In this document: piece after piece, positions 1-64,000 of the stretch
Layout of the letters: each line of letters starts with the position of its first letter
Position numbering within the stretch: position 1 is the stretch's first letter
From: an uncultured Lachnospiraceae bacterium
Lineage (GTDB): Bacteria > Bacillota > Clostridia > Lachnospirales > Lachnospiraceae
Reading direction: 5' to 3'
NCBI GenBank assembly: GCA_902776305.1
Contig: CACYPS010000005.1
Coordinates: 1 to 64,000 of the forward strand
Length of the DNA: 64,000 nt
The notes under the pieces: generated by a model
Told to the model about the DNA's origin: nothing
The model's input: only the letters and a program-made list of their open reading frames with translations
Database searches by the model: none
Made by a program: the position numbers and the translations under genes

Positions 1-160
1 CTTATTGCTCGTCTGGTTCGTTCTGGATAATATTTACTTTTCAAGGTTCATCCGGTCGATGAATCTGACCAGCAGGCTCAAGATTCCGAGAGCCTATATG
101 TATTTCCTAATCGAAAAAAGTATTTTTCTTATTTATATTCATCCCGATATCGGGTTTGAA

Positions 161-850
161 TCAATTTGCCACTTTGACCATAGAATGTCTGAGGACGGTG
201 TCCTTGTACATATACCCTTTCAGAAGTTCCTCAGCGACCACATTCTCACCAAAGTTCTCATCCTCCACATGCATGACGGCATTGTGAAGATTCGGATCGA
301 ATTCCTTTCCTGTCGCATCGATCGGCGTAACGCCCAGGTCTGTAAGGACTGTTACGAACTGCTTGTAGATCTTCTCCATTCCCTGTGTAAAGGGATCTTC
401 CTGATCTTCTTCGGAGACAAGCGCGAATCCTCTTTCAAAATTGTCGAGGACCGGAAGGATCTTCTCCAGGACGTCCTTTGCGCCCATCGCGTACATTCCG
501 GATTTCTCTTTCTCAGTACGCTTTCTGAAATTATCGAACTCAGCCATCAGACGAATGTACTGATCGTTAAGAGCCCGGATCTTTTCTTCTCTCTTTTCAA
601 GCTCCTTCTTGCTTCTCCTACCGAAGATATCCATACCCTCCGGTTCCTTTCCGTCTTCAGCTTCTTCGGCTGTTTCCTGTCCATCCGCTGCCGGCTCCTC
701 ATCTGCTGTCTCCTGTCCGTCCGTCTCCGGTTCCGCATCAGTTTCCACTGTGCTCTCCGCTTCCTCTGCGGCCTGCTCATGGGCATCGGCAACGGCTTTT
801 TTTACGGCTTCTTCCATTTCATCCGAAACCTTCTTCTCTTCTGTATTCAA
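161..850 (-). CDS. grpE: GrpE, nucleotide exchange factor for DnaK
   Basis: Cochaperone that releases ADP from DnaK in the cytoplasm. The protein has 229 residues with a long acidic Glu/Asp/Ala-rich N-terminal region (about residues 1-90), then the family's coiled coil with the FDNFRKRTEKEK signature near residue 105, and a C-terminal beta domain containing DPNLHNAV. The start appears to be TTG (848-850), preceded by AGGAGG eight bases upstream; no better ATG is in frame. It lies 115 bases downstream of hrcA on the same strand, as in the hrcA-grpE-dnaK-dnaJ operon; dnaK would be expected just beyond base 1. Bases 1-160 hold no gene I can see and are probably the grpE-dnaK spacer. Confidence 0.96.
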   Translation of the reverse strand: MNTEEKKVSDEMEEAVKKAVADAHEQAAEEAESTVETDAEPETDGQETADEEPAADGQETAEEAEDGKEPEGMDIFGRRSKKELEKREEKIRALNDQYIRLMAEFDNFRKRTEKEKSGMYAMGAKDVLEKILPVLDNFERGFALVSEEDQEDPFTQGMEKIYKQFVTVLTDLGVTPIDATGKEFDPNLHNAVMHVEDENFGENVVAEELLKGYMYKDTVLRHSMVKVAN

Positions 851-965
851 TTAAGGTTCCTCCTTATTTACTGCCTGCTTTTTATGAACCGGCATGTTTG
901 TGCTCAACTTCCTGCCTCTTTATGCCGGCTGTATAGGTCATCCAGGATTGCTTTTGGAAAAGCCC

Positions 966-2066
966 CTACGTCTGACTGCCCGGACCCGAAGGCATGACCT
1001 CATCATCCGTCACCTCATCTGTTACCTTTTTTGTCCTGAACAGTTCATTCAGCGACTCCTTAACGGTGTTCAGATTATGCATGACCTTCTCATAGTCCAT
1101 ACGTTTCGGACCGATGATTCCGATTGTTCCCTGAAGACCGTCTCCCAGATCGTAGGTAGCAGTCACAACACTGCAATCCTTCATCGACTCGACCGGGCCT
1201 TCCTCTCCGATGTAGACCTTGATTCCGGTTCCCGGATCCGTCTCGTCCGCCTCGGTATCTTTGATAAAGTCTGCGAGAAGGCTTTTCTCCTCCAGTGCGG
1301 TTATGAGCTGGCTTGCTCTTGATTTATCGGCAAGTTCCGGATATCTGAAAATGTTATTCGCTCCGCTCGTGTAAATCTCCATATTTTCGTCTGTCTCGGC
1401 CCGGATAACTTCCGCGATCGTGTCCAGTACGTCATTGACGACCTGGACATGTATACCGGCCTCCTCCTTTATGTTGGAGATAAGCCCCAGATTGATATCC
1501 GCCAGAGTGAGACCGTTCAATCTTGTGTTGAGAAGCAGGTTCAGTTTTAACACCTGTTCCTCGTTGATGGACTCATCCAGATCAATGATATGGTTCTTTA
1601 TAATATTGCCTTCGATGACAACAACGGTCAGGAGCTGTCTCTCATTCAATCTGCTGAGCTGGATGAACTTGACTTTATTCCCCTTATAGGACGGGGCTGA
1701 AATCATTGTCGTGTAGTTCGTCCTTGTTGCCAGCAGTCTTACAACCTGCTTGAGGATTTCCTCCATCCGGTTCGTCTTGTAAATCATCAGAGTGTTCATC
1801 GCGGAGACCTGTGAGGTCTTCTCCTCGACCAACGCATTGACATACAGGCGGTAACCTTTATCTGAAGGAATACGTCCGGCAGATGTATGTGGCTGAACGA
1901 TATATCCCATTTCCTCCAGATCCGACATCTCGTTTCGTATCGTGGCTGAACTGAGGTTAAGGTCAGTATACCTGGAAATCGTTCTGGAACCCACAGGCTC
2001 ACCTGTTTCGAGATAGTTCCGGATAATGGCATTCAGAATTTTCCGTTTTCTATCGGTCAGTTCCAT
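966..2066 (-). CDS. hrcA: HrcA, heat-inducible transcription repressor
   Basis: Repressor of class I heat-shock genes that binds the CIRCE operator. It has 366 residues; the N-terminal winged helix carries LTDRKRKILNAIIRNYLETG and the nearby PVGSRTIS and SSATIRNEMSDLEEMGY segments typical of HrcA. The rest matches the family's GAF-like and inserted dimerisation domains in length. ATG at 2066 follows a GAAAGGAAG ribosome site. It is the first gene of the heat-shock operon and is preceded by a consensus promoter and a CIRCE element, so it should be autoregulated. Confidence 0.97.
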   Translation of the reverse strand: MELTDRKRKILNAIIRNYLETGEPVGSRTISRYTDLNLSSATIRNEMSDLEEMGYIVQPHTSAGRIPSDKGYRLYVNALVEEKTSQVSAMNTLMIYKTNRMEEILKQVVRLLATRTNYTTMISAPSYKGNKVKFIQLSRLNERQLLTVVVIEGNIIKNHIIDLDESINEEQVLKLNLLLNTRLNGLTLADINLGLISNIKEEAGIHVQVVNDVLDTIAEVIRAETDENMEIYTSGANNIFRYPELADKSRASQLITALEEKSLLADFIKDTEADETDPGTGIKVYIGEEGPVESMKDCSVVTATYDLGDGLQGTIGIIGPKRMDYEKVMHNLNTVKESLNELFRTKKVTDEVTDDEVMPSGPGSQT

Positions 2067-2094
2067 AAGCTGACTTCCTTTCTTTTAGATTTTG

Positions 2095-2121
2095 TTAGCA
2101 CTCGATGTATTGGAGTGCTAA
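2095..2121. promoter_or_regulatory. CIRCE operator
   Basis: A perfect TTAGCACTC-N9-GAGTGCTAA inverted repeat lies between the hrcA promoter and the hrcA start codon. This is the canonical HrcA binding site, here placed in the transcribed leader. Confidence 0.98.
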
Positions 2122-2133
2122 CATCTAAGACAT

Positions 2134-2162
2134 AATATACTCCGCGGTTTTGAGGATGTCAA
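2134..2162 (-). promoter_or_regulatory. hrcA operon promoter, housekeeping sigma type
   Basis: Read on the minus strand, TTGACA (2157-2162) is followed after 17 bases by TATATT (2134-2139), a near-perfect sigma-A promoter. The CIRCE palindrome begins about 12 bases downstream of the -10, so HrcA would block early elongation or initiation. Confidence 0.9.
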
Positions 2163-2214
2163 CAATTATTTTCATAAAAAAATACTGTCTTTCGAGTATT
2201 CCATAACGAAAGAT

Positions 2215-2303
2215 GCTGCCGCACCGAGAACTATTACAGGTCGTTTCGGCAGGTTTTATAAAATCCCTCCGAAACAAATCATGCTTCTTCTCGGTGCAGC
2301 AGC
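2215..2303. repeat. Palindromic element, GGCTGYCGCA family (copy 1)
   Basis: Arms GCTGCCGCACCGAGAA (from 2215) and TTCTCGGTGCAGCAGC (to 2303) pair with one mismatch, and a second inner stem GTTTCGG/CCGAAAC lies inside. It sits downstream of the band 7 gene. Related elements occur at 6771, 16090, 22644, 34909 and 53606, each beyond a gene's 3' end, which suggests a terminator-like role. Confidence 0.75.
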
Positions 2304-2374
2304 ACCTTTTATATTTCCGTTTTCAGAACTGTCAGTTATTTACTAAAACTTCCCACTTCGTTTCTAAGTTGCTG

Positions 2375-2574
2375 TCGAAACCATAAATAATGCAATCGGA
2401 GCGGCGTCGCCTGGCGGCCGGCACTTTAAATTTTCAAGCGTTAGCGCCGAAAATTTATTAGTGCCGCTGCCAGCGAGACCGAGCGGGATAAGTGAGATAG
2501 GAAATCTTCGATTTCCGTGATCGAACTTATGCTGTGCAGCGTCCCGACGATGCATTATTTAAGTACCGGTTTCG
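2375..2574. repeat. 200-base imperfect fold-back element overlapping a gene end
   Basis: The left arm TCGAAACCATAAATAATGCA (2375-2394) is mirrored by an arm at 2545-2574 that contains the last codons and stop of the band 7 gene. Within it, GGCACT/AGTGCC plus AAATTTTC/GAAAATTT (about 2418-2468) form a central hairpin, and GGAAATC-TTC-GATTTCC (about 2498-2515) forms a side hairpin. The whole could be a MITE-like insertion or a structured 3' UTR. I see no convincing gene in it: the 63-residue frame at 2364-2555 has no ribosome site. The remainder of 2122-2554 holds only the palindrome at 2215. Confidence 0.5.
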
Positions 2575-3496
2575 GCTTGGCACTCTTATCGATCGGAGTA
2601 GCATCTCCGAGACCGGTCGCTTCGGAAACCAGTCCGAGAGAAGAAATAACGCCTGTCAGATCGGTCGGCATGTATATCTTCGTTGCACGGCCGTCCGATA
2701 CATTCTTGAGAGCCTCCAGGCCTTTCAGTTTCAGGACGGACTCATCGACATTTGCATCCTTCAATGCTTTGAGACCATCCGCCTCTGCCTGATAAACAAG
2801 AGCGATAGAACGCGCACGGCCTTCCGCAAGAGCGATCTGTGCGTCGCGCTCTGCCTCCGCTGCAAGGATCTTCGCCTGCTTATCACCTTCGGCGCGTGCT
2901 ACAACGGATTCCTTATGAGCGGTAGCTTCGAGGATCGTCTGACGTTTCTCACGCTCAGCCTTCATCTGCTTCTCCATCGCGCTCTGGATCTCTGCCGGCG
3001 GAATAATGTTCTTCAGCTCAACACGGGTGACCTTGATGCCCCATGCATCCGTCGCCTCGTCGAGGATCTGCTGCATCTGGCTGTTGATAATATCACGGCT
3101 CGTCAGGGTCTGGTCAAGTTCCATACCACCGATGATATTACGGAGCGTCGTTGCATTGAGATTCTCAAGTGCGCTGACCGGTCTGTCAACACCGTAAGTG
3201 TAAAGTCTCGGGTCAAATATCTTGAAATAAACGACCGTATCAATCTTCATTGTGACATTATCTTTTGTGATAACATTGGACGGCGCGAAGTCACAGACCT
3301 GCTCCTTCAGCGAAATCTTCCCGGCAATTCTCTCTACGAACGGAACTTTCAGATGCAGACCGTGCTCCCATGTAGCACGATAGCTTCCGAGGAATTCTAT
3401 AACATATGCGTTAGCCTGCGGCACGACGCGTATGCATGAGAGCAGAAGCCATAAAATAAGAACTATCAGGACAATAATAAAAATCGTAAATCCCAT
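2555..3496 (-). CDS. SPFH/band 7 (stomatin-like) membrane protein
   Basis: Likely a membrane-anchored scaffold of the stomatin/prohibitin/QmcA type acting in membrane microdomains. About 313 residues: one N-terminal membrane segment (about residues 2-22), a band 7 domain with RVVPQANAYVIEFLGSYRAT and GLHLKVPFVERI, the conserved ELDQTLTSRDIIN region, and then a long Ala/Glu/Lys coiled coil (KAEREKRQTILEATAHKE onward). The ATG at 3496 is chosen because GGGAGG lies seven bases upstream; an ATG at 3511 lacks a site. No NfeD-type partner gene is adjacent. The fold-back element at 2375-2574 overlaps its 3' end. Confidence 0.92.
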   Translation of the reverse strand: MGFTIFIIVLIVLILWLLLSCIRVVPQANAYVIEFLGSYRATWEHGLHLKVPFVERIAGKISLKEQVCDFAPSNVITKDNVTMKIDTVVYFKIFDPRLYTYGVDRPVSALENLNATTLRNIIGGMELDQTLTSRDIINSQMQQILDEATDAWGIKVTRVELKNIIPPAEIQSAMEKQMKAEREKRQTILEATAHKESVVARAEGDKQAKILAAEAERDAQIALAEGRARSIALVYQAEADGLKALKDANVDESVLKLKGLEALKNVSDGRATKIYMPTDLTGVISSLGLVSEATGLGDATPIDKSAKPKPVLK

Positions 3497-3626
3497 ATCT
3501 TTACCTCCCACTACACTCTTTAAGGGTTCTCTGAACAGACTTAATGTACACTTAACGCGCAGTCTGTCCGTTGTTTATTAGTATATCATCTGCGCACTCT
3601 CTTGTCGAGATTGTTGATGTTCCGCA

Positions 3627-3800
3627 TTACATTTGATGCCTTACCACAGCATACTCATCCTCAAGTCTGTAGAACGGACAGATCTTCTCCGGGGATGTGA
3701 TGAAACGGACATAATCATCCTCATCCATACTGGCCGAGCAATAATACTCCTCGTCATTCTCGTCATACTCGAAGTTCACGCAGCTGTCACACATGCTCAT
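3627..3800 (-). CDS. Small Cys-rich protein, DUF6472-like
   Basis: A 57-residue protein beginning MSMCDSCVNFEYDEND and containing CSASMDEDDYVRF, KICPFYR and the ending DEYAVVRHQM. Cysteines at positions 4, 7, 21 and 41 could bind a metal. The pattern (C-x2-C-x-N-x-x-Y-D-E, acidic middle, CPFY, DEY-VVR-QM) matches what I recall of the DUF6472 family of Clostridia; no function is known to me. An AGGAGG lies 12 bases before the first ATG. It is followed on the minus strand by the band 7 gene. Confidence 0.8.
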   Translation of the reverse strand: MSMCDSCVNFEYDENDEEYYCSASMDEDDYVRFITSPEKICPFYRLEDEYAVVRHQM

Positions 3801-3844
3801 ATCTTTTGCAGTCCTCCTGTTGCTACATTACCATAATATCCTGT

Positions 3845-3996
3845 CAGGCCTTTCCTCCGCGGTTCCTGCCACGCGCCTTATTGTACTTCTTATAAATACA
3901 TTATGCCCGTACGTTCTTTTCAGGCCTTTCCTCCGCGGTTCCTGCCCCGCGCCTTATTGTACTTCTTATAAGTACGTTTTGGCTGCGCATTCTTTT
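3845..3996. repeat. 76-base tandem duplication of the uvrB 3' end
   Basis: Bases 3845-3920 repeat 3921-3996 head to tail. The first roughly 50 bases are nearly identical and the rest has diverged. The inner copy encodes the last codons of UvrB (ending [12 protein letters not shown]); the outer copy encodes the same peptide end beyond the UvrB stop codon and is presumably untranslated. Confidence 0.85.
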
Positions 3997-6034
3997 CCAC
4001 GGCCATATCCTGCCGTGCTCTCGCCCGAATCTTTCTGACGGAGGATTCCGTATCCTCGACGTCATCCAGATTCTTTTTGAGTTCGACCATCTTGTCGCGC
4101 AGTTCGGCTGCCATCTCAAAATTAAGCTCAGCCGCTGCGGCACGCATCTGCTTCTCCACCTTGGCGATCAGTTCTTCCAGTTCTGCCCGGCTCATGTCCT
4201 CCGGATCCTTATCCAGTTTTGCTTCCGTCTGAGCCACCTCTTTGGAGATGGAGATCAGATCGCGAACCGCCTTTCGGATCGTAGTGGGCGTGATGCCGTT
4301 TGCCTTATTGTATTCCTGCTGAATCGCCCTTCTGCGCTTCGTTTCACCGATCGCCTTGCGCATGGAATCCGTCATCACATCCGCATACATGATTACATGT
4401 CCGTCCGAGTTTCTTGATGCGCGGCCGATCGTCTGGATCAGAGACGTCTCCGATCTCAGAAAGCCTTCCTTGTCGGCGTCAAGAATCGCGACCAGTGTGA
4501 TTTCCGGTATGTCCAGACCTTCACGAAGCAGATTGATACCGACAAGTACGTCGAACACATCCAGTCTCATGTCGCGGATGATCTGGGTACGTTCCAACGT
4601 ATCGATGTCGGAATGCAGATAGCGCACCCTGATTCCGAGGTCTTTCATGTAATCGGTGAGATCCTCCGCCATCCTTTTCGTGAGCGTCGTGATCAGTACC
4701 TTATTATGATTTTCAACTTCCTTATTGACTTCACCGATCAGATCATCAATCTGTCCCTCGACCGGACGCACGTCCACATCCGGATCCAGCAGACCGGTCG
4801 GGCGTATGATCTGTTCCGTGCGGAGCAATTCATGTTCCTGCTCATACTTGCCGGGCGTCGCAGAGACGAACATGATCTGATCAATTCTCTCCTCAAATTC
4901 CGTGAAGTTGAGCGGACGGTTATCGAGGGCACTCGGAAGGCGGAATCCGTAGTCGACCAATGTCATCTTTCTGCTTCTGTCACCGTTATACATGGCACCG
5001 ATCTGAGGAATTGTCATATGCGACTCGTCCACGATAATAAGGAAATCATTCCTAAAATAATCAATCAGAGTATAAGGCGGCTGGCCTTCCTCCCTGCCCG
5101 TTAAGTGTCTTGAATAATTCTCGATTCCGGAACAGAACCCGGTCTCTTTCATCATCTCGACGTCGAATTCGGTTCTTTCGCTGATACGCTGTGCTTCGAG
5201 AAGCTTGTCGTTCGCTTTGAAAAATGTGACTCTGTCCCGCATCTCCTGCTCTATCGAATCGCAGGCTTCACGCATTCTCTCGGGCGGGACGACATAAAAT
5301 GAAGCCGGATAGATTGCCTGATAGGAAAGCTCTGCCTTCACGTCCCCTGTCAACGTATCGACCTGCATGACCCGCTCGATCTCATCGCCGAAGAATTCGA
5401 TTCTGACTGCATATTCATTATTGTCCGCGGGTATAACTTCCAGCGTATCTCCTTTCACGCGGAATGTTCCGCGGTGAAAATCCATCTCATTCCGCTCATA
5501 CTGCATATCGATCAGTTCACGGATCAGTTCGTCGCGATCTTTCTGCATGCCAGGACGCACGGATGTCATCATGTTCGCAAAATCTTCCGGTGCACCGATA
5601 CCGTAAATACAAGATACCGATGCTACAATGATCACGTCCCTTCTCTCGGAAAGGGAGGAAAGTGCTGAGAGCCTCAATTTGTCTATCTCATCGTTGACAG
5701 CCGAATCCTTGGCAATGTACGTATCCGATGAAGGGACATAGGCTTCCGGCTGATAATAATCATAGTAGGAGACAAAATACTCGACGGCATTTTCGGGGAA
5801 GAACTCCTTGAATTCACTGTAAAGCTGGGCTGCCAGCGTTTTATTGTGTGCGATGACCAGCGTCGGCTTTCCGAGCCTTTCGATTACATTGGCCATGGTG
5901 AATGTTTTTCCCGAACCGGTGACGCCCAGAAGCGTCTGTGCCTGATTTCCCTCGCGAAATCCGTTGACCAGATCATCGATGGCTTCCGGCTGATCCCCGG
6001 TAGGTGCATAATCAGAGTGAAGTTTGAATTCCAT
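3920..6034 (-). CDS. uvrB: UvrB, excinuclease ABC subunit B
   Basis: DNA damage-verification helicase of nucleotide excision repair, working with UvrA and UvrC. It has 704 residues. The N-terminal [18 protein letters not shown] and Walker [15 protein letters not shown] are followed by the beta-hairpin [21 protein letters not shown] region, helicase motifs including SATPG and the QTIGRASRN segment, and a C-terminal UVR motif ([18 protein letters not shown]). The basic C-terminal tail is duplicated in DNA just downstream. The start lies two bases after the prsW stop and an AGGAGG is buried in the end of prsW, so the two are probably translationally coupled. No SOS box was noticed. Confidence 0.98.
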
Positions 6035-6036
6035 AA

Positions 6037-6720
6037 TCAGACCGGTACATCCTCCTTTGAATGTTTGTGAAGACTATTGAACGAAATAATTGTAAGTACG
6101 ATAATCATACCGAGTGCAGCCAGATAGAAGATCGTATCCTCTGAAGTAAGGGAGAAATCCCAGAAGCCGTGGATAAGAGTCGGTATGACAAGAGACAGTC
6201 TCCGAAATCTTTTGTAAGTTTTCTGGTCTCCGGCTTTCTCAGCCATTTTGGCTATACCGAGATAGTGTCCCATATATATCGCACAGATCGAATGGACCGG
6301 TATCAGTCTCGTCAGTGCGATCCCGGTTCCATAGGAAATCATATAGACAATATTCTCTGTGGCGGCAAAACCCAGGGCCGATGCGAGACAATATACGATA
6401 GCGTCGAACCTGTAATTGAACTCAGGACTTTTCCAGATGCTTCTCTTAACCGGCATTCGCTTGCAAAACTCCTCAATCAGTGCGACAGCCAGAAAATTAT
6501 CGATGAGCAAATACAGATTAGAACTCTCATCGAGATCCAGATAGGAAAGGCCGAGAGCCGCAAGAGATTCCAGAAGGACCGCAAGGATCGTCATTATCGC
6601 CCCGAGCAAGAATACCTTAATTACCAGGCCGGCAGGTTCCCTCTCTATCCGGTCAAGACGCCAGGTATAAAAAAGAAGAAGAATCGGCGGAACAATTCCC
6701 CAGAACAAAATACTATTCAT
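6037..6720 (-). CDS. prsW: PrsW-type intramembrane metalloprotease
   Basis: Polytopic membrane protease of the family that in Bacillus subtilis cleaves anti-sigma factor RsiW at site 1. It has 227 residues with about seven hydrophobic segments. All three family motifs are present: EEFCK (EExxK), FAATE (FxxxE) and HGFWD (HxxxD). A GGAGGTGA ribosome site precedes ATG 6720. Its partner here is uvrB, two bases downstream; no anti-sigma factor is adjacent, so the substrate is unknown. Confidence 0.93.
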
Positions 6721-6770
6721 ATTATTTCTGTCACCTCCACATAATAGTCACATTACATTTTAAAGAAAAA

Positions 6771-6860
6771 ACTGTCGCACTAACCGTCAAAACAACTATC
6801 GTGTCCGACAAAGCAGTGCGCATCATCGTATATAGTTGTATTCTCGCTTAGTGCGACAGT
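6771..6860. repeat. Palindromic element, GGCTGYCGCA family (copy 2)
   Basis: Arms ACTGTCGCACTA (6771-6782) and TAGTGCGACAGT (6849-6860) are perfect complements, with an inner stem AACTAT/ATAGTT. It lies just beyond the 3' end of ftsX and upstream of prsW. Confidence 0.8.
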
Positions 6861-6942
6861 CCGTTATCTTTCGAACCGTGTTATTGGGCCTTCCCGCATA
6901 ATTTAAGGAAAGTCTGCGTTGTTTGTTTACGCTGCAAGACAA

Positions 6943-7854
6943 TCAGATATCGAGATGTCTTCTGACCGTTATGATAGATCCGATCAGACCGATACCGAGA
7001 CCTAGACCCAGACCGAACGGCACCAGATTCATAAACACCTGATTGGCCGTCGGTAACGATGAAGCGATCGTCGAGAGTATATCAAATCGATTCAAAATCG
7101 CTCCGATCATCTTGTCATAGGTAAAATAGAGGAAGACCAGCGGTATAGCGGCACCGATCAATCCGAGCAGAAGACCTTCCACAATGAAAGGAGCTCTTAC
7201 AAAACTATCGGTCGCACCGATCAGCTTCATGATAGCGATCTCGTTGCGTCTGACGGAAATACCTACATTAACGGTATTGGAAATCAGGAAAACAGATACC
7301 ACCAGCAGGATCGCGATGAGGCCGATCGACACGTACATGAAAAGCCGGTTAAAGCTGATCAGCGTTTTGGTCGCTGCAGCACTCTGGTTGACCTGTCTTA
7401 CTCCCTTCAGCTTCTCGATCTCCGTAACTACACCGTTCTGATTCTCTATCTCGTCGACCTGAACAGTGTAACTTGCAGAGTTGGCCAGCGGGTTATCCTG
7501 CGCAAAACTCTCGGCGTATTCCGGATTTCCCTCAAAATATTCTTCCTGGAAAGCCGCCCAGGCTTCCTCGGCGGATGTGAATTTCACGTTAATTACGTGA
7601 TCCATTTTCTCGATCTTCTGACCGATATCCTTGATGGAAGCATCGTCAAGACCTTCATCAAAAAGGACCGTAATACCGACTTCTTCCTCAAGTGTACGAA
7701 TCATATAGTTCACATTCATAAGAATTGAGAAAAATACGCCGAATATAAGAATGCATGCTGCCATCGTGGCGATAGATGCAAGTGAGAACATTCTGTTGCG
7801 CCAGATATTCTTAAATCCCTGCCTCAGATTGTAGATGAAAGATCTAGGCTTCAT
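6943..7854 (-). CDS. ftsX: FtsX, cell-division ABC transporter permease
   Basis: Membrane partner of FtsE that transmits ATP hydrolysis to peptidoglycan hydrolases at the division septum. About 303 residues from the ATG at 7854, which has AGGAGG immediately upstream within the end of ftsE; an ATG 30 bases earlier has no site. There is one N-terminal membrane helix (about residues 22-44), an extracellular domain, then three C-terminal helices with the RRNEIAIMKLIGATDSFVRAP segment typical of FtsX. The start overlaps the ftsE stop by 11 bases. Confidence 0.96.
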   Translation of the reverse strand: MKPRSFIYNLRQGFKNIWRNRMFSLASIATMAACILIFGVFFSILMNVNYMIRTLEEEVGITVLFDEGLDDASIKDIGQKIEKMDHVINVKFTSAEEAWAAFQEEYFEGNPEYAESFAQDNPLANSASYTVQVDEIENQNGVVTEIEKLKGVRQVNQSAAATKTLISFNRLFMYVSIGLIAILLVVSVFLISNTVNVGISVRRNEIAIMKLIGATDSFVRAPFIVEGLLLGLIGAAIPLVFLYFTYDKMIGAILNRFDILSTIASSLPTANQVFMNLVPFGLGLGLGIGLIGSIITVRRHLDI

Positions 7855-8527
7855 GATAGCCTCCTTCCTCCACATCCCGGGCAATAATACCGCGGCGCAT
7901 GGTAATGACTCGTTTCTGGAATCTGTTCACAAGCTCCCTGTTGTGAGTAACAACAAGTACTGTCGTTCCTCGCTCATTGATATCCAGCAAAAGCTTCATG
8001 ATTTCATATGAATTCTTCGGGTCCAGGTTGCCGGTGGGCTCATCGCACAGAAGAAGTTCCGGTCTGTTGACGATTGCTCTGGCAACGGCGACACGCTGCT
8101 GCTCACCTCCGGAGAGTTGAAGCGGTTTGCTCTTGTACTTCTCCGCCAGTCCTACGAGCTGAAGTGTCTCGGGAACTCTCTTGCGAATCACTCTTCCGGG
8201 AGCCTCGACGACATGCTGGGCAAATGCGACATTCTCATATACATTTCTGTCATTGAGAAGTCTGAAATCCTGAAATACAACGCCTACCTCACGTCTGTAT
8301 TTCGGAATAGCACTGCGTTTCATGGTATTCAGCACATGGCCGTTAACCGTTATCACACCGCTTGTCGGATCCAACTCCTTCAGCAGAAGTTTTATGAGCG
8401 TTGATTTACCGGAACCGCTCTCACCGACAATAAATACGAACTCTCCTTTGTCAACATGGAGAGAAACCGCATCAACAGCCGGCTGACCCCTGTTATATGA
8501 CTTGCTTACGCGGTCAAGATCGATCAT
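7844..8527 (-). CDS. ftsE: FtsE, cell-division ABC transporter ATPase
   Basis: Cytoplasmic ATPase of the FtsEX complex. About 227 residues with Walker A GESGSGKST, Q-loop VVFQDFRLL, signature LSGGEQQRVAVARA, Walker [13 protein letters not shown] and the switch His in VVTHNREL. The start at 8527 is chosen for AGGAGG six bases upstream and for the MIDLDRVSKSY opening; upstream codons to 8584 are unlikely to be translated. It is the first gene of the ftsEX pair. Confidence 0.97.
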   Translation of the reverse strand: MIDLDRVSKSYNRGQPAVDAVSLHVDKGEFVFIVGESGSGKSTLIKLLLKELDPTSGVITVNGHVLNTMKRSAIPKYRREVGVVFQDFRLLNDRNVYENVAFAQHVVEAPGRVIRKRVPETLQLVGLAEKYKSKPLQLSGGEQQRVAVARAIVNRPELLLCDEPTGNLDPKNSYEIMKLLLDINERGTTVLVVTHNRELVNRFQKRVITMRRGIIARDVEEGGYHEA

Positions 8528-8646
8528 ATATATCCTCCTCTTTCTTTCGGAAGACACCGGCGCCGTCACCGACGACATCGCCATGCAGTACCGATGACAT
8601 GGTTCAATCTGACCGCTGATGCTGAGTGCATCCGCTCATGCATGTC

Positions 8647-9738
8647 TTAGTACTCAAGTGTCTCCATATATTTCATATACCTTACGACCATAAGTGCAAT
8701 CTTGAAAGTAATTGCATCGTCGAATACACGGAGGTCAAGTCCCGTGCTCTTCTGGAGTTTATCCAGACGGTATACAAGCGTATTTCTGTGAATGTACAGC
8801 TGACGTGAAGTCTCTGATACATTCAGGCTGTTCTCGAAGAACTTATTGATGGTTGTGAGAGTCTCATCGTCAAAATCATCCGGGGACTTATCCGTGAAGA
8901 TTTCCTTGATGAACATCTTGCACAGCGGGATCGGAAGCTGATAAATCAGACGGCCGATTCCGAGCTGGCTATATGCTATGATATTCTGATCTCCAAAGAA
9001 GATCTTTCCTACATCAAGCGCCATTCTGGCTTCCTTGTAGGAGCGGGAAACTTCCTTGATCTCAGAAACGGCGTTTCCGTAAGCGACATGTGTGGAATCA
9101 AAATCTTCATTATCTTTGGAAAGAACATTAATAATAGATTCCGCAATCGCATGCAGCTCTTCGTGTCCGGCGTCTTCATCCAGTTCCTTGATCACTATGA
9201 TGCTGTTCTCATCGACAGCTGTGATAAAATCATTTTTCGACTTTGAGAACAGTCCCTTGACTGCTTCAAGCGTGCTGTAATCCTTGCTCTGTTCAGACTC
9301 CAGAATATAGACGACACGTTTCACGTTGGTCGCAATATGGAGCTTCATAGCACGATTATATACATCCACCAGCAGCAGGTTGTCAAGAAGAAGATTTTTG
9401 ATAAAGTTATCCTTATCAAAATGTTCCTTATAGGCAATGACAAGATTCTGGATCTGGAAAGCGGCAAGCTTTCCGATCATTGTCATATCCTCATTTCCGC
9501 GTACGATGACCACATACTCTACCTGATAATCATCGTAGACTTTGAAATACATGCTGCCTTTGATTTCCTGCGAATCCGCCTGCGATTCGGCAAAGCTCAC
9601 AATATCCGATGGATTAATATTGTTCTCTTCTTCTGTTGAAGCAACCACCTTGCCTTCCAGGTCAACAATTGTCAGTTCGCAGCGCCCGATGTTTTTGATC
9701 CCGTTTATTGTATCCTGAAGTACCAGATTGGAAATCAT
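8647..9738 (-). CDS. CdaR/PucR-family transcriptional regulator
   Basis: About 363 residues starting MISNLVLQDTINGIKNIGRC, with GAGGGAAGG just upstream. The N-terminal region resembles the CdaR sugar-diacid recognition domain, the middle resembles a GGDEF-like fold, and the C-terminal part carries the PucR helix-turn-helix with FFENSLNVSETSRQLYIHRN and TLVYRLDKLQKSTGLDLR. CdaR relatives control diacid or glycerate use, but no such genes flank it. It lies upstream of ftsE on the same strand with 119 bases between, and downstream of glnN; a role in nitrogen control is only a guess from position. Confidence 0.88.
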   Translation of the reverse strand: MISNLVLQDTINGIKNIGRCELTIVDLEGKVVASTEEENNINPSDIVSFAESQADSQEIKGSMYFKVYDDYQVEYVVIVRGNEDMTMIGKLAAFQIQNLVIAYKEHFDKDNFIKNLLLDNLLLVDVYNRAMKLHIATNVKRVVYILESEQSKDYSTLEAVKGLFSKSKNDFITAVDENSIIVIKELDEDAGHEELHAIAESIINVLSKDNEDFDSTHVAYGNAVSEIKEVSRSYKEARMALDVGKIFFGDQNIIAYSQLGIGRLIYQLPIPLCKMFIKEIFTDKSPDDFDDETLTTINKFFENSLNVSETSRQLYIHRNTLVYRLDKLQKSTGLDLRVFDDAITFKIALMVVRYMKYMETLEY

Positions 9739-9868
9739 TTCCTTCCCTCGCTTTACCTTGTGATCGGGGATATTCAGGGAAAGAACCTGAAATAGCCCCA
9801 CTACCATACAACATTTTTACGTTTTTGTGAAGATATATCGATACCTTTTTAACAATTTCTTAACAAAA

Positions 9869-11983
9869 TCAAACTTCAAAGATCAAGTCCGCATATGTAG
9901 GAACCGGCCAGAAGCTTCGGTCTACTATACATTCTGCCTGATCGACAGGTTTTCTGAGTTTCTCCATGGCCGGAACAACATGTTTTCTGAAAGCAGCCGC
10001 CTGCTCCGGTCCTTCTTTCTTCTGTTCCGCCTGCAGTGTCTCTTTCTCGAGAATTTCGCATGCCTCCCTTGCTGCCTTGAGGCACTCGTTGAGCTTTGAA
10101 AGAAGTTTTTTCTGTACGATGGGTTCAACGCCGCACGCAGCCGAAGCATTGGCGGATTCCGCAAGCTGACCGATATATCTCATGATTGCCGGAATATATT
10201 CTCTGTCAGCCATCTGTACCATCGTCCTCGCCTCTATATTAATGGCTTTGGCGTAAAGCTCATACTTGACTTCAGCTCTGGACTCAAGCTCTGTTTTTGA
10301 AAATACCTTAAATTTCTCAAACAAAGCAACGGATTTTTCCGATACAAGAGCAGGTATTGCGTCCACCATAGACGGAATAACCGGAAGTCCCCGTTCTACA
10401 GCTTCCTTTGCCCATTCCTCGGAATAACCGTTTCCGTTAAAGATGATCCTGCTGTGCTTTGTCGCATATTCTCTGATCAGATCATGGACAGCATCATCAA
10501 AATTCTCTGACTTCTCCAGACGATCACATGCCTCGCAGAAAGCTTCTGCGACGATCGTATTCAATACAGTGTTAGCACCGGCGATGGAATCCCGGCTGCC
10601 CACCATACGGAATTCAAATTTATTTCCGGTGAATGCAAATGGCGATGTCCTGTTCCTGTCCGTAGCATCTCGGGCAACATCCGTCAGTACAGATACGCCT
10701 GTCCGAAGTTTTCCTCCTCTGATTGAGCTCGTTGCCGATCCACTGTCTCTGAGCTGTTTCAGAACATCTTCGAGCTGATCGCCGAGAAATACGGAAATGA
10801 TGACCGGAGGTGCTTCATTTCCTCCGAGGCGGCACTCATTCCCGACATCCGCCGCAGATTCCCTGAGAAGGTCCGCATGCTCATCGACGGCCTTCAGTAT
10901 GCAGCATAGGACAAGGAGGAACTGGATATTCTCATGTGGTGTTCTGCCCGGATCCAGAAGATTGATTCCGTCATCCGTGGTCAGTGACCAGTTGTCATGC
11001 TTTCCCGATCCGTTCACACCGTCGAACGGTTTCTCATGGAGCAGACATCTGAGACCATGTCTGGTCGCTACACGCTTTAATGTCTGCATGGCGATCTGAT
11101 TATGGTCTACCGCAATGTTACATTTCTCGTAAATCGGCGCAAGTTCATGCTGGGCAGGTGCGACCTCATTATGCTGTGTCTTTGCGGGAACTCCGAGTTT
11201 CCAGAGTTCAAGATTCACATCCCGCATATAAGATGCGATTCTCGGACGCAGTGTTCCGAAATAGTGATCATCAAGCTCCTGGCCTTTGGGCGGCATTGCT
11301 CCGAAAAGTGTGCGTCCTGTGAAGACCAGATCCATTCGCTTCAGATATTTTTCTCTGTCAATAATAAAATATTCCTGTTCCGCTCCGACAGAAGGCGATA
11401 CATGCCTTGAAGTTGTATTCCCGAACAGTCGGAGTAGTCGCAGCGACTGTTCCCCTATTGCCTGCATGGACCGAAGAAGAGGGGTTTTCTGATCCAGCGC
11501 TTCGCCGGTATAGGAGCAGAAGGCTGTAGGGATGCAAAGTGTCGCTCCCCCCTCGTCATGTCTTACAAATGCCGGGGATGTGCAATCCCAGATCGTATAT
11601 CCTCTGGCTTCAAATGTTGCACGGAGTCCTCCCGACGGAAAAGAAGATGCGTCCGGCTCTCCCTTTATCAGTTCTTTTCCCGAAAGGCTCATGAGGACCT
11701 TTCCGCTCGGCAATGGGGCAGTTATGAAAGAGTCATGCTTCTCAGCTGTTGTACCTGTAAGAGGCTGGAACCAGTGCGTGTAATGCGTCGCACCTTTTTC
11801 AATAGCCCATTCCTTCATTTCATGAGCGATGACATCAGCCGTCTCCAATGTCAATTCCGTGCCGTCTTCTATTGCCTCGCGCAGTGCACGATAAATCTTC
11901 TTTGGAAGCCTCTGCTGCATTACAGTATCGTTAAAAACATCCTCCCCGAAAACCTGGGAAATATTCGTAAATCCTTCGCTCAT
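9869..11983 (-). CDS. glnN: Glutamine synthetase, type III (GlnN)
   Basis: ATP-dependent ammonia assimilation into glutamine. The 704-residue length and the N-terminal ISQVFGEDVFNDTVMQQRLP are typical of the dodecameric GSIII enzymes found in Bacteroidetes and many Clostridia. Conserved segments include GAEQEYFIID, NEVAPAQHELAPI, DGVNGSGKHDNWS and RNRTSPFAFTGNKFEFR. ATG 11983 follows GAGGAG closely. It is a single gene between fba and the CdaR-like regulator, with no amtB or glnB beside it. Confidence 0.97.
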   Translation of the reverse strand: MSEGFTNISQVFGEDVFNDTVMQQRLPKKIYRALREAIEDGTELTLETADVIAHEMKEWAIEKGATHYTHWFQPLTGTTAEKHDSFITAPLPSGKVLMSLSGKELIKGEPDASSFPSGGLRATFEARGYTIWDCTSPAFVRHDEGGATLCIPTAFCSYTGEALDQKTPLLRSMQAIGEQSLRLLRLFGNTTSRHVSPSVGAEQEYFIIDREKYLKRMDLVFTGRTLFGAMPPKGQELDDHYFGTLRPRIASYMRDVNLELWKLGVPAKTQHNEVAPAQHELAPIYEKCNIAVDHNQIAMQTLKRVATRHGLRCLLHEKPFDGVNGSGKHDNWSLTTDDGINLLDPGRTPHENIQFLLVLCCILKAVDEHADLLRESAADVGNECRLGGNEAPPVIISVFLGDQLEDVLKQLRDSGSATSSIRGGKLRTGVSVLTDVARDATDRNRTSPFAFTGNKFEFRMVGSRDSIAGANTVLNTIVAEAFCEACDRLEKSENFDDAVHDLIREYATKHSRIIFNGNGYSEEWAKEAVERGLPVIPSMVDAIPALVSEKSVALFEKFKVFSKTELESRAEVKYELYAKAINIEARTMVQMADREYIPAIMRYIGQLAESANASAACGVEPIVQKKLLSKLNECLKAAREACEILEKETLQAEQKKEGPEQAAAFRKHVVPAMEKLRKPVDQAECIVDRSFWPVPTYADLIFEV

Positions 11984-12061
11984 AGTCTCCTCTTACAATA
12001 ATGGGGCAAGTGTACTCAAATCCGGAGTTTGCCTTCCAGCGCCCTCCGGATTTGGTCTATT

Positions 12062-12091
12062 CGGGTGCTTTTCCGCTCAGAAGAGCACCCG
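12062..12091. terminator. Possible terminator between fba and glnN
   Basis: CGGGTGCT (12062-12069) pairs with AGCACCCG (12084-12091) around a 14-base loop. The T-runs are weak on either strand, so the function is uncertain; position fits the end of fba transcription. Confidence 0.45.
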
Positions 12092-12150
12092 TACTTTCAT
12101 CAGTTTTCAATCGTCAGGCTGCCCTCGGGCAGTCATTTATATCGATTCTA

Positions 12151-13014
12151 TCAAGCCTTGTTTGCAGAACCGAATACTTCGATCTTGTACTTAACCATAT
12201 CTGTGATTGCAGCTGCGCCCGGAGCCAGAAGCTTTCTCGGATCGAAGCCCTTGCCCTGCAGATCCTTGCCTGCCTCGATATACTCACGTGTAGCCTTAGC
12301 AAATGCAAGCTGGCACTCTGTATTAACATTGACCTTGGAAACGCCGAGCTTGATTGCATCCTGAACCATAGCATCCGGGATTCCGGAACCGCCATGAAGT
12401 ACGAGCGGCATTGCGCCTACAGCAGCCTTGATTGCTTCAAGAACGTCGAAGCGAAGGCCCGGCCAATTTTCCGGATATACGCCATGGATGTTGCCGATAC
12501 CGGCTGCAAGCATGGAGATGCCGAGGTCAGCAATCTTCTTGCACTCTTCCGGATCTGCGCACTCGCCTGCGCCGACAACGCCGTCTTCCTCACCGCCGAT
12601 AGCGCCGACTTCTGCTTCGATGGACATACCCTTCTCATTGCAGATAGCTACGAGTTCTTTTGTCTTCTCAACGTTCTCTTCAAACGGAAGAGCGGAGCCG
12701 TCGAACATGATGGATGTGAATCCTGCATCGATGCACTTCTTGCAGCCTTCGTATGTACCATGATCAAGGTGAAGAGCTACCGGAACTGTGATGCCCTGGC
12801 TCTCGATAACATCAGCTACGATGTCCTTAACTGTCTTGAAGCCGGCCATGTACTTGCCTGCACCCTCGGATACCTGTACGATAACCGGAGAGTTTGTCTC
12901 CTGAGCAGCCTTAAGAACGGATTTTGTCCACTCAAGGTTGTTGAGGTTGAAAGCGCCGATAGCATAATGTCCGGCGTAAGCATTAGCGACCATTTCCTTT
13001 GCTGATACTAACAT
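12151..13014 (-). CDS. fba: Fructose-1,6-bisphosphate aldolase, class II
   Basis: Zinc-dependent aldol cleavage of fructose-1,6-bisphosphate in glycolysis. It has 287 residues with the metal and catalytic segments VALHLDHGTYEGCKKCIDAG, EAEVGAIGGEEDGV, LAAGIGNIHGVYP, LVLHGGSGIPD and VNVNTECQLAF. AAGGAGG lies upstream of ATG 13014. A minus-strand TATAAT (13074-13079) and a GTTCGGG/CCCGAAAC dyad (about 13038-13062) in the leader may serve expression control. Monocistronic by layout. Confidence 0.97.
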   Translation of the reverse strand: MLVSAKEMVANAYAGHYAIGAFNLNNLEWTKSVLKAAQETNSPVIVQVSEGAGKYMAGFKTVKDIVADVIESQGITVPVALHLDHGTYEGCKKCIDAGFTSIMFDGSALPFEENVEKTKELVAICNEKGMSIEAEVGAIGGEEDGVVGAGECADPEECKKIADLGISMLAAGIGNIHGVYPENWPGLRFDVLEAIKAAVGAMPLVLHGGSGIPDAMVQDAIKLGVSKVNVNTECQLAFAKATREYIEAGKDLQGKGFDPRKLLAPGAAAITDMVKYKIEVFGSANKA

Positions 13015-13105
13015 TAGAATGTCCTCCTTATTATTTGTTTCGGGCTTTATCGTGTCCCGAACACTTTGAGTTCATTATATAGTAAAACTGCAAAAAATAA
13101 AAGAA

Positions 13106-13135
13106 GGGAATCCTGCTTTTTTAAAGCAAATTCCC
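13106..13135 (-). terminator. Terminator downstream of the lipid kinase gene
   Basis: GGGAAT-TGCTTT pairs imperfectly with AAAGCA-ATTCCC, and on the minus strand the stem is followed by a T-rich stretch. It lies beyond the 3' end of the kinase gene and upstream of the fba promoter; A/T runs on both sides could make it bidirectional. Confidence 0.65.
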
Positions 13136-13201
13136 CATTTTTTACAAATTTTCAATATTTATGAAGTAACGACAGAGACGATTCGCCTCACCTGCAACAC
13201 A

Positions 13202-14236
13202 TCATACGTCTACATCCAGAATCTTACCGAATTCTTCCGAAATAACTTTCAGAGAGTCAGCCACTTCGAATTTTCCGTCACCGAGCTCGTCGTCTCCGGT
13301 TGCTCCGGGGATATCGCGCCAACCGTGAAGTACGTCGGATTTGTCGCCGTAAAGAATAATTCTGACACGCTGCTTCAGGTTCCTGATCATCACATCCTGA
13401 TGGTTCCCGCCATACTCTCCGTCCAGAGTCCAGGGTATCGGTTCGGTCGCGGTGATATGAACACTGCTTGTATGGTAATACTCTATAAGAGGAGTGGATT
13501 CAACATTTCCTGATAATAATGCGGTAATAATTTCATTGAGCTCCATCGGATTTGTCGGTGAGTGAATCAGCATACTTTCAAACACACCGTCATCAAGATA
13601 TACATTGGGGCCTGTCATACCTTTAATTCCACCGACAGAGATAGAGTTCGTCACCATACCGTAAATGTAATTTCCCTCGTGAAGTTTTCCTTCCACTTCC
13701 ACTTTCAGGTTATAGCTCTTGATATCCGGAAGTCTTCTCATTCCCTCAAAAATATAAGCAAGATGCCCGAACAGATTCTTCATATCCTGATTCGTGTCAT
13801 AGGAAACGTCCGTGAAGGCACCGAAAGCTGCGACATAGACAAATGCGTCGCCGTTGAACTCTCCTATATCCACCGCCTGCGGCTCACCACCCACAATATC
13901 ACCCGTCGCCTCAAGAATTGATGTGGACATATTGAGGCTGGCAGCGTAATCATTGGTCGATCCGACAGGAATATATCCGATCGGTAAGTCCCTTCCGGAC
14001 ATGGTGATACCCGTCACGACTTCATCAAGTGTCCCATCACCGCCCGCTGCCACGATCATGTCGATGAATCCGCCTGCATTTCGAGCTATATCTACTGCAT
14101 CCTTTCGTTTCTGTGTCGGATGAACTTCCACGCGATAACCGGCTTTCACGAACATATCAATGACATCAGCAAGCTTTTGAACAAAAAGTCCTTTTCCCGC
14201 TTTCGGGTTATATATGAGAAGAATTTTCTGCGACAT
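13202..14236 (-). CDS. Diacylglycerol kinase-family lipid kinase (DagK/YegS-like)
   Basis: Probably phosphorylates diacylglycerol or a related lipid, recycling it to phosphatidic acid at the membrane. About 344 residues starting MSQKILLIYNPKAGKG, with the DAGK catalytic-domain motif AAGGDGTLDEVVTGI and PIGYIPVGSTNDYA. The C-terminal beta-sandwich domain carries VYLDDGVFESMLI and PWTLDGEYGG. The start at 14236 fits the family's N-terminus; the 30 codons upstream look untranslated. Divergent from the htrA gene. The exact substrate cannot be read from sequence. Confidence 0.92.
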   Translation of the reverse strand: MSQKILLIYNPKAGKGLFVQKLADVIDMFVKAGYRVEVHPTQKRKDAVDIARNAGGFIDMIVAAGGDGTLDEVVTGITMSGRDLPIGYIPVGSTNDYAASLNMSTSILEATGDIVGGEPQAVDIGEFNGDAFVYVAAFGAFTDVSYDTNQDMKNLFGHLAYIFEGMRRLPDIKSYNLKVEVEGKLHEGNYIYGMVTNSISVGGIKGMTGPNVYLDDGVFESMLIHSPTNPMELNEIITALLSGNVESTPLIEYYHTSSVHITATEPIPWTLDGEYGGNHQDVMIRNLKQRVRIILYGDKSDVLHGWRDIPGATGDDELGDGKFEVADSLKVISEEFGKILDVDV

Positions 14237-14388
14237 TCTGACAGCTCCCGTTGCTTCGCTCCAAAAATGTGCTGAGATCGATACATTTTCCTCAGCGAAT
14301 GATTGATAAAAGAATTCTACACCCAAAGGAATAAATTCACAAGTACGCCATTTTCATTTCACAAAAGGAGCAATATCCCGACACAAAT

Positions 14389-14416
14389 TTGACAAACTTT
14401 TTTTCAAAAATAATGA
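14389..14416 (+). promoter_or_regulatory. Candidate htrA promoter
   Basis: TTGACA (14389-14394) is followed after 16 bases by TAATGA (14411-14416). The -35 is perfect and the -10 is weak. It would give a leader of about 130 bases before the htrA start at 14556. Confidence 0.5.
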
Positions 14417-14555
14417 CATGAAAAGAAACAACACAAGATGTGTTCCGGAAAGCAGGTCTTATCGGCAAGACACATGCCGCGGCACCTGCCCGGAACAGAA
14501 CAACATACAATATAACGCATACGGCAAAGAATCCATGCCGTACAGGAGGAAAATC

Positions 14556-15989
14556 ATGAGAAACAATACATTATGGAGAAAACTTGGTCTTACAACCGCT
14601 CTGGCAGCAACATTCGGTCTCGTCTCATCGGGCGTCTTTCTCTCCGTGAACGGGATAGCTCAGTCAACGGCCGCGAAGCAGACAGCGATTGAAGCTACCG
14701 CACAGGCAGGAAGTGCCGCTGCCGGAGAAGATACAAAGAACATGCTTTACAATGAGGCGGACAGTGTGGACCCCACACAAACCGATACCGGTGAAATCGA
14801 GTCGACAGAAAAAGCCAACAACGCTGACACAAATACTTCCGGAGGAACAATGACAGTTGCCGAGGTCGCAGCTAACTCAATGCCCGCCATGGTTGCAATC
14901 ACCAATACTTCCGTCGAGGACGTTCAGAGTTATTTCGGCGGTTCCTACGGCGATTTCAGCAGCATTTTCGGAGATGAGTTCGGAGATATCTTCGGAAACG
15001 GCAACGGACAGGGGCAGCCGTACGAAGCCGTCAGCATGGGATCGGGCGTCATTATCGGTGAGACAGATGATCAGATCATCATCGCTACGAACCAGCACGT
15101 AATCAGCAGCTCCAAAGAGCTCTCCGTAGCTTTCATCGACGACACGGCAGCAAGCGCAACTGTCCTGGGCGAGGACAGTACTACGGACCTGGCAGTCATC
15201 GCGGTGAACAAAGCAGATCTCTCCGAAGATACAATTTCCGCAATCAGAGTTATCGAGATCGGCAGCTCCGATGAACTCTTAGTCGGTGAAGAAGTCGTCG
15301 CGATCGGCAATGCTCTCGGTTATGGCCAGTCTGTCTCCTCCGGAATTGTCAGTGCAATGCATCGCACACTCGAATCCTATGACGGCTCCAGAGAGGGAAC
15401 TGACGACGGTCTGATCCAGACTGACGCGGCAATCAATCCCGGCAACTCCGGCGGCGCTCTCCTCAATATGAAAGGCGAGCTGATCGGTATAAACTCCGCA
15501 AAATATGCAGACACGGAAGTTGAGGGAATGGGCTATGCAATTCCGATCACATCTGCTCAGCCGATCCTCACAGCTCTCCAGAACGGTGAAGCTGTACAGA
15601 CAGCTCCCGACGCTGAGACCAATACAAATACCGTCCGCCTCGGCATCTCCTGCACAGGCATCACGGAAGAAAATTCCGAATACTACGGAATTCCGGCAGG
15701 CGTCTATGTAAAGGAAGTTGAGCAGGGTTCCGCAGCTGCCAATGCAGGTCTTCAGGAAGGCGACATCATCACTGCAATCGATGATACGCAGGTTACCTCT
15801 GTAGAAGACCTGACAAACGCCCTCGCGACTTACAGCATCGGCGACTCTGCGGAACTTACCGTCAGCCGCGAAGTCTCCTACCCCGACATCTTCGCAGAGA
15901 ACGGGCAGTCCGCCGAATATCAGTCCGGCAAGACGACCGTGACATTCGGATCTGACGAGGCTCAGAGGACAAGTCTCAACGAGCAGTAA
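14556..15989 (+). CDS. HtrA/DegP-like S1C serine protease with PDZ domain
   Basis: Membrane-anchored extracytoplasmic quality-control protease. About 477 residues from ATG 14556, which has AGGAGG six bases upstream. There is an N-terminal membrane anchor (about residues 10-34), a low-complexity linker to about residue 95, a trypsin-like domain with catalytic His181 (ATNQHVIS), Asp211 (STTDLAVI) and Ser298 (NPGNSGGALLN), and one PDZ domain from about residue 350 (GVYVKEVEQGSAAANAGLQ). An insertion rich in Gly, Phe and Asp (about residues 127-153, SYGDFSSIFGDEFGDIFG) precedes the catalytic core. No two-component system is adjacent. Confidence 0.95.
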   Translation: MRNNTLWRKLGLTTALAATFGLVSSGVFLSVNGIAQSTAAKQTAIEATAQAGSAAAGEDTKNMLYNEADSVDPTQTDTGEIESTEKANNADTNTSGGTMTVAEVAANSMPAMVAITNTSVEDVQSYFGGSYGDFSSIFGDEFGDIFGNGNGQGQPYEAVSMGSGVIIGETDDQIIIATNQHVISSSKELSVAFIDDTAASATVLGEDSTTDLAVIAVNKADLSEDTISAIRVIEIGSSDELLVGEEVVAIGNALGYGQSVSSGIVSAMHRTLESYDGSREGTDDGLIQTDAAINPGNSGGALLNMKGELIGINSAKYADTEVEGMGYAIPITSAQPILTALQNGEAVQTAPDAETNTNTVRLGISCTGITEENSEYYGIPAGVYVKEVEQGSAAANAGLQEGDIITAIDDTQVTSVEDLTNALATYSIGDSAELTVSREVSYPDIFAENGQSAEYQSGKTTVTFGSDEAQRTSLNEQ

Positions 15990-16089
15990 CTCTTAGCGGC
16001 AGCTTAAATTCTGATGGGAATAAATCTCAACGAGCATCCTGAGTAAATCGACATAAATCAGAATAACATATCTGTCTAATACAGAAGAA

Positions 16090-16142
16090 GGGCTGTCGTC
16101 CCGAATGGTGCCACTCAAAATCACCACTCGGGACGGCAGCCC
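16090..16142. terminator. Bidirectional terminator, GGCTGYCGCA-like palindrome (copy 3)
   Basis: GGGCTGTCGTCCCGA (16090-16104) pairs with TCGGGACGGCAGCCC (16128-16142) apart from one T-G wobble. It lies between the convergent ends of htrA and the binding lipoprotein gene. The rest of 15990-16249 holds no gene. Confidence 0.8.
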
Positions 16143-16249
16143 TTGTGTATTCTTATTCGTTTCCGTTATTGTTCTGTCAATCTACCCGAGTTCGCAGAAG
16201 ACAAGTTGTTTTCACACCCATCCCTCGACGATATTACCTGTATTCTGTG

Positions 16250-17620
16250 TCAGAGATTATAAATCGTCTGGTAGAGATATTCATAAGCCATATCCCACAG
16301 CTCGTCCGGCTGGTATCGGAATGAGCTCTGCGGAAGCTCATAGACACGCCCGCTCTTTACCGCAAAAACATCTTTCCATGTGTCACAGGATTTTACCAGC
16401 TCATTGCAGCTGGCCACAGCTTCCTTCTCATTTCCCTCATAAATAATGAATATGAAGTCCGGATTGTTGGCAAGGAGGTTTTCAAATGTCCTCCTGCCCG
16501 CATCGTCACTCTCCCTCGCATCGACCTCTCCGGCAAATGTATCGACAGCATCCGTCTCGACCGGAGCCTCCGGTATGAGCGATGCGGTCGACATATCGTT
16601 CGGTTTCGGCGTTGCCGATGAGTCTTCTGCTTCGCCTTTTTCCGCCCTGCTGTCCTCCGGCTTCTGCGTTGCTGAGGAACCTTCTGTTTCGCCTTTGTCT
16701 GCCTTGCTATCCTCCGTTTTCGGGATAACCGAAGAATCAGCTACTTTGCCTTTTTCCGCCCTGCTGTCTCCGGACTGCGTCGCCACAGAGTCTTCAGCCT
16801 TAGAAGTCTCCTCCTCGTTCATCTTCCACACATGGACGCGTTGACCGCTTTTATTGGCATTCGTCATACCAAAGTCGCAAAGCATACTGCAGATAAAATC
16901 GTCGTTAGACATTGCACAGCATCCCTCGCTCCCGACCCGAATGACCATGTAGGTCGGCGTTCGCCCTTTATAGTACTGATTCGCCGCTTCATCAGATACT
17001 TTCGTATCGCTGACGTCCCGTGCAGGCGGCTCCGTCACGGTAACTTCGATTTTGTGAGCAGCCTCCAGTGCATTTGAAATGATACCTTCATTTCTGGCTG
17101 CCACCTCCGTGACATACTTCTGATAGGACTCTGAGTTGCCGGTCCTTTCGGTCAGAAGCTGCATGGAGGCATCGTAGTCCCTGAAACTGTTGGCGCTGAC
17201 CTCGATCATATCGCATTCCGCCTCTGACAGTTCCTTTTTGATTCCCGAGTAATTCTCGACGGACCTGTCAGCTATGATTACATCCGTTTCCGTTTTCGGA
17301 ATATTTTTGAGATCAAGTTCATTTTCGCTTCCGATCCAAACTAAATCCTTCGGAATTCCGGGCAGGTCCTGTGCCTCATCGGCTGCAGCGATGAGCTCTC
17401 CGCCGGCAAGCATCCACATTCTTGCCGCATTGCGTGAAAGCGCAACTGCTTTCACATCTTTCGGTTCAGTACTCTCGCTTTCTGTCAGAACTTCCTCTGC
17501 CTGTGAAACCGATCCGGCAGATATACTGCTGTCGGTCTGAGCTGTGCTCTCTCCTCCGGCACAGCCTGTCACAGCAAAAAGAATGGCTGCAGAAACTGCA
17601 GCCGCAAGAAATCTCTTCAT
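16250..17620 (-). CDS. Orphan TroA/FecB-type binding lipoprotein with a repeat-rich insert
   Basis: Probable solute-binding lipoprotein of an ABC importer for iron-siderophore or a corrinoid. About 456 residues: signal peptide MKRFLAAAVSAAILFAVTGC with lipobox Cys20, an N-terminal lobe with MWMLAGGELIAAADEA and IADRSVENYSGI, and a C-terminal lobe with FENLLANNPDFIFIIYEGN and ending WDMAYEYLYQTIYNL. Between the lobes lies an insert (about 16600-16810) made of three to four diverged copies of an approximately 20-residue unit like EDSRAEKGEAEDSSATPKP. No permease or ATPase is nearby, so it either shares a distant transporter or has another role. The start at 17620 is chosen for the signal peptide; its ribosome site is weak. 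Confidence 0.78.
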   Translation of the reverse strand: MKRFLAAAVSAAILFAVTGCAGGESTAQTDSSISAGSVSQAEEVLTESESTEPKDVKAVALSRNAARMWMLAGGELIAAADEAQDLPGIPKDLVWIGSENELDLKNIPKTETDVIIADRSVENYSGIKKELSEAECDMIEVSANSFRDYDASMQLLTERTGNSESYQKYVTEVAARNEGIISNALEAAHKIEVTVTEPPARDVSDTKVSDEAANQYYKGRTPTYMVIRVGSEGCCAMSNDDFICSMLCDFGMTNANKSGQRVHVWKMNEEETSKAEDSVATQSGDSRAEKGKVADSSVIPKTEDSKADKGETEGSSATQKPEDSRAEKGEAEDSSATPKPNDMSTASLIPEAPVETDAVDTFAGEVDARESDDAGRRTFENLLANNPDFIFIIYEGNEKEAVASCNELVKSCDTWKDVFAVKSGRVYELPQSSFRYQPDELWDMAYEYLYQTIYNL

Positions 17621-17751
17621 AACCCCAGTTCCATCCTTCATCACAGTTTAGGGATACCCTCTCCCCATTAGATCATATCTGCTTTCTGCGCCGGATTGCT
17701 ACTCCCCAGTATATCCGAAGTCTTCCACAGACAAGTATCTTTTTTGACTGT

Positions 17752-17765
17752 ATACCGATCGGTAT
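17752..17765. promoter_or_regulatory. 14-base perfect palindrome, TetR-type operator candidate
   Basis: ATACCGATCGGTAT is an exact palindrome in the leader of the binding lipoprotein gene, about 130 bases before its start and about 50 bases downstream of a minus-strand extended -10 (TGCTATAAT, TATAAT at 17821-17826). The form resembles TetR-family operators; the cognate regulator is not in the window. Confidence 0.45.
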
Positions 17766-17860
17766 TTCCATGATATATCGCTGCAATTCTCCCCGTGCAA
17801 CGAGACTTGAAATTGGCTTTATTATAGCATAAGAAAAGCGATTTGTGTAGGTATGAAAAA

Positions 17861-17884
17861 CCCCGGGATCCGAAGATCCCGGGG
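17861..17884 (-). terminator. Strong terminator of the PTS gene
   Basis: CCCCGGGATC (17861-17870) pairs with GATCCCGGGG (17875-17884) around a four-base loop that reads TTCG on the minus strand, followed there by TTTTT. It lies about 50 bases beyond the PTS stop. Bases 17621-17860 otherwise hold only the promoter and palindrome of the lipoprotein gene. Confidence 0.92.
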
Positions 17885-17932
17885 AAAAATTCATATGTTG
17901 GAACTATGTCCCGACCGACTTCACTTCAGTGA

Positions 17933-19876
17933 TCAGGCATTGATCTTTACATCGTTGAAGTCATCAGAGTTTGTAAGAAGGAATACAACCGTGTCAGCAT
18001 AGCCTGCCTTGTGAATCTTGTCGATATCGAAATTCAGAAGGAGGTCGCCGGCCTTGACTGTATCGCCTTCAGCGACTGCCGGTGAGAATCCATCGCCGTT
18101 CATAGCGACTGTATCTACGCCGACATGGATGAGAAGCTCAAGTCCGGAATCTGTGGAGATACCGATTGCATGCTTGGACTCTGCAACTGTGGAGATCGTG
18201 CCGTCTACCGGTGCAACTACAACACCCTTGGACGGTGTGATACCGAGACCTGCGCCGAGAACGCCTGATGCAAATGTAGCATCCGGGATCTGCTCCTGCG
18301 GAACCAGTGTTCCGACTGCCGGAGACTTGACCTTGTCAGCGCCGACTTCCATAACGACCGGCTGTGTATTGATATCGATTGGCGGAGCTGCCTTCGGAGC
18401 TGCCTTCTTCGGTTCATCTTCCTTGAAGATGACTGTTGTGATAAAGAATGCAAGACCGCCGGAGATTGCAAGAACGATTGTATAAAGCACCGCATTGTTG
18501 ATTGTAAGGTATCCCGGGATACCTGTTACGCCGTATGCAGAAGCACCGATGCCCATGAATGCAGCAACAAGTGCACCTACAGCACCGCCGATCATACCAC
18601 CGACGAACGGCTTCATGAAGCGCATGTTAACACCGAAGATAGCCGGCTCTGTGATACCGAGAGCTGCGGACATGGAAGACGGAATAGCAACTGCTTTTGT
18701 CTTCTGATTCTTGGAACGAAGACCGACTGCGAGGCAGGCGCCGAACTGTGCGAAGTTCGCGGCAGATGCGATCGGCATCCAGGTATTGAGACCCTTGGAA
18801 GCAAGCATACCGGCCTCGATAACGTTGTACATATGGTGAAGACCCATAACAACAGTACAGGGATAAAGTGCACCCATGATGCAGGAACCGATCGGATTTG
18901 CAACAAGCTTCTCAGCACCGTTCAGAACGATTGTCTCAAGTGTGGAGAAAATCGGTCCAATAATTGTAAGAGTTACAAGTGCTGTTACAAGTACAGTTGT
19001 CAGCGGAGTTACGAAGAGGTCGATCATTTCCGGAACATGTTTATGCAGCCAGGACTCGATCTTGCTCATGAAGAGGACAGCCAGCATGACCGGGATAACA
19101 TGGCCCTGATAGCCTACTCTGTTGATCGGGAGAATCGGTCCAAACAGATGCCACTTAGGTATTCCGCCCAGCGATGCAACCGTCACATTATCCGGATTTG
19201 CTGCCCAGTCATACAGATACGGGCTTACGCCGTTAACATCGATACCAAAGAATTTTGCAACCTGCTCTGCGCTACCGACATTCCAGCCGTTAAGGAATGC
19301 AGCGTGGATCATCAAAAGACCGATAACCGCGCCGAGGAAAATGTTGCCGCCGAATACTCTCGCCGCTGAAATAGCTACGATAACCGGCAGATAAGCGAAA
19401 GCTGTGTTCGCAGCTGTATCAAGGAAAGCGAACCAGTCAGTGCCGCCGAAACCGAGACCCGGGATCTTAGCAAGAGCCTCAACGAGACCCATCATAAGAC
19501 CGGAAGCTACGATAGCCGGAAGAATCGGAACGAAAACATCGCCGATCGGCTTAAGAAGTCTGATGTACCACGGCTGCTGTGCTGCAGCTGCTGCCTTTAC
19601 ATCTTCCTTGGAAGCTGCGGAAGCGCCCGTGATGGAAAGGAACTCATCATAAACTTTGTTTACTGTGCCGGTACCGATGATCAGCTGCAGCTGTCCATTG
19701 GACTCGAACATGCCCTTGACGCCGTCGACGTTCTCAAGGACTTCCTTGTTGACTTTGCTGTTATCCGCGATAACAAGGCGAAGTCTTGTAGCGCAATGTG
19801 CAGCAGAGACGACGTTAGAGCCGCCGCCGATATTATCGGCGATCTCCTGCGCGCATTTTCTGTAATCAAGTGCCAT
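17933..19876 (-). CDS. PTS permease EIIBCA, Glc superfamily (sucrose/beta-glucoside/trehalose type)
   Basis: Imports and phosphorylates a sugar using phosphate from HPr. About 647 residues: EIIB (1-85) with phosphocysteine Cys28 in AAHCATRLRL, EIIC (about 105-455) with many membrane helices and GLHHMYNVIEAGM, and EIIA at the C-terminus (about 500-647) with SPAVGTLVP and the phosphohistidine segment LLIHVGVDTVAMNGDGF. The start at 19876 follows GGGAGG by seven bases. It lies 241 bases downstream of the amylosucrase-like gene on the same strand. Substrate is not certain; no phospho-glycosidase or antiterminator is adjacent. Confidence 0.93.
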   Translation of the reverse strand: MALDYRKCAQEIADNIGGGSNVVSAAHCATRLRLVIADNSKVNKEVLENVDGVKGMFESNGQLQLIIGTGTVNKVYDEFLSITGASAASKEDVKAAAAAQQPWYIRLLKPIGDVFVPILPAIVASGLMMGLVEALAKIPGLGFGGTDWFAFLDTAANTAFAYLPVIVAISAARVFGGNIFLGAVIGLLMIHAAFLNGWNVGSAEQVAKFFGIDVNGVSPYLYDWAANPDNVTVASLGGIPKWHLFGPILPINRVGYQGHVIPVMLAVLFMSKIESWLHKHVPEMIDLFVTPLTTVLVTALVTLTIIGPIFSTLETIVLNGAEKLVANPIGSCIMGALYPCTVVMGLHHMYNVIEAGMLASKGLNTWMPIASAANFAQFGACLAVGLRSKNQKTKAVAIPSSMSAALGITEPAIFGVNMRFMKPFVGGMIGGAVGALVAAFMGIGASAYGVTGIPGYLTINNAVLYTIVLAISGGLAFFITTVIFKEDEPKKAAPKAAPPIDINTQPVVMEVGADKVKSPAVGTLVPQEQIPDATFASGVLGAGLGITPSKGVVVAPVDGTISTVAESKHAIGISTDSGLELLIHVGVDTVAMNGDGFSPAVAEGDTVKAGDLLLNFDIDKIHKAGYADTVVFLLTNSDDFNDVKINA

Positions 19877-20117
19877 TGTTTTTCCTCCCTTTGGTGAATT
19901 TGTTGCACCACTCATAAGTTACAGTGTATCAGCATTCGGAATCGCACCTTCCGAACAATGATCTCTATTACTCGATTATACACATAATTTCTACCAATCA
20001 CAACTGTGATTTTTATCTAAATTTTATATTTTGTTTTTGGTAATTTTATTTTGCTTGTGACTTTTTCGCAAAAGAGCCCTTTTATCAAATATTGTTTTAG
20101 GTAAAATAATCAATTTC

Positions 20118-22424
20118 TCATTCTTCCGTATCAGCTGTAGCATTTTTGGCAGTGCGCTTTCTTGTCGTCTTCTTCGGAGCTTCCGCAGATTCAACAGCAT
20201 CAGCCTTTTTGGTCGTACGCTTTCTTGTCGTTTTCTTCGGAGCTTCGGCAGCTTCATCCGTCTCGACTTTCTTTGTCGTACGCTTTCCTGTCGTCTTCTT
20301 CGGAGCTTCGGCAGCTTCATCCGTCTCGGCTTTCTTTGTCGCACGCTTTCTTGTCGTCTTCTTCGGAGCCTCCGCCTCCGCATCATCCGCCTTCTTCGCT
20401 GTGCGTCTTCTTGTAACTTTCTTCACGACTTCTTCTAATTTTGAAGTCTCCGCCGGAGCCGCTTCTACCTTCGGAGCTTCCTCTGTCTTCGGCTCTTCTG
20501 CCGGTGCTTCCTCTACCTTCGGAGCCTCAGCCGGCGCTTCTTCTGCCTTCGGAGCTTCTTTGACTGCCGGCTTCGGATTGAAGTTATAATACAGCCATGC
20601 GAAATCATGAGCCGGAACGCCTACTGCCTTTGCAGCGCGATGTTCGCCGGTGATGAGGTCGATGTAATCCTCTTCCTCATTGATCCATGCAGTCTCATCA
20701 TTTTCACTGAAATTGAAGAGTGCGAGGAGCTTCTCTCCCTCGTAATAACGTCCGATACCGAGGATCTTGTCATTGTACGTCTCGAGCGTCCACGCATCGG
20801 CATCGATATTGAACAGGGAATGCTCTGCGCGGATCGTCTCCAGTTTGCGAAGGGCCTGGAAAAGGCGTCCCGGTCTTGTTGTCACATCGTTCCTCTTCGC
20901 CGCGTCATCCCAGTTGAAATTGCCGCGGTGGAGATAACGGCTGTCTTCGCATTTGACCGGATCATCATGATAGGTATAATCATTCTTCTGACCGACTTCG
21001 TCACCGCTGTAGATGACCGGAACACCCGTCTGGGTCAGGAGGAATGCATGCAGCATGATGTCAAGCTTGATAGCCTCATTCCACTTGAATTCGTTGTTCT
21101 CGTACTCTGCTGCCTCAATACCGCAGAGTGAAGCCGTCGTTCCGCAGAGACGGGCATCGCCGAGTCTCGGATCGTCATTGTAGAGCTCACCTCTGGAGTT
21201 GCTTCCCCAGTATGCGCCCTTCAGATAATCATTGATATACTTCTTGTGGGCAACTTCCTCGATACCGAACTGTTTCAGGTAATTGAAATCAAGACCCCAG
21301 CCGATATCATCGTGACAGCGCAGGTAATTCAGGAATGCAAATTCTTTCGGAAGTGCAAACACACCGTCCAGAGTGTGTCTCAGAAGACGAACATCTCTCG
21401 TTGCTACGGTATTCCACGTCGTGCACATTGTCGTTGCGTTGTAAAGCATATGGCACTCCGGCTTGTCGACCGTACCGAAATACGGAGCGAGCTTGGACGG
21501 CTCCATGACGACTTCGCCGAGAAGCAGCGTACCCGGGCAGACCACCTCGGCTGCCATTCTCATGATACGAACCAGAGTATGTACCTGAGGAAGGTTCCTG
21601 TTATCTGTGCCAAGCTGCTTCCAGATATACGGTGTTGCGTCAAGACGGACAATATCAACGCCGTTGTTGCAGAGATTCAGCATATCAGCTGTCATATCGT
21701 TGAAAACGACCGGGTTGCGGTAGTTCAGATCCCACTGATACGGATAGAACATGGTCATGACCGGCTTGCCGACTTCCGGAACCCATGTGAAGTTGCCGGG
21801 CGCAGTTGTCGGGAATACCTGCGGAACGGTCTTCTCATATTCATTCGGAATTGTCCAGTCGTCAAAGAAGAAGTATCTGTCCTGATACTCTTTCTCGCCG
21901 GCGCGTGCTCTCTTCGCCCACTCATGATCCTCGCTCGTATGATTCATGACGAAGTCGAGGCAGATATTCATTCCCTTGGAATGGCAGTCAACGGAAAGCT
22001 CATAGAGGTCTTCCATTGTACCGAGCTCCGGCTGGACCTTTCTGAAATTGGAAACAGCATAACCGCCGTCGCTGCGGTCTTTCGGACTCTCAAGAAGCGG
22101 CATCAGGTGAATGAAGTTGGCGCCGCACTCCTTAATATAGTCAAGTTTTGCATGTACACCCTTGAGGGTTCCCGCGAAGCAATTGGTATAAATAATCATT
22201 CCGAGCATATCGTTGCCCTTGTACCAGTCCGGCACAAGGCATCTCATATCGTCCCACTCTTTCAGCTCGGGCGAGCGGGCAGCATAATACTCATGCAGCA
22301 TTTCCACAAAATAGTCAAACGCCTGCTGGTCATTATTGTAGAGCTCCTTATAAAGCCACTGCATCTCGTCATAATGCACTTTAAGGCGCTCAATAAATTG
22401 CGGTTCCCAGTTCTGATTGATCAT
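20118..22424 (-). CDS. Amylosucrase-like GH13 enzyme with a Lys/Pro/Ala/Glu repeat tail
   Basis: Likely a retaining alpha-glucan-forming enzyme that moves glucose from sucrose to an alpha-1,4-glucan, or a close GH13 subfamily 4 relative. About 768 residues. The core (about 1-616) has DFVMNHTSEDHEWA, the nucleophile in GVDIVRLDATPYIWK, the acid/base Glu in TLLLGEVVME and the HDD motif in YLRCHDDIGWG, all amylosucrase-like. The tail (about 617-768) begins with EAPKAEEAPAE-type repeats and ends with four copies of a roughly 21-residue unit containing APKKTTRKRTTKK, giving a histone H1-like basic terminus. I know of no GH13 domain like this. The start has GGAGG six bases upstream. Bases 19877-20117 upstream of the PTS gene are AT-rich with an AATCACA/TGTGATT dyad near 19996. 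Confidence 0.85.
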   Translation of the reverse strand: MINQNWEPQFIERLKVHYDEMQWLYKELYNNDQQAFDYFVEMLHEYYAARSPELKEWDDMRCLVPDWYKGNDMLGMIIYTNCFAGTLKGVHAKLDYIKECGANFIHLMPLLESPKDRSDGGYAVSNFRKVQPELGTMEDLYELSVDCHSKGMNICLDFVMNHTSEDHEWAKRARAGEKEYQDRYFFFDDWTIPNEYEKTVPQVFPTTAPGNFTWVPEVGKPVMTMFYPYQWDLNYRNPVVFNDMTADMLNLCNNGVDIVRLDATPYIWKQLGTDNRNLPQVHTLVRIMRMAAEVVCPGTLLLGEVVMEPSKLAPYFGTVDKPECHMLYNATTMCTTWNTVATRDVRLLRHTLDGVFALPKEFAFLNYLRCHDDIGWGLDFNYLKQFGIEEVAHKKYINDYLKGAYWGSNSRGELYNDDPRLGDARLCGTTASLCGIEAAEYENNEFKWNEAIKLDIMLHAFLLTQTGVPVIYSGDEVGQKNDYTYHDDPVKCEDSRYLHRGNFNWDDAAKRNDVTTRPGRLFQALRKLETIRAEHSLFNIDADAWTLETYNDKILGIGRYYEGEKLLALFNFSENDETAWINEEEDYIDLITGEHRAAKAVGVPAHDFAWLYYNFNPKPAVKEAPKAEEAPAEAPKVEEAPAEEPKTEEAPKVEAAPAETSKLEEVVKKVTRRRTAKKADDAEAEAPKKTTRKRATKKAETDEAAEAPKKTTGKRTTKKVETDEAAEAPKKTTRKRTTKKADAVESAEAPKKTTRKRTAKNATADTEE

Positions 22425-22643
22425 GTTTTTCCTCCCTGATACTGGCAGATTTTGCCTAAAGTTTTTCAACAATACTACCAAAAAACAGCTATTTTAACTA
22501 TAGATGAATGCCATAATATTTGCAAATCGTTTTAAAAATTTCGTTATTTTCATCATACAAACAACCTTTTTTTGTTCATTTTCGCTAGCGAATAAAAAAT
22601 TAATTTGGGATTCTTTTGCGAAAAAGTAGCAAGAAAAAAGAGT

Positions 22644-22738
22644 GGCTGCCGCATCAGGCAATATCGCCGCGGTATATAGCAGACATTTGCAAATAACGTC
22701 CGCCGTATATAGCGATGACATAACCTGATGCGACAGCC
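22644..22738. repeat. Palindromic element, GGCTGYCGCA family (copy 4)
   Basis: GGCTGCCGCATCAGG (22644-22658) pairs with CCTGATGCGACAGCC (22724-22738) with one mismatch; inner ATCGC/GCGAT and two GTATATAGC copies lie inside. It sits beyond the 3' end of copA. The rest of 22425-22843 shows no gene. Confidence 0.8.
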
Positions 22739-22843
22739 CCTCACGAAATCTCCCGCCAATGCCATTTTTGCAACGGTCTGTATTTACGGTATACTTAAGG
22801 GTACTTTATGCTGTTTGTATAGAGAAAATCCAGCCGGTCCATC

Positions 22844-23053
22844 TTATTCTACGCCGAGTACTTTATAGTCCTTGTCCTCAACAGCCTTTGTAAGAACCGC
22901 ATCGTCAACATCTAAGGCAAGAGATACAATGGCTGTTCCTGCCTCGTGGCTGACCTGAGCCTCAGTCACTCCTTCAAGAGCCTCAAGTGCCTTCTTCACA
23001 GTTGCCTCACAGTGCGGGCACATCATGCCCTCGATTTTCATCGTCTTTGTCAT
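22844..23053 (-). CDS. Possible internally initiated CopZ-like copper chaperone (in frame with copA)
   Basis: An in-frame ATG (23051-23053) preceded by AAAGGAG at seven bases spacing could yield a free 69-residue protein [20 protein letters not shown] and onward, with the length and CxxC motif of CopZ chaperones. It has no stop codon separating it from copA, so both a fusion and a free form may be made. Translation from here is inferred, not shown. Confidence 0.5.
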
Positions 23054-25480
23054 AAGATCTCCTTTCACGCCATCATCGACGTCCTCACTTTGTTTTTCCA
23101 GCAGGCAGCCGTCCGGTCCGGGCTGCAATGCCTTTTTTATTTTTTTATCTTTTGACGCATCGTGAATCTGTATGAGATTCAGACGAAGCGCATTAGATAC
23201 AACACAGAAACTCGAGAGCGACATGGCAGCCGCGCCCAGCATCGGATCCATCGTGATCCCGAAGAGGTGAGCATACGCACCTGCCGCTACAGGAATCAGA
23301 AGAGAATTATAAATCAGTGCCCAGAACAAATTCTCCAATATATTACGGTAAGTTTTGCGAGAGAGTCTGACAGCCGCTGCCACATCCAGAATACTGCTCT
23401 TCATGAGCACAACATCCGCGGCATCGATCGCAACATCCGTTCCGGCTCCGATCGCAATACCGATATCAGCTCTGGTCAGAGCAGGCGCGTCGTTTATACC
23501 GTCGCCGACCATAGCTACTTTTCCCTTCTCCTGAAGAGCCCGAATCACTGCCTCCTTGCCGTCCGGCAATACGCCGGAGATGACTTCGTTGACGCCTGCC
23601 GACCTCCCTATTGCCTCCGCAGTCTGCCGATTATCGCCGGTCAGCATAACAACATGAATGCCCATATTTCTCAGCTGACGGATAGCCTCCGCACTGTCTT
23701 CCTTCATCGTATCAGCGACGGCAATAATTCCGAGGAGCTTATTCCCGGCTGCGAAGAAAAGCGGCGTCTTTCCGTCGGATGCCAGTTTTTCGGATTCTCC
23801 TTTTATCTGTGCGTCAATCTTTATCATGGAAGAGATAAAACGATAATTACCGCCGTACAGTGTCTCGCCCTCAAGCTTTGCGGTAAGGCCGTTTCCGGGG
23901 AGGGCTCTGAAGTCGGTGACTCTTTCTGAAGGGTTGCAGGACTGAGTACGGCAATTATCTGCATTTGTCTGTTCAGTTGCAGCGGCTGACAGTTTTTCAT
24001 TGCCGTACTCCACCACCGCATGCGCAAGCGGATGCTCACTCATCTGTTCAAGCATGAAAGCTTTGTATACGAGCTCGTCTTCGGATATGCCTTCAGCCGG
24101 GACAATGTCTGTAACGACCGGCTTTCCGCTCGTGATCGTTCCCGTCTTATCAAGAGCCGCGATTTGAATATTTCCTGTCTCCTGAAGTGCCTCAGCGTTC
24201 TTGAACAGGATACCGTTTTTTGCTCCGACACCGTTGCCGACCATTATGGCAACCGGAGTCGCCAGACCAAGTGCGCATGGACAGCTGACTACAAGGACGC
24301 ATATTCCGCGGGCGAGGGCGAATCCTGCTGTCTGCCCGACCAGAAGCCACAGGATCGTCGTGACGATCGCGATACCTATGACTGCCGGTACAAAATACCC
24401 CGAGATGGTATCCGCAAGTTTTGCGACCGGTGCTTTGGTGGCTGCCGCATCGCTGACCATCTGAATGATCTGTGCGAGGGACGTGTCTTCTCCGACCCGG
24501 GTAGCCTCGCACCTCAGAAAACCGGACTGATTCAGCGTGGCAGATGAGACCTCATCGCCCGCTGCCTTATCGACCGGCAGGCTCTCACCGGTCAGGGCCG
24601 ATTCGTTGACCGCGCTCGTTCCTTCTATGACTATACCGTCCACCGGTATATTTTCACCGGGTCTCACGACGAAGATGTCGCCCTTGCGAACATTGTCTAT
24701 CCCCACGGTCACTTCCCGGCCGTCACGGATGACATTTGCCGTTTTCGGAGCCAGTTTCATGAGAGACTTAAGAGCATTTGTCGTCTTTCCCTTCGAGTAA
24801 GCCTCCAGCATCTTACCGACCGTGATCAGAGTAAGGATCATGGCTGCCGACTCGAAATAGAATTCCATCATATACCGGTCCACGAGCTCCATGTTCCCGT
24901 CGACCTGGGCACGTGTCATCGCAAAGAGCATGATCGTCGAATATATAAAAGCGGCGCTCGACCCCATCGCAATCAGTGTGTCCATATTCGGTGCACCGTG
25001 CGCAAGGCTCTTAAATCCGCTCGTGAAGAACTTCTGATTTATGACCATGACAATAGCTGCGAGGAGCATCTGGATGAGGCCCATGGCGATATGATTGTCA
25101 TTAAAGAAGGACGGCAACGGCCATCCCCACATCATGTGCCCCATCGAAAAGTACATAAGAACCAGAAGAAAGCCGAGTGATGCGATGAGTCTCTTCCGCA
25201 TTTTCGGGGTTTCCCGGTCTTTCAGTGCATCCTCCTCCGCCGCTATCCTGGCGGTCAGGCTGCCGCTGCTCTCTTTTGCGGCACCTTTAACTTCGGCGCC
25301 GTAGCCGGCATTTGTCACAGCTTCGATGATCTGCGAGGGGGAAACGTCTCCCTCCACTCCCATCGAATTGGTCAGCAGGCTCACGGAACAGGCTGTAACG
25401 CCCGGAACAGCGCTCACTGCTTTCTCCACGCGCGCCTGGCAGGCGGCGCAGCTCATTCCTGTAACTGTGTATTGTTCCAT
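22844..25480 (-). CDS. copA: CopA copper-exporting P1B-ATPase fused to a C-terminal CopZ-like domain
   Basis: Exports Cu(I) across the cytoplasmic membrane. The 878 residues comprise an N-terminal heavy-metal domain with MSCAAC (Cys11, Cys14), eight membrane helices, the transport motif [11 protein letters not shown] in helix 6, the phosphorylated Asp in [25 protein letters not shown] and [18 protein letters not shown] second heavy-metal domain ([18 protein letters not shown]) follows at residues about 810-878, joined by a linker ending [11 protein letters not shown]. Typical CopA proteins carry such domains only at the N-terminus. Inside the linker the DNA reads AAAGGAGATCTTATG, an apparent ribosome site plus start for a separate CopZ. 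csoR lies 168 bases upstream on the same strand. Confidence 0.96.
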
Positions 25481-25648
25481 CGTTTATTTCCTCATGTCTC
25501 AGCTGCAGCACAATGTTCTTCACTGTACCTGTTGTTGAATGTTGCGCCCTTTAGGATCACGCCGAAGTGTTTCTAATTCATCCGCTTATGCAATGTCTTT
25601 CACTGTACATGCAAAGCCTGTCTGACCACATCAAGGTGTACCGGAGAT

Positions 25649-25987
25649 TCACTTCATCAGCTTCTGCAATGTCTTCACCAGCTCATCCAGCTTCTCCTCT
25701 CTTCCCTCCCTGATGTCCTCTGCCACACAGGATTTAATGTGGCTGGCAAGGAGTACTTTCGTAAAACTGTTAAGCGCACAGTTGGCTGCCGACACCTGAT
25801 TCAGTATGTCGATGCAGTAGGCGTCCTTCTCAAGCATTCCTTTGATTCCGCGGATCTGGCCTTCGATCCGGCTCAGTCTGTTCATGAGGTCTCTGTACTC
25901 CTTATCAGACCTGACTTTTGTTCTGTCGCCGCAGCAGCCGCAGCCATCTGTCTCCGCTGTATTTTCTCTCATTACTTCTTCAGTCAT
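25649..25987 (-). CDS. csoR: CsoR-family copper-sensing repressor
   Basis: DUF156 all-helical repressor that leaves DNA on binding Cu(I). It has 112 residues with RLSRIEGQIRGIKGMLEKDAYCIDILNQ and HIKSCVAEDIREG, giving the Cys-His-Cys copper ligand pattern. A GCGCCG-type extension near residue 15 (DGCGCCGDRTK) adds three more cysteines. ATG 25987 follows GAGGAG. It is first in a csoR-copA unit, and its promoter overlaps CsoR-type palindromes at 26031-26090. Confidence 0.95.
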   Translation of the reverse strand: MTEEVMRENTAETDGCGCCGDRTKVRSDKEYRDLMNRLSRIEGQIRGIKGMLEKDAYCIDILNQVSAANCALNSFTKVLLASHIKSCVAEDIREGREEKLDELVKTLQKLMK

Positions 25988-26030
25988 TGTTTTCTCCTCG
26001 CCCTTTCCGAGCGCTTAGATTCAAGATCGT

Positions 26031-26090
26031 ATACCCCTGAGGGGTATGCCTCATAACAGTATGATATACCCCCACCCGGTATAATGTCAA
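26031..26090 (-). promoter_or_regulatory. csoR-copA promoter with two CsoR operator-like sites
   Basis: On the minus strand TTGACA (26085-26090) and TATCAT (26061-26066) are 18 bases apart. The spacer contains a dyad (TATACC-N7-GGTATA, with a central run of G) and a second, almost perfect palindrome ATACCCCTGAGGGGTAT lies just downstream at 26031-26047. TACCC-N5-GGGTA matches the G-tract type CsoR operator. Confidence 0.85.
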
Positions 26091-26098
26091 GAGATTTC

Positions 26099-26160
26099 AT
26101 CAAGAACGCCTCGACGTTCTTGCCGCACTGCGCATGGTGCGAAGCACCTTCCTCAATCGT
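26099..26160. repeat. CAAGAACGCC hairpin repeat (copy 1, long form)
   Basis: Begins ATCAAGAACGCCTCGACGTT and continues with a degraded second hairpin containing GGTGC-GAA-GCACC. The same order of two hairpins is found at 50441 and 60927. It lies between the csoR promoter and the 3' end of the MFS gene. Confidence 0.75.
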
Positions 26161-26191
26161 CTACGTCAAATCTCAATCGTCTACGTCAAAT
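26152..26191. repeat. 20-base tandem duplication at the MFS gene 3' end
   Basis: CTCAATCGTCTACGTCAAAT occurs twice in a row. The second copy encodes the last residues (FDVDD) and stop codon of the MFS protein, and the first lies just after the stop. Confidence 0.85.
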
Positions 26192-27537
26192 GCCTCCAGG
26201 CCTCTCTTCCCGATCACTTTCGAATCACCGTGTCTTACAAAGTGCATCGTCACAAACGCCAACGTAATGAAAACAAATGAATACGGAAACAGGGCATCGT
26301 AGCTGATGCGGTTCATGAGCCATCCGGCGATGACCGGCGTCACGATCTGGGCAGCCATGCTGAACGTATAGTACAGTCCGGTGAACTTTCCCACATCACT
26401 TCCCCGGCACATTTCAACGACCATCGGGAAGCTGTTCGTATTGATTGCCGCCCATCCGATACCGACCATGACAAACAGCACATAGAGGATCGGATGAAAA
26501 TGGTCGAACAGCAAAGTCACGGCGAACAGGGCCGCAAACGCCGCCATCATAATCGCAATACCACCCAGGATCGTCTTCCTGCGGCCGATCTTCGACGCAA
26601 TATTGCCTGCGGGAATATACGTCAGGATCGCTCCCACCGTGGCAATCGTCAGACACAGAGAGGCGCTTCCGAGTGACATGTTCCACATCCTGCTGGCATA
26701 TGTAGTGAACCACGTCTCGACAGCATTGTACGATATGAACCACAAAGCCACCGATGCCAGAAGAAAGACAAGGCTTATCCTGACAGGTCCGGGTAGTACT
26801 TTCGTATCCGGGAGCGTTTCGGAAGATGCCTCGGCATCAGCAGGCCCGGTCTTGTGTTCCGCTTCTTTCAGCTGCTCCTGTCTCTCCATCTCCTGCACTT
26901 CAGCAGTCAACCGCGGTTCATCGACTGTAAGGACAACGATGAGCATTGATACGATCATCAGGGCTCCGATAATCAGGAAAAGGGGAAGATAATTAACGTG
27001 AGCAAGACCTTCCGTTCTGCTCTGTGAGTAGAGAATAGATGCGATGACCAGATAAATGATACCGCCCACGGCTCCCATCAGATTGATAATGGCGTTCGCC
27101 TTACTTCTGAGCGGTTTAGGCGTGACATCCGGCATCAGTGCGACCGCCGGACTTCTGTATGTCCCCATCGTGACCAGCAGTACACCGAGGACCACTATGA
27201 ACAAAACAAGCAGCCCGTGAACCGGTTTCGAGAAATAGATATTGTCTATGACGGGAATGCCCATCATGATAATAACGGCGGCAATTGTGCCGAACATAAT
27301 GAACGGCTTGCGTCTGCCGGATTTATGACGGCATTTATCGGACAACGTTCCGAAAAGCGGCAGGAGAAATAAAGCCAGAATATTATCCATAGCCATTATG
27401 ATACCTGAATAGGCCTCGTTCATATGAAAGGTATTCGTCAGAAGAAGCGGTACGATATTGTTATACATTTGCCAGAATGCACAGATCGATAAAAAGGCAA
27501 ATCCCACTCGGATTGTCTGCCATGTTCTCAGTTTCAT
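26173..27537 (-). CDS. MFS transporter, SLC45-like (putative glycoside carrier)
   Basis: Twelve-helix carrier of 454 residues. The opening QTIRVGFAFLSICAFWQMYNN, the LSDKCRHKSGRRKPFIMFGT loop and VALMPDVTPKPLRSKANAI resemble the SLC45/sucrose-type subgroup of the major facilitator superfamily. A hydrophilic central loop (about residues 210-245) separates the two six-helix halves. ATG 27537 follows AGGAGG. Substrate unknown; no glycosidase is adjacent. Confidence 0.88.
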   Translation of the reverse strand: MKLRTWQTIRVGFAFLSICAFWQMYNNIVPLLLTNTFHMNEAYSGIIMAMDNILALFLLPLFGTLSDKCRHKSGRRKPFIMFGTIAAVIIMMGIPVIDNIYFSKPVHGLLVLFIVVLGVLLVTMGTYRSPAVALMPDVTPKPLRSKANAIINLMGAVGGIIYLVIASILYSQSRTEGLAHVNYLPLFLIIGALMIVSMLIVVLTVDEPRLTAEVQEMERQEQLKEAEHKTGPADAEASSETLPDTKVLPGPVRISLVFLLASVALWFISYNAVETWFTTYASRMWNMSLGSASLCLTIATVGAILTYIPAGNIASKIGRRKTILGGIAIMMAAFAALFAVTLLFDHFHPILYVLFVMVGIGWAAINTNSFPMVVEMCRGSDVGKFTGLYYTFSMAAQIVTPVIAGWLMNRISYDALFPYSFVFITLAFVTMHFVRHGDSKVIGKRGLEAFDVDD

Positions 27538-27607
27538 ATTCTTCCTCCTGCGGCTTCATTTTGAATGGTTTTATACATCAAAAGTATACATCAAAAAGAC
27601 AAAAAAA

Positions 27608-27636
27608 GCAGCTGCCGGATACTCTCCGGAAGCTGC
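27608..27636 (-). terminator. Terminator of the GT2-like gene
   Basis: GCAGCT-CCGG pairs with CCGG-AGCTGC, and on the minus strand the stem is followed by seven T. It lies 30 bases after the stop of the upstream minus-strand gene. Confidence 0.85.
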
Positions 27637-27665
27637 ACTCATATTACTTATTATGTTGTTTTGCA

Positions 27666-28139
27666 TCATGCCATAGCTGCCTGGCGCCTTCTCATCGGCT
27701 GCCACTCTTTCAGCACCTCATGGCACTGTCCGATCCTGTCGATCATCTTGTCACAAGCATCGATGAATTCCACGCGCACGCGCTTCTCCGGCACCACATA
27801 AGCCGGTCTCGCTGCCTCAGCCGCAGCATGATTGCGAACGTCTTCTCTCTGTGTCTCGTTAGCATATTCCACTCTGATCACATCCGTATATCCATACGGC
27901 GAGAGATGTGTGTCGCACCATGCAAGTGCTTTTACAAATGCAGCTTCACCGCTCATCTCATATGAAAGAACCGTACATCCCGGATACATGGCAAGCATAT
28001 CATAAATAGGCTGATACTCAGCGTCGCTTGCTTCGTTCACAATCACGATCTGGGATACGCATTCGCTGATAAGGGATTCGACATACGTTACAAGATTCTC
28101 ATCCGGATTATGTGTTGTAATAATGTAAGCTGACTTCAT
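27666..28139 (-). CDS. Unknown protein with a GT2-like N-terminal fold
   Basis: A 157-residue protein beginning MKSAYIITTHNPDENLVTYVESL. The opening strand and the IVIVNEASDAEYQP segment look like the first half of a family 2 glycosyltransferase (nucleotide-binding part), but the DxD metal motif and acceptor half are absent. It ends with basic ALA-rich sequence (MRRRQAAMA). AGGAGG precedes ATG 28139 by seven bases, and a terminator follows, so it looks like an intact single-gene unit. Function not recognised. Confidence 0.65.
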   Translation of the reverse strand: MKSAYIITTHNPDENLVTYVESLISECVSQIVIVNEASDAEYQPIYDMLAMYPGCTVLSYEMSGEAAFVKALAWCDTHLSPYGYTDVIRVEYANETQREDVRNHAAAEAARPAYVVPEKRVRVEFIDACDKMIDRIGQCHEVLKEWQPMRRRQAAMA

Positions 28140-28514
28140 ATCAATACCTCCTGTCATCATCTTATGAAATGATTCTATATGTTAAATGCTTTCTTTTTGT
28201 GTGGTTTATGTTAATGTTTTGTGAAAACCACTGCGGGAAATTCGCGCTTTTGTTCACATATGACTCTGTGATGAACAAAATTGCCATTTTCACATTTTTT
28301 ATTTTTTAATTACATCTCTTTATACGAAGCAGAATGACCCATGGCCAGTAAATTTCGCATTTCATCTTTCAGGATTTACATATTCTTCCCTGTTTGCCAC
28401 ACATCAAAAGACACGGAAATATACAAATATGTAGCGCAAATATCCCAAAACGCGTAAAATAATATCATAAACTTAAGCTTTCCGCTCCGTGCGGTTTCAC
28501 GAAGGAGATTTTCC
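28140..28514. other. Divergent intergenic region, no gene seen
   Basis: This AT-rich 375-base stretch separates the GT2-like gene from the galactose-type binding protein gene and should hold both promoters. I could not assign a clear -35/-10 pair. AAGGAG at the right end is the ribosome site of the plus-strand gene. Confidence 0.4.
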
Positions 28515-29864
28515 ATGCAACCATACAGCCAAAAAAGATCGAGAAAGATTCATTTTTGCACAATCCTGGCCCTCGCAGCCGGTCTTCTTTTCATGCTCAC
28601 AGGCTGCAATGCGATATCACCTTCATCATCATCCGCGAAAGCAGGAGCGTCAAGAGACGACGTGCCTTTCAATGTCGCCGTGTTCTATTACGACTATTCG
28701 GACAACTACATATCTTCAGTCCGCACATCCCTCACACAGGGACTTGTAAGCGCCGGAATTCCTTATCGCGAATATGACGCTGCCTCCAACCAGTCCACAC
28801 AGAATGCCCAGATTGATTCCGCTCTCAATGAGAATATAAGCCTGCTCATCGTCAACATCGTAAACTCCGGCTCTTCCAATGCAACGGACGCCATCTGCAT
28901 GAAATCTTATCGCGCCGGCATCCCTGTCATCTTTTTTAACAGACCTGTCGAGGACAATGGTGATGAAGGCGTTATACTGAATTTCTACGACAATGTGGCA
29001 TTTGTCGGGACTGATCCCGCGGAAGCAGGTCATCTTCAGGGACAGCTCGTCGGGGAGTTTCTGCTCGAGAATTACGAAAAAACCGATCTGAACGGAGACG
29101 GGAAAATCAGCTACGCCATGTTCAAAGGGGAAGCAAAAAATGCAGAGGCGATCTATCGCACAAAATACGCGGTGGAGGATGCAAATTCATACCTGACGGA
29201 AGCCGGTTACCCCGAACTGTATTATTTCAATCAGAACGCGGTGGATAACTACCAGCTGGATCTGACCGGAAAATGGTCCCTCACCGCCGTGCAGGACTAT
29301 ATGCTTACCAACCTTGCACAGTACAACGAGGAAATGGGTAACATGATCGAGCTCGTCATCTGCAACAGTGACACAATGGCTGAGGGCGCCATCCGTGCTC
29401 TGCAGACATACGGCTACAACCTCGGTACGGATGACAGCATAAAGATCCCTGTATTCGGCGTTGACGCCAGCATTCCGGGACGGCAGCTGATCGCCGAGAA
29501 CAAGATGACAGGTACTGTCGTGCAGGACGCGGGAGCGATGGCGGAATGTATACTGCATCTTTCGAAAAATGTCGCAGAAAAAAAGGACATGCTCGCCGGC
29601 ACGGAGAAATACTCCTGGGACAAAGAACATGACCTTCGCAATAAATTCTATATGCACTATTCACTTTATGATCCATCCGTGAAGCCGCTGACTCCTGCTG
29701 CCGATACCGATATCTCCGGCTCTGCAGCTTCTGATTCATCCGCTTCCGAAACCGCAGACTCTTCTGTCTCTGATACTTCCGGTTCCGAAACCGCAGACTC
29801 TTCTGTCTCTGATACTTCCGGCTCCGAAAGCACGGCGTCGGCATCTTTCGAAACCGATAGCTGA
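28515..29864 (+). CDS. Orphan galactose/glucose-type sugar-binding lipoprotein (MglB-like)
   Basis: Periplasmic-binding-fold lipoprotein of 449 residues. It has a basic N-terminus and a signal peptide ending LLFMLTGC (lipobox), the fold start FNVAVFYYDYSDNYISSV, a DLNGDGKISY loop that matches the calcium-binding loop of MglB, and VFGVDASIPGRQLI near the sugar site. The last about 50 residues are Ser/Thr/Asp-rich with two copies of ETADSSVSDTSGS. No ATPase or permease accompanies it, so it may feed a transporter elsewhere or act as a sensor. It ends five bases from the convergent YihY gene. Confidence 0.86.
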   Translation: MQPYSQKRSRKIHFCTILALAAGLLFMLTGCNAISPSSSSAKAGASRDDVPFNVAVFYYDYSDNYISSVRTSLTQGLVSAGIPYREYDAASNQSTQNAQIDSALNENISLLIVNIVNSGSSNATDAICMKSYRAGIPVIFFNRPVEDNGDEGVILNFYDNVAFVGTDPAEAGHLQGQLVGEFLLENYEKTDLNGDGKISYAMFKGEAKNAEAIYRTKYAVEDANSYLTEAGYPELYYFNQNAVDNYQLDLTGKWSLTAVQDYMLTNLAQYNEEMGNMIELVICNSDTMAEGAIRALQTYGYNLGTDDSIKIPVFGVDASIPGRQLIAENKMTGTVVQDAGAMAECILHLSKNVAEKKDMLAGTEKYSWDKEHDLRNKFYMHYSLYDPSVKPLTPAADTDISGSAASDSSASETADSSVSDTSGSETADSSVSDTSGSESTASASFETDS

Positions 29865-29869
29865 ATTTT

Positions 29870-30748
29870 TTACTTCTGCTTCTGCTTCATCCCAATCGCT
29901 TCCAGAGCTGCGTTGCGCTCGCGATCTCTCCGGATCACTTCGTTCACTTCTGCTCCGATCATGATAAAGTAATTGCAAAAGTAGAGCCAGAACATGACCA
30001 GTGTCAGTGTGGTAAGACTTCCGTACATGGAAAATCCATGAAACTCGCTGATATAAATCGTTACAAATGCTGAAAATCCGTACCATCCGATCGCTGCGAC
30101 GATCGCGCCCGGAAGCTGATCGACGAACTTAAGCTTTTTGTGCGGAAATACCTTGTACATGACCGCAAATGCCAGGGACAGCAATACGGTCGTATAAATC
30201 GCCTGCAATATCGTCGAGTATACATGCAGCGGAACGCCCAACGGACGATAATGAATCAGAAAACTTCTCGCACGCTGCCAGAATACGATCATCGTAACTG
30301 CAATTACTAAAAATACTGCGAACAGAAATGTATATAAGACCGCCCATGCACGCGCCACGAACCAGTTGCGCACCTTCTTTTCATTGCAGATACGTCCGAG
30401 TCCCTGTTGCAGAGCATGAATCGCTTTCGAGGACGCCCACAGAGTCGTCACGACAGTTGCGGAAACCAGACCGAATGACGACGAATATATCTCCTGCAGG
30501 ATCTCATGAATGGTCGGCAACAGGTAATCCGGGAAGATCGAATCGACCGCATAAAGCAGGCTCTCCTGACTGATCGGGGCAACTTTCATAAGCTGCAGAA
30601 GCAGCATGGTGAACGGAAACACGGACATCAGAATAAAGAATGCGGATTGAGCCGAAAACGCACCGACTCCATCCTGACTGCTCTTGCGCAATACCTTCAG
30701 GACGAAATCAAGAGGACCTTTTATTCTGTCATATATCTTTTTTATCAT
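29870..30748 (-). CDS. YihY/BrkB-family membrane protein
   Basis: Six-helix integral membrane protein of 292 residues with the family signatures SAFFILMSVFPFTMLL, LWASSKAIHALQQGLGRI, LPGAIVAAIGWYGFS and LTLVMFWLYFCNYFIMIGAE. Early annotation as ribonuclease BN is not supported; the true role is unknown, possibly in transport or envelope function. It lies 34 bases after the SGNH-like gene and appears to be the last gene of a four-gene envelope operon. Confidence 0.93.
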   Translation of the reverse strand: MIKKIYDRIKGPLDFVLKVLRKSSQDGVGAFSAQSAFFILMSVFPFTMLLLQLMKVAPISQESLLYAVDSIFPDYLLPTIHEILQEIYSSSFGLVSATVVTTLWASSKAIHALQQGLGRICNEKKVRNWFVARAWAVLYTFLFAVFLVIAVTMIVFWQRARSFLIHYRPLGVPLHVYSTILQAIYTTVLLSLAFAVMYKVFPHKKLKFVDQLPGAIVAAIGWYGFSAFVTIYISEFHGFSMYGSLTTLTLVMFWLYFCNYFIMIGAEVNEVIRRDRERNAALEAIGMKQKQK

Positions 30749-30782
30749 GGAGTGTTTCTCCTTTCACACGACAGTCATTTCC

Positions 30783-31790
30783 TCATCCGATAAAATCTTC
30801 TGCGAGCACTTTTGTAAATTCAGCTGCCGTGTCTTCGAACATATGCCCTTCATTGTCGCAAAAATCATCCGGGTCGCGGGGAACCCTGCCGGCAGTATTC
30901 CCAATCGCCGCATCATCCGACTGTCCCGTATTCCGCCCGTCTCGCAAATAGTTGATCATCCGGATTCCTCTCTCCGCCATGTACTCCTCAAAAAAAGCGG
31001 AGGCATCGTCATAGGCATCCCGATAAGCCTCGTATGTTGAGTCCGGTATCGGTGTAATCACCGTCACAAGCTCAATCCCCGATTTTTCACAGAACCCGGC
31101 AAGCTTCTCAAAGTATTTCTGCTCATCCTTATTGTAGTTTCCGCGGTTCCAAAGGGCCGGAACATCTTCCCTCGTTGTGCCGGCGTCTACCCTGAATCTC
31201 GCAATGAAACCGTCTCTGTGATAGCTTTGGACCTCGTCTGTAAAACAGGAGATATCGAAATTGCGATATTCTTCACTCTTCTTTTCGCGAATAAGCTCCG
31301 GCAGGTGCGCCACCTGTTGCCTGTACAGATACCATTCGAAGGGAGCTGTCCGGAAATCTGCCCGGAGCATCTTGTCATAAAAATACCCGATTTTGGCAGC
31401 TGACCACGGAAACTCGTGATAGAGAGCTACATATTCCTGCGTCTGGTTCGGCTCATCGACCCAGTAGGACGGATCGATCTCACAGATCACGCATTTTAGC
31501 TGCACATCTTTCTCCGCCTCCCGCACGAGATAATACATGTCCAGCGTATGCTCACCGCCCTGCGCGGCATTTATAGCAAGGATCCCTTTCTCGGACTTGA
31601 GAACAGACGGATCTATACCGCACTTGGAGTGAGAACCTCCCACGATCAGCGTATCGTAATCCGCAGTCTGCATCTCGTGAAACATAGCGCGCGTATAGGT
31701 GTAAGGGTAGAGGATGTGAGAAAGGAGCGCATTTGCAGACAGAAAAACAATCAGCACTGCCGGCAGTATACATTTACGAAACTTATGCAT
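30783..31790 (-). CDS. SGNH/DltD-like protein partnering an MBOAT acyltransferase
   Basis: A 335-residue exported or membrane-anchored protein with one N-terminal helix (about residues 8-28). It has a GGSHSKCGIDPSVL segment like the catalytic Ser block of SGNH-type acyl carriers, GILAINAAQGGEHTLDMYYL, and a late Asp-x-x-x-x-x-His region (DDFCDNEGHMFEDTAAEF) that could complete the triad. The pairing with an MBOAT gene 91 bases upstream is the usual layout for polysaccharide or teichoic-acid O-acylation. Substrate unknown. Confidence 0.78.
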   Translation of the reverse strand: MHKFRKCILPAVLIVFLSANALLSHILYPYTYTRAMFHEMQTADYDTLIVGGSHSKCGIDPSVLKSEKGILAINAAQGGEHTLDMYYLVREAEKDVQLKCVICEIDPSYWVDEPNQTQEYVALYHEFPWSAAKIGYFYDKMLRADFRTAPFEWYLYRQQVAHLPELIREKKSEEYRNFDISCFTDEVQSYHRDGFIARFRVDAGTTREDVPALWNRGNYNKDEQKYFEKLAGFCEKSGIELVTVITPIPDSTYEAYRDAYDDASAFFEEYMAERGIRMINYLRDGRNTGQSDDAAIGNTAGRVPRDPDDFCDNEGHMFEDTAAEFTKVLAEDFIG

Positions 31791-31881
31791 ATAATCTCCT
31801 TACTCGTTTCCCGTTCGCGACCATCGCTCGAAAAGCGGGCTTACCACAGAACAAATCAACTTCCACTCCCTGAAACAGCAG

Positions 31882-33390
31882 TCAGAACTGCGCATATATG
31901 AAACCGCCGGTAATTGCAGGCGGCTGTCCTAACGCCGGCAGCATCATCAGCATGATCAGATACATCGCGAGTTTCACTGCAAACGGGCGCTGCATGATCC
32001 ATGCGGCGACATCGGTTCCTCTCTCCTGTATGAGACTCACCGCGAAAACGACTGCAGTCCCGAACAGGATGATGACAAGCGCTATCACCGTAAAATTCGT
32101 ACTGCCGCCCGGCCCTACAGGAATCTCAAGGAGCATTGCAGGGGTAAAATGTGTGACTGCATTCCGCATCATGGCAAATGCCTGACCGACCGTATCCGCC
32201 CTGTCAAAAAACCAGCTGATATTGACCAGCACAAATGTCCTTATGACCTGGAACAAGTGAAATCCCGACGAATCCTTCGCGATTCCGAATTTCTTTTTCA
32301 TATCCCTGAAAACATTGGTGAGCATCCCGCTCATACCGATGATCAGACCGTTATAGATACCGTAGATAATATACTTCCACGCCGCACCGTGCCACACGCC
32401 GACGACAAGGAAGACGATGACATTTGCGACAGCGATCGGAAGTGTCCTTGCGATCTGCTTTCCGAACTTCTTCCGGCAAAACTTCTTGAATTTCCCCATC
32501 CATCCCGACAACGAGATCGGGTAGAACACGTAATCCTTCATCCAGGTTCCCAGCGTAATGTGCCATCTGTGCCAGAAATCGGATATGGAGACCGCAAAGT
32601 ACGGCCGCCGGAAGTTTTCATCCAGATCGATACCGAATAACATACCGATGCCGATGACCACGTCGATGCCGCCGGAGAAATCCCCGTAGAGCTGCACCGA
32701 ATAAGCAAGCACGGCAAAAACGGCAAGCCCCGGATACTGCTGATAATCATCGAACAAAGCGTTGACGAAGTACACCGCATTGTCCGCGATGACCATCTTC
32801 TTGAAAAATCCCCACAGAATACGCAGTACCGCTCTCTCCGTGCGTACCGGGTCCGGTCTGTGCTCCGCATAGAGTTGTTCTGCCAGTCTTGAAAATCTTC
32901 CGATCGGTCCCTGCAGAATCTGCGGGAAAAAGGAAACGAACAGGGCAAATCTGAGCAGACTCCTCTCCGCCTCCTGTCTCTTCCAGCATACGTCAAGAAG
33001 ATATCCCATCGACTGGAAGGTATAGAAGGAGATGCCGATCGGCAACGCAAAATCGACAAATGAGAGATGCCCGTGAGCGATCTGATTAAAATTAAAGATA
33101 ATAAAATTCGTATACTTCAGAACACCCAGGATGCCGAAATTCAAAACAAGTGTAAGAGCCGTGATGAGCCTGCGTTTGCCCTCATCCTGTTCCTTCGACA
33201 GGAGCAGACCCGCATACCAGGTCGAAACCGTGGTAGCCATGAGAAAAATGACGAGGCCCGCACCATTTGCAATATAATAAATGTAACTGGCTGCAAGCAG
33301 CCAGCACCACTGATATTTTCCCGGGATCAGATAGTATATCATGACCCCGAGAAATACAAATATAATAAATACGAGCGAGTTAAGGCTCAT
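31882..33390 (-). CDS. MBOAT O-acyltransferase (AlgI/DltB/PatA family)
   Basis: Polytopic membrane enzyme of 502 residues that passes acyl groups to an extracytoplasmic acceptor. It has FALPIGISFYTFQSMGYLLDV, FPQILQGPIGR, YGDFSGGIDVVIGIGMLFGI, ISDFWHRWHITLGTWMKDYV and the catalytic His in VVGVWHGAAWKYIIYG. GGAGAAG precedes ATG 33390. It lies between an SH3b lipoprotein gene (44 bases upstream) and the SGNH-like gene. A wall- or capsule-acetylation role is inferred from the family. Confidence 0.93.
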   Translation of the reverse strand: MSLNSLVFIIFVFLGVMIYYLIPGKYQWCWLLAASYIYYIANGAGLVIFLMATTVSTWYAGLLLSKEQDEGKRRLITALTLVLNFGILGVLKYTNFIIFNFNQIAHGHLSFVDFALPIGISFYTFQSMGYLLDVCWKRQEAERSLLRFALFVSFFPQILQGPIGRFSRLAEQLYAEHRPDPVRTERAVLRILWGFFKKMVIADNAVYFVNALFDDYQQYPGLAVFAVLAYSVQLYGDFSGGIDVVIGIGMLFGIDLDENFRRPYFAVSISDFWHRWHITLGTWMKDYVFYPISLSGWMGKFKKFCRKKFGKQIARTLPIAVANVIVFLVVGVWHGAAWKYIIYGIYNGLIIGMSGMLTNVFRDMKKKFGIAKDSSGFHLFQVIRTFVLVNISWFFDRADTVGQAFAMMRNAVTHFTPAMLLEIPVGPGGSTNFTVIALVIILFGTAVVFAVSLIQERGTDVAAWIMQRPFAVKLAMYLIMLMMLPALGQPPAITGGFIYAQF

Positions 33391-33434
33391 GTGTAAATCT
33401 TCTCCATCAGATGAATACTTCTGTCAAGGAAGTA

Positions 33435-34199
33435 TCAACTCTGCTCATCATATATTTCGCCGGTATCCCCGTCAATGTATTCAACGTCAACCGGATCGTC
33501 GTCACCTTCGTAGTCTTCCGAGCCGCCTTCTTCGGAACCGCCTTCCGAATCAGCTTCCGTATCCGATGTTCCTTCACCGGACGCCTCTCCGCCGCCGGCT
33601 GTATCGAGCATAGCCGCGGCACGGGCTTTGTTGAGGGCTTCATACTGCTCTTCTGTCATCTCACCGTCGTTGTCCTCATCGTAATACTCTTCATCATTAT
33701 CGCTGCTCTCGGACCCTCTGTCAGACTTATTCGGGTCATAATCCGCTTCAGCTACGATGTACTTCCTGTTCACATAACCGGTCTTCTCTTTATACTCTAT
33801 TTTTGCCCAGGTATCATCCACCATCTCAAGCACATTGATCTTATCATCCCGGTCAAGTGTTCCGAGGACTTCACTGTCAAGAGACGGTTCCGTTCTGACA
33901 TTCACATCTGTAGCCGCATAGTATACCTGCTGCGGTGCAGCCGTCGGAGTGCTGGCAGGAATAGGTGTGGGCGTTGCCATCGGCGTGGGGGTAGGCGTAA
34001 ACGTGGGGATCGGTGTAGGCGTTGCTGTAGGTGCGACAGTAGGCGTAGCTGTAGGCGCTTCTGTCGGAGCTGCATTCGCTTTCTCCTGAGATGCCAGATT
34101 GCCTGACGGCGTGCAACCGCCCAGAACGACAGAGGCTGTCACAAGAGCTGTAACTGCCGCAGTTATGATTTTTGATGACTTGACGACTTTATTGAACAT
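33435..34199 (-). CDS. SH3b-domain lipoprotein with Pro/Thr linker
   Basis: A 254-residue lipoprotein: signal peptide with lipobox VVLGGC (Cys29), a TPTPTP-type spacer (about residues 45-88) suited to spanning the wall, a bacterial SH3 domain (VYYAATDVNVRTEPSLDSEV and GYVNRKYIV, about 90-150), then an acidic disordered C-terminus rich in Glu, Asp, Gly and Ser. SH3b domains bind peptidoglycan. It is the first gene of the envelope operon; AGGAGG precedes the ATG. Confidence 0.88.
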   Translation of the reverse strand: MFNKVVKSSKIITAAVTALVTASVVLGGCTPSGNLASQEKANAAPTEAPTATPTVAPTATPTPIPTFTPTPTPMATPTPIPASTPTAAPQQVYYAATDVNVRTEPSLDSEVLGTLDRDDKINVLEMVDDTWAKIEYKEKTGYVNRKYIVAEADYDPNKSDRGSESSDNDEEYYDEDNDGEMTEEQYEALNKARAAAMLDTAGGGEASGEGTSDTEADSEGGSEEGGSEDYEGDDDPVDVEYIDGDTGEIYDEQS

Positions 34200-34624
34200 T
34201 TCTTCCTCCTGAAATAAAAATACTTTTTGTCAGTATATGGTACTATATCCTGCTGTTATGATAACACACGTTTGATTTCAGTCAAACCCTTTCTTTCCTG
34301 TGTAACGGCAACATATCGCCTGCCCGATCATGTCGTCACATTCTGTCTTAAGGCTGCATATTGTTCCGCCTTTCATGATCAGGTCATCCTGATTACCGCA
34401 TCCCGGTTTTTGCATTCATCATGAACTTTCTGTGAAATAACGTTTTAATTTCAAAAATGTATTATACTCTAATCACGGTCATATCGTATATTGCGAGGTA
34501 ATCGATCATCCGGCAAAATCAGATAACCGCAGAAATCTGTCCGGATCCGAATTGCACTGACCGTCGGTGTCACATGGCAGACATGAAGCACTGACATATG
34601 ATTATATAAAAGGAGGATTTCAAT
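34200..34624. other. Intergenic region, no gene seen
   Basis: This 425-base region separates divergent genes. It shows a TTATACT-like -10 near 34460 and the AAGGAGG ribosome site of the small plus-strand gene at its right end, but no supported gene or RNA. Confidence 0.35.
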
Positions 34625-34852
34625 ATGATGGAACTCATTATTGCAGTACTTTTCATTATGTTGTTTTTCGGTATCCTGAAAGCTGCGTTCAAATTCGCGT
34701 GGGGAGCTACTAAATTCATCTTCGGACTCGGGCTTTTCTTCGCATGCCCGCTTCTTTTCGTAATTCTCGCAGCTATGGGATTGCTTGGTAATATGTGGAT
34801 CCTGATTCTGATTGTCGCACTGTTCTGCGGAGGCGGCTTCAGATTTGCCTGA
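34625..34852 (+). CDS. Small hydrophobic membrane protein
   Basis: A 75-residue protein with two or three membrane helices (MELIIAVLFIMLFFGILKA, GLFFACPLLFVILAAMGLL, WILILIVALFCGGG). AAGGAGG lies eight bases before ATG 34625, and the palindrome at 34909 follows as a terminator-like end. No family recognised; it stands alone between divergent and convergent neighbours. Confidence 0.7.
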   Translation: MMELIIAVLFIMLFFGILKAAFKFAWGATKFIFGLGLFFACPLLFVILAAMGLLGNMWILILIVALFCGGGFRFA

Positions 34853-34908
34853 AAAACGGAGGATCTCATAAGTCGCAGGTAATGTGCAATAAAGGATAAA
34901 AACTGACA

Positions 34909-34992
34909 GGGCTGTCGCAACAAGGCACGAACTGTATATGGCAGATATCATATGCGAATATCTGCCATATACAATGCCGGCTGCGACAGCCC
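34909..34992. repeat. Palindromic element, GGCTGYCGCA family (copy 5), best-preserved fold
   Basis: GGGCTGTCGCA (34909-34919) pairs exactly with TGCGACAGCCC (34982-34992). Inside, TGTATATGGCAGATAT pairs with ATATCTGCCATATACA, giving a long two-part stem. It lies between the convergent ends of the small membrane protein gene and cca. Confidence 0.88.
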
Positions 34993-35014
34993 ATTTCTTT
35001 TGCAAATATCTGTA

Positions 35015-36340
35015 TCACTTTTCTCTCTCGGCAAACTTCATGAGGACATCATGCTCGTTCTTCTCCGGATGCTCAATAACATAATCAAGAGCGGTCCTTA
35101 AAATTCTTCCGATCTCCTTCCCTTTTACTCCCATGGCAAGAAGGTCATCCCCGTTGATCGCCAGATCGGACAATTTTACACAGTCCCCGTCAGCAATGAT
35201 TTTCTCATAGACATCGCACACAGCCTGTACCCGGTCGAACTTGTCCTCGAGCCCGAACTCGCTTTTGGCACTGTTGTCGGCCCACTGGACTTCAAGAAAG
35301 AGAGGGAACAATTCCTCCCCGATCGTGTTCAGCGCATGTCTCACCGCGACAGGTTCCGGGTCGGGACGGTAATCATGATACTTTATTAATTTTGTGACCG
35401 TGGCGATCGTATAATTGTCGAACTTGAGGCGCTTCAATATCTTTCCGGCGATCTGTTCGCTGATCTCCGCATGTCCGGGAAAATGATCATATCCGCGATT
35501 ATCCGTGACACGCGCAGCCGGTTTCCCGAGATCATGAAGAAGCATGGTAAGGCGCAGGATTCGATCCGGTCTGCAGGCCAGGAGTGCGTGAATCGTGTGT
35601 TCACCGACATTATACATATGATGCATGGAGTTCTGCGGTGTATCCATGGCCACGTCGAACTCCGGCATGATAACGCGGGTAATTCCCGTGTCATAAAGAT
35701 CGAGCCACTTTTCCGGATTCGGAGATGTAAGAAGCTTTACGATCTCGACTTGAATTCTCTCACTGCTCACCTTTCGAAGATTTTCAGCATGCCGGCAGAT
35801 CGCGGCATACGTCTCTCTCTCTATCCCGAAGTCCAGCTGAGCTGCGAACCGTACAGCCCTGAGGATTCGAAGAGCGTCCTCATCAAATCTCTCGTCCGCA
35901 TTGCCGACACAGCGGATATTTTTATATTTCAGATCATAAACGCCGTTGTACAGGTCAACAAGTCCGTTCTTTTCATTGTACGCCATGGCATTTATCGTAA
36001 AATCACGGCGTCTCAAATCCTCTTTCAGGTTCGGCGTAAATAAAACTTCCGACGGATGCCGTCCGTCCTCATATTTTCCGTCGACCCGATACGTCGTCAC
36101 TTCAAATCCGTCATCACCCATCATGACGGTCACCGTACCGTGTGCGATCCCGGTGTCTATCGTCCTGCGGAAAAGAGCTTTGACCTCCTCCGGTTTCGCG
36201 GAAGTCGTAATATCCCAGTCTTCCGGCTGCCTGCCCAGGATGCTGTCACGCACACAGCCGCCGACAACATACGCCTCGTGACCACTCTCCTCGATCACAT
36301 CCAATATCTCTCTGACTTTTTTCGGCAGATCTATCTTCAT
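35015..36340 (-). CDS. cca: CCA tRNA nucleotidyltransferase with HD domain
   Basis: Adds or repairs the 3' CCA of tRNA. It has 441 residues: class II nucleotidyltransferase head (AYVVGGCVRDSILGR with the catalytic WDITTSA), RRDFTINAMAYN, the FDEDALRILRAVRFAAQLDF neck, and an HD phosphohydrolase-like segment LLHDLGKPAA with PGHAEIS after it. The length and order fit the Gram-positive bifunctional CCA-adding enzymes. GGAGG precedes ATG 36340. Confidence 0.97.
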   Translation of the reverse strand: MKIDLPKKVREILDVIEESGHEAYVVGGCVRDSILGRQPEDWDITTSAKPEEVKALFRRTIDTGIAHGTVTVMMGDDGFEVTTYRVDGKYEDGRHPSEVLFTPNLKEDLRRRDFTINAMAYNEKNGLVDLYNGVYDLKYKNIRCVGNADERFDEDALRILRAVRFAAQLDFGIERETYAAICRHAENLRKVSSERIQVEIVKLLTSPNPEKWLDLYDTGITRVIMPEFDVAMDTPQNSMHHMYNVGEHTIHALLACRPDRILRLTMLLHDLGKPAARVTDNRGYDHFPGHAEISEQIAGKILKRLKFDNYTIATVTKLIKYHDYRPDPEPVAVRHALNTIGEELFPLFLEVQWADNSAKSEFGLEDKFDRVQAVCDVYEKIIADGDCVKLSDLAINGDDLLAMGVKGKEIGRILRTALDYVIEHPEKNEHDVLMKFAEREK

Positions 36341-36379
36341 ACAAACCTCCGATGTAATTCATACACTCTTTCACTATCC

Positions 36380-36465
36380 GTAATTTGCTCCTCCAGGGTC
36401 AGGCGACCATGCTTGCATGGTCATCTGACCCGCCAATCAAAGTTTGAAAGTTTACTTTCAAACTT
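36380..36465. repeat. 86-base two-hairpin repeat (copy 1)
   Basis: Matches 53505-53590 over 86 bases with five mismatches and no gap. Each copy holds a nested stem GGGTCA...TGACCC around GACCATG-CTTG-CATGGTC and a perfect second hairpin AAGTTTGAAAGT/ACTTTCAAACTT. It is downstream of the unknown membrane protein gene. Confidence 0.9.
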
Positions 36466-36543
36466 ATAGCAAAAACCGCACAAATTATCAGCATTTGGAG
36501 AGTAATTATCTGTTATATCAAAATACAACATCGATACTTATTC

Positions 36544-37341
36544 TTACTTTCTCAGCCGTCTGATTCTATTCTCAGTGTAGGCTTCCGCTTCCTTCCACAT
36601 AGTTTTCAGCTGTGTCTTATGCGCACAGAGCTTTTCCTTACAGTTCCTGCACCGGAGATACTCGTTCGTATTTTCCGAGAAACGTTCAGGATGGAGATAA
36701 AATGTCAGCTCCCAGCGGATGAGCAGAGCGATTGACAGCACCAGTAGGCTCCAGGCATAGCTCTCCGCCACAAAAAAGAGCGGCGTGAACATCATTGCAT
36801 AGTCCCAGTTATAGATACGGCAGGTGCCGCAGCACTTGTTCTTCAGGAACCACGTCTGGAACGGGCAGAAAAACAGGATGCATATCATATCGCAGACAGA
36901 ATAAAAACTACACAGCAGGATGAGAATTCCGTCATCAAGAATATTCCTCATCCGGAGAGCACCGAAAAACGCATTAAGAACGATCCAGATCAATGCGACC
37001 AGGAAAGTGGCATTATTGTCGGGGATCACGATGTTGGTCTCGCCGGATTTTATGTAGTTTTTACTGAACTGTTTCTGACTCCCGGGGCTCTCGTAATTCG
37101 ACGGAAAAAAACGAAGAATCATTTCAATGACAAACACGGACCAGGTAACAACGATGATGATAGGTCTTTTTTCTAACTGTGATGTGACCGTGCCGCTTTT
37201 CTCCAGCCTGAAAGAAATATAGCTGATGAGGAGAAGCACGAACAAAATCGAACGATAAACAAGCCTGATATAGTGAAGCGTGCTGATGGCGCTCAACTTA
37301 CGTTTCTTATGTACATCCCTGTTTTTACTTGTTTGCTCCAT
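36544..37341 (-). CDS. Unknown polytopic membrane protein with Cys motifs
   Basis: About 265 residues starting MEQTSKNRDVHKKRKLSA, chosen because GAGGTG lies seven bases upstream. It has about six hydrophobic segments, a Cys cluster FLKNKCCGTCRIYNWDYA between helices and a C-terminal cytoplasmic CRNCKEKLCAHK motif that could bind zinc. I do not recognise a family with confidence. It is read in the same direction as the frameshifted gene just upstream. Confidence 0.7.
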   Translation of the reverse strand: MEQTSKNRDVHKKRKLSAISTLHYIRLVYRSILFVLLLISYISFRLEKSGTVTSQLEKRPIIIVVTWSVFVIEMILRFFPSNYESPGSQKQFSKNYIKSGETNIVIPDNNATFLVALIWIVLNAFFGALRMRNILDDGILILLCSFYSVCDMICILFFCPFQTWFLKNKCCGTCRIYNWDYAMMFTPLFFVAESYAWSLLVLSIALLIRWELTFYLHPERFSENTNEYLRCRNCKEKLCAHKTQLKTMWKEAEAYTENRIRRLRK

Positions 37342-37381
37342 ATAACACCTCAAATATGACCGTCCGGCCAGCACGCCCGGG

Positions 37382-37845
37382 CTAAAAATCGTGTGGAATC
37401 CGGCCGCTGCATTTTGCTGCATCCTTACCCGCTGTCTTCTCAATCAGCTTTCTCAAATTCTTCTCGAATCCGGTGTAAATACGAAGTCCGTTATCAGATG
37501 CAAACATATTAGCCATGCTTCTCTGATACATTTTAGCCTGACCAGTATCATAAGTTCTTGTAGGCTTTTTTGATGATAGCAGACTGCTGTCGTAGGCTTT
37601 TTGCCGGCTGCCGGCATTCTTCCCTGATTCACGAGGAAGCAGCTTTTTTTCATTGATAATCAGATCGTTGCTGTCCCCAAGACCTATTTTGTTGCCGCCA
37701 ATGCTGTCTCTGTCATCAATCAGACTGCTTGCCCCTCATTTCCCGCAGGCTGTCTGTTAACTGGAGCTCTTTGCTGTGCTCCATGGGAGTTCGCCGAAGA
37801 AGCCTTTTGTCCGGACTTTTTCTTTGAAAATGAAAACCACCCCAT
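37382..37845 (-). pseudogene. Frameshifted gene of unknown function
   Basis: AAAGGAGG precedes an ATG at 37845 that opens 41 codons (MGWFSFSKKKSGQKASSANS and onward) and stops at 37720-37722. A second frame overlapping by about 15 bases continues with 115 sensible codons (LIDDRDSIGGNKIGLGDSND onward) to a stop at 37382-37384. Adding one G to the GGGG run (plus-strand CCCC, 37732-37735) would join them into one 154-residue basic protein. It may be a real frameshift, a sequencing error or, less likely, programmed slippage. No family recognised. Confidence 0.65.
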
Positions 37846-37883
37846 TGAGATCCTCCTTTCTGAAACATGTTGTATTAAAGGTG

Positions 37884-37909
37884 ATTATAACACAAACATT
37901 AATTGTCAA
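37884..37909 (-). promoter_or_regulatory. Candidate promoter for the frameshifted gene
   Basis: On the minus strand TTGACA (37904-37909) and TATAAT (37884-37889) are both perfect but only 14 bases apart. TG one base before the -10 makes an extended -10 (TGTTATAAT), which could act without the -35. Confidence 0.55.
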
Positions 37910-37936
37910 CCACCTTGCTTCACAACATACAAGAAA

Positions 37937-37971
37937 ACCCTGCCGAACTGTTTTTCTCAGTTCGGCAGGGT
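37937..37971 (-). terminator. Strong terminator downstream of glgA
   Basis: ACCCTGCCGAACTG (37937-37950) pairs perfectly with CAGTTCGGCAGGGT (37958-37971) around a seven-base loop. On the minus strand TTTTC follows. Confidence 0.85.
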
Positions 37972-37990
37972 CACTCTGTTTTCATTTATC

Positions 37991-38095
37991 GCATTCATCC
38001 AACGACTTTAAAATCACGAGAATTCTGCGTCAGCGACAAGTTTTATTCTGCGCATTCATCTCACGACTTAAGTCACGAGAATTCTGCGTCAGAGA
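37991..38095. repeat. Two direct repeats of about 45 bases after glgA
   Basis: GCATTCATC-N-ACGACTT and, a few bases on, ATCACGAGAATTCTGCGTCAG recur at 37991-38036 and 38052-38095, a period of about 61. They lie between the glgA stop and its terminator. No coding sense seen. Confidence 0.75.
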
Positions 38096-38127
38096 TTAAG
38101 GTCTTATGGGACTGTTCTCCTGCCCTA

Positions 38128-40032
38128 TTACCAGGCAGTAAGCTCCAGATAAAGATCCTTGTACTGTTTCGCCGAGTTATCCCAGGAAACATTCTTGGCC
38201 ATGTCGCGATGAACCATCTCGTCCCAGTTGTAACGGTTCTCAAAGTACAATGTCTTTGCACGGTTGATTGCATCATAGAGAAGCCCCGTCTCATATCTGT
38301 CAAATGTAAAGCCGTTACCCGAGTCATAATACATGTTGTAAGGCTCCACAGTATCCTTAAGACCGCCGGTCTCTCTGACAATCGGAACTGTCCCATAGTG
38401 CATAGCGATAAGCTGTGTCAATCCACAGGGCTCAAACTGCGAAGGCACGAGCAGTGCGTCGCACCCGGCATAAATACGATGGCTTCTTGCCTCATCGTAC
38501 TGGATGCACGCGGCAAGCTGTCCCTTGTATTGATTCTCGTAGTACCTGAAGGAATTCTCATACTCGGGATCGCCGGTACCGAGTATCACAACCTGGGTAA
38601 ACGGATCCATGATCTGCGGGATGCAGGCATTTACCAGGTCGAGACCTTTCTGGTTTGTCAGTCTCGAAATGAGTCCGATCACAAATTTGCCTTCGTTCTC
38701 CTCAAGGCCGAGCTCCTTCTGCAGGGCAAGCTTATTTTCCTTCTTTTTAGCGATCGCATCTTCGTTGCTGTATGGTGCGGCAATATTCTTGTCTTTTGAA
38801 GGATCCCAGATATCGTAATCAATACCGTTTACGATGCCGCGCAGTTTGCCCGAGTGATAACGCAGATGATCCGCCAGACCCTCTCCGTACTCATCTGTCT
38901 GAATCTCACCGGCATACGTGTTGGACACAGTGGTGATCATGTTGGAGTAGGTTAATCCGCCCTTGAACATATTCGCATCGAGCCAGTTCTGGGTCAGAGC
39001 ATCCTTATTGAAAACGTAATCCGGCAGATTCGTCCAATACTTAATGGTCTCAATGTTATAAATACCCTGGAAACGCAGGTTGTGAATCGTGATCATCGTT
39101 TTTGCGTTCCCGATGGGGGTATTCTGGAAAAATTCACGCAGATATACCGGCACGAGTCCTGCCTGCCAGTCATGGCAGTGAATGATATTCGGCTGCCAGT
39201 TCATGTAATTCAGTGCCGCCAGTGCCGCTTTGCCAAAATAACAATACTTCGGGATATCATCGATCAGGTTTGTGTACGGCTTATCCCCTCCGAAGAATTC
39301 CTCGTTGTCAATGAAATCATAGACCACGCCATCCCAGACATACTCCATAATACCGACATAGTACTGTTTTCCGTCGCTGGTCAGATCCATGTAGAAACTT
39401 CCCCGGTAGACCATCTTCTCCTGATATTTCTGCGGAATGCACTTGTACCTCGGAAGGATTACCTTCACATCGCAGTTCCTATGGATCAGCGCCTTCGGAA
39501 GAGAGTACATGACATCTCCAAGCCCGCCGGTCTTTACGAACGGATAGCACTCCGACCCGATAAATGCTATGCTCCTGCGCGGTGTATCGGGAATCTGCTC
39601 CTCTGCAGCAGCCGCAATCTCATCAGCTGCAGCTTCCACAGCAGTCTCTTTCACAGCTGCCTCTTCAACAGCGGCCTCTTTCACAGCTGCCTCTTCAACA
39701 GCGGTCTCTTTCACAGCTGCCTCTTCAACAGCGGCCTCTTTCACAGCTACCTCTTCAACAGCGGCCTCTTTCACAGCTGCCTCTTCAACAGCGGCTTCTT
39801 TCACAGCTGTCTCTTCAACAGCAGCTTTTTTGGCTGTAGCTTTTTTCGGAGCAGCTTTTTTCGGAGCAGCTTTTTTCGGAGCAGCCTTTTTCGGAGCAGC
39901 CTTTTTCGGAGCAGCTTTCTTTGCTGCCGCTTTTTTCGGGGCAGCCTTCTCTTCTGTCGTATCCTTGACTACAGTTGTCTTCTCTGGAGTTGCCTTATCA
40001 GCAACTGTGTCTTTTGTTTTCTTAGCCGGCAT
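38128..40032 (-). CDS. glgA: Glycogen synthase (GlgA) with a Lys/Ala/Glu repeat N-terminal extension
   Basis: Extends alpha-1,4-glucan from ADP-glucose (GT5). It has 634 residues, against about 480 for usual GlgA. The enzyme proper starts near residue 152 (RRSIAFIGSECYPFVKTGGL) with the KTGGLGDV substrate loop, HCHDWQAGLVP, ISRLTNQKGLD and SQFEPCGLTQLIAMHYGT. The extension has three parts: a Thr/Lys start (1-28), about eight AAPKK units (28-70) and seven copies of a ten-residue AVEEAAVKEA unit (71-135) likely to form a charged helix. The amylosucrase-like protein at 20118-22424 has a similar tail at its other end. GGAGGG precedes ATG 40032. No other glg genes are adjacent. Confidence 0.95.
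   Translation of the reverse strand: MPAKKTKDTVADKATPEKTTVVKDTTEEKAAPKKAAAKKAAPKKAAPKKAAPKKAAPKKAAPKKATAKKAAVEETAVKEAAVEEAAVKEAAVEEVAVKEAAVEEAAVKETAVEEAAVKEAAVEEAAVKETAVEAAADEIAAAAEEQIPDTPRRSIAFIGSECYPFVKTGGLGDVMYSLPKALIHRNCDVKVILPRYKCIPQKYQEKMVYRGSFYMDLTSDGKQYYVGIMEYVWDGVVYDFIDNEEFFGGDKPYTNLIDDIPKYCYFGKAALAALNYMNWQPNIIHCHDWQAGLVPVYLREFFQNTPIGNAKTMITIHNLRFQGIYNIETIKYWTNLPDYVFNKDALTQNWLDANMFKGGLTYSNMITTVSNTYAGEIQTDEYGEGLADHLRYHSGKLRGIVNGIDYDIWDPSKDKNIAAPYSNEDAIAKKKENKLALQKELGLEENEGKFVIGLISRLTNQKGLDLVNACIPQIMDPFTQVVILGTGDPEYENSFRYYENQYKGQLAACIQYDEARSHRIYAGCDALLVPSQFEPCGLTQLIAMHYGTVPIVRETGGLKDTVEPYNMYYDSGNGFTFDRYETGLLYDAINRAKTLYFENRYNWDEMVHRDMAKNVSWDNSAKQYKDLYLELTAW
39628..39951. repeat. Coding tandem repeats in the glgA extension
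   Basis: Bases 39628-39825 are about seven copies of a 30-base unit (CTCTTCAACAGCGGCCTCTT type on the plus strand), and 39829-39951 are about eight copies of a 15-base unit (GCTTTTTTCGGAGCA type). Near-identity of copies at DNA level points to recent expansion or slippage. Confidence 0.85.
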
Positions 40033-40220
40033 CGTTTTCCCTCCTTCGGTTTTTGCTATCTAAATCATCTTCTTGCAGTATATAAACTGCTCTATCTTGA
40101 ATTTAACATTTATTATTATCCTTATCAATTAAAGAATCAAATTATTAACAAAAAAAGGAAAAAAAGTTCTGTCTTCGGGAGCGTTTCATCTCAAACGGTC
40201 ATATCATTCATTGTCTTACA

Positions 40221-40391
40221 ATGCCATGGATCAAGAAACTGGTTTACTGTTCCAGTACGGGAGCCATTCCGGAACTTCCAAAAGGAACACCCATCAAGGA
40301 AGTCGATTATTTTGATGAGTCAAAGATGCTGGGCGGCATAGATGTACTTATTGACGGTGGTGCATCCACAGGAAAGAAATTTAAGAAATAA
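40221..40391 (+). pseudogene. Remnant of an NAD-dependent epimerase/dehydratase gene
   Basis: The 56 codons from ATG 40221 read MPWIKKLVYCSSTGAIPELP and then KGTPIKEVDYFDESKMLG. This is like the central strand-and-SS motif of extended short-chain dehydrogenases, but the Rossmann Gly motif before it and the YxxxK catalytic residues after it are missing. It then ends abruptly in GIDVLIDGGASTGKKFKK. It has no ribosome site. A deletion has probably joined two parts of a former gene. The rest of 40033-40220 upstream of glgA shows no gene. Confidence 0.6.
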
Positions 40392-40415
40392 GTATTCTAT
40401 TCACATCAACTGAGA

Positions 40416-40447
40416 GGCGGCTGTCAGGATATGCCCTGACAGCCGCC
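40416..40447. terminator. Hairpin terminator between the dehydrogenase remnant and guaA
   Basis: GGCGGCTGTCAGG pairs perfectly with CCTGACAGCCGCC around a six-base loop. Flanking A/T-rich sequence on the plus strand supports termination; the minus-strand T-run is weaker. The GGCTGTC core echoes the dispersed palindrome family. Confidence 0.75.
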
Positions 40448-40462
40448 TTAAAATATTTTACA

Positions 40463-41443
40463 TTATTCGAATTCTATCGTCCCCGTCGGCTTCGGCGTAA
40501 GATCGTACAGCACGCGGTTGATACCCGGCACCTCGCTTGTGATCCTCTGTGTGATCTTGTCAAGCACCGCCCAGTCAACATGCTCGATTGTTGCCGTCAT
40601 GGCGTCCTTCGTGTTCACGGCACGAATGATTGCCGGCCACTCCCACGCACGCTTGCCGTCCTTGATACCGGTCGACTTGAAATCCGGAACAACAGTGAAG
40701 TACTGCCATACCTTGCCGGCAAGACCTGCCTTCTCGAACTCCTCGCGAAGAATCGCATCGGATTCGCGAAGCGCCTCGAGACGGTCACGTGTGATAGCAC
40801 CCACGCAGCGAACGCCGAGACCCGGGCCCGGGAACGGCTGACGGTATACCATATTATCAGGCAGACCGAGCTCATGACCTACAACGCGCACTTCATCCTT
40901 GTAGAGGAACTTCAGCGGCTCAACGAGCTCAAGCTTAACATCCTCCGGAAGACCGCCTACATTGTGATGAGCCTTAATGCCGTCGCTCTCGAGAATATCA
41001 GGATAAATTGTTCCCTGACCGAGGAATTCAATGTTCTCGAGCTTTGCAGCTTCCTCGTCGAACACCTCAATGAATTCGCCGCCGATGATCTTTCTCTTCT
41101 GCTCCGGATCGTCAACGCCTGCCAGCTTGTCAAGGAAACGATCTGTGGCATCGATATAAATAAGGTTCGCGCCGAGCTGGTTCCTGAACACTTCAATGAC
41201 CTGCTCGCTCTCACCCTTACGCATAAGGCCATGATTTACATGAATACATGTGAGCTGTTTTCCGACAGCCTTGATAAGCAATGCTGCAACTACGGATGAA
41301 TCTACGCCGCCTGAAAGTGCAAGCAGAACGTTTCCGTCACCGATCTGTGCCTGAAGAGCCTTTACCTGCTCTTCGATAAATGCCTGTGCAAGTTCCGGTG
41401 TCGTAATGCGCTCCATTGTCTCCGGTCTTTTGTTGTCGCTCAT
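40463..41443 (-). CDS. guaA: GMP synthase ATP-pyrophosphatase subunit without amidotransferase domain
   Basis: Converts XMP to GMP. The 326 residues hold an N-type PP-loop domain with LALSGGVDSSVVAALL (about residues 41-56) and the GuaA dimerisation domain (VYRQPFPGPGLGVRCVGAIT to the end, closing RVLYDLTPKPTGTIEFE). The about 190-residue class I glutamine amidotransferase domain normal in bacterial GuaA is missing, as in archaeal GuaAb. The ORF begins cleanly at ATG 41443 after GAGGAG, so this is not a simple 5' truncation. It must use free ammonia or a separate GuaAa-like subunit not in this window. Confidence 0.93.
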   Translation of the reverse strand: MSDNKRPETMERITTPELAQAFIEEQVKALQAQIGDGNVLLALSGGVDSSVVAALLIKAVGKQLTCIHVNHGLMRKGESEQVIEVFRNQLGANLIYIDATDRFLDKLAGVDDPEQKRKIIGGEFIEVFDEEAAKLENIEFLGQGTIYPDILESDGIKAHHNVGGLPEDVKLELVEPLKFLYKDEVRVVGHELGLPDNMVYRQPFPGPGLGVRCVGAITRDRLEALRESDAILREEFEKAGLAGKVWQYFTVVPDFKSTGIKDGKRAWEWPAIIRAVNTKDAMTATIEHVDWAVLDKITQRITSEVPGINRVLYDLTPKPTGTIEFE

Positions 41444-41636
41444 TTTTCACTCCTCTCCGGTCATGTTCCGATGACACGGCCTTCAGTAATCATTTTTCTG
41501 TGATGAAGCGGATTGTATCACACTTTTATAGAGTACATCAATAAAAAGATAAAGATTTCCTCGGAAATAGTATGCGCCGCGCAGGGGGCTTCCCATTTTT
41601 AATGAAGCCAATCACGATCTTCTACATACTCAACTG

Positions 41637-42413
41637 TCATTCTCTCCAGAGAAAATCCATGAAAATGGGAACCTGCTTCTCCCAGTCCGCCTCACAGTGA
41701 TTTCCTCCCACCTGACAGTACAGCATCGCAGTTGCCCCCGCCTTCTGAATACGATTCTCCACTGCCTTGTTGCACTTATATGTGTAACTGACGGTATCTT
41801 CTGTCTCAGGATTCAGCACCCCGCGTGCCTCGCACGTCCCCCAGGACAGGAACACTCTTGTATCCGGACTCATCTCATTCCGGTTCATATCATGGAGCAG
41901 CTGGTTACGGCAGAACACGATGGAGCTTGAAACACATGCCGCTTTGGAAAAGACCGTATTATACATTGTGATCGCATAGACAGACATAAGTCCTCCCATG
42001 CTTGACCCGGCGATTCCTGTGCACTCCCGCTCCGGGATCGTGCGGTATTCGCTGTCTATCATCGGCTTGATCTCATTCACGATCCACTTAAGTGTCACAT
42101 CCCCCATCGCCTCGTACTTACTCAGGAATCCTGTCTTCGTCCTGTACGGGCTGTATTCCGAGAGACGTTCCTCCCCCTCATGTCCGCACTCTATTCCCAC
42201 TACAATGATGTCCTTCGGCCAATGCTCCAGGAATTCTTTGAGCCCCCAGCTCTTGCCGAAAGTAGCATCCTCATCAAAATAAAGATTATGACCGTCAAAA
42301 AAGTACATGACCGGATATCGCTCATCCGTCTCGTTATATCGATCGGGAAGCCAGATGTGAAGCATGCGGCCTTTCCCTTTCGGCGTATATATAAAATCCC
42401 GTTTGATAACCAT
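41637..42413 (-). CDS. Alpha/beta-hydrolase esterase (putative esterase family, PF00756-like)
   Basis: About 258 residues starting MVIKRDFIYTPKGKGRMLHI after GAGGAGG. It has YPVMYFFDGHNLYFDEDATFG, the nucleophile elbow GIAGSSMGGLMS, an Asp/Glu-bearing segment, and a late His in QVGGNHCEADWEKQV. This resembles the Fes/IroE/BesA and esterase D-like group. The fold start lacks a signal peptide, so it is cytoplasmic. Substrate unknown; no siderophore genes are near. Confidence 0.85.
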   Translation of the reverse strand: MVIKRDFIYTPKGKGRMLHIWLPDRYNETDERYPVMYFFDGHNLYFDEDATFGKSWGLKEFLEHWPKDIIVVGIECGHEGEERLSEYSPYRTKTGFLSKYEAMGDVTLKWIVNEIKPMIDSEYRTIPERECTGIAGSSMGGLMSVYAITMYNTVFSKAACVSSSIVFCRNQLLHDMNRNEMSPDTRVFLSWGTCEARGVLNPETEDTVSYTYKCNKAVENRIQKAGATAMLYCQVGGNHCEADWEKQVPIFMDFLWRE

Positions 42414-42579
42414 TCTTACGGTCCTCCTCAAATAAGCAAGAAATTTTTGAAATCCCAAGGTGTTTCGCCCGGTATATCTCCCTGTAAATTCCATATTCAG
42501 CCTTCCGGTTCAGCCTTCCTTCACAGGAGATTCATGATCAGCATGAAACCTGATTATATCCTGTTATGGTGCAAAAAGA

Positions 42580-42611
42580 AAGTGAACGGTGCAAAAAAGC
42601 CGTTCACTTTG
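42580..42611 (-). terminator. Terminator downstream of the His-less hybrid kinase gene
   Basis: AAAGTGAACGG pairs perfectly with CCGTTCACTTT around a ten-base loop, followed on the minus strand by CTTTTT. It lies about 90 bases beyond the stop. Nothing else is seen in 42414-42698. Confidence 0.88.
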
Positions 42612-42698
42612 CTCTCAATTCAGGAACATTTAAAGATTTTTGGACTCTTTTTATTTTCATTCAATGAGCTTTGAAGTCTTTTGTTCCTTTTTTTGTAT

Positions 42699-45056
42699 TC
42701 ACCCAATGAACTTTGACATGACCGCATACAATTCCTGAGGACTGAACGGTTTCGTCAGGTGCTCATTCATGCCCGCAGCAAAGCTTCCTTTTACATCTTC
42801 CTCAAAGGCGTTTGCCGTCATAGCTATAATCGGTACCTGAGCTCCGCCAATGTCTTTTTCACTGCGGATCTTCCGGGTTGCTTCAAGACCATCGACCAGA
42901 GGCATCTGGATATCCATCAGAATGAGGTCATACGCTCCTTCCGCCTTGCGGAATGCATCGAGAGCTTCCTCACCGTTCATGGCTGTATCAACATCCAGCC
43001 CTGCCTTCTCAAGCATTTTCACGCCGATTTCCAGACTGATTTTGTGATCATCAACAAGAAGCACTCTTCCCCTCTTGAACGAATATTTCCTGCTCGTTTC
43101 CGCAGGAAGTCTCGTGAATGTCTCGTTTCTATCATAGGAAATTGGGAATGTCATGGTGACCGTGACGCAGGAACCCTGATCATCCAGACTCTGTGCCTCT
43201 ACACGGCCTCCCATAGCAGCGACATTGCTCTTTGCCAGTGTGAGTCCGAGATCGAGCTGATCAGGAGAATCGACCTGAACGATCACCTTCGGATCTATCG
43301 GTTCGAAGATTGACGACAGATACTCTGCATTCACGCCGGTCGAACTGTCGGATATTGCAAATCTGAGAGTCGTTCTGTTACTCTCCCGCTTCTGCTCGGT
43401 GACCAACAGCCGGACATTTCCGCCATTGGCATTGTAGTCAAATGTATTCTCCAGAAGTCTCGTCAGCACCTGTTCAAGACGATATCGGTCAGCCATGATC
43501 TGCTGAGGCACGTGATTCCCGAGCTCGATGGAAAATGTAAGTCCTCTCTCCGATGCGCTCGGAAGCATTTTTGCCTCCAAGATTCCAAAAAACTCTGCCA
43601 GGTCCAGCCTCTCCGGTGTTAGTACAACACCTTTTCGATCAATCTGATGAAGGGTAAGCATGTCATCGATAATCGAGTGTATAGACGCCCCCGCCGTGAT
43701 AATATTATCAAGATAGACCGCTTCCCTTGTATCGTCGGGAATCTCCGACCGGGCAATTTCCGCAAAACCGATTATAGAACTCAGCGGTGAGCGAATATCC
43801 CTGCTGAGGCGGGATAATATGGAATTTCTGGAATTCAAAGCATTCTGGACCTTATTCAGAGCATCCTGAAGCTCTGCTTCTCTCTCCATGGCATTTTCGA
43901 TGACCCCGCTGATATCCTGTACCGTTCCGCATATCAGGTCTCCGGGAATATCTACTGTATAAAATGTAGCCTTCTTGTGTCTCGTTCTTCCGTCCTCACC
44001 GGCTGTTTCATAGTAGACCGTGTAGTTGGACCGATGGCGCAGTTCCCTTCGGATATTTTCCAGTGCCAGCATTTCAAACACTTCAAAATACCCGTCGGAA
44101 TCCTTCGGAACCCTGGTCATAAGACGATTCAGCAGTGTTTTGTATTCAACACCGTTTTCTTTAATGTCGCCTCCCGGATTCCGGCGTATATCTGAGAACT
44201 TGTATGCCCTGCTGTGCTTCGCATCGATCAGATATACCCCGTCATAATCATTTTCAGAAACCGCTCCAAGAAGCTCTTCCACGATTTTCGCACGGAAAAC
44301 ATCCACGGAGTAGAGCACTGCCTCAACATCCCCGGTATCAACATTTTTTGCCGTGCTGATCGCCGTTGTGATCCACATCACCTGATCCGTTACCATGTAG
44401 AAGGTGTGTTCCAGCGAAAAATGTGTGCGGCCCCGCTCATATTCACGCATCAGTTTTCGGCGATTGAACATATTCATGAAATTCCCGGAGTCCTCTTTTC
44501 TTGCACAGCGCTCTGCAAGAAAACGGAAAAAAGCATCCACGCTCATAGGATACAGAAGTTCCATTCCCTCGGGCATCTTACCCAGAGGAATTTCCATCTT
44601 ATTCTGCGAAAGGTTGAGCCGGTACATTCCGAGGGCATACGGAGATACATCCGACATGAGTGTAATTTCCGAGTAATACCTGTTTCTCAGGTTCGTCCTT
44701 ATACGATGTTCCGCAGTAACATCATAAAAGTAATGTGCCATGACCTTATGGCCTTCAAACTCGATCTCCCTTCCATGAATCGCCCAGCACTTTTTTCTAT
44801 GTTCAAAATATTCTTCTATATCATATTCTTTACCGGACCTGATTTTATCCGCAAATCTGAATCCACGCCACTCCGGACACTTGTCGAAAAGTTCCTGACA
44901 GTTTTTGCCAATCAATACTTCCGCTTCCGTTTCCGGGATGAACTCTTTTATGGTGTCCGTGGCATACAGAATCTCCTGCGTTTCGGCATCACACACCAGG
45001 ATGCACGTATCAGTATGATTCATCACTGCTCTTAACAAGCCACTAAAGCTTTCCAT
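42699..45056 (-). CDS. Hybrid kinase-like protein lacking the phosphoacceptor His (PAS-HisKA-HATPase-REC)
   Basis: A 785-residue soluble protein. A PAS domain (about residues 1-125) is followed by further sensory sequence to about 375 and a coiled coil. The HisKA-like helix reads LSRLSRDIRSPLSSIIGF, in which Arg419 stands where the phosphorylated His of the H-box (SHE/SHD) should be. The ATPase domain keeps parts of the N, F and G boxes (DSSTGVN, IFEPI, LDLGLTLAKS) but is degenerate. The receiver domain (about 660-785) is complete with Asp715 in LILMDIQMP and a late Lys in LTKPFSP. It probably receives phosphate rather than making it. It is divergent from the CheB-CheR kinase gene. Confidence 0.85.
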   Translation of the reverse strand: MESFSGLLRAVMNHTDTCILVCDAETQEILYATDTIKEFIPETEAEVLIGKNCQELFDKCPEWRGFRFADKIRSGKEYDIEEYFEHRKKCWAIHGREIEFEGHKVMAHYFYDVTAEHRIRTNLRNRYYSEITLMSDVSPYALGMYRLNLSQNKMEIPLGKMPEGMELLYPMSVDAFFRFLAERCARKEDSGNFMNMFNRRKLMREYERGRTHFSLEHTFYMVTDQVMWITTAISTAKNVDTGDVEAVLYSVDVFRAKIVEELLGAVSENDYDGVYLIDAKHSRAYKFSDIRRNPGGDIKENGVEYKTLLNRLMTRVPKDSDGYFEVFEMLALENIRRELRHRSNYTVYYETAGEDGRTRHKKATFYTVDIPGDLICGTVQDISGVIENAMEREAELQDALNKVQNALNSRNSILSRLSRDIRSPLSSIIGFAEIARSEIPDDTREAVYLDNIITAGASIHSIIDDMLTLHQIDRKGVVLTPERLDLAEFFGILEAKMLPSASERGLTFSIELGNHVPQQIMADRYRLEQVLTRLLENTFDYNANGGNVRLLVTEQKRESNRTTLRFAISDSSTGVNAEYLSSIFEPIDPKVIVQVDSPDQLDLGLTLAKSNVAAMGGRVEAQSLDDQGSCVTVTMTFPISYDRNETFTRLPAETSRKYSFKRGRVLLVDDHKISLEIGVKMLEKAGLDVDTAMNGEEALDAFRKAEGAYDLILMDIQMPLVDGLEATRKIRSEKDIGGAQVPIIAMTANAFEEDVKGSFAAGMNEHLTKPFSPQELYAVMSKFIG

Positions 45057-45418
45057 AGTATCCCGCCTTTATCAATACCTGTTCATTCTATATGTATGCA
45101 AATCATACTATAGAACTTGTATAAACTGCTGTTATCTTTGTGCTATGAATATATATTTTTATGCATTCTAACAAATATATTGTAACATGTTTCACAAGAA
45201 TAATACATTCTATTTTTGTGACTTATGTGATTTTCTGTGTATATTTCCAGCCAAAGCATGCTTTACTCCGATATCAAAAAAGGCTAAAATAAAACATAAC
45301 TGACAGGTTGACAATTTTAGTGTATATGTGGACGGCGCCTTGGTGCCGCACGTCGCAGTGAGAACGCCGAGGCGTTCTTGAAAAATCTCGCTTCTTGATA
45401 TACAGCAGGAGGTATATG
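45057..45418. other. Divergent control region of the signalling cluster
   Basis: No gene is seen. It holds a dyad TTCTATATGTATG/CATACTATAGAA (45086-45115, one bulge) next to the start of the minus-strand kinase-like gene, a TTGACA at 45308-45313, and an inverted, degraded copy of the CAAGAACGCC repeat (45336-45381). The dyad could be an operator serving either gene. Confidence 0.5.
45336..45381. repeat. CAAGAACGCC hairpin repeat (copy 2, inverted)
   Basis: GAACGCCGAGGCGTTC is the core hairpin, and GGCGCC-TT-GGTGCCGCAC to its left is a degraded second hairpin in reverse orientation relative to the copies at 26099, 50441 and 60927. Confidence 0.6.
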
Positions 45419-48400
45419 ATGGAATATTCATCCGAAAAGCCACGCCAGGAACTTCAGCCGAACTGTGTTGTCGGCATCGGTGCTTCAGCAGGCGGCCTCG
45501 AAGCGCTTCAGCAATTCCTTACATTCCTGCCCGGAAACACGGGCATGGCATTTGTCATCATTCAGCATCTTGCTCCCGATCACAAGAGCCTCCTCACAGA
45601 TATACTGGGCAAGTATACCAGCATGCCGGTCATCGAGGCACGGGATGGAATGCGGGTGCTTCGCAACCATATCTACATGATACCGCCGCGCTATAATCTT
45701 GAGATCGTCTCAGACATACTTCACCTTCGCGAATATAATCACCAGAAGATCAATCACCCGATCGACATATTCTTCCGCTCACTCGCTGCGGCTTATGAAA
45801 ACCGGGCTGTTGCAGTCATCCTGTCCGGCACGGGTTCGGACGGAACCAACGGAATTCGGTCCATTAAGGAGCAGAACGGCGTCATCATCGTCCAGTCTCC
45901 GGAAAGTTCAAAGTTCGATGGTATGCCGAGGAATGCGATCTCGACAGGTTTTGTCGATATCGTACAGTCACCGGATAATATTGCCCGTGAAATGGCGCAC
46001 ATCTCTGCCTCGCTGGTCGATTCGACCACACAGCTTCAGCTGACGGACAATGATTTGATGGGCAAAGTGTTCACCATATTAAAAAATGTCACGAACATTA
46101 ACTATACATATTATAAGCAGACAACAATCCTGCGAAGGGTAGAACGCAGGCTTGTTGTCACGCACAACCGGAACCTTCAGGAATACGTCAATTATCTGAA
46201 CAATAATCCTGAGGAAGCAAAGATACTGGCTAAAGAAGTTCTGATCGGAGTCACCAGTTTCTTCCGCGACCCCGACTACTTTGAAGTCCTCAAAGAACGT
46301 GTCATCAAAACTCTGATACAGAACGGTCAGAAATCTGAACAGATCCGCGTGTGGGTAGCCGGCTGTTCCACCGGTGAAGAAGCATACTCAATTGCTATCC
46401 TTTTCATGGAGGCTATGGAGGAGCTGAATATCCGGAGAGACATCAAAATTTTTGCGACCGACCTCGACTCGGATTCCATCAGCGTTGCAGGCCGTGGCGT
46501 ATACGGCGACAACATCATTGAAGATGTCAGCGTGACCAGGCTTTCCCGTTACTTCACACGGAAAGGGAATAAATACTTTATTCGTCACGATATAAGGAAA
46601 ATGATCGTGTTTGCCCAGCACAATGTTTTTCAGGATCCGCCTTTCGGAAAGCTCGACCTGATAAGCTGCCGCAACCTGCTGATCTATTTCCAGACTGTCC
46701 TTCAGAGGAACCTTTTCGCTATCTTCCACATGGCGTTGAATGATCGCGGATATCTTTTCCTCGGCCGTTCCGAATCAGTCATTAATTATGATGATGTATT
46801 CCGCACAGTCTGTGCAAATGAGAAAATATTCGTCCACAACGCCTCCGGCAAAGCACCGACCCACGACCGAATTAACTACGCGATGCAGGCTGTGGATATG
46901 CCGATTCTTCCGATCCATACACCGAGGCAGGAGACACAGAGCATAAAATACTCTCCGAGCGAACTTGATACCTCTATCTTTGAATCGCTCATGCCCGCCA
47001 CACTTCTGGTGGATGAGAGCAATGAATTGACCCGTACCTACGGAGACTGTTCGAAGCTCATTTCCATGCCGACGGGAGCTGTGACGCTTGATGTATTTGC
47101 ACTGATCCGCAACGACCTAAAGATTCCTGTTTCGACAGTACTCAAGGAAAGCCGCGAGAAGCAGGAGCGCGTCGGATATGTAAAAATTCCGGTACACCTC
47201 GAGGATACGCCGGAATATATCTCCATTCTCGCAGAGCCTGTCAAAGACAAGACGGGCGTGTACACAGGACATACGGCGCTCTCTTTCGTCCGCGGAAATA
47301 CGCCCATTGAAGGTACGATGCAGGAATATCAGATCGAGACCGCTGCAGCCAGAAGAATTGCCAATCTGGAGCACGATCTGAAAGTCACGCAGGATAATCT
47401 TCGCCAGACGGTATCTGAACTCGAATCCGTCAACGCAGAGCTGCAGGCTGCAAATGAAGAGCTGCTCACAGCAAATGAAGAACTGCAGAGTTCTAACGAA
47501 GAACTGCAGTCCGTAAACGAAGAGCTCTATACTGTAAATTCAGAATACCAATCCAAGGTAACTGAGCTGGCCGGGCTGAACGACGATCTCGCCAATTTCC
47601 TGTCGACGACACTGGTCGGCATCCTTATGGTCGACCGCGATCTCAGCATCCGCAAGTTCACGGAGTATGTTGCATCCGAGTTCAATGTTGCCGACCAGGA
47701 TGTGGGCCGCTCACTGCGCTACATCTCATATAATTTTGTAACGATCGACCTCATGTCCATCTGCCGCGAAGTCCTGCACACTATGAAGCCGGTCGAACGC
47801 AACTGCGCATCAATCGGAGGAAAGACCTATCTGCTTCGCATTGCGCCGTACCGCGTTCAGAGCATCAGCGAAATGCTGCCGGATACTTCATCGACATCTG
47901 TGAGAGTAAAAGGCCTCGTCATTACATTTGTCGACACCACGAAGCAGATTGACGACCAACAGCAGATCGAGGAGATGGCAAGGGCACTGCGCGAGGCAGT
48001 ACGTTCCGGCCGTGAAAAGGAAACGTTCCTCTCTCATATGAGCCACGACATGAGAACGCCCATGACCGCCATCTTCGGTCTCACACAGCTCAGCCTGGAG
48101 GATAAATCGCTTTCGGAGCCTATCCGTGATAATCTGCAAAAAATACAGGCGTCGAGCCGTTATCTGATGAGCCTGATAGAGGAAATTCTCGAGACAAGCC
48201 GTATCAATGCGGGAAAGATCGTAACGGTAAGCCATGCAGTCCAGGAGGATGCTCTTCTTGAAGATATTCACACGATCATCCGAGAGCGGGCAAGAGAAGC
48301 CGGACAGACTTTCCATTACATTATCCACGGCTGCCAGAGCCGCTATTGTCTGATGGATACCGAGCATGTGGAACGCATCCTGATGAACCTGCTCAGCAAT

Positions 48401-49192
48401 GCCGTCAAATTCACGCCGACAGGCGGAACCATCCGTCTCGAAGTGCACGCGCGATATACAGATACAGATGTTGAACACACCTATATAATCAGCGATACCG
48501 GGAAGGGCATCAGCAGCGAATTCCAGAGCCGCATGTTCATGCCGTTCGAGCAGGAATCCGATGATGAGGGCCCGAGAGAGGGTACCGGCCTCGGCCTTTA
48601 TATCTGTAAGAGTCTGACAGAACTCCTCGGCGGAACGATCTCCTGCCGCAGCATGCTGGGTCAGGGAACGGAATTCAGGGTCGTGCTGACATACCCGCTT
48701 GCGACAAATGAACAAATCGCTCTCAATCAGCGCCGCAACCTTCCGTACTCGGACAAGACTCTCTCCGGCAAGTGTGTTCTGCTTGCAGAAGACACCCGCA
48801 TCAACGCTGAAGTCATCATCAAAATGCTTGACCGCAAGGGAATCCATGTCGAGCTTGCCCGGGACGGTCAGGAAGCCGTTGAGCTTTTCCGCAAGCAGGG
48901 TCCCTATCACTATCAGGCAATCCTGATGGATATCATGATGCCAGTAAAAAACGGCCTTGAAGCTGCCAGGGAAATCCGCAATACGGGATCTATCGACGCC
49001 AAGACGATCCCGATCATAGCTCTTACGGCCGATGTTCAGGCAGAGACCGAGAGCCGCTGCCTTGACGCCGGAATGAACGCATATCTCTGCAAGCCGATCG
49101 ATCCGGACAGATTGTTCGATGCACTCTACATCGAACTCACGAGAGTCCGGGAGGATCGATTAATTGAGAAGTTGTTCCACCCTGATGAATGA
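45419..49192 (+). CDS. CheB-CheR-PAS hybrid histidine kinase with receiver domain
   Basis: A fusion of about 1257 residues from ATG 45419 (AGGAGG six bases upstream; an ATG three bases earlier is closer to the site). Domains in order: CheB methylesterase (about 15-200) with GIGASAGG (Ser23), QHLAPDH and GTGSDGTNG; CheR methyltransferase (about 205-480) with VAGCSTGEEAYS and SCRNLLIYF; a coiled coil of NEELQS-type heptads (about 640-700); PAS; HisKA with an intact His876 (FLSHMSHDMRTPMTAI); HATPase with NLLSNAVKF and GTGLGLYICKS; and a receiver with Asp1171 (AILMDIMMP). All catalytic residues seem present. No chemoreceptor or flagellar gene is nearby. The HPt gene follows at 111 bases. Confidence 0.94.
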   Translation: MEYSSEKPRQELQPNCVVGIGASAGGLEALQQFLTFLPGNTGMAFVIIQHLAPDHKSLLTDILGKYTSMPVIEARDGMRVLRNHIYMIPPRYNLEIVSDILHLREYNHQKINHPIDIFFRSLAAAYENRAVAVILSGTGSDGTNGIRSIKEQNGVIIVQSPESSKFDGMPRNAISTGFVDIVQSPDNIAREMAHISASLVDSTTQLQLTDNDLMGKVFTILKNVTNINYTYYKQTTILRRVERRLVVTHNRNLQEYVNYLNNNPEEAKILAKEVLIGVTSFFRDPDYFEVLKERVIKTLIQNGQKSEQIRVWVAGCSTGEEAYSIAILFMEAMEELNIRRDIKIFATDLDSDSISVAGRGVYGDNIIEDVSVTRLSRYFTRKGNKYFIRHDIRKMIVFAQHNVFQDPPFGKLDLISCRNLLIYFQTVLQRNLFAIFHMALNDRGYLFLGRSESVINYDDVFRTVCANEKIFVHNASGKAPTHDRINYAMQAVDMPILPIHTPRQETQSIKYSPSELDTSIFESLMPATLLVDESNELTRTYGDCSKLISMPTGAVTLDVFALIRNDLKIPVSTVLKESREKQERVGYVKIPVHLEDTPEYISILAEPVKDKTGVYTGHTALSFVRGNTPIEGTMQEYQIETAAARRIANLEHDLKVTQDNLRQTVSELESVNAELQAANEELLTANEELQSSNEELQSVNEELYTVNSEYQSKVTELAGLNDDLANFLSTTLVGILMVDRDLSIRKFTEYVASEFNVADQDVGRSLRYISYNFVTIDLMSICREVLHTMKPVERNCASIGGKTYLLRIAPYRVQSISEMLPDTSSTSVRVKGLVITFVDTTKQIDDQQQIEEMARALREAVRSGREKETFLSHMSHDMRTPMTAIFGLTQLSLEDKSLSEPIRDNLQKIQASSRYLMSLIEEILETSRINAGKIVTVSHAVQEDALLEDIHTIIRERAREAGQTFHYIIHGCQSRYCLMDTEHVERILMNLLSNAVKFTPTGGTIRLEVHARYTDTDVEHTYIISDTGKGISSEFQSRMFMPFEQESDDEGPREGTGLGLYICKSLTELLGGTISCRSMLGQGTEFRVVLTYPLATNEQIALNQRRNLPYSDKTLSGKCVLLAEDTRINAEVIIKMLDRKGIHVELARDGQEAVELFRKQGPYHYQAILMDIMMPVKNGLEAAREIRNTGSIDAKTIPIIALTADVQAETESRCLDAGMNAYLCKPIDPDRLFDALYIELTRVREDRLIEKLFHPDE

Positions 49193-49306
49193 AACATGAA
49201 AATCAGAAGCAAAGAGGCGACCCAATGAACAGAACATGAAAATCAGTGCCACAGAAGTACCCGTTAATCGAAACATGAAATCAGCAGCTAAGGAGTGACT
49301 CGATGG
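49191..49306. repeat. Threefold direct repeat in front of the HPt gene
   Basis: GAAACATGAAAATCAG and a following AAGGAG-like stretch recur at about 49191, 49231 and 49269 with a period near 39. The third copy supplies the working site (AAGGAG) and ATG of the HPt gene; the first also reads AAGAGG then ATG. Confidence 0.65.
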
Positions 49307-49659
49307 ATATGATATTAAGTGAACTTGACAGATGGGGATGCGATGTGACAGGAGCCATGAACCGTTGTTTCGGGGATACCGATTTTTATCTGCGGTGGGT
49401 GAAGGAATTCGCTGTCGACCCGGGATTCGAGCGGCTCGATCGCGAGCTTGAGCAAAAGAAGTATAAAGATGCTTTTCGTACTGCCCACGGTCTCAAAGGA
49501 GATGCGGGCACGCTTGGGCTGACGCCCCTTTTGCTTGCGATCTGTGAAATAGTCGAGGATCTTCGGCATGAGCCGTCGCCTCGGCTCGGAAAGGATTATG
49601 AAGCTGTTAAAAAAGAGTATGAGACGTTTGTCAACATACTCCGGAACAATCGCGAATAA
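49303..49659 (+). CDS. HPt phosphotransfer protein
   Basis: A 118-residue helical protein with AFRTAHGLKGDAGTLGL, in which His62 is the expected phosphorylated residue of an HPt four-helix bundle. It lies directly after the CheB-CheR kinase-receiver gene, so it likely carries phosphate from that receiver to another one; the receiver of the His-less protein at 42699-45056 is the nearest candidate. AAGGAG precedes the ATG and a terminator follows. Confidence 0.93.
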   Translation: MDMILSELDRWGCDVTGAMNRCFGDTDFYLRWVKEFAVDPGFERLDRELEQKKYKDAFRTAHGLKGDAGTLGLTPLLLAICEIVEDLRHEPSPRLGKDYEAVKKEYETFVNILRNNRE

Positions 49660-49670
49660 TGTTATAAAAG

Positions 49671-49698
49671 AATCAAGAACGCCGAGGCGTTCTTGATT
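49671..49698 (+). terminator. Terminator after HPt, formed by a CAAGAACGCC repeat (copy 3)
   Basis: AATCAAGAACGCC (49671-49683) pairs with GGCGTTCTTGATT (49686-49698) and is followed by CTTTTCTT. The repeat core has become, or always was, an intrinsic terminator here. Confidence 0.85.
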
Positions 49699-49718
49699 CT
49701 TTTCTTCCCTTCAATCTG

Positions 49719-50396
49719 TCATGATGATGAATGGGGCATCAGATTATATAGCAGCATCGCTGTCTGAGATACCGGCATCGTCTGCAATGTCAGCTTGCCG
49801 GGACCCGTTATTACGGTATTGAAAAGTCCCTCTCCTCCGAGGAGCACGTTCTTCACACCTTTGATCTGAACGATATCGAGACTCATATCTCCCTGCAGGG
49901 CAACGACATGGCCGGTATCGACAATCTTCTTCTGTCCGGGCTCCAGTACATAGTCGATCGCCGAACCGTCTACTTCGAGGAATACGATTCCGTCGCCAAA
50001 GTATTTCCTCATGAGGAATCCCTCTCCGCCGAACAGGCCTCCCCCGAACTTCTTCTGAAGATAAACTTCAGAATTGATCTTACCCATACTGCACAGATAT
50101 GCGCCTTTCTGAATATAGAGCGGTTCTGAAGGCGTTACACGTATAGCCCGGATCGATCCGGGGAATTTACCTGCAAATGCAATCTCACCTTTCACTCTGG
50201 CCGTATAGTGATTCACAAATGCACTCTCATTGGTCAGCAGCCTTCCGAACATTTTTCCGATGCCGCCTCCCTCTGTCTGCATCTCGATACCCTCATCCAT
50301 CCAGGACATAGCTCCGGCCTCACACTCAATCGTCTCACCGGGTTCGAGTGTGATAAGTACGACCGGAAGATTTCCTCCTTTAATATCATATTTCAT
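49719..50396 (-). CDS. AIM24/TIGR00266-family protein
   Basis: About 225 residues starting MKYDIKGGNLPVVLITLEPG after AGGAGG. The family pattern is clear: ECEAGAMSWMDEGIEMQTEG, FAGKFPGSIRAI, GGLFGGEGFLMRKYFGDGIVF, LEPGQKKIVDTGHVVA and VLLGGEGLFNT. It is a trp-RNA-binding-like beta fold; the bacterial function is unknown. It is convergent with the HPt gene. Confidence 0.93.
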   Translation of the reverse strand: MKYDIKGGNLPVVLITLEPGETIECEAGAMSWMDEGIEMQTEGGGIGKMFGRLLTNESAFVNHYTARVKGEIAFAGKFPGSIRAIRVTPSEPLYIQKGAYLCSMGKINSEVYLQKKFGGGLFGGEGFLMRKYFGDGIVFLEVDGSAIDYVLEPGQKKIVDTGHVVALQGDMSLDIVQIKGVKNVLLGGEGLFNTVITGPGKLTLQTMPVSQTAMLLYNLMPHSSS

Positions 50397-50440
50397 GCTA
50401 ATACCTCCTAAGCTTTTCATAGCTCAACTGACACGGCACT

Positions 50441-50510
50441 ATCAAGAACGCCTCGGCGTTCTTGCCGCGCCGCGCATGGTGCGAAGCACCTTCCTTAATG
50501 CGCGGCTGCG
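50441..50510. repeat. CAAGAACGCC two-hairpin repeat (copy 4, full form)
   Basis: Hairpin one is CAAGAACGCC/GGCGTTCTTG. Hairpin two is CCGCGCAT/ATGCGCGG enclosing GGTGC-GAA-GCACC. This is the best full-length copy. It lies just upstream of the AIM24-family gene. Confidence 0.85.
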
Positions 50511-50612
50511 ATCCCCGTTTCACATGCTTGTCTTGAACTATAGTGAGTATAACATTTTTTTTTGTTATAAAACCTGTTTTCATGGTATTTTCATAATTTA
50601 CATGAACCTACA

Positions 50613-50749
50613 CCTTTCAGTTCCAGTTGTCTTTCTTGACACAAACAGCCATTTCAGCTCCATTTATCTTTTTTGACACAAACAGCCATTTCAGCTCCAT
50701 TTATCTTTTTTGACACAAGCGTCCATTTCAGCTCCGATTGTCTTCAGGT
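50613..50749. repeat. 37-base tandem repeat, nearly four copies
   Basis: Copies begin at 50613, 50650, 50687 and 50724, each with ATTTCAGCTCC (or close), TTATCTTT and TTTGACACAA. The third is very close to the second and the outer ones have diverged. There are no spacers, so it is not a CRISPR. Each unit carries TTGACA, a -35-like hexamer. The wider 50511-51016 region has no gene; a truncated piece of the CAAGAACGCC repeat (CGTTCCTGCCGCGCCGCG) lies at 50941-50958. Confidence 0.85.
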
Positions 50750-51016
50750 CCTGTTACCCATCTAAATGAGACATGACATTGTGAAGCTCCTGTTTAAAAG
50801 TACGAGAATGCACCGTTTATGTTTCCAATGCTTCTCCAAATATACGTGTAACGAAAATACAACCAATACAAAATGTATCTTTGGACGAATGACAAAATAT
50901 GATAAAATGCCTTTTGTATGCACATATCAGGACACATTGACGTTCCTGCCGCGCCGCGAAAGCTACATAACACCTTTCCAAATACTCGACTTTAATCATT
51001 TTAGGGAGATTGTCTC

Positions 51017-52546
51017 ATGACAGAAAAAGAAAAAAGAGATGCAGGCTTCATATATGATGCAAATTACGATGAGGCTCTGTTGAAAGAACTCGTCAGGACA
51101 CAGGACGCCTGTTTTGAGTACAATTCCATGGCACCGGGCGATCCGGGACGGGACGCATGTGTCAGAAAGATACTCGGCAAAGCCGGCGAGAATATAACCA
51201 TCCGCTCTCCTTTCTACTGTGACTATGGATATAACATTGAAATCGGCGACAATTTCTTCTCCAACTTTAATGTTACGATACTGGACGGAGCACGGGTAAC
51301 ATTCGGGGATAATGTATTTATCGCACCAAACTGCGGCTTCTACACTGCAGGCCATCCGATTGATTTCCCGAGACGCAATGCCGGACTCGAATACGCCTGG
51401 CCGATCAAAGTCGGTGATAATGTCTGGTTCGGTGCAGGCGTTCAGGTCATGCCCGGCGTGACGATCGGGAGCAATGTTGTCATCGGAGCAGGCAGCCTTG
51501 TGAATAAGGATATTCCGGATAATGTAATAGCTGTCGGAAATCCCTGCCGGGTCCTTCGTGAGATCACTTCCGAAGAGCTTACCCGTGACTACACATGGCA
51601 CACGCCGGAGACCAGGGAAGTCCAAAATCTGCAGGCACAGACAAAAAACATATTCAGAGGAATCGAATTTCTCCCGCACGGTCAGGCTTCCGATAAGCTT
51701 ACCGAAGGCTGCATTGTCCTCGAGGGTGGGGCCTTTCGCGGGCTCTACGGAGAAGGCGTGCTCGATGTTCTGATGGAAGAAGGTATAAACTTCCGGACCG
51801 TAATAGGGACATCCGCGGGAGCATTGAACGGAATGAATTATGTTTCCGGTCAAATCGGCCGCTCTGCCCGCCTCAATCTCACATATCGCCACGACAGCCG
51901 GTATGTGGGTATGAAAGCTTTCCGGAAAAATCAGGGATTGATCGGTTTCGATTTTGCATATAATGAATATGAAAAAATCGACCCGCTGAATCGCGAGCGC
52001 TTTTTCGATCCGAGGAGAAAATATGTAGCGGTGACGACCGGGTACCCGTCCGGCGAAACACGCTATTTCGATCGCGACGAGTGCGACGATATCCTGCAGG
52101 CAATCCGCGCTTCTGCATCGATGCCGTTCCTCTCGAGACCGGTAGAGGTCGAAGGCGAACATTTTCTGGATGGCGGCTGCAGTTGCAAGATTGCAATTGA
52201 CTGGGCGCTGGAGCATGGTTATGAAAAGATAGTTGTGGTGCGAACCCGCGATACGGCTTACAGATATGATCTGAGCAAGGACAACTATGCAAAAATGTCA
52301 AGAAGGTTCTACTATAAGACACCTGCATTTGCGGAGATACTCGCTGAAGGCAACGAAAAGTATAACGAGCTGGCAGACCGGCTTGATGCCCTGCATAGCG
52401 CCGGACGCATTTTTATGATTGCTCCGTCTGTACGGCCGACTGTATCCAGAGTCGAGAGTAATATGGAAAAGCTCGGAGAGCTCTACTATCTTGGTTATAA
52501 TGATGCCAGAGAACAGCTGAGGGCGCTCAGAGAGTATCTGAAGTAA
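51017..52546 (+). CDS. Sugar O-acetyltransferase fused to a patatin-like phospholipase
   Basis: One 509-residue protein with two enzymes. Residues about 1-190 form a maltose/galactoside O-acetyltransferase: N-terminal helix pair, then left-handed beta-helix hexapeptides with NCGFYTAGHPIDFP (catalytic His113) and VIGAGSLVNKDIPDNVIAVG. Residues about 230-509 form a patatin domain: oxyanion GGAFRG (237-242), nucleophile Ser266 in GTSAGALNG and Asp385 in DGG. A linker of about 35 residues joins them with no stop or internal ribosome site noticed. I know each family well but not this fusion. ATG follows GGGAG. The degV gene follows at 60 bases. Confidence 0.92.
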   Translation: MTEKEKRDAGFIYDANYDEALLKELVRTQDACFEYNSMAPGDPGRDACVRKILGKAGENITIRSPFYCDYGYNIEIGDNFFSNFNVTILDGARVTFGDNVFIAPNCGFYTAGHPIDFPRRNAGLEYAWPIKVGDNVWFGAGVQVMPGVTIGSNVVIGAGSLVNKDIPDNVIAVGNPCRVLREITSEELTRDYTWHTPETREVQNLQAQTKNIFRGIEFLPHGQASDKLTEGCIVLEGGAFRGLYGEGVLDVLMEEGINFRTVIGTSAGALNGMNYVSGQIGRSARLNLTYRHDSRYVGMKAFRKNQGLIGFDFAYNEYEKIDPLNRERFFDPRRKYVAVTTGYPSGETRYFDRDECDDILQAIRASASMPFLSRPVEVEGEHFLDGGCSCKIAIDWALEHGYEKIVVVRTRDTAYRYDLSKDNYAKMSRRFYYKTPAFAEILAEGNEKYNELADRLDALHSAGRIFMIAPSVRPTVSRVESNMEKLGELYYLGYNDAREQLRALREYLK

Positions 52547-52606
52547 GGCTGAAACTATTTTACAACCGGTTCATTAAGAACCCGTCTTTCACCGGAGGAA
52601 ACACAC

Positions 52607-53494
52607 ATGTCAAACTTTATCCTGAGCTGCTGCTCGACTGCAGACCTGTCTGCTGAACATTTTGCGGCACGAGACATAAAATATATCTGTTTTCATTTTG
52701 AAGTGGACGGAAAAAATATGCCCGACGATCTCGGACAGTCCGTTCCGTTCAAAGAGTTTTATCAGATGATGCGTGACGGCGCCATGACTAAAACATCCCA
52801 GGTCGGCGTCGGGGAATACGAAGACTTCTTTGAAGGTTTTTTGAAAGAAGGGTTGGACATTCTGCACGTTGCACTGAGTTCCGGCATCTCGGGAACTTTC
52901 AACTCTGCGGTACTGGCCGCACAGGATCTGCGCGAACGTTATCCGGGCAGGAAAATATATATCGTCGATTCTCTGGCTGCATCAGCGGGATTCGGTCTGT
53001 TAATGGATAAGCTTGCAGACCTCAGAGATTCCGGAATGGGAATCGATGAGCTCCGCGAGTGGGCTGAGGCCAACAAACTCAAGTGTAATCACTGGTTTTT
53101 CACTACCGACCTCACGTATCTGATCCGCGGCGGCCGCGTTTCAAAAGCCGCCGGAATGATCGGACAGCTTCTTAACATATGTCCGCTTCTCAATGTCGAT
53201 TACTGCGGCAAGCTGATTGCGCGGGAAAAACATCGCGGTAAAAAGAAAGTCATTCACGCGATCGTAAAAAAGATGAAGGAACTCGCTGAAGATGGCACGG
53301 ATTATTCAGGAAAATGCTTCATATCCCAGTCCGATTGCTATGAAGACGCAAGAGCAGTCGCCGACGAAATAGAAAAAGCATTCCCGAAATTGAACGGCAA
53401 AGTAGAGATCTTCAACATAGGTACAACAATAGGAAGCCACACCGGTCCCGGTACGGTCGCCCTCTTTTTCTGGGGTGCGGAACGGGTCGACTGA
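52607..53494 (+). CDS. DegV-family fatty-acid-binding protein
   Basis: A 295-residue protein with ILSCCSTADLS, MTKTSQVGVGEYEDFF, LSSGISGTFNSAVLAAQDL, IYIVDSLAASAGFGLL and SHTGPGTVALFFWG, the DegV pattern. FakB-type DegV proteins present fatty acids to FakA kinase. Its place just after a patatin-like lipase fusion could link it to released fatty acids. GGAGG precedes the ATG. A second degV gene lies at 58724. Confidence 0.94.
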   Translation: MSNFILSCCSTADLSAEHFAARDIKYICFHFEVDGKNMPDDLGQSVPFKEFYQMMRDGAMTKTSQVGVGEYEDFFEGFLKEGLDILHVALSSGISGTFNSAVLAAQDLRERYPGRKIYIVDSLAASAGFGLLMDKLADLRDSGMGIDELREWAEANKLKCNHWFFTTDLTYLIRGGRVSKAAGMIGQLLNICPLLNVDYCGKLIAREKHRGKKKVIHAIVKKMKELAEDGTDYSGKCFISQSDCYEDARAVADEIEKAFPKLNGKVEIFNIGTTIGSHTGPGTVALFFWGAERVD

Positions 53495-53504
53495 TAAATA
53501 TTCT

Positions 53505-53590
53505 GTAATTTGCTTCTCCAAGGTCAGGCGACCATGCTTGCATGGACATCTGACCCGCCGATCAAAGTTTGAAAGTCTACTTTCAAACTT
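53505..53590. repeat. 86-base two-hairpin repeat (copy 2)
   Basis: Ungapped partner of 36380-36465 with five mismatches. It is downstream of degV and immediately followed by a GGCTGYCGCA palindrome. Confidence 0.9.
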
Positions 53591-53605
53591 TTATATCAAG
53601 CTAAA

Positions 53606-53696
53606 GGGCTGCCGCATTCAGGCGTGACGTCTCAATACAACATACATTATGTACACATGTCTGCTATATTGTCATCACTGCCTGATGTGACAGCCC
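53606..53696. repeat. Palindromic element, GGCTGYCGCA family (copy 6)
   Basis: GGGCTGCCGCATTCAGGC (from 53606) pairs with GCCTGATGTGACAGCCC (to 53696) with a few mismatches. It lies between the convergent ends of degV and the cupin gene. No gene is seen in 53495-53813. Confidence 0.8.
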
Positions 53697-53813
53697 ATCT
53701 TACTATCTCATGATGACTTACCACATGAAATTTATGTGGTTTATCAGCACTATCGAATGTACTCCAACTACGGATCAGGTAGCTTATTTCATGTCTTGCT
53801 CCCCACCCGGTCT

Positions 53814-54164
53814 TTACGCATAAACAATTACTGCTACCAGTTCTACGACCTCATCTGTCTTGTTGGCTATGCCATGGCATGTGCCTGTCGGACAGATCGT
53901 AACATCTCCGGCATGAACAATTCTCATCTCGCCATTATCATTGTACTCCGCAGTGCCCTTCAGAATATAAAACAGTTCCGCATCCTTATCATGCAGATGG
54001 TAGCCGATGCTGCATCCCGGATTGAGAGTGATTTTGGAAAAAAGTCGTCCTTTACCGTTCAGTTCTTCCGGTCCCTTAATGAAGTGGGTCAGTTGAACGG
54101 TCCCGTCGCCGTCGCGCATATGCTCCTTGTAATCGATTGTAAATTCTTCAGGTTTCCTTATCAT
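53814..54164 (-). CDS. Small cupin-domain protein
   Basis: About 116 residues starting MIRKPEEFTIDYKEHMRDGD after AGGAGG. Single cupin barrel: PGCSIGYHLHDKDAELFYIL gives the first metal motif (G-H-x-H-E), and HAGDVTICPTGTCHGIAN gives the second His. It probably binds a metal and a small ligand. It lies 85 bases after hypA on the same strand. Confidence 0.88.
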   Translation of the reverse strand: MIRKPEEFTIDYKEHMRDGDGTVQLTHFIKGPEELNGKGRLFSKITLNPGCSIGYHLHDKDAELFYILKGTAEYNDNGEMRIVHAGDVTICPTGTCHGIANKTDEVVELVAVIVYA

Positions 54165-54249
54165 GAGAAATACCTCCTTCATTGAAATCTTGCTTCCTAT
54201 CATACCATAAATAGAATCCGCTCGCATCATAGGCCTCGGTTTTTCAGCA

Positions 54250-54603
54250 TTACTCATCATCCGGGACGAGAATCTCCTTTATATTACACTCGCGGCCGAC
54301 CAGCAGCCAAGTCTCCCCGCTGCCGCAGTGCGGACACGTCTTCCCATACTGAACAGTCGGATAGTTCCTGCCGCATCCGTCGCAATGGGTAATTGCCTTA
54401 ATAGTCTCGCAGCGCAGCTTAGAGCCTGCCAGAACCGGATAGTTTTTGCGAAAATAATCCCATGCGTCAATCAGAAACTCCGCAACGATGCCGGATACCT
54501 CTCCTATTTCGATGACAACCTCTGCTATCTCATCGATTTCATTTTCCCTGGCGACTTCATCAACCTGTCTGGCCACATACGTCACAATTCCAAGCTCATG
54601 CAT
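54250..54603 (-). CDS. hypA: HypA, nickel-incorporation protein
   Basis: Inserts nickel into [NiFe]-hydrogenase maturation intermediates. The 117 residues have the essential N-terminal MHELGIV (Ni ligand His2), a structural zinc site (CDGCGRNYP and CPHCGSGETWLLVG), and the ending NIKEILV. GGAGA precedes the ATG. No hypB-F or hydrogenase gene is adjacent, so the partner genes must lie elsewhere or the gene is a relic. Confidence 0.95.
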   Translation of the reverse strand: MHELGIVTYVARQVDEVARENEIDEIAEVVIEIGEVSGIVAEFLIDAWDYFRKNYPVLAGSKLRCETIKAITHCDGCGRNYPTVQYGKTCPHCGSGETWLLVGRECNIKEILVPDDE

Positions 54604-54681
54604 AGTTTTATCTCCGTTCTGCGTTTTGACTCATTTTACCATTGCATTGATATATCATAAGGAATGAAGTCTCCTATGACT

Positions 54682-54710
54682 TCAAGAACGCATCGGCGTT
54701 CTTGCCGTGC
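54682..54710. repeat. CAAGAACGCC hairpin repeat (copy 5, short form)
   Basis: TCAAGAACGC-ATC-GGCGTTCTTG forms the core hairpin, followed by CCGTGC. It lies upstream of hypA. Confidence 0.75.
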
Positions 54711-54960
54711 AATAAACAAAATACATTCCTCAATCCTCTATATTGTACAAGTCTTATGAGACAATAGCAAAAAACTGTGCTCTATAGTTAATTTATCAAA
54801 TTATTTGTATAGTTAACTTCTAAAGCTTTTCTAATCATTCGCACAACTTCTTGATTAAACCCGGCATACCATTTACAATACGAGTATGGACATCTTGCGT
54901 TTTGCACAATAACAGTACATCACAACATGCAAAAATCGTCAATATCCCATATTGATTCGG

Positions 54961-55023
54961 TATCAATATATCGATATAATGATATCAATAAATCGATATC
55001 GATATAGCGTTATCGAGTTAGCG
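54961..55023. promoter_or_regulatory. ATATCGATA-type repeat cluster upstream of adhE
   Basis: TATCAATATATCGATAT (54961-54977) recurs as TATCAATAAATCGATAT (54983-54999), 22 bases apart, about two helical turns. Further CGATAT and TTATCGAGTTAGCG copies follow to 55023. This suggests an operator array near the adhE ribosome site (55050). No Rex-type TTGTTAA-N4-TTAACAA site is seen. The rest of 54604-55063 has no gene. Confidence 0.5.
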
Positions 55024-55063
55024 TTACCCGGCAACCCTTATACATATCCAGGGAGGTTTCCAA

Positions 55064-57691
55064 ATGGAAGAAAAAGTTCAGGCAACAGGTATCATCGATT
55101 CTGTTGAAGCGCTCGAAGCTCGTATGGCCGAGATGCGCAAGGCACAGACGATCTTCGCGACCTATTCGCAGGAACAGGTCGACAAGATCTTCAAGGCTGC
55201 CGCTACAGCAGCTGACAAGGCAAGGATCCCGCTTGCCAAGATGGCCGCAGAGGAGACCGGCATGGGCCTCGTCGAGGACAAGGTCATCAAGAACCACTAT
55301 GCCGCTGAGTACATCTACAACGCTTTCCGCAACACAAAGACATGCGGCGTGATCGAGGAAGACCCGGTCTACGGCATCAAGAAGGTCGCCGAGCCGATCG
55401 GCCTCATCGCGGCTGTCATCCCCACCACTAATCCGACATCAACAGCAATCTTCAAGACCCTTATCTGCTTAAAGACCCGCAACGCCATCATCATTTCCCC
55501 GCATCCGCGTGCAAAGAACAGCACGATCGCCGCAGCAAAGACCGTTCTTGACGCGGCTGTCGCAGCGGGCGCACCGGAAGGCATCATCAGCTGGATCGAC
55601 GTCCCGTCCCTCGCCCTCACACAGACCGTCATGAAGGATTCCGACTGCATCCTCGCTACGGGCGGCCCGGGCATGGTTCGCGCAGCATACTCATCCGGCA
55701 AACCGGCCCTCGGCGTCGGCGCGGGCAACACGCCGGTCATCATCGACAGCTCAGCTGATATCAAGCTGGCAGTCAACTCCATCATTCATTCCAAGACGTT
55801 CGACAACGGCATGATCTGCGCATCCGAGCAGTCCGTCACGGTCCTCTCCGACATTTACGACGAGGTCAGGGATGAATTCGAATACCGCGGATGCTACTTC
55901 CTGAAAGGCGACGAGATCGAGAAGGTCCGCAAGACCATCCTCATCAACGGTGCCCTGAACGCCAAGATCGTCGGCCAGAGCGCTTACAAGATCGCTGCCA
56001 TGGCAGGCGTCGAGGTCCCGGAGACGACCAAGGTACTCATCGGCGAGGTCACGTCCGTCGATATCTCCGAGGAATTCGCACACGAGAAACTCTCCCCGGT
56101 CCTTGCCATGTACAGGGCTGACAGCTTCGAGGAAGCCCTCGACAAGGCAGACCAGCTCGTCCGCGACGGCGGCTTCGGCCACACGGCTTCCCTCTATATC
56201 GATACGTCCGAGAAGGAGAAAATGGCAGCCCATGCAGACCGCATGAAAGCATGCCGTATCCTGGTCAACACACCATCCGCGCAGGGCGGCATCGGCGACA
56301 TTTATAACTTCGCGCTTCTTCCGTCTCTGACCCTGGGCTGCGGCTCCTACGGTGGAAACTCCATTTCCCACAACGTAGGCGCGCTGGACCTCATCAACAT
56401 CAAGACTGTCGCAGAGAGGAGAGAAAATATGCTTTGGTTCCGCACACCGGAAAAGGTCTATTTCAAGAAAGGCTGCATGCCTGTCGCTCTCGACGAGCTC
56501 GGCACGGTCATGCACAAGAAACGCGCGTTCATCGTAACGGACACATTCCTTTACAAGAACGGCAACACGAAGCCGATCGAGGAGAAGCTCGACGCCATGG
56601 GAATCGTCCACACATGCTTCTCCAATGTACAGCCCGACCCGACACTGAAGAACGCCCTGGAAGGCACGGCCCAGATGCGGGCATTTGAGCCGGACGTCAT
56701 CATCGCGTTCGGCGGCGGCTCCGCAATGGATGCGGCCAAGATCATGTGGGTGCTCTATGAGAACCCGGATGCCGACTTCTCCGACATGGCCATGGACTTC
56801 ATGGACATCAGGAAACGTATCTACATGTATCCGCAGATGGGCAAGAAGGCTTACTTCGTAGCGATCCCGACCTCCTCCGGTACAGGCTCCGAGGTCACAC
56901 CGTTCGCTATCATCACGGACAGCGACGCAGGCATCAAGTATCCGCTGGCAGACTATGAGCTCCTTCCGGATATGGCGATCGTCGACACGGACAACATGAT
57001 GACACAGCCCAAGGGCCTGACATCCGCTTCCGGTATCGACGTCATGACGCACGCAATCGAGTCCTATGTCTCCATGCTGGCATCCGACTTCACAGAGGGC
57101 ACATCACTCAAGGCGACCAAACTCGTATTTGACTATCTGCCGACCGCTTACGCTGACGGCACGAACGTCACGGCCCGCGACCATATGGCCAATGCATCCT
57201 GCCTCGCAGGTATGGCATTTGCAAATGCCTTCCTGGGAATCAACCACTCCCTGGCCCACAAGCTCGGCGCGTTCCACCACATCGCACACGGCGTGGCAAA
57301 TGCTCTCCTGCTCACCTACGTCATCCGCTACAACGCGAAGGAAGTCCCGACAAGAATGGGCACATTCCCGCAGTATGAGTATCCGCACACACTGCGCCGC
57401 TACTGCGAGATCGCGGAGTACAACGGAATCAAGGGCAAGGATGACAACGAAACTCTGGATCTCTTCATCGAGAAACTCCGCGACCTGAAGCACGCAATCG
57501 GCATCAAGGATTCCATCCGCGAGTACGGCGTTGACGAGAAGTATTTCTTCGATACACTGGATGAGATGACCGAGCAGGCGTTCAACGACCAGTGCACAGG
57601 CGCCAACCCGAGATATCCGCTCATTTCCGAGCTCAAGAAGATCTACACACTCGCATACTACGGCGAGGATGACAAGAAAGTAGATTTCTGA
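55064..57691 (+). CDS. adhE: AdhE, bifunctional acetaldehyde/alcohol dehydrogenase
   Basis: Reduces acetyl-CoA to acetaldehyde and then to ethanol, reoxidising NADH in fermentation. The 875 residues comprise a CoA-acylating aldehyde dehydrogenase (about 1-440) with PTTNPTSTAIFK and catalytic Cys in GMICASEQS, and an iron-dependent alcohol dehydrogenase (about 450-870) with FGGGSAMDAAKIMW and the iron ligands in NHSLAHKLGAFHHIAHG. The codons are strikingly C-ending compared with neighbours, as expected of a very highly expressed gene. GGGAGG precedes the ATG. Confidence 0.98.
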   Translation: MEEKVQATGIIDSVEALEARMAEMRKAQTIFATYSQEQVDKIFKAAATAADKARIPLAKMAAEETGMGLVEDKVIKNHYAAEYIYNAFRNTKTCGVIEEDPVYGIKKVAEPIGLIAAVIPTTNPTSTAIFKTLICLKTRNAIIISPHPRAKNSTIAAAKTVLDAAVAAGAPEGIISWIDVPSLALTQTVMKDSDCILATGGPGMVRAAYSSGKPALGVGAGNTPVIIDSSADIKLAVNSIIHSKTFDNGMICASEQSVTVLSDIYDEVRDEFEYRGCYFLKGDEIEKVRKTILINGALNAKIVGQSAYKIAAMAGVEVPETTKVLIGEVTSVDISEEFAHEKLSPVLAMYRADSFEEALDKADQLVRDGGFGHTASLYIDTSEKEKMAAHADRMKACRILVNTPSAQGGIGDIYNFALLPSLTLGCGSYGGNSISHNVGALDLINIKTVAERRENMLWFRTPEKVYFKKGCMPVALDELGTVMHKKRAFIVTDTFLYKNGNTKPIEEKLDAMGIVHTCFSNVQPDPTLKNALEGTAQMRAFEPDVIIAFGGGSAMDAAKIMWVLYENPDADFSDMAMDFMDIRKRIYMYPQMGKKAYFVAIPTSSGTGSEVTPFAIITDSDAGIKYPLADYELLPDMAIVDTDNMMTQPKGLTSASGIDVMTHAIESYVSMLASDFTEGTSLKATKLVFDYLPTAYADGTNVTARDHMANASCLAGMAFANAFLGINHSLAHKLGAFHHIAHGVANALLLTYVIRYNAKEVPTRMGTFPQYEYPHTLRRYCEIAEYNGIKGKDDNETLDLFIEKLRDLKHAIGIKDSIREYGVDEKYFFDTLDEMTEQAFNDQCTGANPRYPLISELKKIYTLAYYGEDDKKVDF

Positions 57692-57702
57692 TCACCGGTC
57701 CG

Positions 57703-57775
57703 GGAACTGTACAGAATCCGCGCGCAGACCGCCGGGGGCTTACAGCCAGCGGCAGGTTTGCCCTGTGACAGTTCC
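57703..57775 (+). ncRNA. Structured spacer RNA between adhE and the APH-like gene (candidate)
   Basis: GGAACTGT (57703-57710) pairs with ACAGTTCC (57768-57775), enclosing an arm ACCGC...GCGG with GGCT-TAC-AGCC at its tip. It lies in the 201-base gap after adhE. It matches no riboswitch class I know and could be a processing or stabilising element. Confidence 0.4.
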
Positions 57776-57892
57776 TTAGAAATGCCTGACGGAAACGGAC
57801 TTGAACCATGAACATAAGACTGCATAGGGTGCCCCATGCACCTTATGCCACGCAAAAGAAAGCACGACCTGCTTTCTGAGAGGAGATCTGGT

Positions 57893-58648
57893 ATGGAATT
57901 TAACGAGAAAGATATCATTGTCAGACGTACCAACAAGACCGTCTATAAAGTAGGGAACGAAGTCATCAAGTTATCCGCTCCCGATCATCCGAAGACAGGC
58001 GTCTTCAACGAAGCCCTGATCACATCCTACATCGAGTCCTTCGGTGTCCCGGCTGCGAAAGTATTATATGTAAAAGAATTCGACGGCTGCTGGGGACTCG
58101 GTCTCGAATATATCGAAGGCCAGACACTGGCAGATAAGATGAAGGAAGAGCCGGAGAACCTTGAGGCCAACCTTGAGAAGTTCGTAGACATCCAGCTCGA
58201 AGTCAACAGCTTCCGGGCAATCGGCCTTCGCAACACGATCCCGAAGCGCACAGAGGAGATCAATGCTCTCGACATCGACCCGAGCATCAAGTGGGAGCTC
58301 CTTCAGCGCCTGGCCGGCATGAAGCGCCACACCAAGCTCTGCCACGGAGACTTTGTTCCGTCCAACATCATCCTGACGCCGGACGGCGGCTACAAAGTCA
58401 TCGACTGGGCACACGCCACCTCCGGCAATGCCGGCGCGGACGCAGCGCTCACCTACCTGCAGTTCACACTCGAGAATCAGGATCTTGCAGATAAGTACCT
58501 GAAGCTCTACAGCAGAAAGTCCAACACGGCAATCCAGTATGTCCAGAAGTGGATGCCGATCGTCGCGGCAGGCCAGCTCCACAAGGCTAAATCCGAGGAG
58601 GAGAAGGCGCTGCTCGAGAAGTGGATCTCAGTCGCTGAATATCAGTAA
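57893..58648 (+). CDS. APH/choline-kinase-like phosphotransferase
   Basis: About 251 residues starting MEFNEKDIIVRRTNKTVYKV after GAGGAG. It has a kinase-like N-lobe (NEVIKLSAPDH), the catalytic loop LCHGDFVPSNIIL and the metal-binding segment VIDWAHATSGN, the aminoglycoside/choline kinase pattern. It shares the C-ending codon bias of adhE and follows it without a strong terminator, so it may be co-transcribed. Small-molecule substrate unknown; antibiotic resistance should not be assumed. Confidence 0.88.
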   Translation: MEFNEKDIIVRRTNKTVYKVGNEVIKLSAPDHPKTGVFNEALITSYIESFGVPAAKVLYVKEFDGCWGLGLEYIEGQTLADKMKEEPENLEANLEKFVDIQLEVNSFRAIGLRNTIPKRTEEINALDIDPSIKWELLQRLAGMKRHTKLCHGDFVPSNIILTPDGGYKVIDWAHATSGNAGADAALTYLQFTLENQDLADKYLKLYSRKSNTAIQYVQKWMPIVAAGQLHKAKSEEEKALLEKWISVAEYQ

Positions 58649-58684
58649 ATAATCAGCTGAGAAGTTTCCTATGACAAAACTTGA

Positions 58685-58710
58685 CGGGAGCTGTCGCACG
58701 ACAGCTCCCG
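58685..58710. terminator. Bidirectional terminator after the APH-like gene
   Basis: CGGGAGCTGTC (58685-58695) and GACAGCTCCCG (58700-58710) form a perfect stem with a four-base loop, followed by TTTCTTTTCTT on the plus strand. It serves the convergent ends of this gene and the second degV. Confidence 0.93.
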
Positions 58711-58723
58711 TTTCTTTTCTTCA

Positions 58724-59665
58724 TTAAATCATTTCAAATATTCTCTTCTCTCCCCATTCGGTATCCACAAGCTTTCCCTGCAGCTCCCGGTCATATCCGA
58801 TAAAGAACAGAGCAATCGTATCCGGCCCGACGTGTGACCCCGTACAGAAGTCATAGGATGTATTGATGAACTCCCGCACCTTGACGCGTTCCTGAATCCT
58901 CTCCATTACATAGAGCGAATCCTGATAGGCATCCGCATGGGCGATCCCGATAATCTGTTTCTCAGGCTCGACTATGTTCTCGCAAACCATATCGATCAGC
59001 GTATTGAGTGACTTCTTTCGTCCCCTGGTAAGGCAATGCTGAACAATAAATCCATCGCGGTTCCCTCTGAGGATCGGTTTGATCTTGAGCAGATTTCCGA
59101 CTGCCGCCGTTGCGTTATGCAGCCGGCCTGTGCGTGCCAGATACTTCAGGTCGTCGACCGTGAAGGTCCCGTTCATGCTGTGAGCAGTCTCACGAAGCAC
59201 TTCTGCTATCTCACGGAGCGGATATCCCTTCTCACGCAGCTCATAAGCGTAAATCGCCAGTATTCCCTGTGCCAGCGAAGCGTTCAGGGAATCGACCAGC
59301 TCAATCTCGCGATCAGGATAGACTTCCCGAAGTTCCTCCATAGCCAGTCTGGCTGCGTTACATGTGCCGCTTATATTGCTGCTGAGGCAGAAGTAAATCA
59401 GATCCTTGCCTTCCTTCAGTACAGGCTCAAAATTCACGCGAAACTCCTCACTGTTGATCAGCGAAGTTTTTACGATTGCGCCGGCACGGATGGCATTGTA
59501 GTAATCTCTGCCTTTATTTCTCTCCTCTTGCGGCGAAAGCCCTGCCTCAAATCCGGGGATAGTTCTTCCGTCAATAATATTCATAAAGCATATTACATGG
59601 ATTCCGTATTTTGCGACATGTTCGGCGGGTATATTGGCTCCCGAATCAACGAATATTTCAAACAT
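58724..59665 (-). CDS. DegV-family fatty-acid-binding protein (second copy)
   Basis: A 313-residue protein with EIFVDSGANIPAEHV, IVKTSLINSEEFRVNF, LSSNISGTCNAARLA, IELVDSLNASLAQGIL and SHVGPDTIALFFIGYD. It is clearly diverged from the first copy at 52607-53494, so not a recent duplicate; FakB proteins with different fatty-acid preference often coexist. GAGAGG precedes ATG 59665. Confidence 0.93.
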   Translation of the reverse strand: MFEIFVDSGANIPAEHVAKYGIHVICFMNIIDGRTIPGFEAGLSPQEERNKGRDYYNAIRAGAIVKTSLINSEEFRVNFEPVLKEGKDLIYFCLSSNISGTCNAARLAMEELREVYPDREIELVDSLNASLAQGILAIYAYELREKGYPLREIAEVLRETAHSMNGTFTVDDLKYLARTGRLHNATAAVGNLLKIKPILRGNRDGFIVQHCLTRGRKKSLNTLIDMVCENIVEPEKQIIGIAHADAYQDSLYVMERIQERVKVREFINTSYDFCTGSHVGPDTIALFFIGYDRELQGKLVDTEWGEKRIFEMI

Positions 59666-59834
59666 AGTTAGTATCCTCTCCTGTCTGTCGTTGGGAACTA
59701 CCTTCGTAATATATCACTTTTCAGGAGTTATCTCAATGCAATGGGATAAAAAAAGGGACAAATGCAGTGAATTTGTTACTGAATTTTGCTATCACGAATT
59801 CATCCGATCATGCAATCCTCACCTCGCATTTGTC

Positions 59835-59913
59835 TTGCTTTTTGAAATTCCGAATACTATAATCTGTACATAGGTAGTTAGGTGTAATAAACTAAAAGTA
59901 CGTAGGTACTTTT
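59835..59913 (+). promoter_or_regulatory. Consensus promoter followed by a short hairpin
   Basis: TTGCTT (59835-59840), 17 bases, TATAAT (59858-59863). About 30 bases downstream AAAAGTAC-GTAG-GTACTTTT (59894-59913) forms a perfect hairpin. Transcription would run toward the ABC exporter genes with a leader of about 335 bases. Confidence 0.65.
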
Positions 59914-60107
59914 GCAGGACAAAACGCTTATTATCATCAATAACAAGAAGAATATACGACAAAACCCGGGCATTTGTATTCATAATAGATGCCCTTTCCT
60001 TTTCCGCTTTGGTTATGTACAACTAATCAAAAGAACCGTGCCTAAGCATGCGTAACAATGTTCCGGTGGAGCATTATGCAGCGGAGGCTTTTATTCTTCA
60101 TCGCGCA

Positions 60108-60184
60108 ATACTCGTAATATGAGTATGTGATACGCGCACAAAGTGAAATCAATCTTCATCGTGAGTGCAATCCCGCGATGAAGT
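60108..60184 (+). promoter_or_regulatory. Dyad-rich leader in front of the ABC exporter
   Basis: ATACTC-N7-GAGTAT (about 60108-60126) is a symmetric operator-like site. A second stem CTTCATCG/CGATGAAG (about 60153-60184) ends just before the AAGGAG of the ATPase gene. Together with the upstream promoter they suggest regulated expression. No regulator gene is adjacent. Confidence 0.5.
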
Positions 60185-60205
60185 CTTAAGGATTAAGGAG
60201 ACATT

Positions 60206-60907
60206 ATGTACCTCGAAATTAAGGACCTAAAAAAGAGCTATGAGAGCGGTGAAAGCCGCATCATGATATTGAAAGGCATTTCCACACACGTGGACCGGGG
60301 CAATATGTGCGTCATTCAGGGTCCGAGCGGATCCGGCAAATCAACCTTTCTCAACTGCATAGGAGGTCTCGATCTTCCCGATGCCGGTTCGATTAAGATT
60401 GAGGGTGATGAAATTGTCGGTCTCTCCCCTGATAAACTCGCCGAGTATCGGCGCGACAAGCTCGGATTCATCTTCCAGTTCTATAACCTCGTGCCGAATC
60501 TTACGGTAAGAGAGAATATCGAAGTCTGCCAATATCTGACAAAACATCCTCTTGATATGGGTGAACTTTTAGATGTACTCGGTCTAACGGATTATCAGAA
60601 CAAATTTCCGTCCCAGCTCTCAGGCGGTCAGCAGCAGCGATGTGCCATTGCTCGCGCACTCATCAAGAATCCTAAACTTCTCCTGTGCGATGAACCGACC
60701 GGTGCCCTCGATTCCACGACATCCCGAAGCATCCTGATGCTGCTGGAGGAGGTCAACAAAACCTACGGGACGACCATGCTGATCGTCACACACAATAACG
60801 CGATCCGCAGGATGGTGCATCAGGTAATTGAAATCCGCGACGGCATGATATCCGGGGAATATATCAACGACGTATTGGTGCCGGCAGCAGACCTCACGGA
60901 CTTGTGA
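60206..60907 (+). CDS. ABC exporter ATPase (MacB/LolD/BceA type)
   Basis: A 233-residue ATPase with GPSGSGKST (Walker A), [33 protein letters not shown] (signature), [16 protein letters not shown] (Walker B) and IVTHNNA. This group works with FtsX-fold permeases in antimicrobial peptide resistance, lipoprotein handling or signalling. AAGGAG precedes the ATG. The permease gene follows after 148 bases containing a CAAGAACGCC repeat. Confidence 0.95.
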
Positions 60908-60926
60908 CCGCGATTGTGCACTGTGA

Positions 60927-60992
60927 ATCAAGAACGCCTCGGCGTTCCTGCCTCGCCGCGCATGGTGCGAAACACCTTCCTTAATGTGCGGC
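60927..60992. repeat. CAAGAACGCC two-hairpin repeat (copy 6)
   Basis: Full-length copy (ATCAAGAACGCCTCGGCGTT and the CCGCGCAT...ATGTGCGG hairpin) inserted between the ATPase and permease genes, inside what should be one transcript. It may lower or uncouple permease expression. Confidence 0.85.
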
Positions 60993-61055
60993 TTTTCAAT
61001 CCTTCTTTTGTGCAGATACAGACTCGCATGCAGACGGCATAAAGAGGAACCTTCT

Positions 61056-63449
61056 ATGGATAAAATACTGCGAAAACGAATTATACGGGACCTGAAAGAT
61101 CATTTTCTCAGATACGCTGCTCTTTGCCTGCTGATCATCTTAGGGTGCTACATGCTCGTAAGCCTCCTTGCAGCTGCTGAAAACATCATGCAGGGAACAA
61201 AGGAACACCAGCTTTCCAACCGCATGGAGGATGGCCAGTTCACGACGTTTACTGCCCTTAACGCTAAGGAAGAGCAAATGATACGCGACAAAGGCGTTTC
61301 TCTCGAGAGAGCTTTCTATTATGATGTGAGATCCGAAGATAACAGAATCATCCGTGTTTTCAGGAACCGCAAAATGATAGACCTGATCGAATGCGATGAA
61401 GGGCGGCTCGCAGAAAAACCGGGCGAAGCTGTACTTGAAAAGCGATTTTGTGAAGTGAATGGATTCAGTGTAGGCGATTCGATAAATCTGGGCGGTGAAT
61501 CGTGTATCATCACCGGAATCGGAACCGTGCCGGACTATGAATCTCCGATTGCCAAGATGAGCGACAGTATCGTAGATTCTGAATCGTTCGGTCTGGCATT
61601 TGTCACATCGGAACAATACGAACACATGTTGTCAGAAGGGCATGCGCTCGAATCCGAGAATTTCGTATATGCTTACCATCTGAACGGGGCTCTCACACAT
61701 GATGAGTTAAAAGACCTGATCGAAAGCTTTGAATTTGACTACAAAGACGTTGAAGATCCATGGTTCAGAGAATACATCAGCGAGCAAATGGGCGCCGCCG
61801 AATCCGTTCGAGATTTCCTCTCCTCCCCGCTCTTTTCAAACGACACCGACGTCGATAAGCTGCGCGACATGCTCGATCCGAACATTCATAATCTGCAGCA
61901 GCTGATTGCTGCCGGCGACAATATGAGAATCGGAACAGCCGGTGACGATGTGCAGATCAACAAGAATTCCTGTCTCTTTGCGGGTATAATTGTCCTCGCT
62001 CTCTTCGCATATTGTATCGCCGTCTTCGTCATCCATGAGATAGACGATGAGAGCGAAGTCATCGGTGCACTGTATGCTCTGGGAGTAAAGAAAAGTGAGC
62101 TGATCCGCCATTACACCATTATGCCCATGGTAATCACTTTTCTCGGCGGACTGATCGGAACGGCTCTCGGTTACAGTCCGGCAGGATGCAATTTTCAGAT
62201 GTCGGATTCTTACCTGTATTTCTCGATACCGGAGATCTCGGTGCGCATTTTCCCGTACATAATCATCTACGGAATCGCGGTACCGCCGGTCATCTCGCTC
62301 ATTGTCAATTATCTGGTTATACGGAAAAAGCTGTCCCGACCGGTGCTTTCGCTCCTGAGACATGAAAAAAAGCGCGGACGTATCCACGCTTTTAAGCTTG
62401 AAAGATTCGGATTTATAACGCGTTTTCAAATCAGACAGATGCTTCGCGAACTCCGCGGCGCACTCACCGTTCTGGCCGGCCTTACGGTTTCTCTCATGCT
62501 CGTTTTCATCGGCGTCAATTGCTGGGTCATGTGCGGCCATGTTAAGGCAGACAATGTGTCGGACACAAGATTTGCCTATATGTATACTTACAAATATCCC
62601 GAGCAGACCGTACCGAAAGACGGAGAACCTGCCTGCGCGGTCACATTGAGCCGCGCATCATTCGGCTATGAATTCGATGTGACACTTCTCGGTATTGAGG
62701 AAGATACTCCGTATTTCGACCTCGATCTTCGAAAAAACCGGGAAGATGTCACGATCAGCTCTGCGATGGCACAGAAATTCGGCTTTACCGTCGGAGAGGA
62801 AATCGTTCTGGAGGATTGCGAAAATGATCAGCTCTACGCCTTCCGTGTCAGCGGTATCACCCAATATTCTCCGGGTTTCTTCGTATTCATGGATCTTGAG
62901 ACCATGCGCGATATGTTCGGGTTCGACGAGGATTATTATAATGTTGTATTTGCAGACAAAGCCCTCGATATCCCGTCCGGAAGGCTGTATTCAACGCTTG
63001 ATAAAGAGAAGGTCATTGCATCGGCAGGCGTATTTGTCGAGCTCATGTACTCTATGATTTACATCATGATCGGCGTGTCGGTCGTCATCTTCATCATCGT
63101 CATGTATCTCATGCTGGGTGTGATGGTGGACAATTCGTCCTACGATATCTCGCTTATGAAAATATTCGGCTATAAGCGCTCGGAGATTCACAAGCTCTAC
63201 TTGAACGGCAATTTCTATATTGTTGCAATCGGAACCCTGATCGTACTTCCGCTGTCCAAACTGATCATAAATTCTCTGTATCCATACTTCATCTCCAACG
63301 TCACCTGTGCGATGGATCTCAGTATGTCGCCGCTTGTCTACGTGGGAATTTATATTGCTATCATAGCAATCTATCTTCTTGTGAGTTTCTTCCTGAACCG
63401 GAAGATCGATGCGGTGAGCATACAGGAAGTCCTGAAAAACAGGGAATGA
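61056..63449 (+). CDS. FtsX-domain permease of an ABC exporter
   Basis: About 797 residues starting MDKILRKRIIRDLKDHFLRY; AGAGG lies eight bases upstream, whereas an ATG at 60984 falls in the repeat. One N-terminal helix (about 18-42), a large extracytoplasmic domain, a first FtsX core of helices near 310-430 (with IDDESEVIGALYALGVKKSEL), another helix near 475 with a second extracytoplasmic domain, and a final FtsX core (NSSYDISLMKIFGYKRSEIH) at the C-terminus. Partner of the ATPase above. No two-component system is next to it. Substrate unknown. Confidence 0.92.
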   Translation: MDKILRKRIIRDLKDHFLRYAALCLLIILGCYMLVSLLAAAENIMQGTKEHQLSNRMEDGQFTTFTALNAKEEQMIRDKGVSLERAFYYDVRSEDNRIIRVFRNRKMIDLIECDEGRLAEKPGEAVLEKRFCEVNGFSVGDSINLGGESCIITGIGTVPDYESPIAKMSDSIVDSESFGLAFVTSEQYEHMLSEGHALESENFVYAYHLNGALTHDELKDLIESFEFDYKDVEDPWFREYISEQMGAAESVRDFLSSPLFSNDTDVDKLRDMLDPNIHNLQQLIAAGDNMRIGTAGDDVQINKNSCLFAGIIVLALFAYCIAVFVIHEIDDESEVIGALYALGVKKSELIRHYTIMPMVITFLGGLIGTALGYSPAGCNFQMSDSYLYFSIPEISVRIFPYIIIYGIAVPPVISLIVNYLVIRKKLSRPVLSLLRHEKKRGRIHAFKLERFGFITRFQIRQMLRELRGALTVLAGLTVSLMLVFIGVNCWVMCGHVKADNVSDTRFAYMYTYKYPEQTVPKDGEPACAVTLSRASFGYEFDVTLLGIEEDTPYFDLDLRKNREDVTISSAMAQKFGFTVGEEIVLEDCENDQLYAFRVSGITQYSPGFFVFMDLETMRDMFGFDEDYYNVVFADKALDIPSGRLYSTLDKEKVIASAGVFVELMYSMIYIMIGVSVVIFIIVMYLMLGVMVDNSSYDISLMKIFGYKRSEIHKLYLNGNFYIVAIGTLIVLPLSKLIINSLYPYFISNVTCAMDLSMSPLVYVGIYIAIIAIYLLVSFFLNRKIDAVSIQEVLKNRE

Positions 63450-63460
63450 CGCCGGAAAGA

Positions 63461-64000
63461 TCAGGGATTAAAGAACCTGTCAATTACTTCGACAATTCCG
63501 TCATGATCGTTGTCCGACACGACAACATTGCATACTTCCTTCACATGCTCATTTGCATTGCCCATAGCTACTGCGAGACCGGCAGCTCTGAGTACGTCCA
63601 GATCGTTATCCGCGTCACCGACAGCAACGGTCTCCCAGGTGGGTATATTGAGGTACTCACATAAGATTTCCAGTCCTCTTGCCTTTGTGATCCCGGGCGG
63701 AGATACTTCGAGCGATGTGGTCTCTGCATCCGCGAGCTGCATGCCGAGATGTGATATCGCCGCCCGTGTGATTTCTCGGGTCTCCGCGCTGCGATGGTAA
63801 ATGCAGAGCTTTAAACTGTCACCGGGATGCGTGCGAACATATTCTTCTACATCGGGAACCACTGTGGCAACCCTGTCGTACATGGGCTGATAGATGCCCA
63901 TGTGGAAAACGGAGACATCCCGCATATCTTCCGTCTGCGCCACAGAAGCATCGGTCGTGAGAAGATAAGGCATTGCGCTGACTTTCCCGGCCGCCTTAAG
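63461..64000 (-). CDS. Cof-type HAD-IIB phosphatase, partial
   Basis: The C-terminal part of a Cof/YidA-like HAD hydrolase; the frame remains open through base 64000, so the N-terminus with the DxD nucleophile is outside the window. The visible 179 codons include SPPGITKARGLEILCEYL, the acidic motif AVGDADNDLDVLRAAGLAVAMGNA and VVVSDNDHDGIVEVIDRF. These proteins dephosphorylate sugar phosphates or flavin intermediates. It is convergent with the ABC permease gene. Confidence 0.93.
   Translation of the reverse strand, partial: LKAAGKVSAMPYLLTTDASVAQTEDMRDVSVFHMGIYQPMYDRVATVVPDVEEYVRTHPGDSLKLCIYHRSAETREITRAAISHLGMQLADAETTSLEVSPPGITKARGLEILCEYLNIPTWETVAVGDADNDLDVLRAAGLAVAMGNANEHVKEVCNVVVSDNDHDGIVEVIDRFFNP

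Follow-up and report, generated by a model that had tools for sequence, protein, structure and literature searches.

The window, a stretch of 64,000 nucleotides from the genome of an uncultured Lachnospiraceae bacterium (G000), carries the genes of two proteins assigned to alpha-glucan synthesis, an amylosucrase (AS) and a second glycogen synthase (GlgA2), and each protein is extended at one end by a long Lys-rich tail (Table 1).

Table 1. Features of the window (plain positions) and of other contigs of the same genome (contig:positions)
Feature	Position	Strand	Evidence or remark
AS gene, GH13, 768 aa	20118..22424	-	ORF; PDB amylosucrases cover residues 4-579; PF00128
AS C-terminal tail, 152 aa, net +8	20121..20576	-	
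63-bp tandem repeat, KKTTRKRTTKK units of AS tail	20139..20375	-	Tandem Repeats Finder
30-bp tandem repeat, EAPKxEE units of AS tail	20472..20559	-	Tandem Repeats Finder
GlgA2 gene, second glycogen synthase, GT5, 634 aa	38128..40032	-	ORF; PF08323; TIGR02095; GlgA1 paralogue
GlgA2 N-terminal tail, 151 aa, net -1	39580..40032	-	
15-bp tandem repeat, AAPKK units, basic block of GlgA2 tail	39820..39945	-	Tandem Repeats Finder
30-bp tandem repeat, AVEEAAVKEA units, acidic block of GlgA2 tail	39624..39822	-	Tandem Repeats Finder
Sucrose or beta-glucoside type PTS permease	17933..19915	-	Best NCBIfam matches below cut-off
GMP synthase	40463..41443		
GlgA1	C1:329100-330521		
GlgB with 51-aa Lys-rich C-tail (L101)	C14:25620-27689		NF003811, TIGR01515 above cut-off
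GlgB2 paralogue, untailed	C14:23722-25320		
Glycogen phosphorylase, GlgP	C14:42442-44589		
Ppk1	C1:266508-268817		TIGR03705 over cut-off
FtsK, Lys-rich N-end	C1:180114-183095		
L,D-transpeptidase, Lys-rich N-end	C3:92960-94651		
Pair with KAAEKK repeats (L103)	C36:22000-32000		

The GH13 protein is assigned as an amylosucrase, since its full-length likeness to characterised amylosucrases exceeds that to other GH13 proteins. The top 14 PDB sequences are all amylosucrases, with E values from 6e-136 (the best match, 7esh) to 1.3e-124, and trehalose synthases reach only 5e-50. Its core matches the Neisseria/Deinococcus-type enzymes over nearly the whole length, and these PDB matches stop short of the tail. 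Aligned with the Neisseria enzyme 5n7j, the protein keeps the residues that we take to be the catalytic Asp, Glu and Asp as well as the sucrose-binding Arg (vrlDatpyiw, llgEvvmep, rchDDigw, dsRylhR). The reading frame runs from an ATG at 22424 to a stop codon at 20118-20120, and the tail comprises the residues after 616; re-reading confirmed both the frame and the 152-residue C-terminal Lys/Ala/Pro/Glu tail that an earlier note on this DNA had described. The tail consists of EAPKxEE-type units and of four APKKTTxKR-type units with one degenerate copy (KKVTRRRTAKK), and its charge is unevenly distributed, with a net -1 in the half next to the enzyme and +9 in the far half. Immediately downstream of AS, on the same strand, lies the gene of a putative sucrose or beta-glucoside type PTS permease. 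A PTS would deliver sucrose in phosphorylated form, and amylosucrases are not known to use phosphorylated sucrose.

GlgA2 exceeds the cut-offs of TIGR02095 and PF08323 and contains the KTGGLGD motif, by which it is assigned as a GT5 glycogen synthase, the second paralogue of this genome. The other one, GlgA1, is 51% identical to it and untailed, starting directly with the catalytic domain. The catalytic core of GlgA2 matches bacterial GlgA over nearly its whole length, and here also the PDB matches stop short of the tail. The earlier note gave about 151 residues ahead of the catalytic domain, made of AAPKK units and seven AVEEAAVKEA units; the length holds, as do the AAPKK units (six of them), and the count of seven resolves into six AVEExAVKE[AT] units and one degenerate one. 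The polarity of this tail is pronounced, with +15 in the far, N-terminal half and -16 in the half next to the enzyme. Profiles of the chlamydial HC2 and Burkholderia-type H1-like proteins match it weakly (PF07382, E 4.8e-4; NF038053, E 4.9e-9), with 20.7 bits against a curated cut-off of 40 for PF07382 and 36.7 against 80 for NF038053, and this match is likely due to composition rather than to common descent. In the GMP synthase gene of the window, the match is confined to the C-terminal synthetase part of GuaA.

Both tails are encoded by tandem DNA repeats, through which their length changes; Tandem Repeats Finder reported 63 bp × 3.8 (score 311), 30 bp × 6.6 (score 335) and 15 bp × 8.4 (score 168) in the tail DNA. 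AlphaFold models, which rested on shallow alignments and had a mean pLDDT of 37.5 and 45.6, gave the tails low confidence and no secondary structure, and were discarded because the cores were badly modelled too.

Lys-rich tails in the rest of the genome

When the window was scanned in six frames, AS and GlgA2 were the sole ORFs of this kind flagged at the chosen thresholds. Searching the whole genome (4.08 Mb in 128 contigs, 97% complete) with each tail sequence taught us little, since it returned the tails themselves and, for that of GlgA2, some weak places with E values of 0.0037 and up. More was learnt by scanning the genome with a degenerate DNA motif for KK[APST][APST]xK[KRQ], which occurs at 35 places as against 16 for the backwards pattern; the AS tail itself escapes this motif, so that the scan is not exhaustive and other tails may be missed. 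Seven of the 35 places fall in GlgA2 and two in the C-terminal tail of a branching enzyme, GlgB, which is the third tailed enzyme of the genome. A further 12 belong to two proteins of contig C36, exported or membrane-anchored and both with KAAEKK repeats, and one to a protein on C39 whose Lys-rich segment lies near the C-end, not at it; at 11 checked places of the remaining 13 (those on C44 and C52 left out) there is no Lys-rich segment. The C36 pair is encoded by adjoining genes and combines long KAAEKKAAEEQ-type repeats with a repeated small beta-like domain.

The GlgB tail contains KKTTRKRATKK, nearly identical to the unit of the AS tail, and its discovery strengthens the case for a shared physical role of the tails on glucan enzymes. 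Gene conversion between the AS and GlgB genes was considered and is not shown by the data (22 shared 5-mers over seven genomes, not clearly more than in shuffled pairings, p 0.09). The tailed GlgB gene adjoins that of an untailed paralogue, GlgB2, and the glycogen phosphorylase gene lies on the same contig. No such tail was seen at the inspected ends of GlgB2, GlgP or the other GH13 proteins of this genome.

To gauge the background we sampled 887 kb of the genome including the window, with 650 crudely called genes, and counted terminal Lys-rich segments of at least 50 aa. Five proteins carry one: AS, GlgA2, GlgB and, at their N-ends, FtsK and an L,D-transpeptidase. The last two are the only cases among the 585 genes in stretches that were not picked for AS, GlgA2 or GlgB. 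A proteome-wide spread of such tails was rejected, and many unrelated tailed proteins, which the earlier note had named among the outcomes that would speak against its reading, are not what the sample contains. Three of the five glucan-building enzymes of the genome (AS, GlgA1, GlgA2, GlgB1, GlgB2) are tailed, with a Fisher p of 3e-6 that is post hoc, since it was their tails that drew attention to AS and GlgA2, and the motif that led to GlgB was derived from these. In a relative with a single-contig genome (G001), 20 stretches were sampled, four of them placed on AS, GlgB, GlgA1 and Ppk1; of their 278 genes, two encode a tail of at least 40 aa, namely GlgB (96 aa) and a DUF5688/DUF3846 protein (43 aa). 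With a looser scan, internal Lys-rich segments turned up in other proteins too, a putative IF-2 among them, and a D-Ala-D-Ala carboxypeptidase has one close to its N-end.

Distribution of the tails among relatives

We have surveyed 42 genomes of the genus; GlgC and GlgD were not located and lie outside this survey. AS was found in 31 of them and its C-end is readable in 27; set aside were the rows of G003, G012 and G018, which are masked or cut, and that of G027, which has no locus. The tail measures at least 40 aa in 14 of the 27 (75 to 218 aa) and less than 40 aa in 13; one of the 14, in G019, enters a masked stretch and was scored from the part before the mask (13/26 without it). GlgA2 occurs in nine genomes, at 68-100% identity. 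In five copies the N-end is complete and the tail 151-195 aa long, and in G034 132 aa of tail are open without an ATG there, which we think reflects a fault of frame or assembly; the copy of G017 is cut by the contig end inside the tail, and those of G003 and G012 within the core. Thus GlgA2 is tailed in all seven genomes in which any of its N-end is visible. None of the 21 GlgA1 loci read in the genus has a Lys-rich N-end, and this, like the PDB matches of AS and GlgA2, agrees with the earlier statement that such tails are not normal for either family. In this lineage, by contrast, GlgB and Ppk1 often carry them.

GlgB was found in 39 of the 42 genomes and could be read in 29, that of G041 being cut and set aside. 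A C-terminal extension of at least 15 aa is present in 25 of the 29 and is net positive in 23 of these; it reaches at least 40 aa in 12, and most of the others are short basic ends. The long extensions of G031 and G039 are Glu/Ala-rich rather than basic and Lys-rich. Five extra ends, read by eye and kept outside these counts, are Lys-rich in G006, G015 and G030 and not in G008 and G010.

For the polyphosphate kinase Ppk1, found in 37 genomes, the start was taken as the first ATG. An N-terminal part of at least 40 aa precedes the enzyme in 15 of 32 readable cases, and 13 of these 15 have at least 12% Lys there; set aside were G027 and four genomes whose anchor motif the script missed (G004, G024, G030, G036), the first of these having an N-part of about 30 aa by eye. 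Lys-rich N-extensions of Ppk1 are frequent in the genus and reach about 197 aa (L279, L287, L306, L314, L316, L319, L340, L344). The Ppk1 of G000 itself is a weaker case, with an N-part of 60 aa and 18% Lys of which our tail measure scores only 22 aa.

Across the 42 genomes, the H1-like profile NF038053 matched at 19 places, spread over 13 genomes and none of them above the curated cut-off. Five are in GlgA2, two in Ppk1, one each in AS, GlgB and a small H1-like protein, six in putative exported or membrane proteins, and three lack a convincing ORF, so that all nine recognisable soluble enzymes are storage-polymer synthases. A protein of about 165 aa in G005 (L284, contig C28), in which KKTTAAK repeats lead into a short C-end that looks helical, is possibly a free-standing H1-like protein (weak match to HC2, E 5e-7, below the cut-off).

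The closest named AS loci are from Lachnospiraceae and Clostridia MAGs, several of them from ruminants; G000 itself is presumably of gut or rumen origin. Beyond the four closest among 39 named loci, that of Sharpea porci is tailed (116 aa, +19), three Solobacterium MAGs have shorter tails with a different end (71-75 aa, +12 to +15), and most of the rest are without a tail. GlgB, sought in 20 genomes of these loci, was found in 19 (30 loci read), and eight of the 19 have at least one C-extension of at least 25 aa. The extensions measure 176 and 172 aa in strain NC2004 (+39 and +31), 187 aa in a Hungatella MAG (+13), 95 aa in the second GlgB of an Enterocloster bolteae MAG (+17) and 99 aa in Sharpea porci (+19); the other four genomes include one (G043) whose extension is not basic. 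Sharpea thus has tails on both AS and GlgB, and NC2004 on GlgB and not on AS.

The survey also served as the co-occurrence check on relatives. A pairing specific to AS and GlgA2, the two enzymes of the earlier note, is not supported and was rejected, since relatives often carry the tail on one enzyme alone: G005 has a GlgA2 tail of 155 aa and an AS tail of 19 aa, and G007 has an AS tail of 215 aa and no GlgA2 match among the matches listed. The near-identical size of the two tails in the window (151 and 152 aa), to which the same note had drawn attention, is a coincidence, because the range is 0 to 218 aa for AS tails and 132 to 195 aa for those of GlgA2. Nor is there co-variation in length after phylogenetic correction. 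AS and GlgB tails are uncorrelated (rho 0.31, p 0.17), and the raw correlation between AS and Ppk1 (rho 0.56, p 0.006) was dropped, as independent contrasts on the amylosucrase tree reduced it to r 0.32 (p 0.24); the contrasts are also non-significant for AS-GlgB (p 0.24) and GlgB-Ppk1 (p 0.48). Of the original proposal, it is supported that the tails are other than chance and that alpha-glucan-building enzymes are where they concentrate, with GlgB strengthening the case for a shared role.

The GlgA2 cores of G000 and G005 (L044) are 90.6% identical in DNA, as compared with 70% identity in protein for their AS cores. It seems from this comparison that GlgA2 moves sideways, with its tail included.

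Possible roles of the tails

In this gut Firmicute lineage, then, the tail carriers are AS (C-end), GlgA2 (N-end), GlgB (C-end) and, in many species, Ppk1 (N-end). Pooled AS and GlgB tails of at least 40 aa are nearly alike in composition (23% Lys, 22-25% Ala, 15-17% Glu). They share the Lys/Ala/Pro-rich repeats of PhaF/AlgP-type tethers, and their Glu content makes them polyampholytes. The tails are highly charged and nearly devoid of bulky hydrophobic residues; K/(K+R) is 0.81-1.0, and GlgA2 tails contain no Arg. Among tails of at least 60 aa, the far half is the more basic one in 11/14 AS, 6/6 GlgA2 and 5/7 GlgB cases, with sign tests, which ignore kinship, of 0.06, 0.03 and 0.45. The tails are probably disordered.

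The closest likeness we found is to the Pseudomonas proteins AlgP (polyphosphate, polyP) and PhaF (polyhydroxyalkanoate, PHA). These too bear a long, repeat-containing Lys/Ala/Pro-rich terminal region on a storage-polymer protein. The PhaF tail is thought to link PHA granules to the nucleoid, and loss of the AlgP KPAA tail perturbs the spacing of polyP granules (PMC9239181; PMC13052382). In Pseudomonas the strongly basic tail belongs to a protein of its own that associates with the granule, and here it is fused to synthases and holds much Glu; the AlgP repeat region of 154 aa carries a net +55 and PhaF +35 (PMC9239181), as against the near-neutral +8 of the AS and -1 of the GlgA2 tail in the window and a net positive charge in 23 of the 25 GlgB extensions. 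The polymer served is polyP or PHA in the one case and would mainly be glycogen in the other. PhaM of Ralstonia eutropha, which connects the PHB granule to the nucleoid, is also a storage-granule protein with a DNA-binding end, but it is a separate protein that binds the synthase PhaC and not a tail of the synthase (PMC3556143).

Polyphosphate-binding regions of the PASK, PASK-like and KPM types are likewise Lys-rich stretches, disordered in those systems. The Lys-rich region of E. coli YihI binds polyP, and Lys-to-Arg changes abolish the shift (PMC12345225); binding by KPM is described as strong and non-covalent (PMC12077175). The tails described here are instead rich in Ala, Pro and Thr, and only 2 of 32 tails of at least 40 aa have PASK composition (at least 75% D/E/S/K, with one Lys, over 20 aa; PMC12345225), with none of the three tails of G000 among them (maximum 0.50). 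In a review of organelle positioning (PMC13052382) the word 'glycogen' does not occur, and 'lysine-rich' and 'disordered' are absent from 300,000 of the 445,374 characters of a review of alpha-glucan enzymes (PMC11046441). In a literature search that leaves subscription journals mostly uncovered, none of the titles among the matches listed deals with Lys-rich tails on glycogen enzymes of bacteria.

By analogy with PhaF and AlgP, the explanation that we tentatively favour, without calling it probable, is that the tails are electrostatic tethers, fused here to the storage-polymer synthases themselves. The catalytic domain would act on the growing polymer, and the tail, whose more basic half usually lies outward, would make weak multivalent contacts with a cytoplasmic polyanion, for which nucleoid DNA, RNA and polyP are the candidates. 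Such contacts could anchor, spread or cluster nascent stores, as is thought for PhaF and AlgP with their H1-like tails on PHA and polyP granules. In this picture we infer that the tails are disordered, bind a polyanion and position granules; what we observe are the tails themselves, how alike they are in composition, where they concentrate and how DNA repeats alter their length. Anchoring would serve a purpose, since glycogen in E. coli is reported to gather at the old pole and to phase-separate (PMC12706056). Three tailed alpha-glucan-building enzymes in one genome, compared with 2/585 unselected genes, argue for tethering, as do the counts of tailed AS, GlgA2, GlgB and Ppk1 in the genus, the H1-like profile hits on these four enzymes, the likeness of AS and GlgB tails in composition, the basic tendency of the far half and the precedents AlgP, PhaF and YihI. 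The patchiness of the tails, the near neutrality of those of AS and GlgA2, the H1-like scores below curated cut-offs, the rarity of PASK composition, the Glu/Ala-rich GlgB extensions of G031 and G039, the weak tail of the G000 Ppk1 and the untailed state of GlgA1, GlgB2 and GlgP argue against it.

An unlikely, though by no means negligible, alternative is nearly neutral repeat expansion, in which protein ends tolerate in-frame repeats and slippage yields functionless Lys/Ala/Glu tails. The encoding tandem repeats, the range of lengths among congeners (0 to 222 aa) and the lack of correlation between AS, GlgB and Ppk1 after independent contrasts are all as expected from such a process, but the concentration on storage enzymes, the retention of the GlgA2 tail in 7/7 visible cases and the preservation of composition while the sequence changes speak against it. 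It is less likely still that the tails associate with each other, basic blocks pairing with acidic blocks of another enzyme to form a glycogen-enzyme condensate that needs no outside polyanion. AS and GlgA2 tails do contain both kinds of block, several glucan enzymes are tailed in one cell, and glycogen itself is reported to phase-separate in E. coli (PMC12706056); against this, one enzyme may be tailed where the others are not, GlgB tails, for the most part basic, have no acidic block, and tail lengths do not co-vary. That the tails are spacers, keeping the enzymes soluble or preventing granule coalescence without a specific partner, is about as unlikely. Their high charge and near absence of bulky hydrophobic residues fit it, but by itself it leaves the preference for Lys over Arg and the basic tendency of the far half unexplained.

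The tethering explanation can be carried one step further, to a speculation in which we place little confidence: glycogen and polyP synthesis may be physically coupled, the tails of AS, GlgA2, GlgB and Ppk1 binding polyP or the nucleoid so that both stores share one anchored compartment, with the tail as an evolving address label gained or lost at either end of the protein.

Tethering by H1-like tails has already been described for PHA and polyP granules. If it also holds here, tails on the glycogen-building enzymes themselves would let the genome specify directly where glycogen is placed, and those on Ppk1 hint at a rule common to two kinds of store. It can be tested whether these gut bacteria anchor and share out their glycogen, as opposed to collecting it at one pole as E. 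coli is reported to do (PMC12706056).
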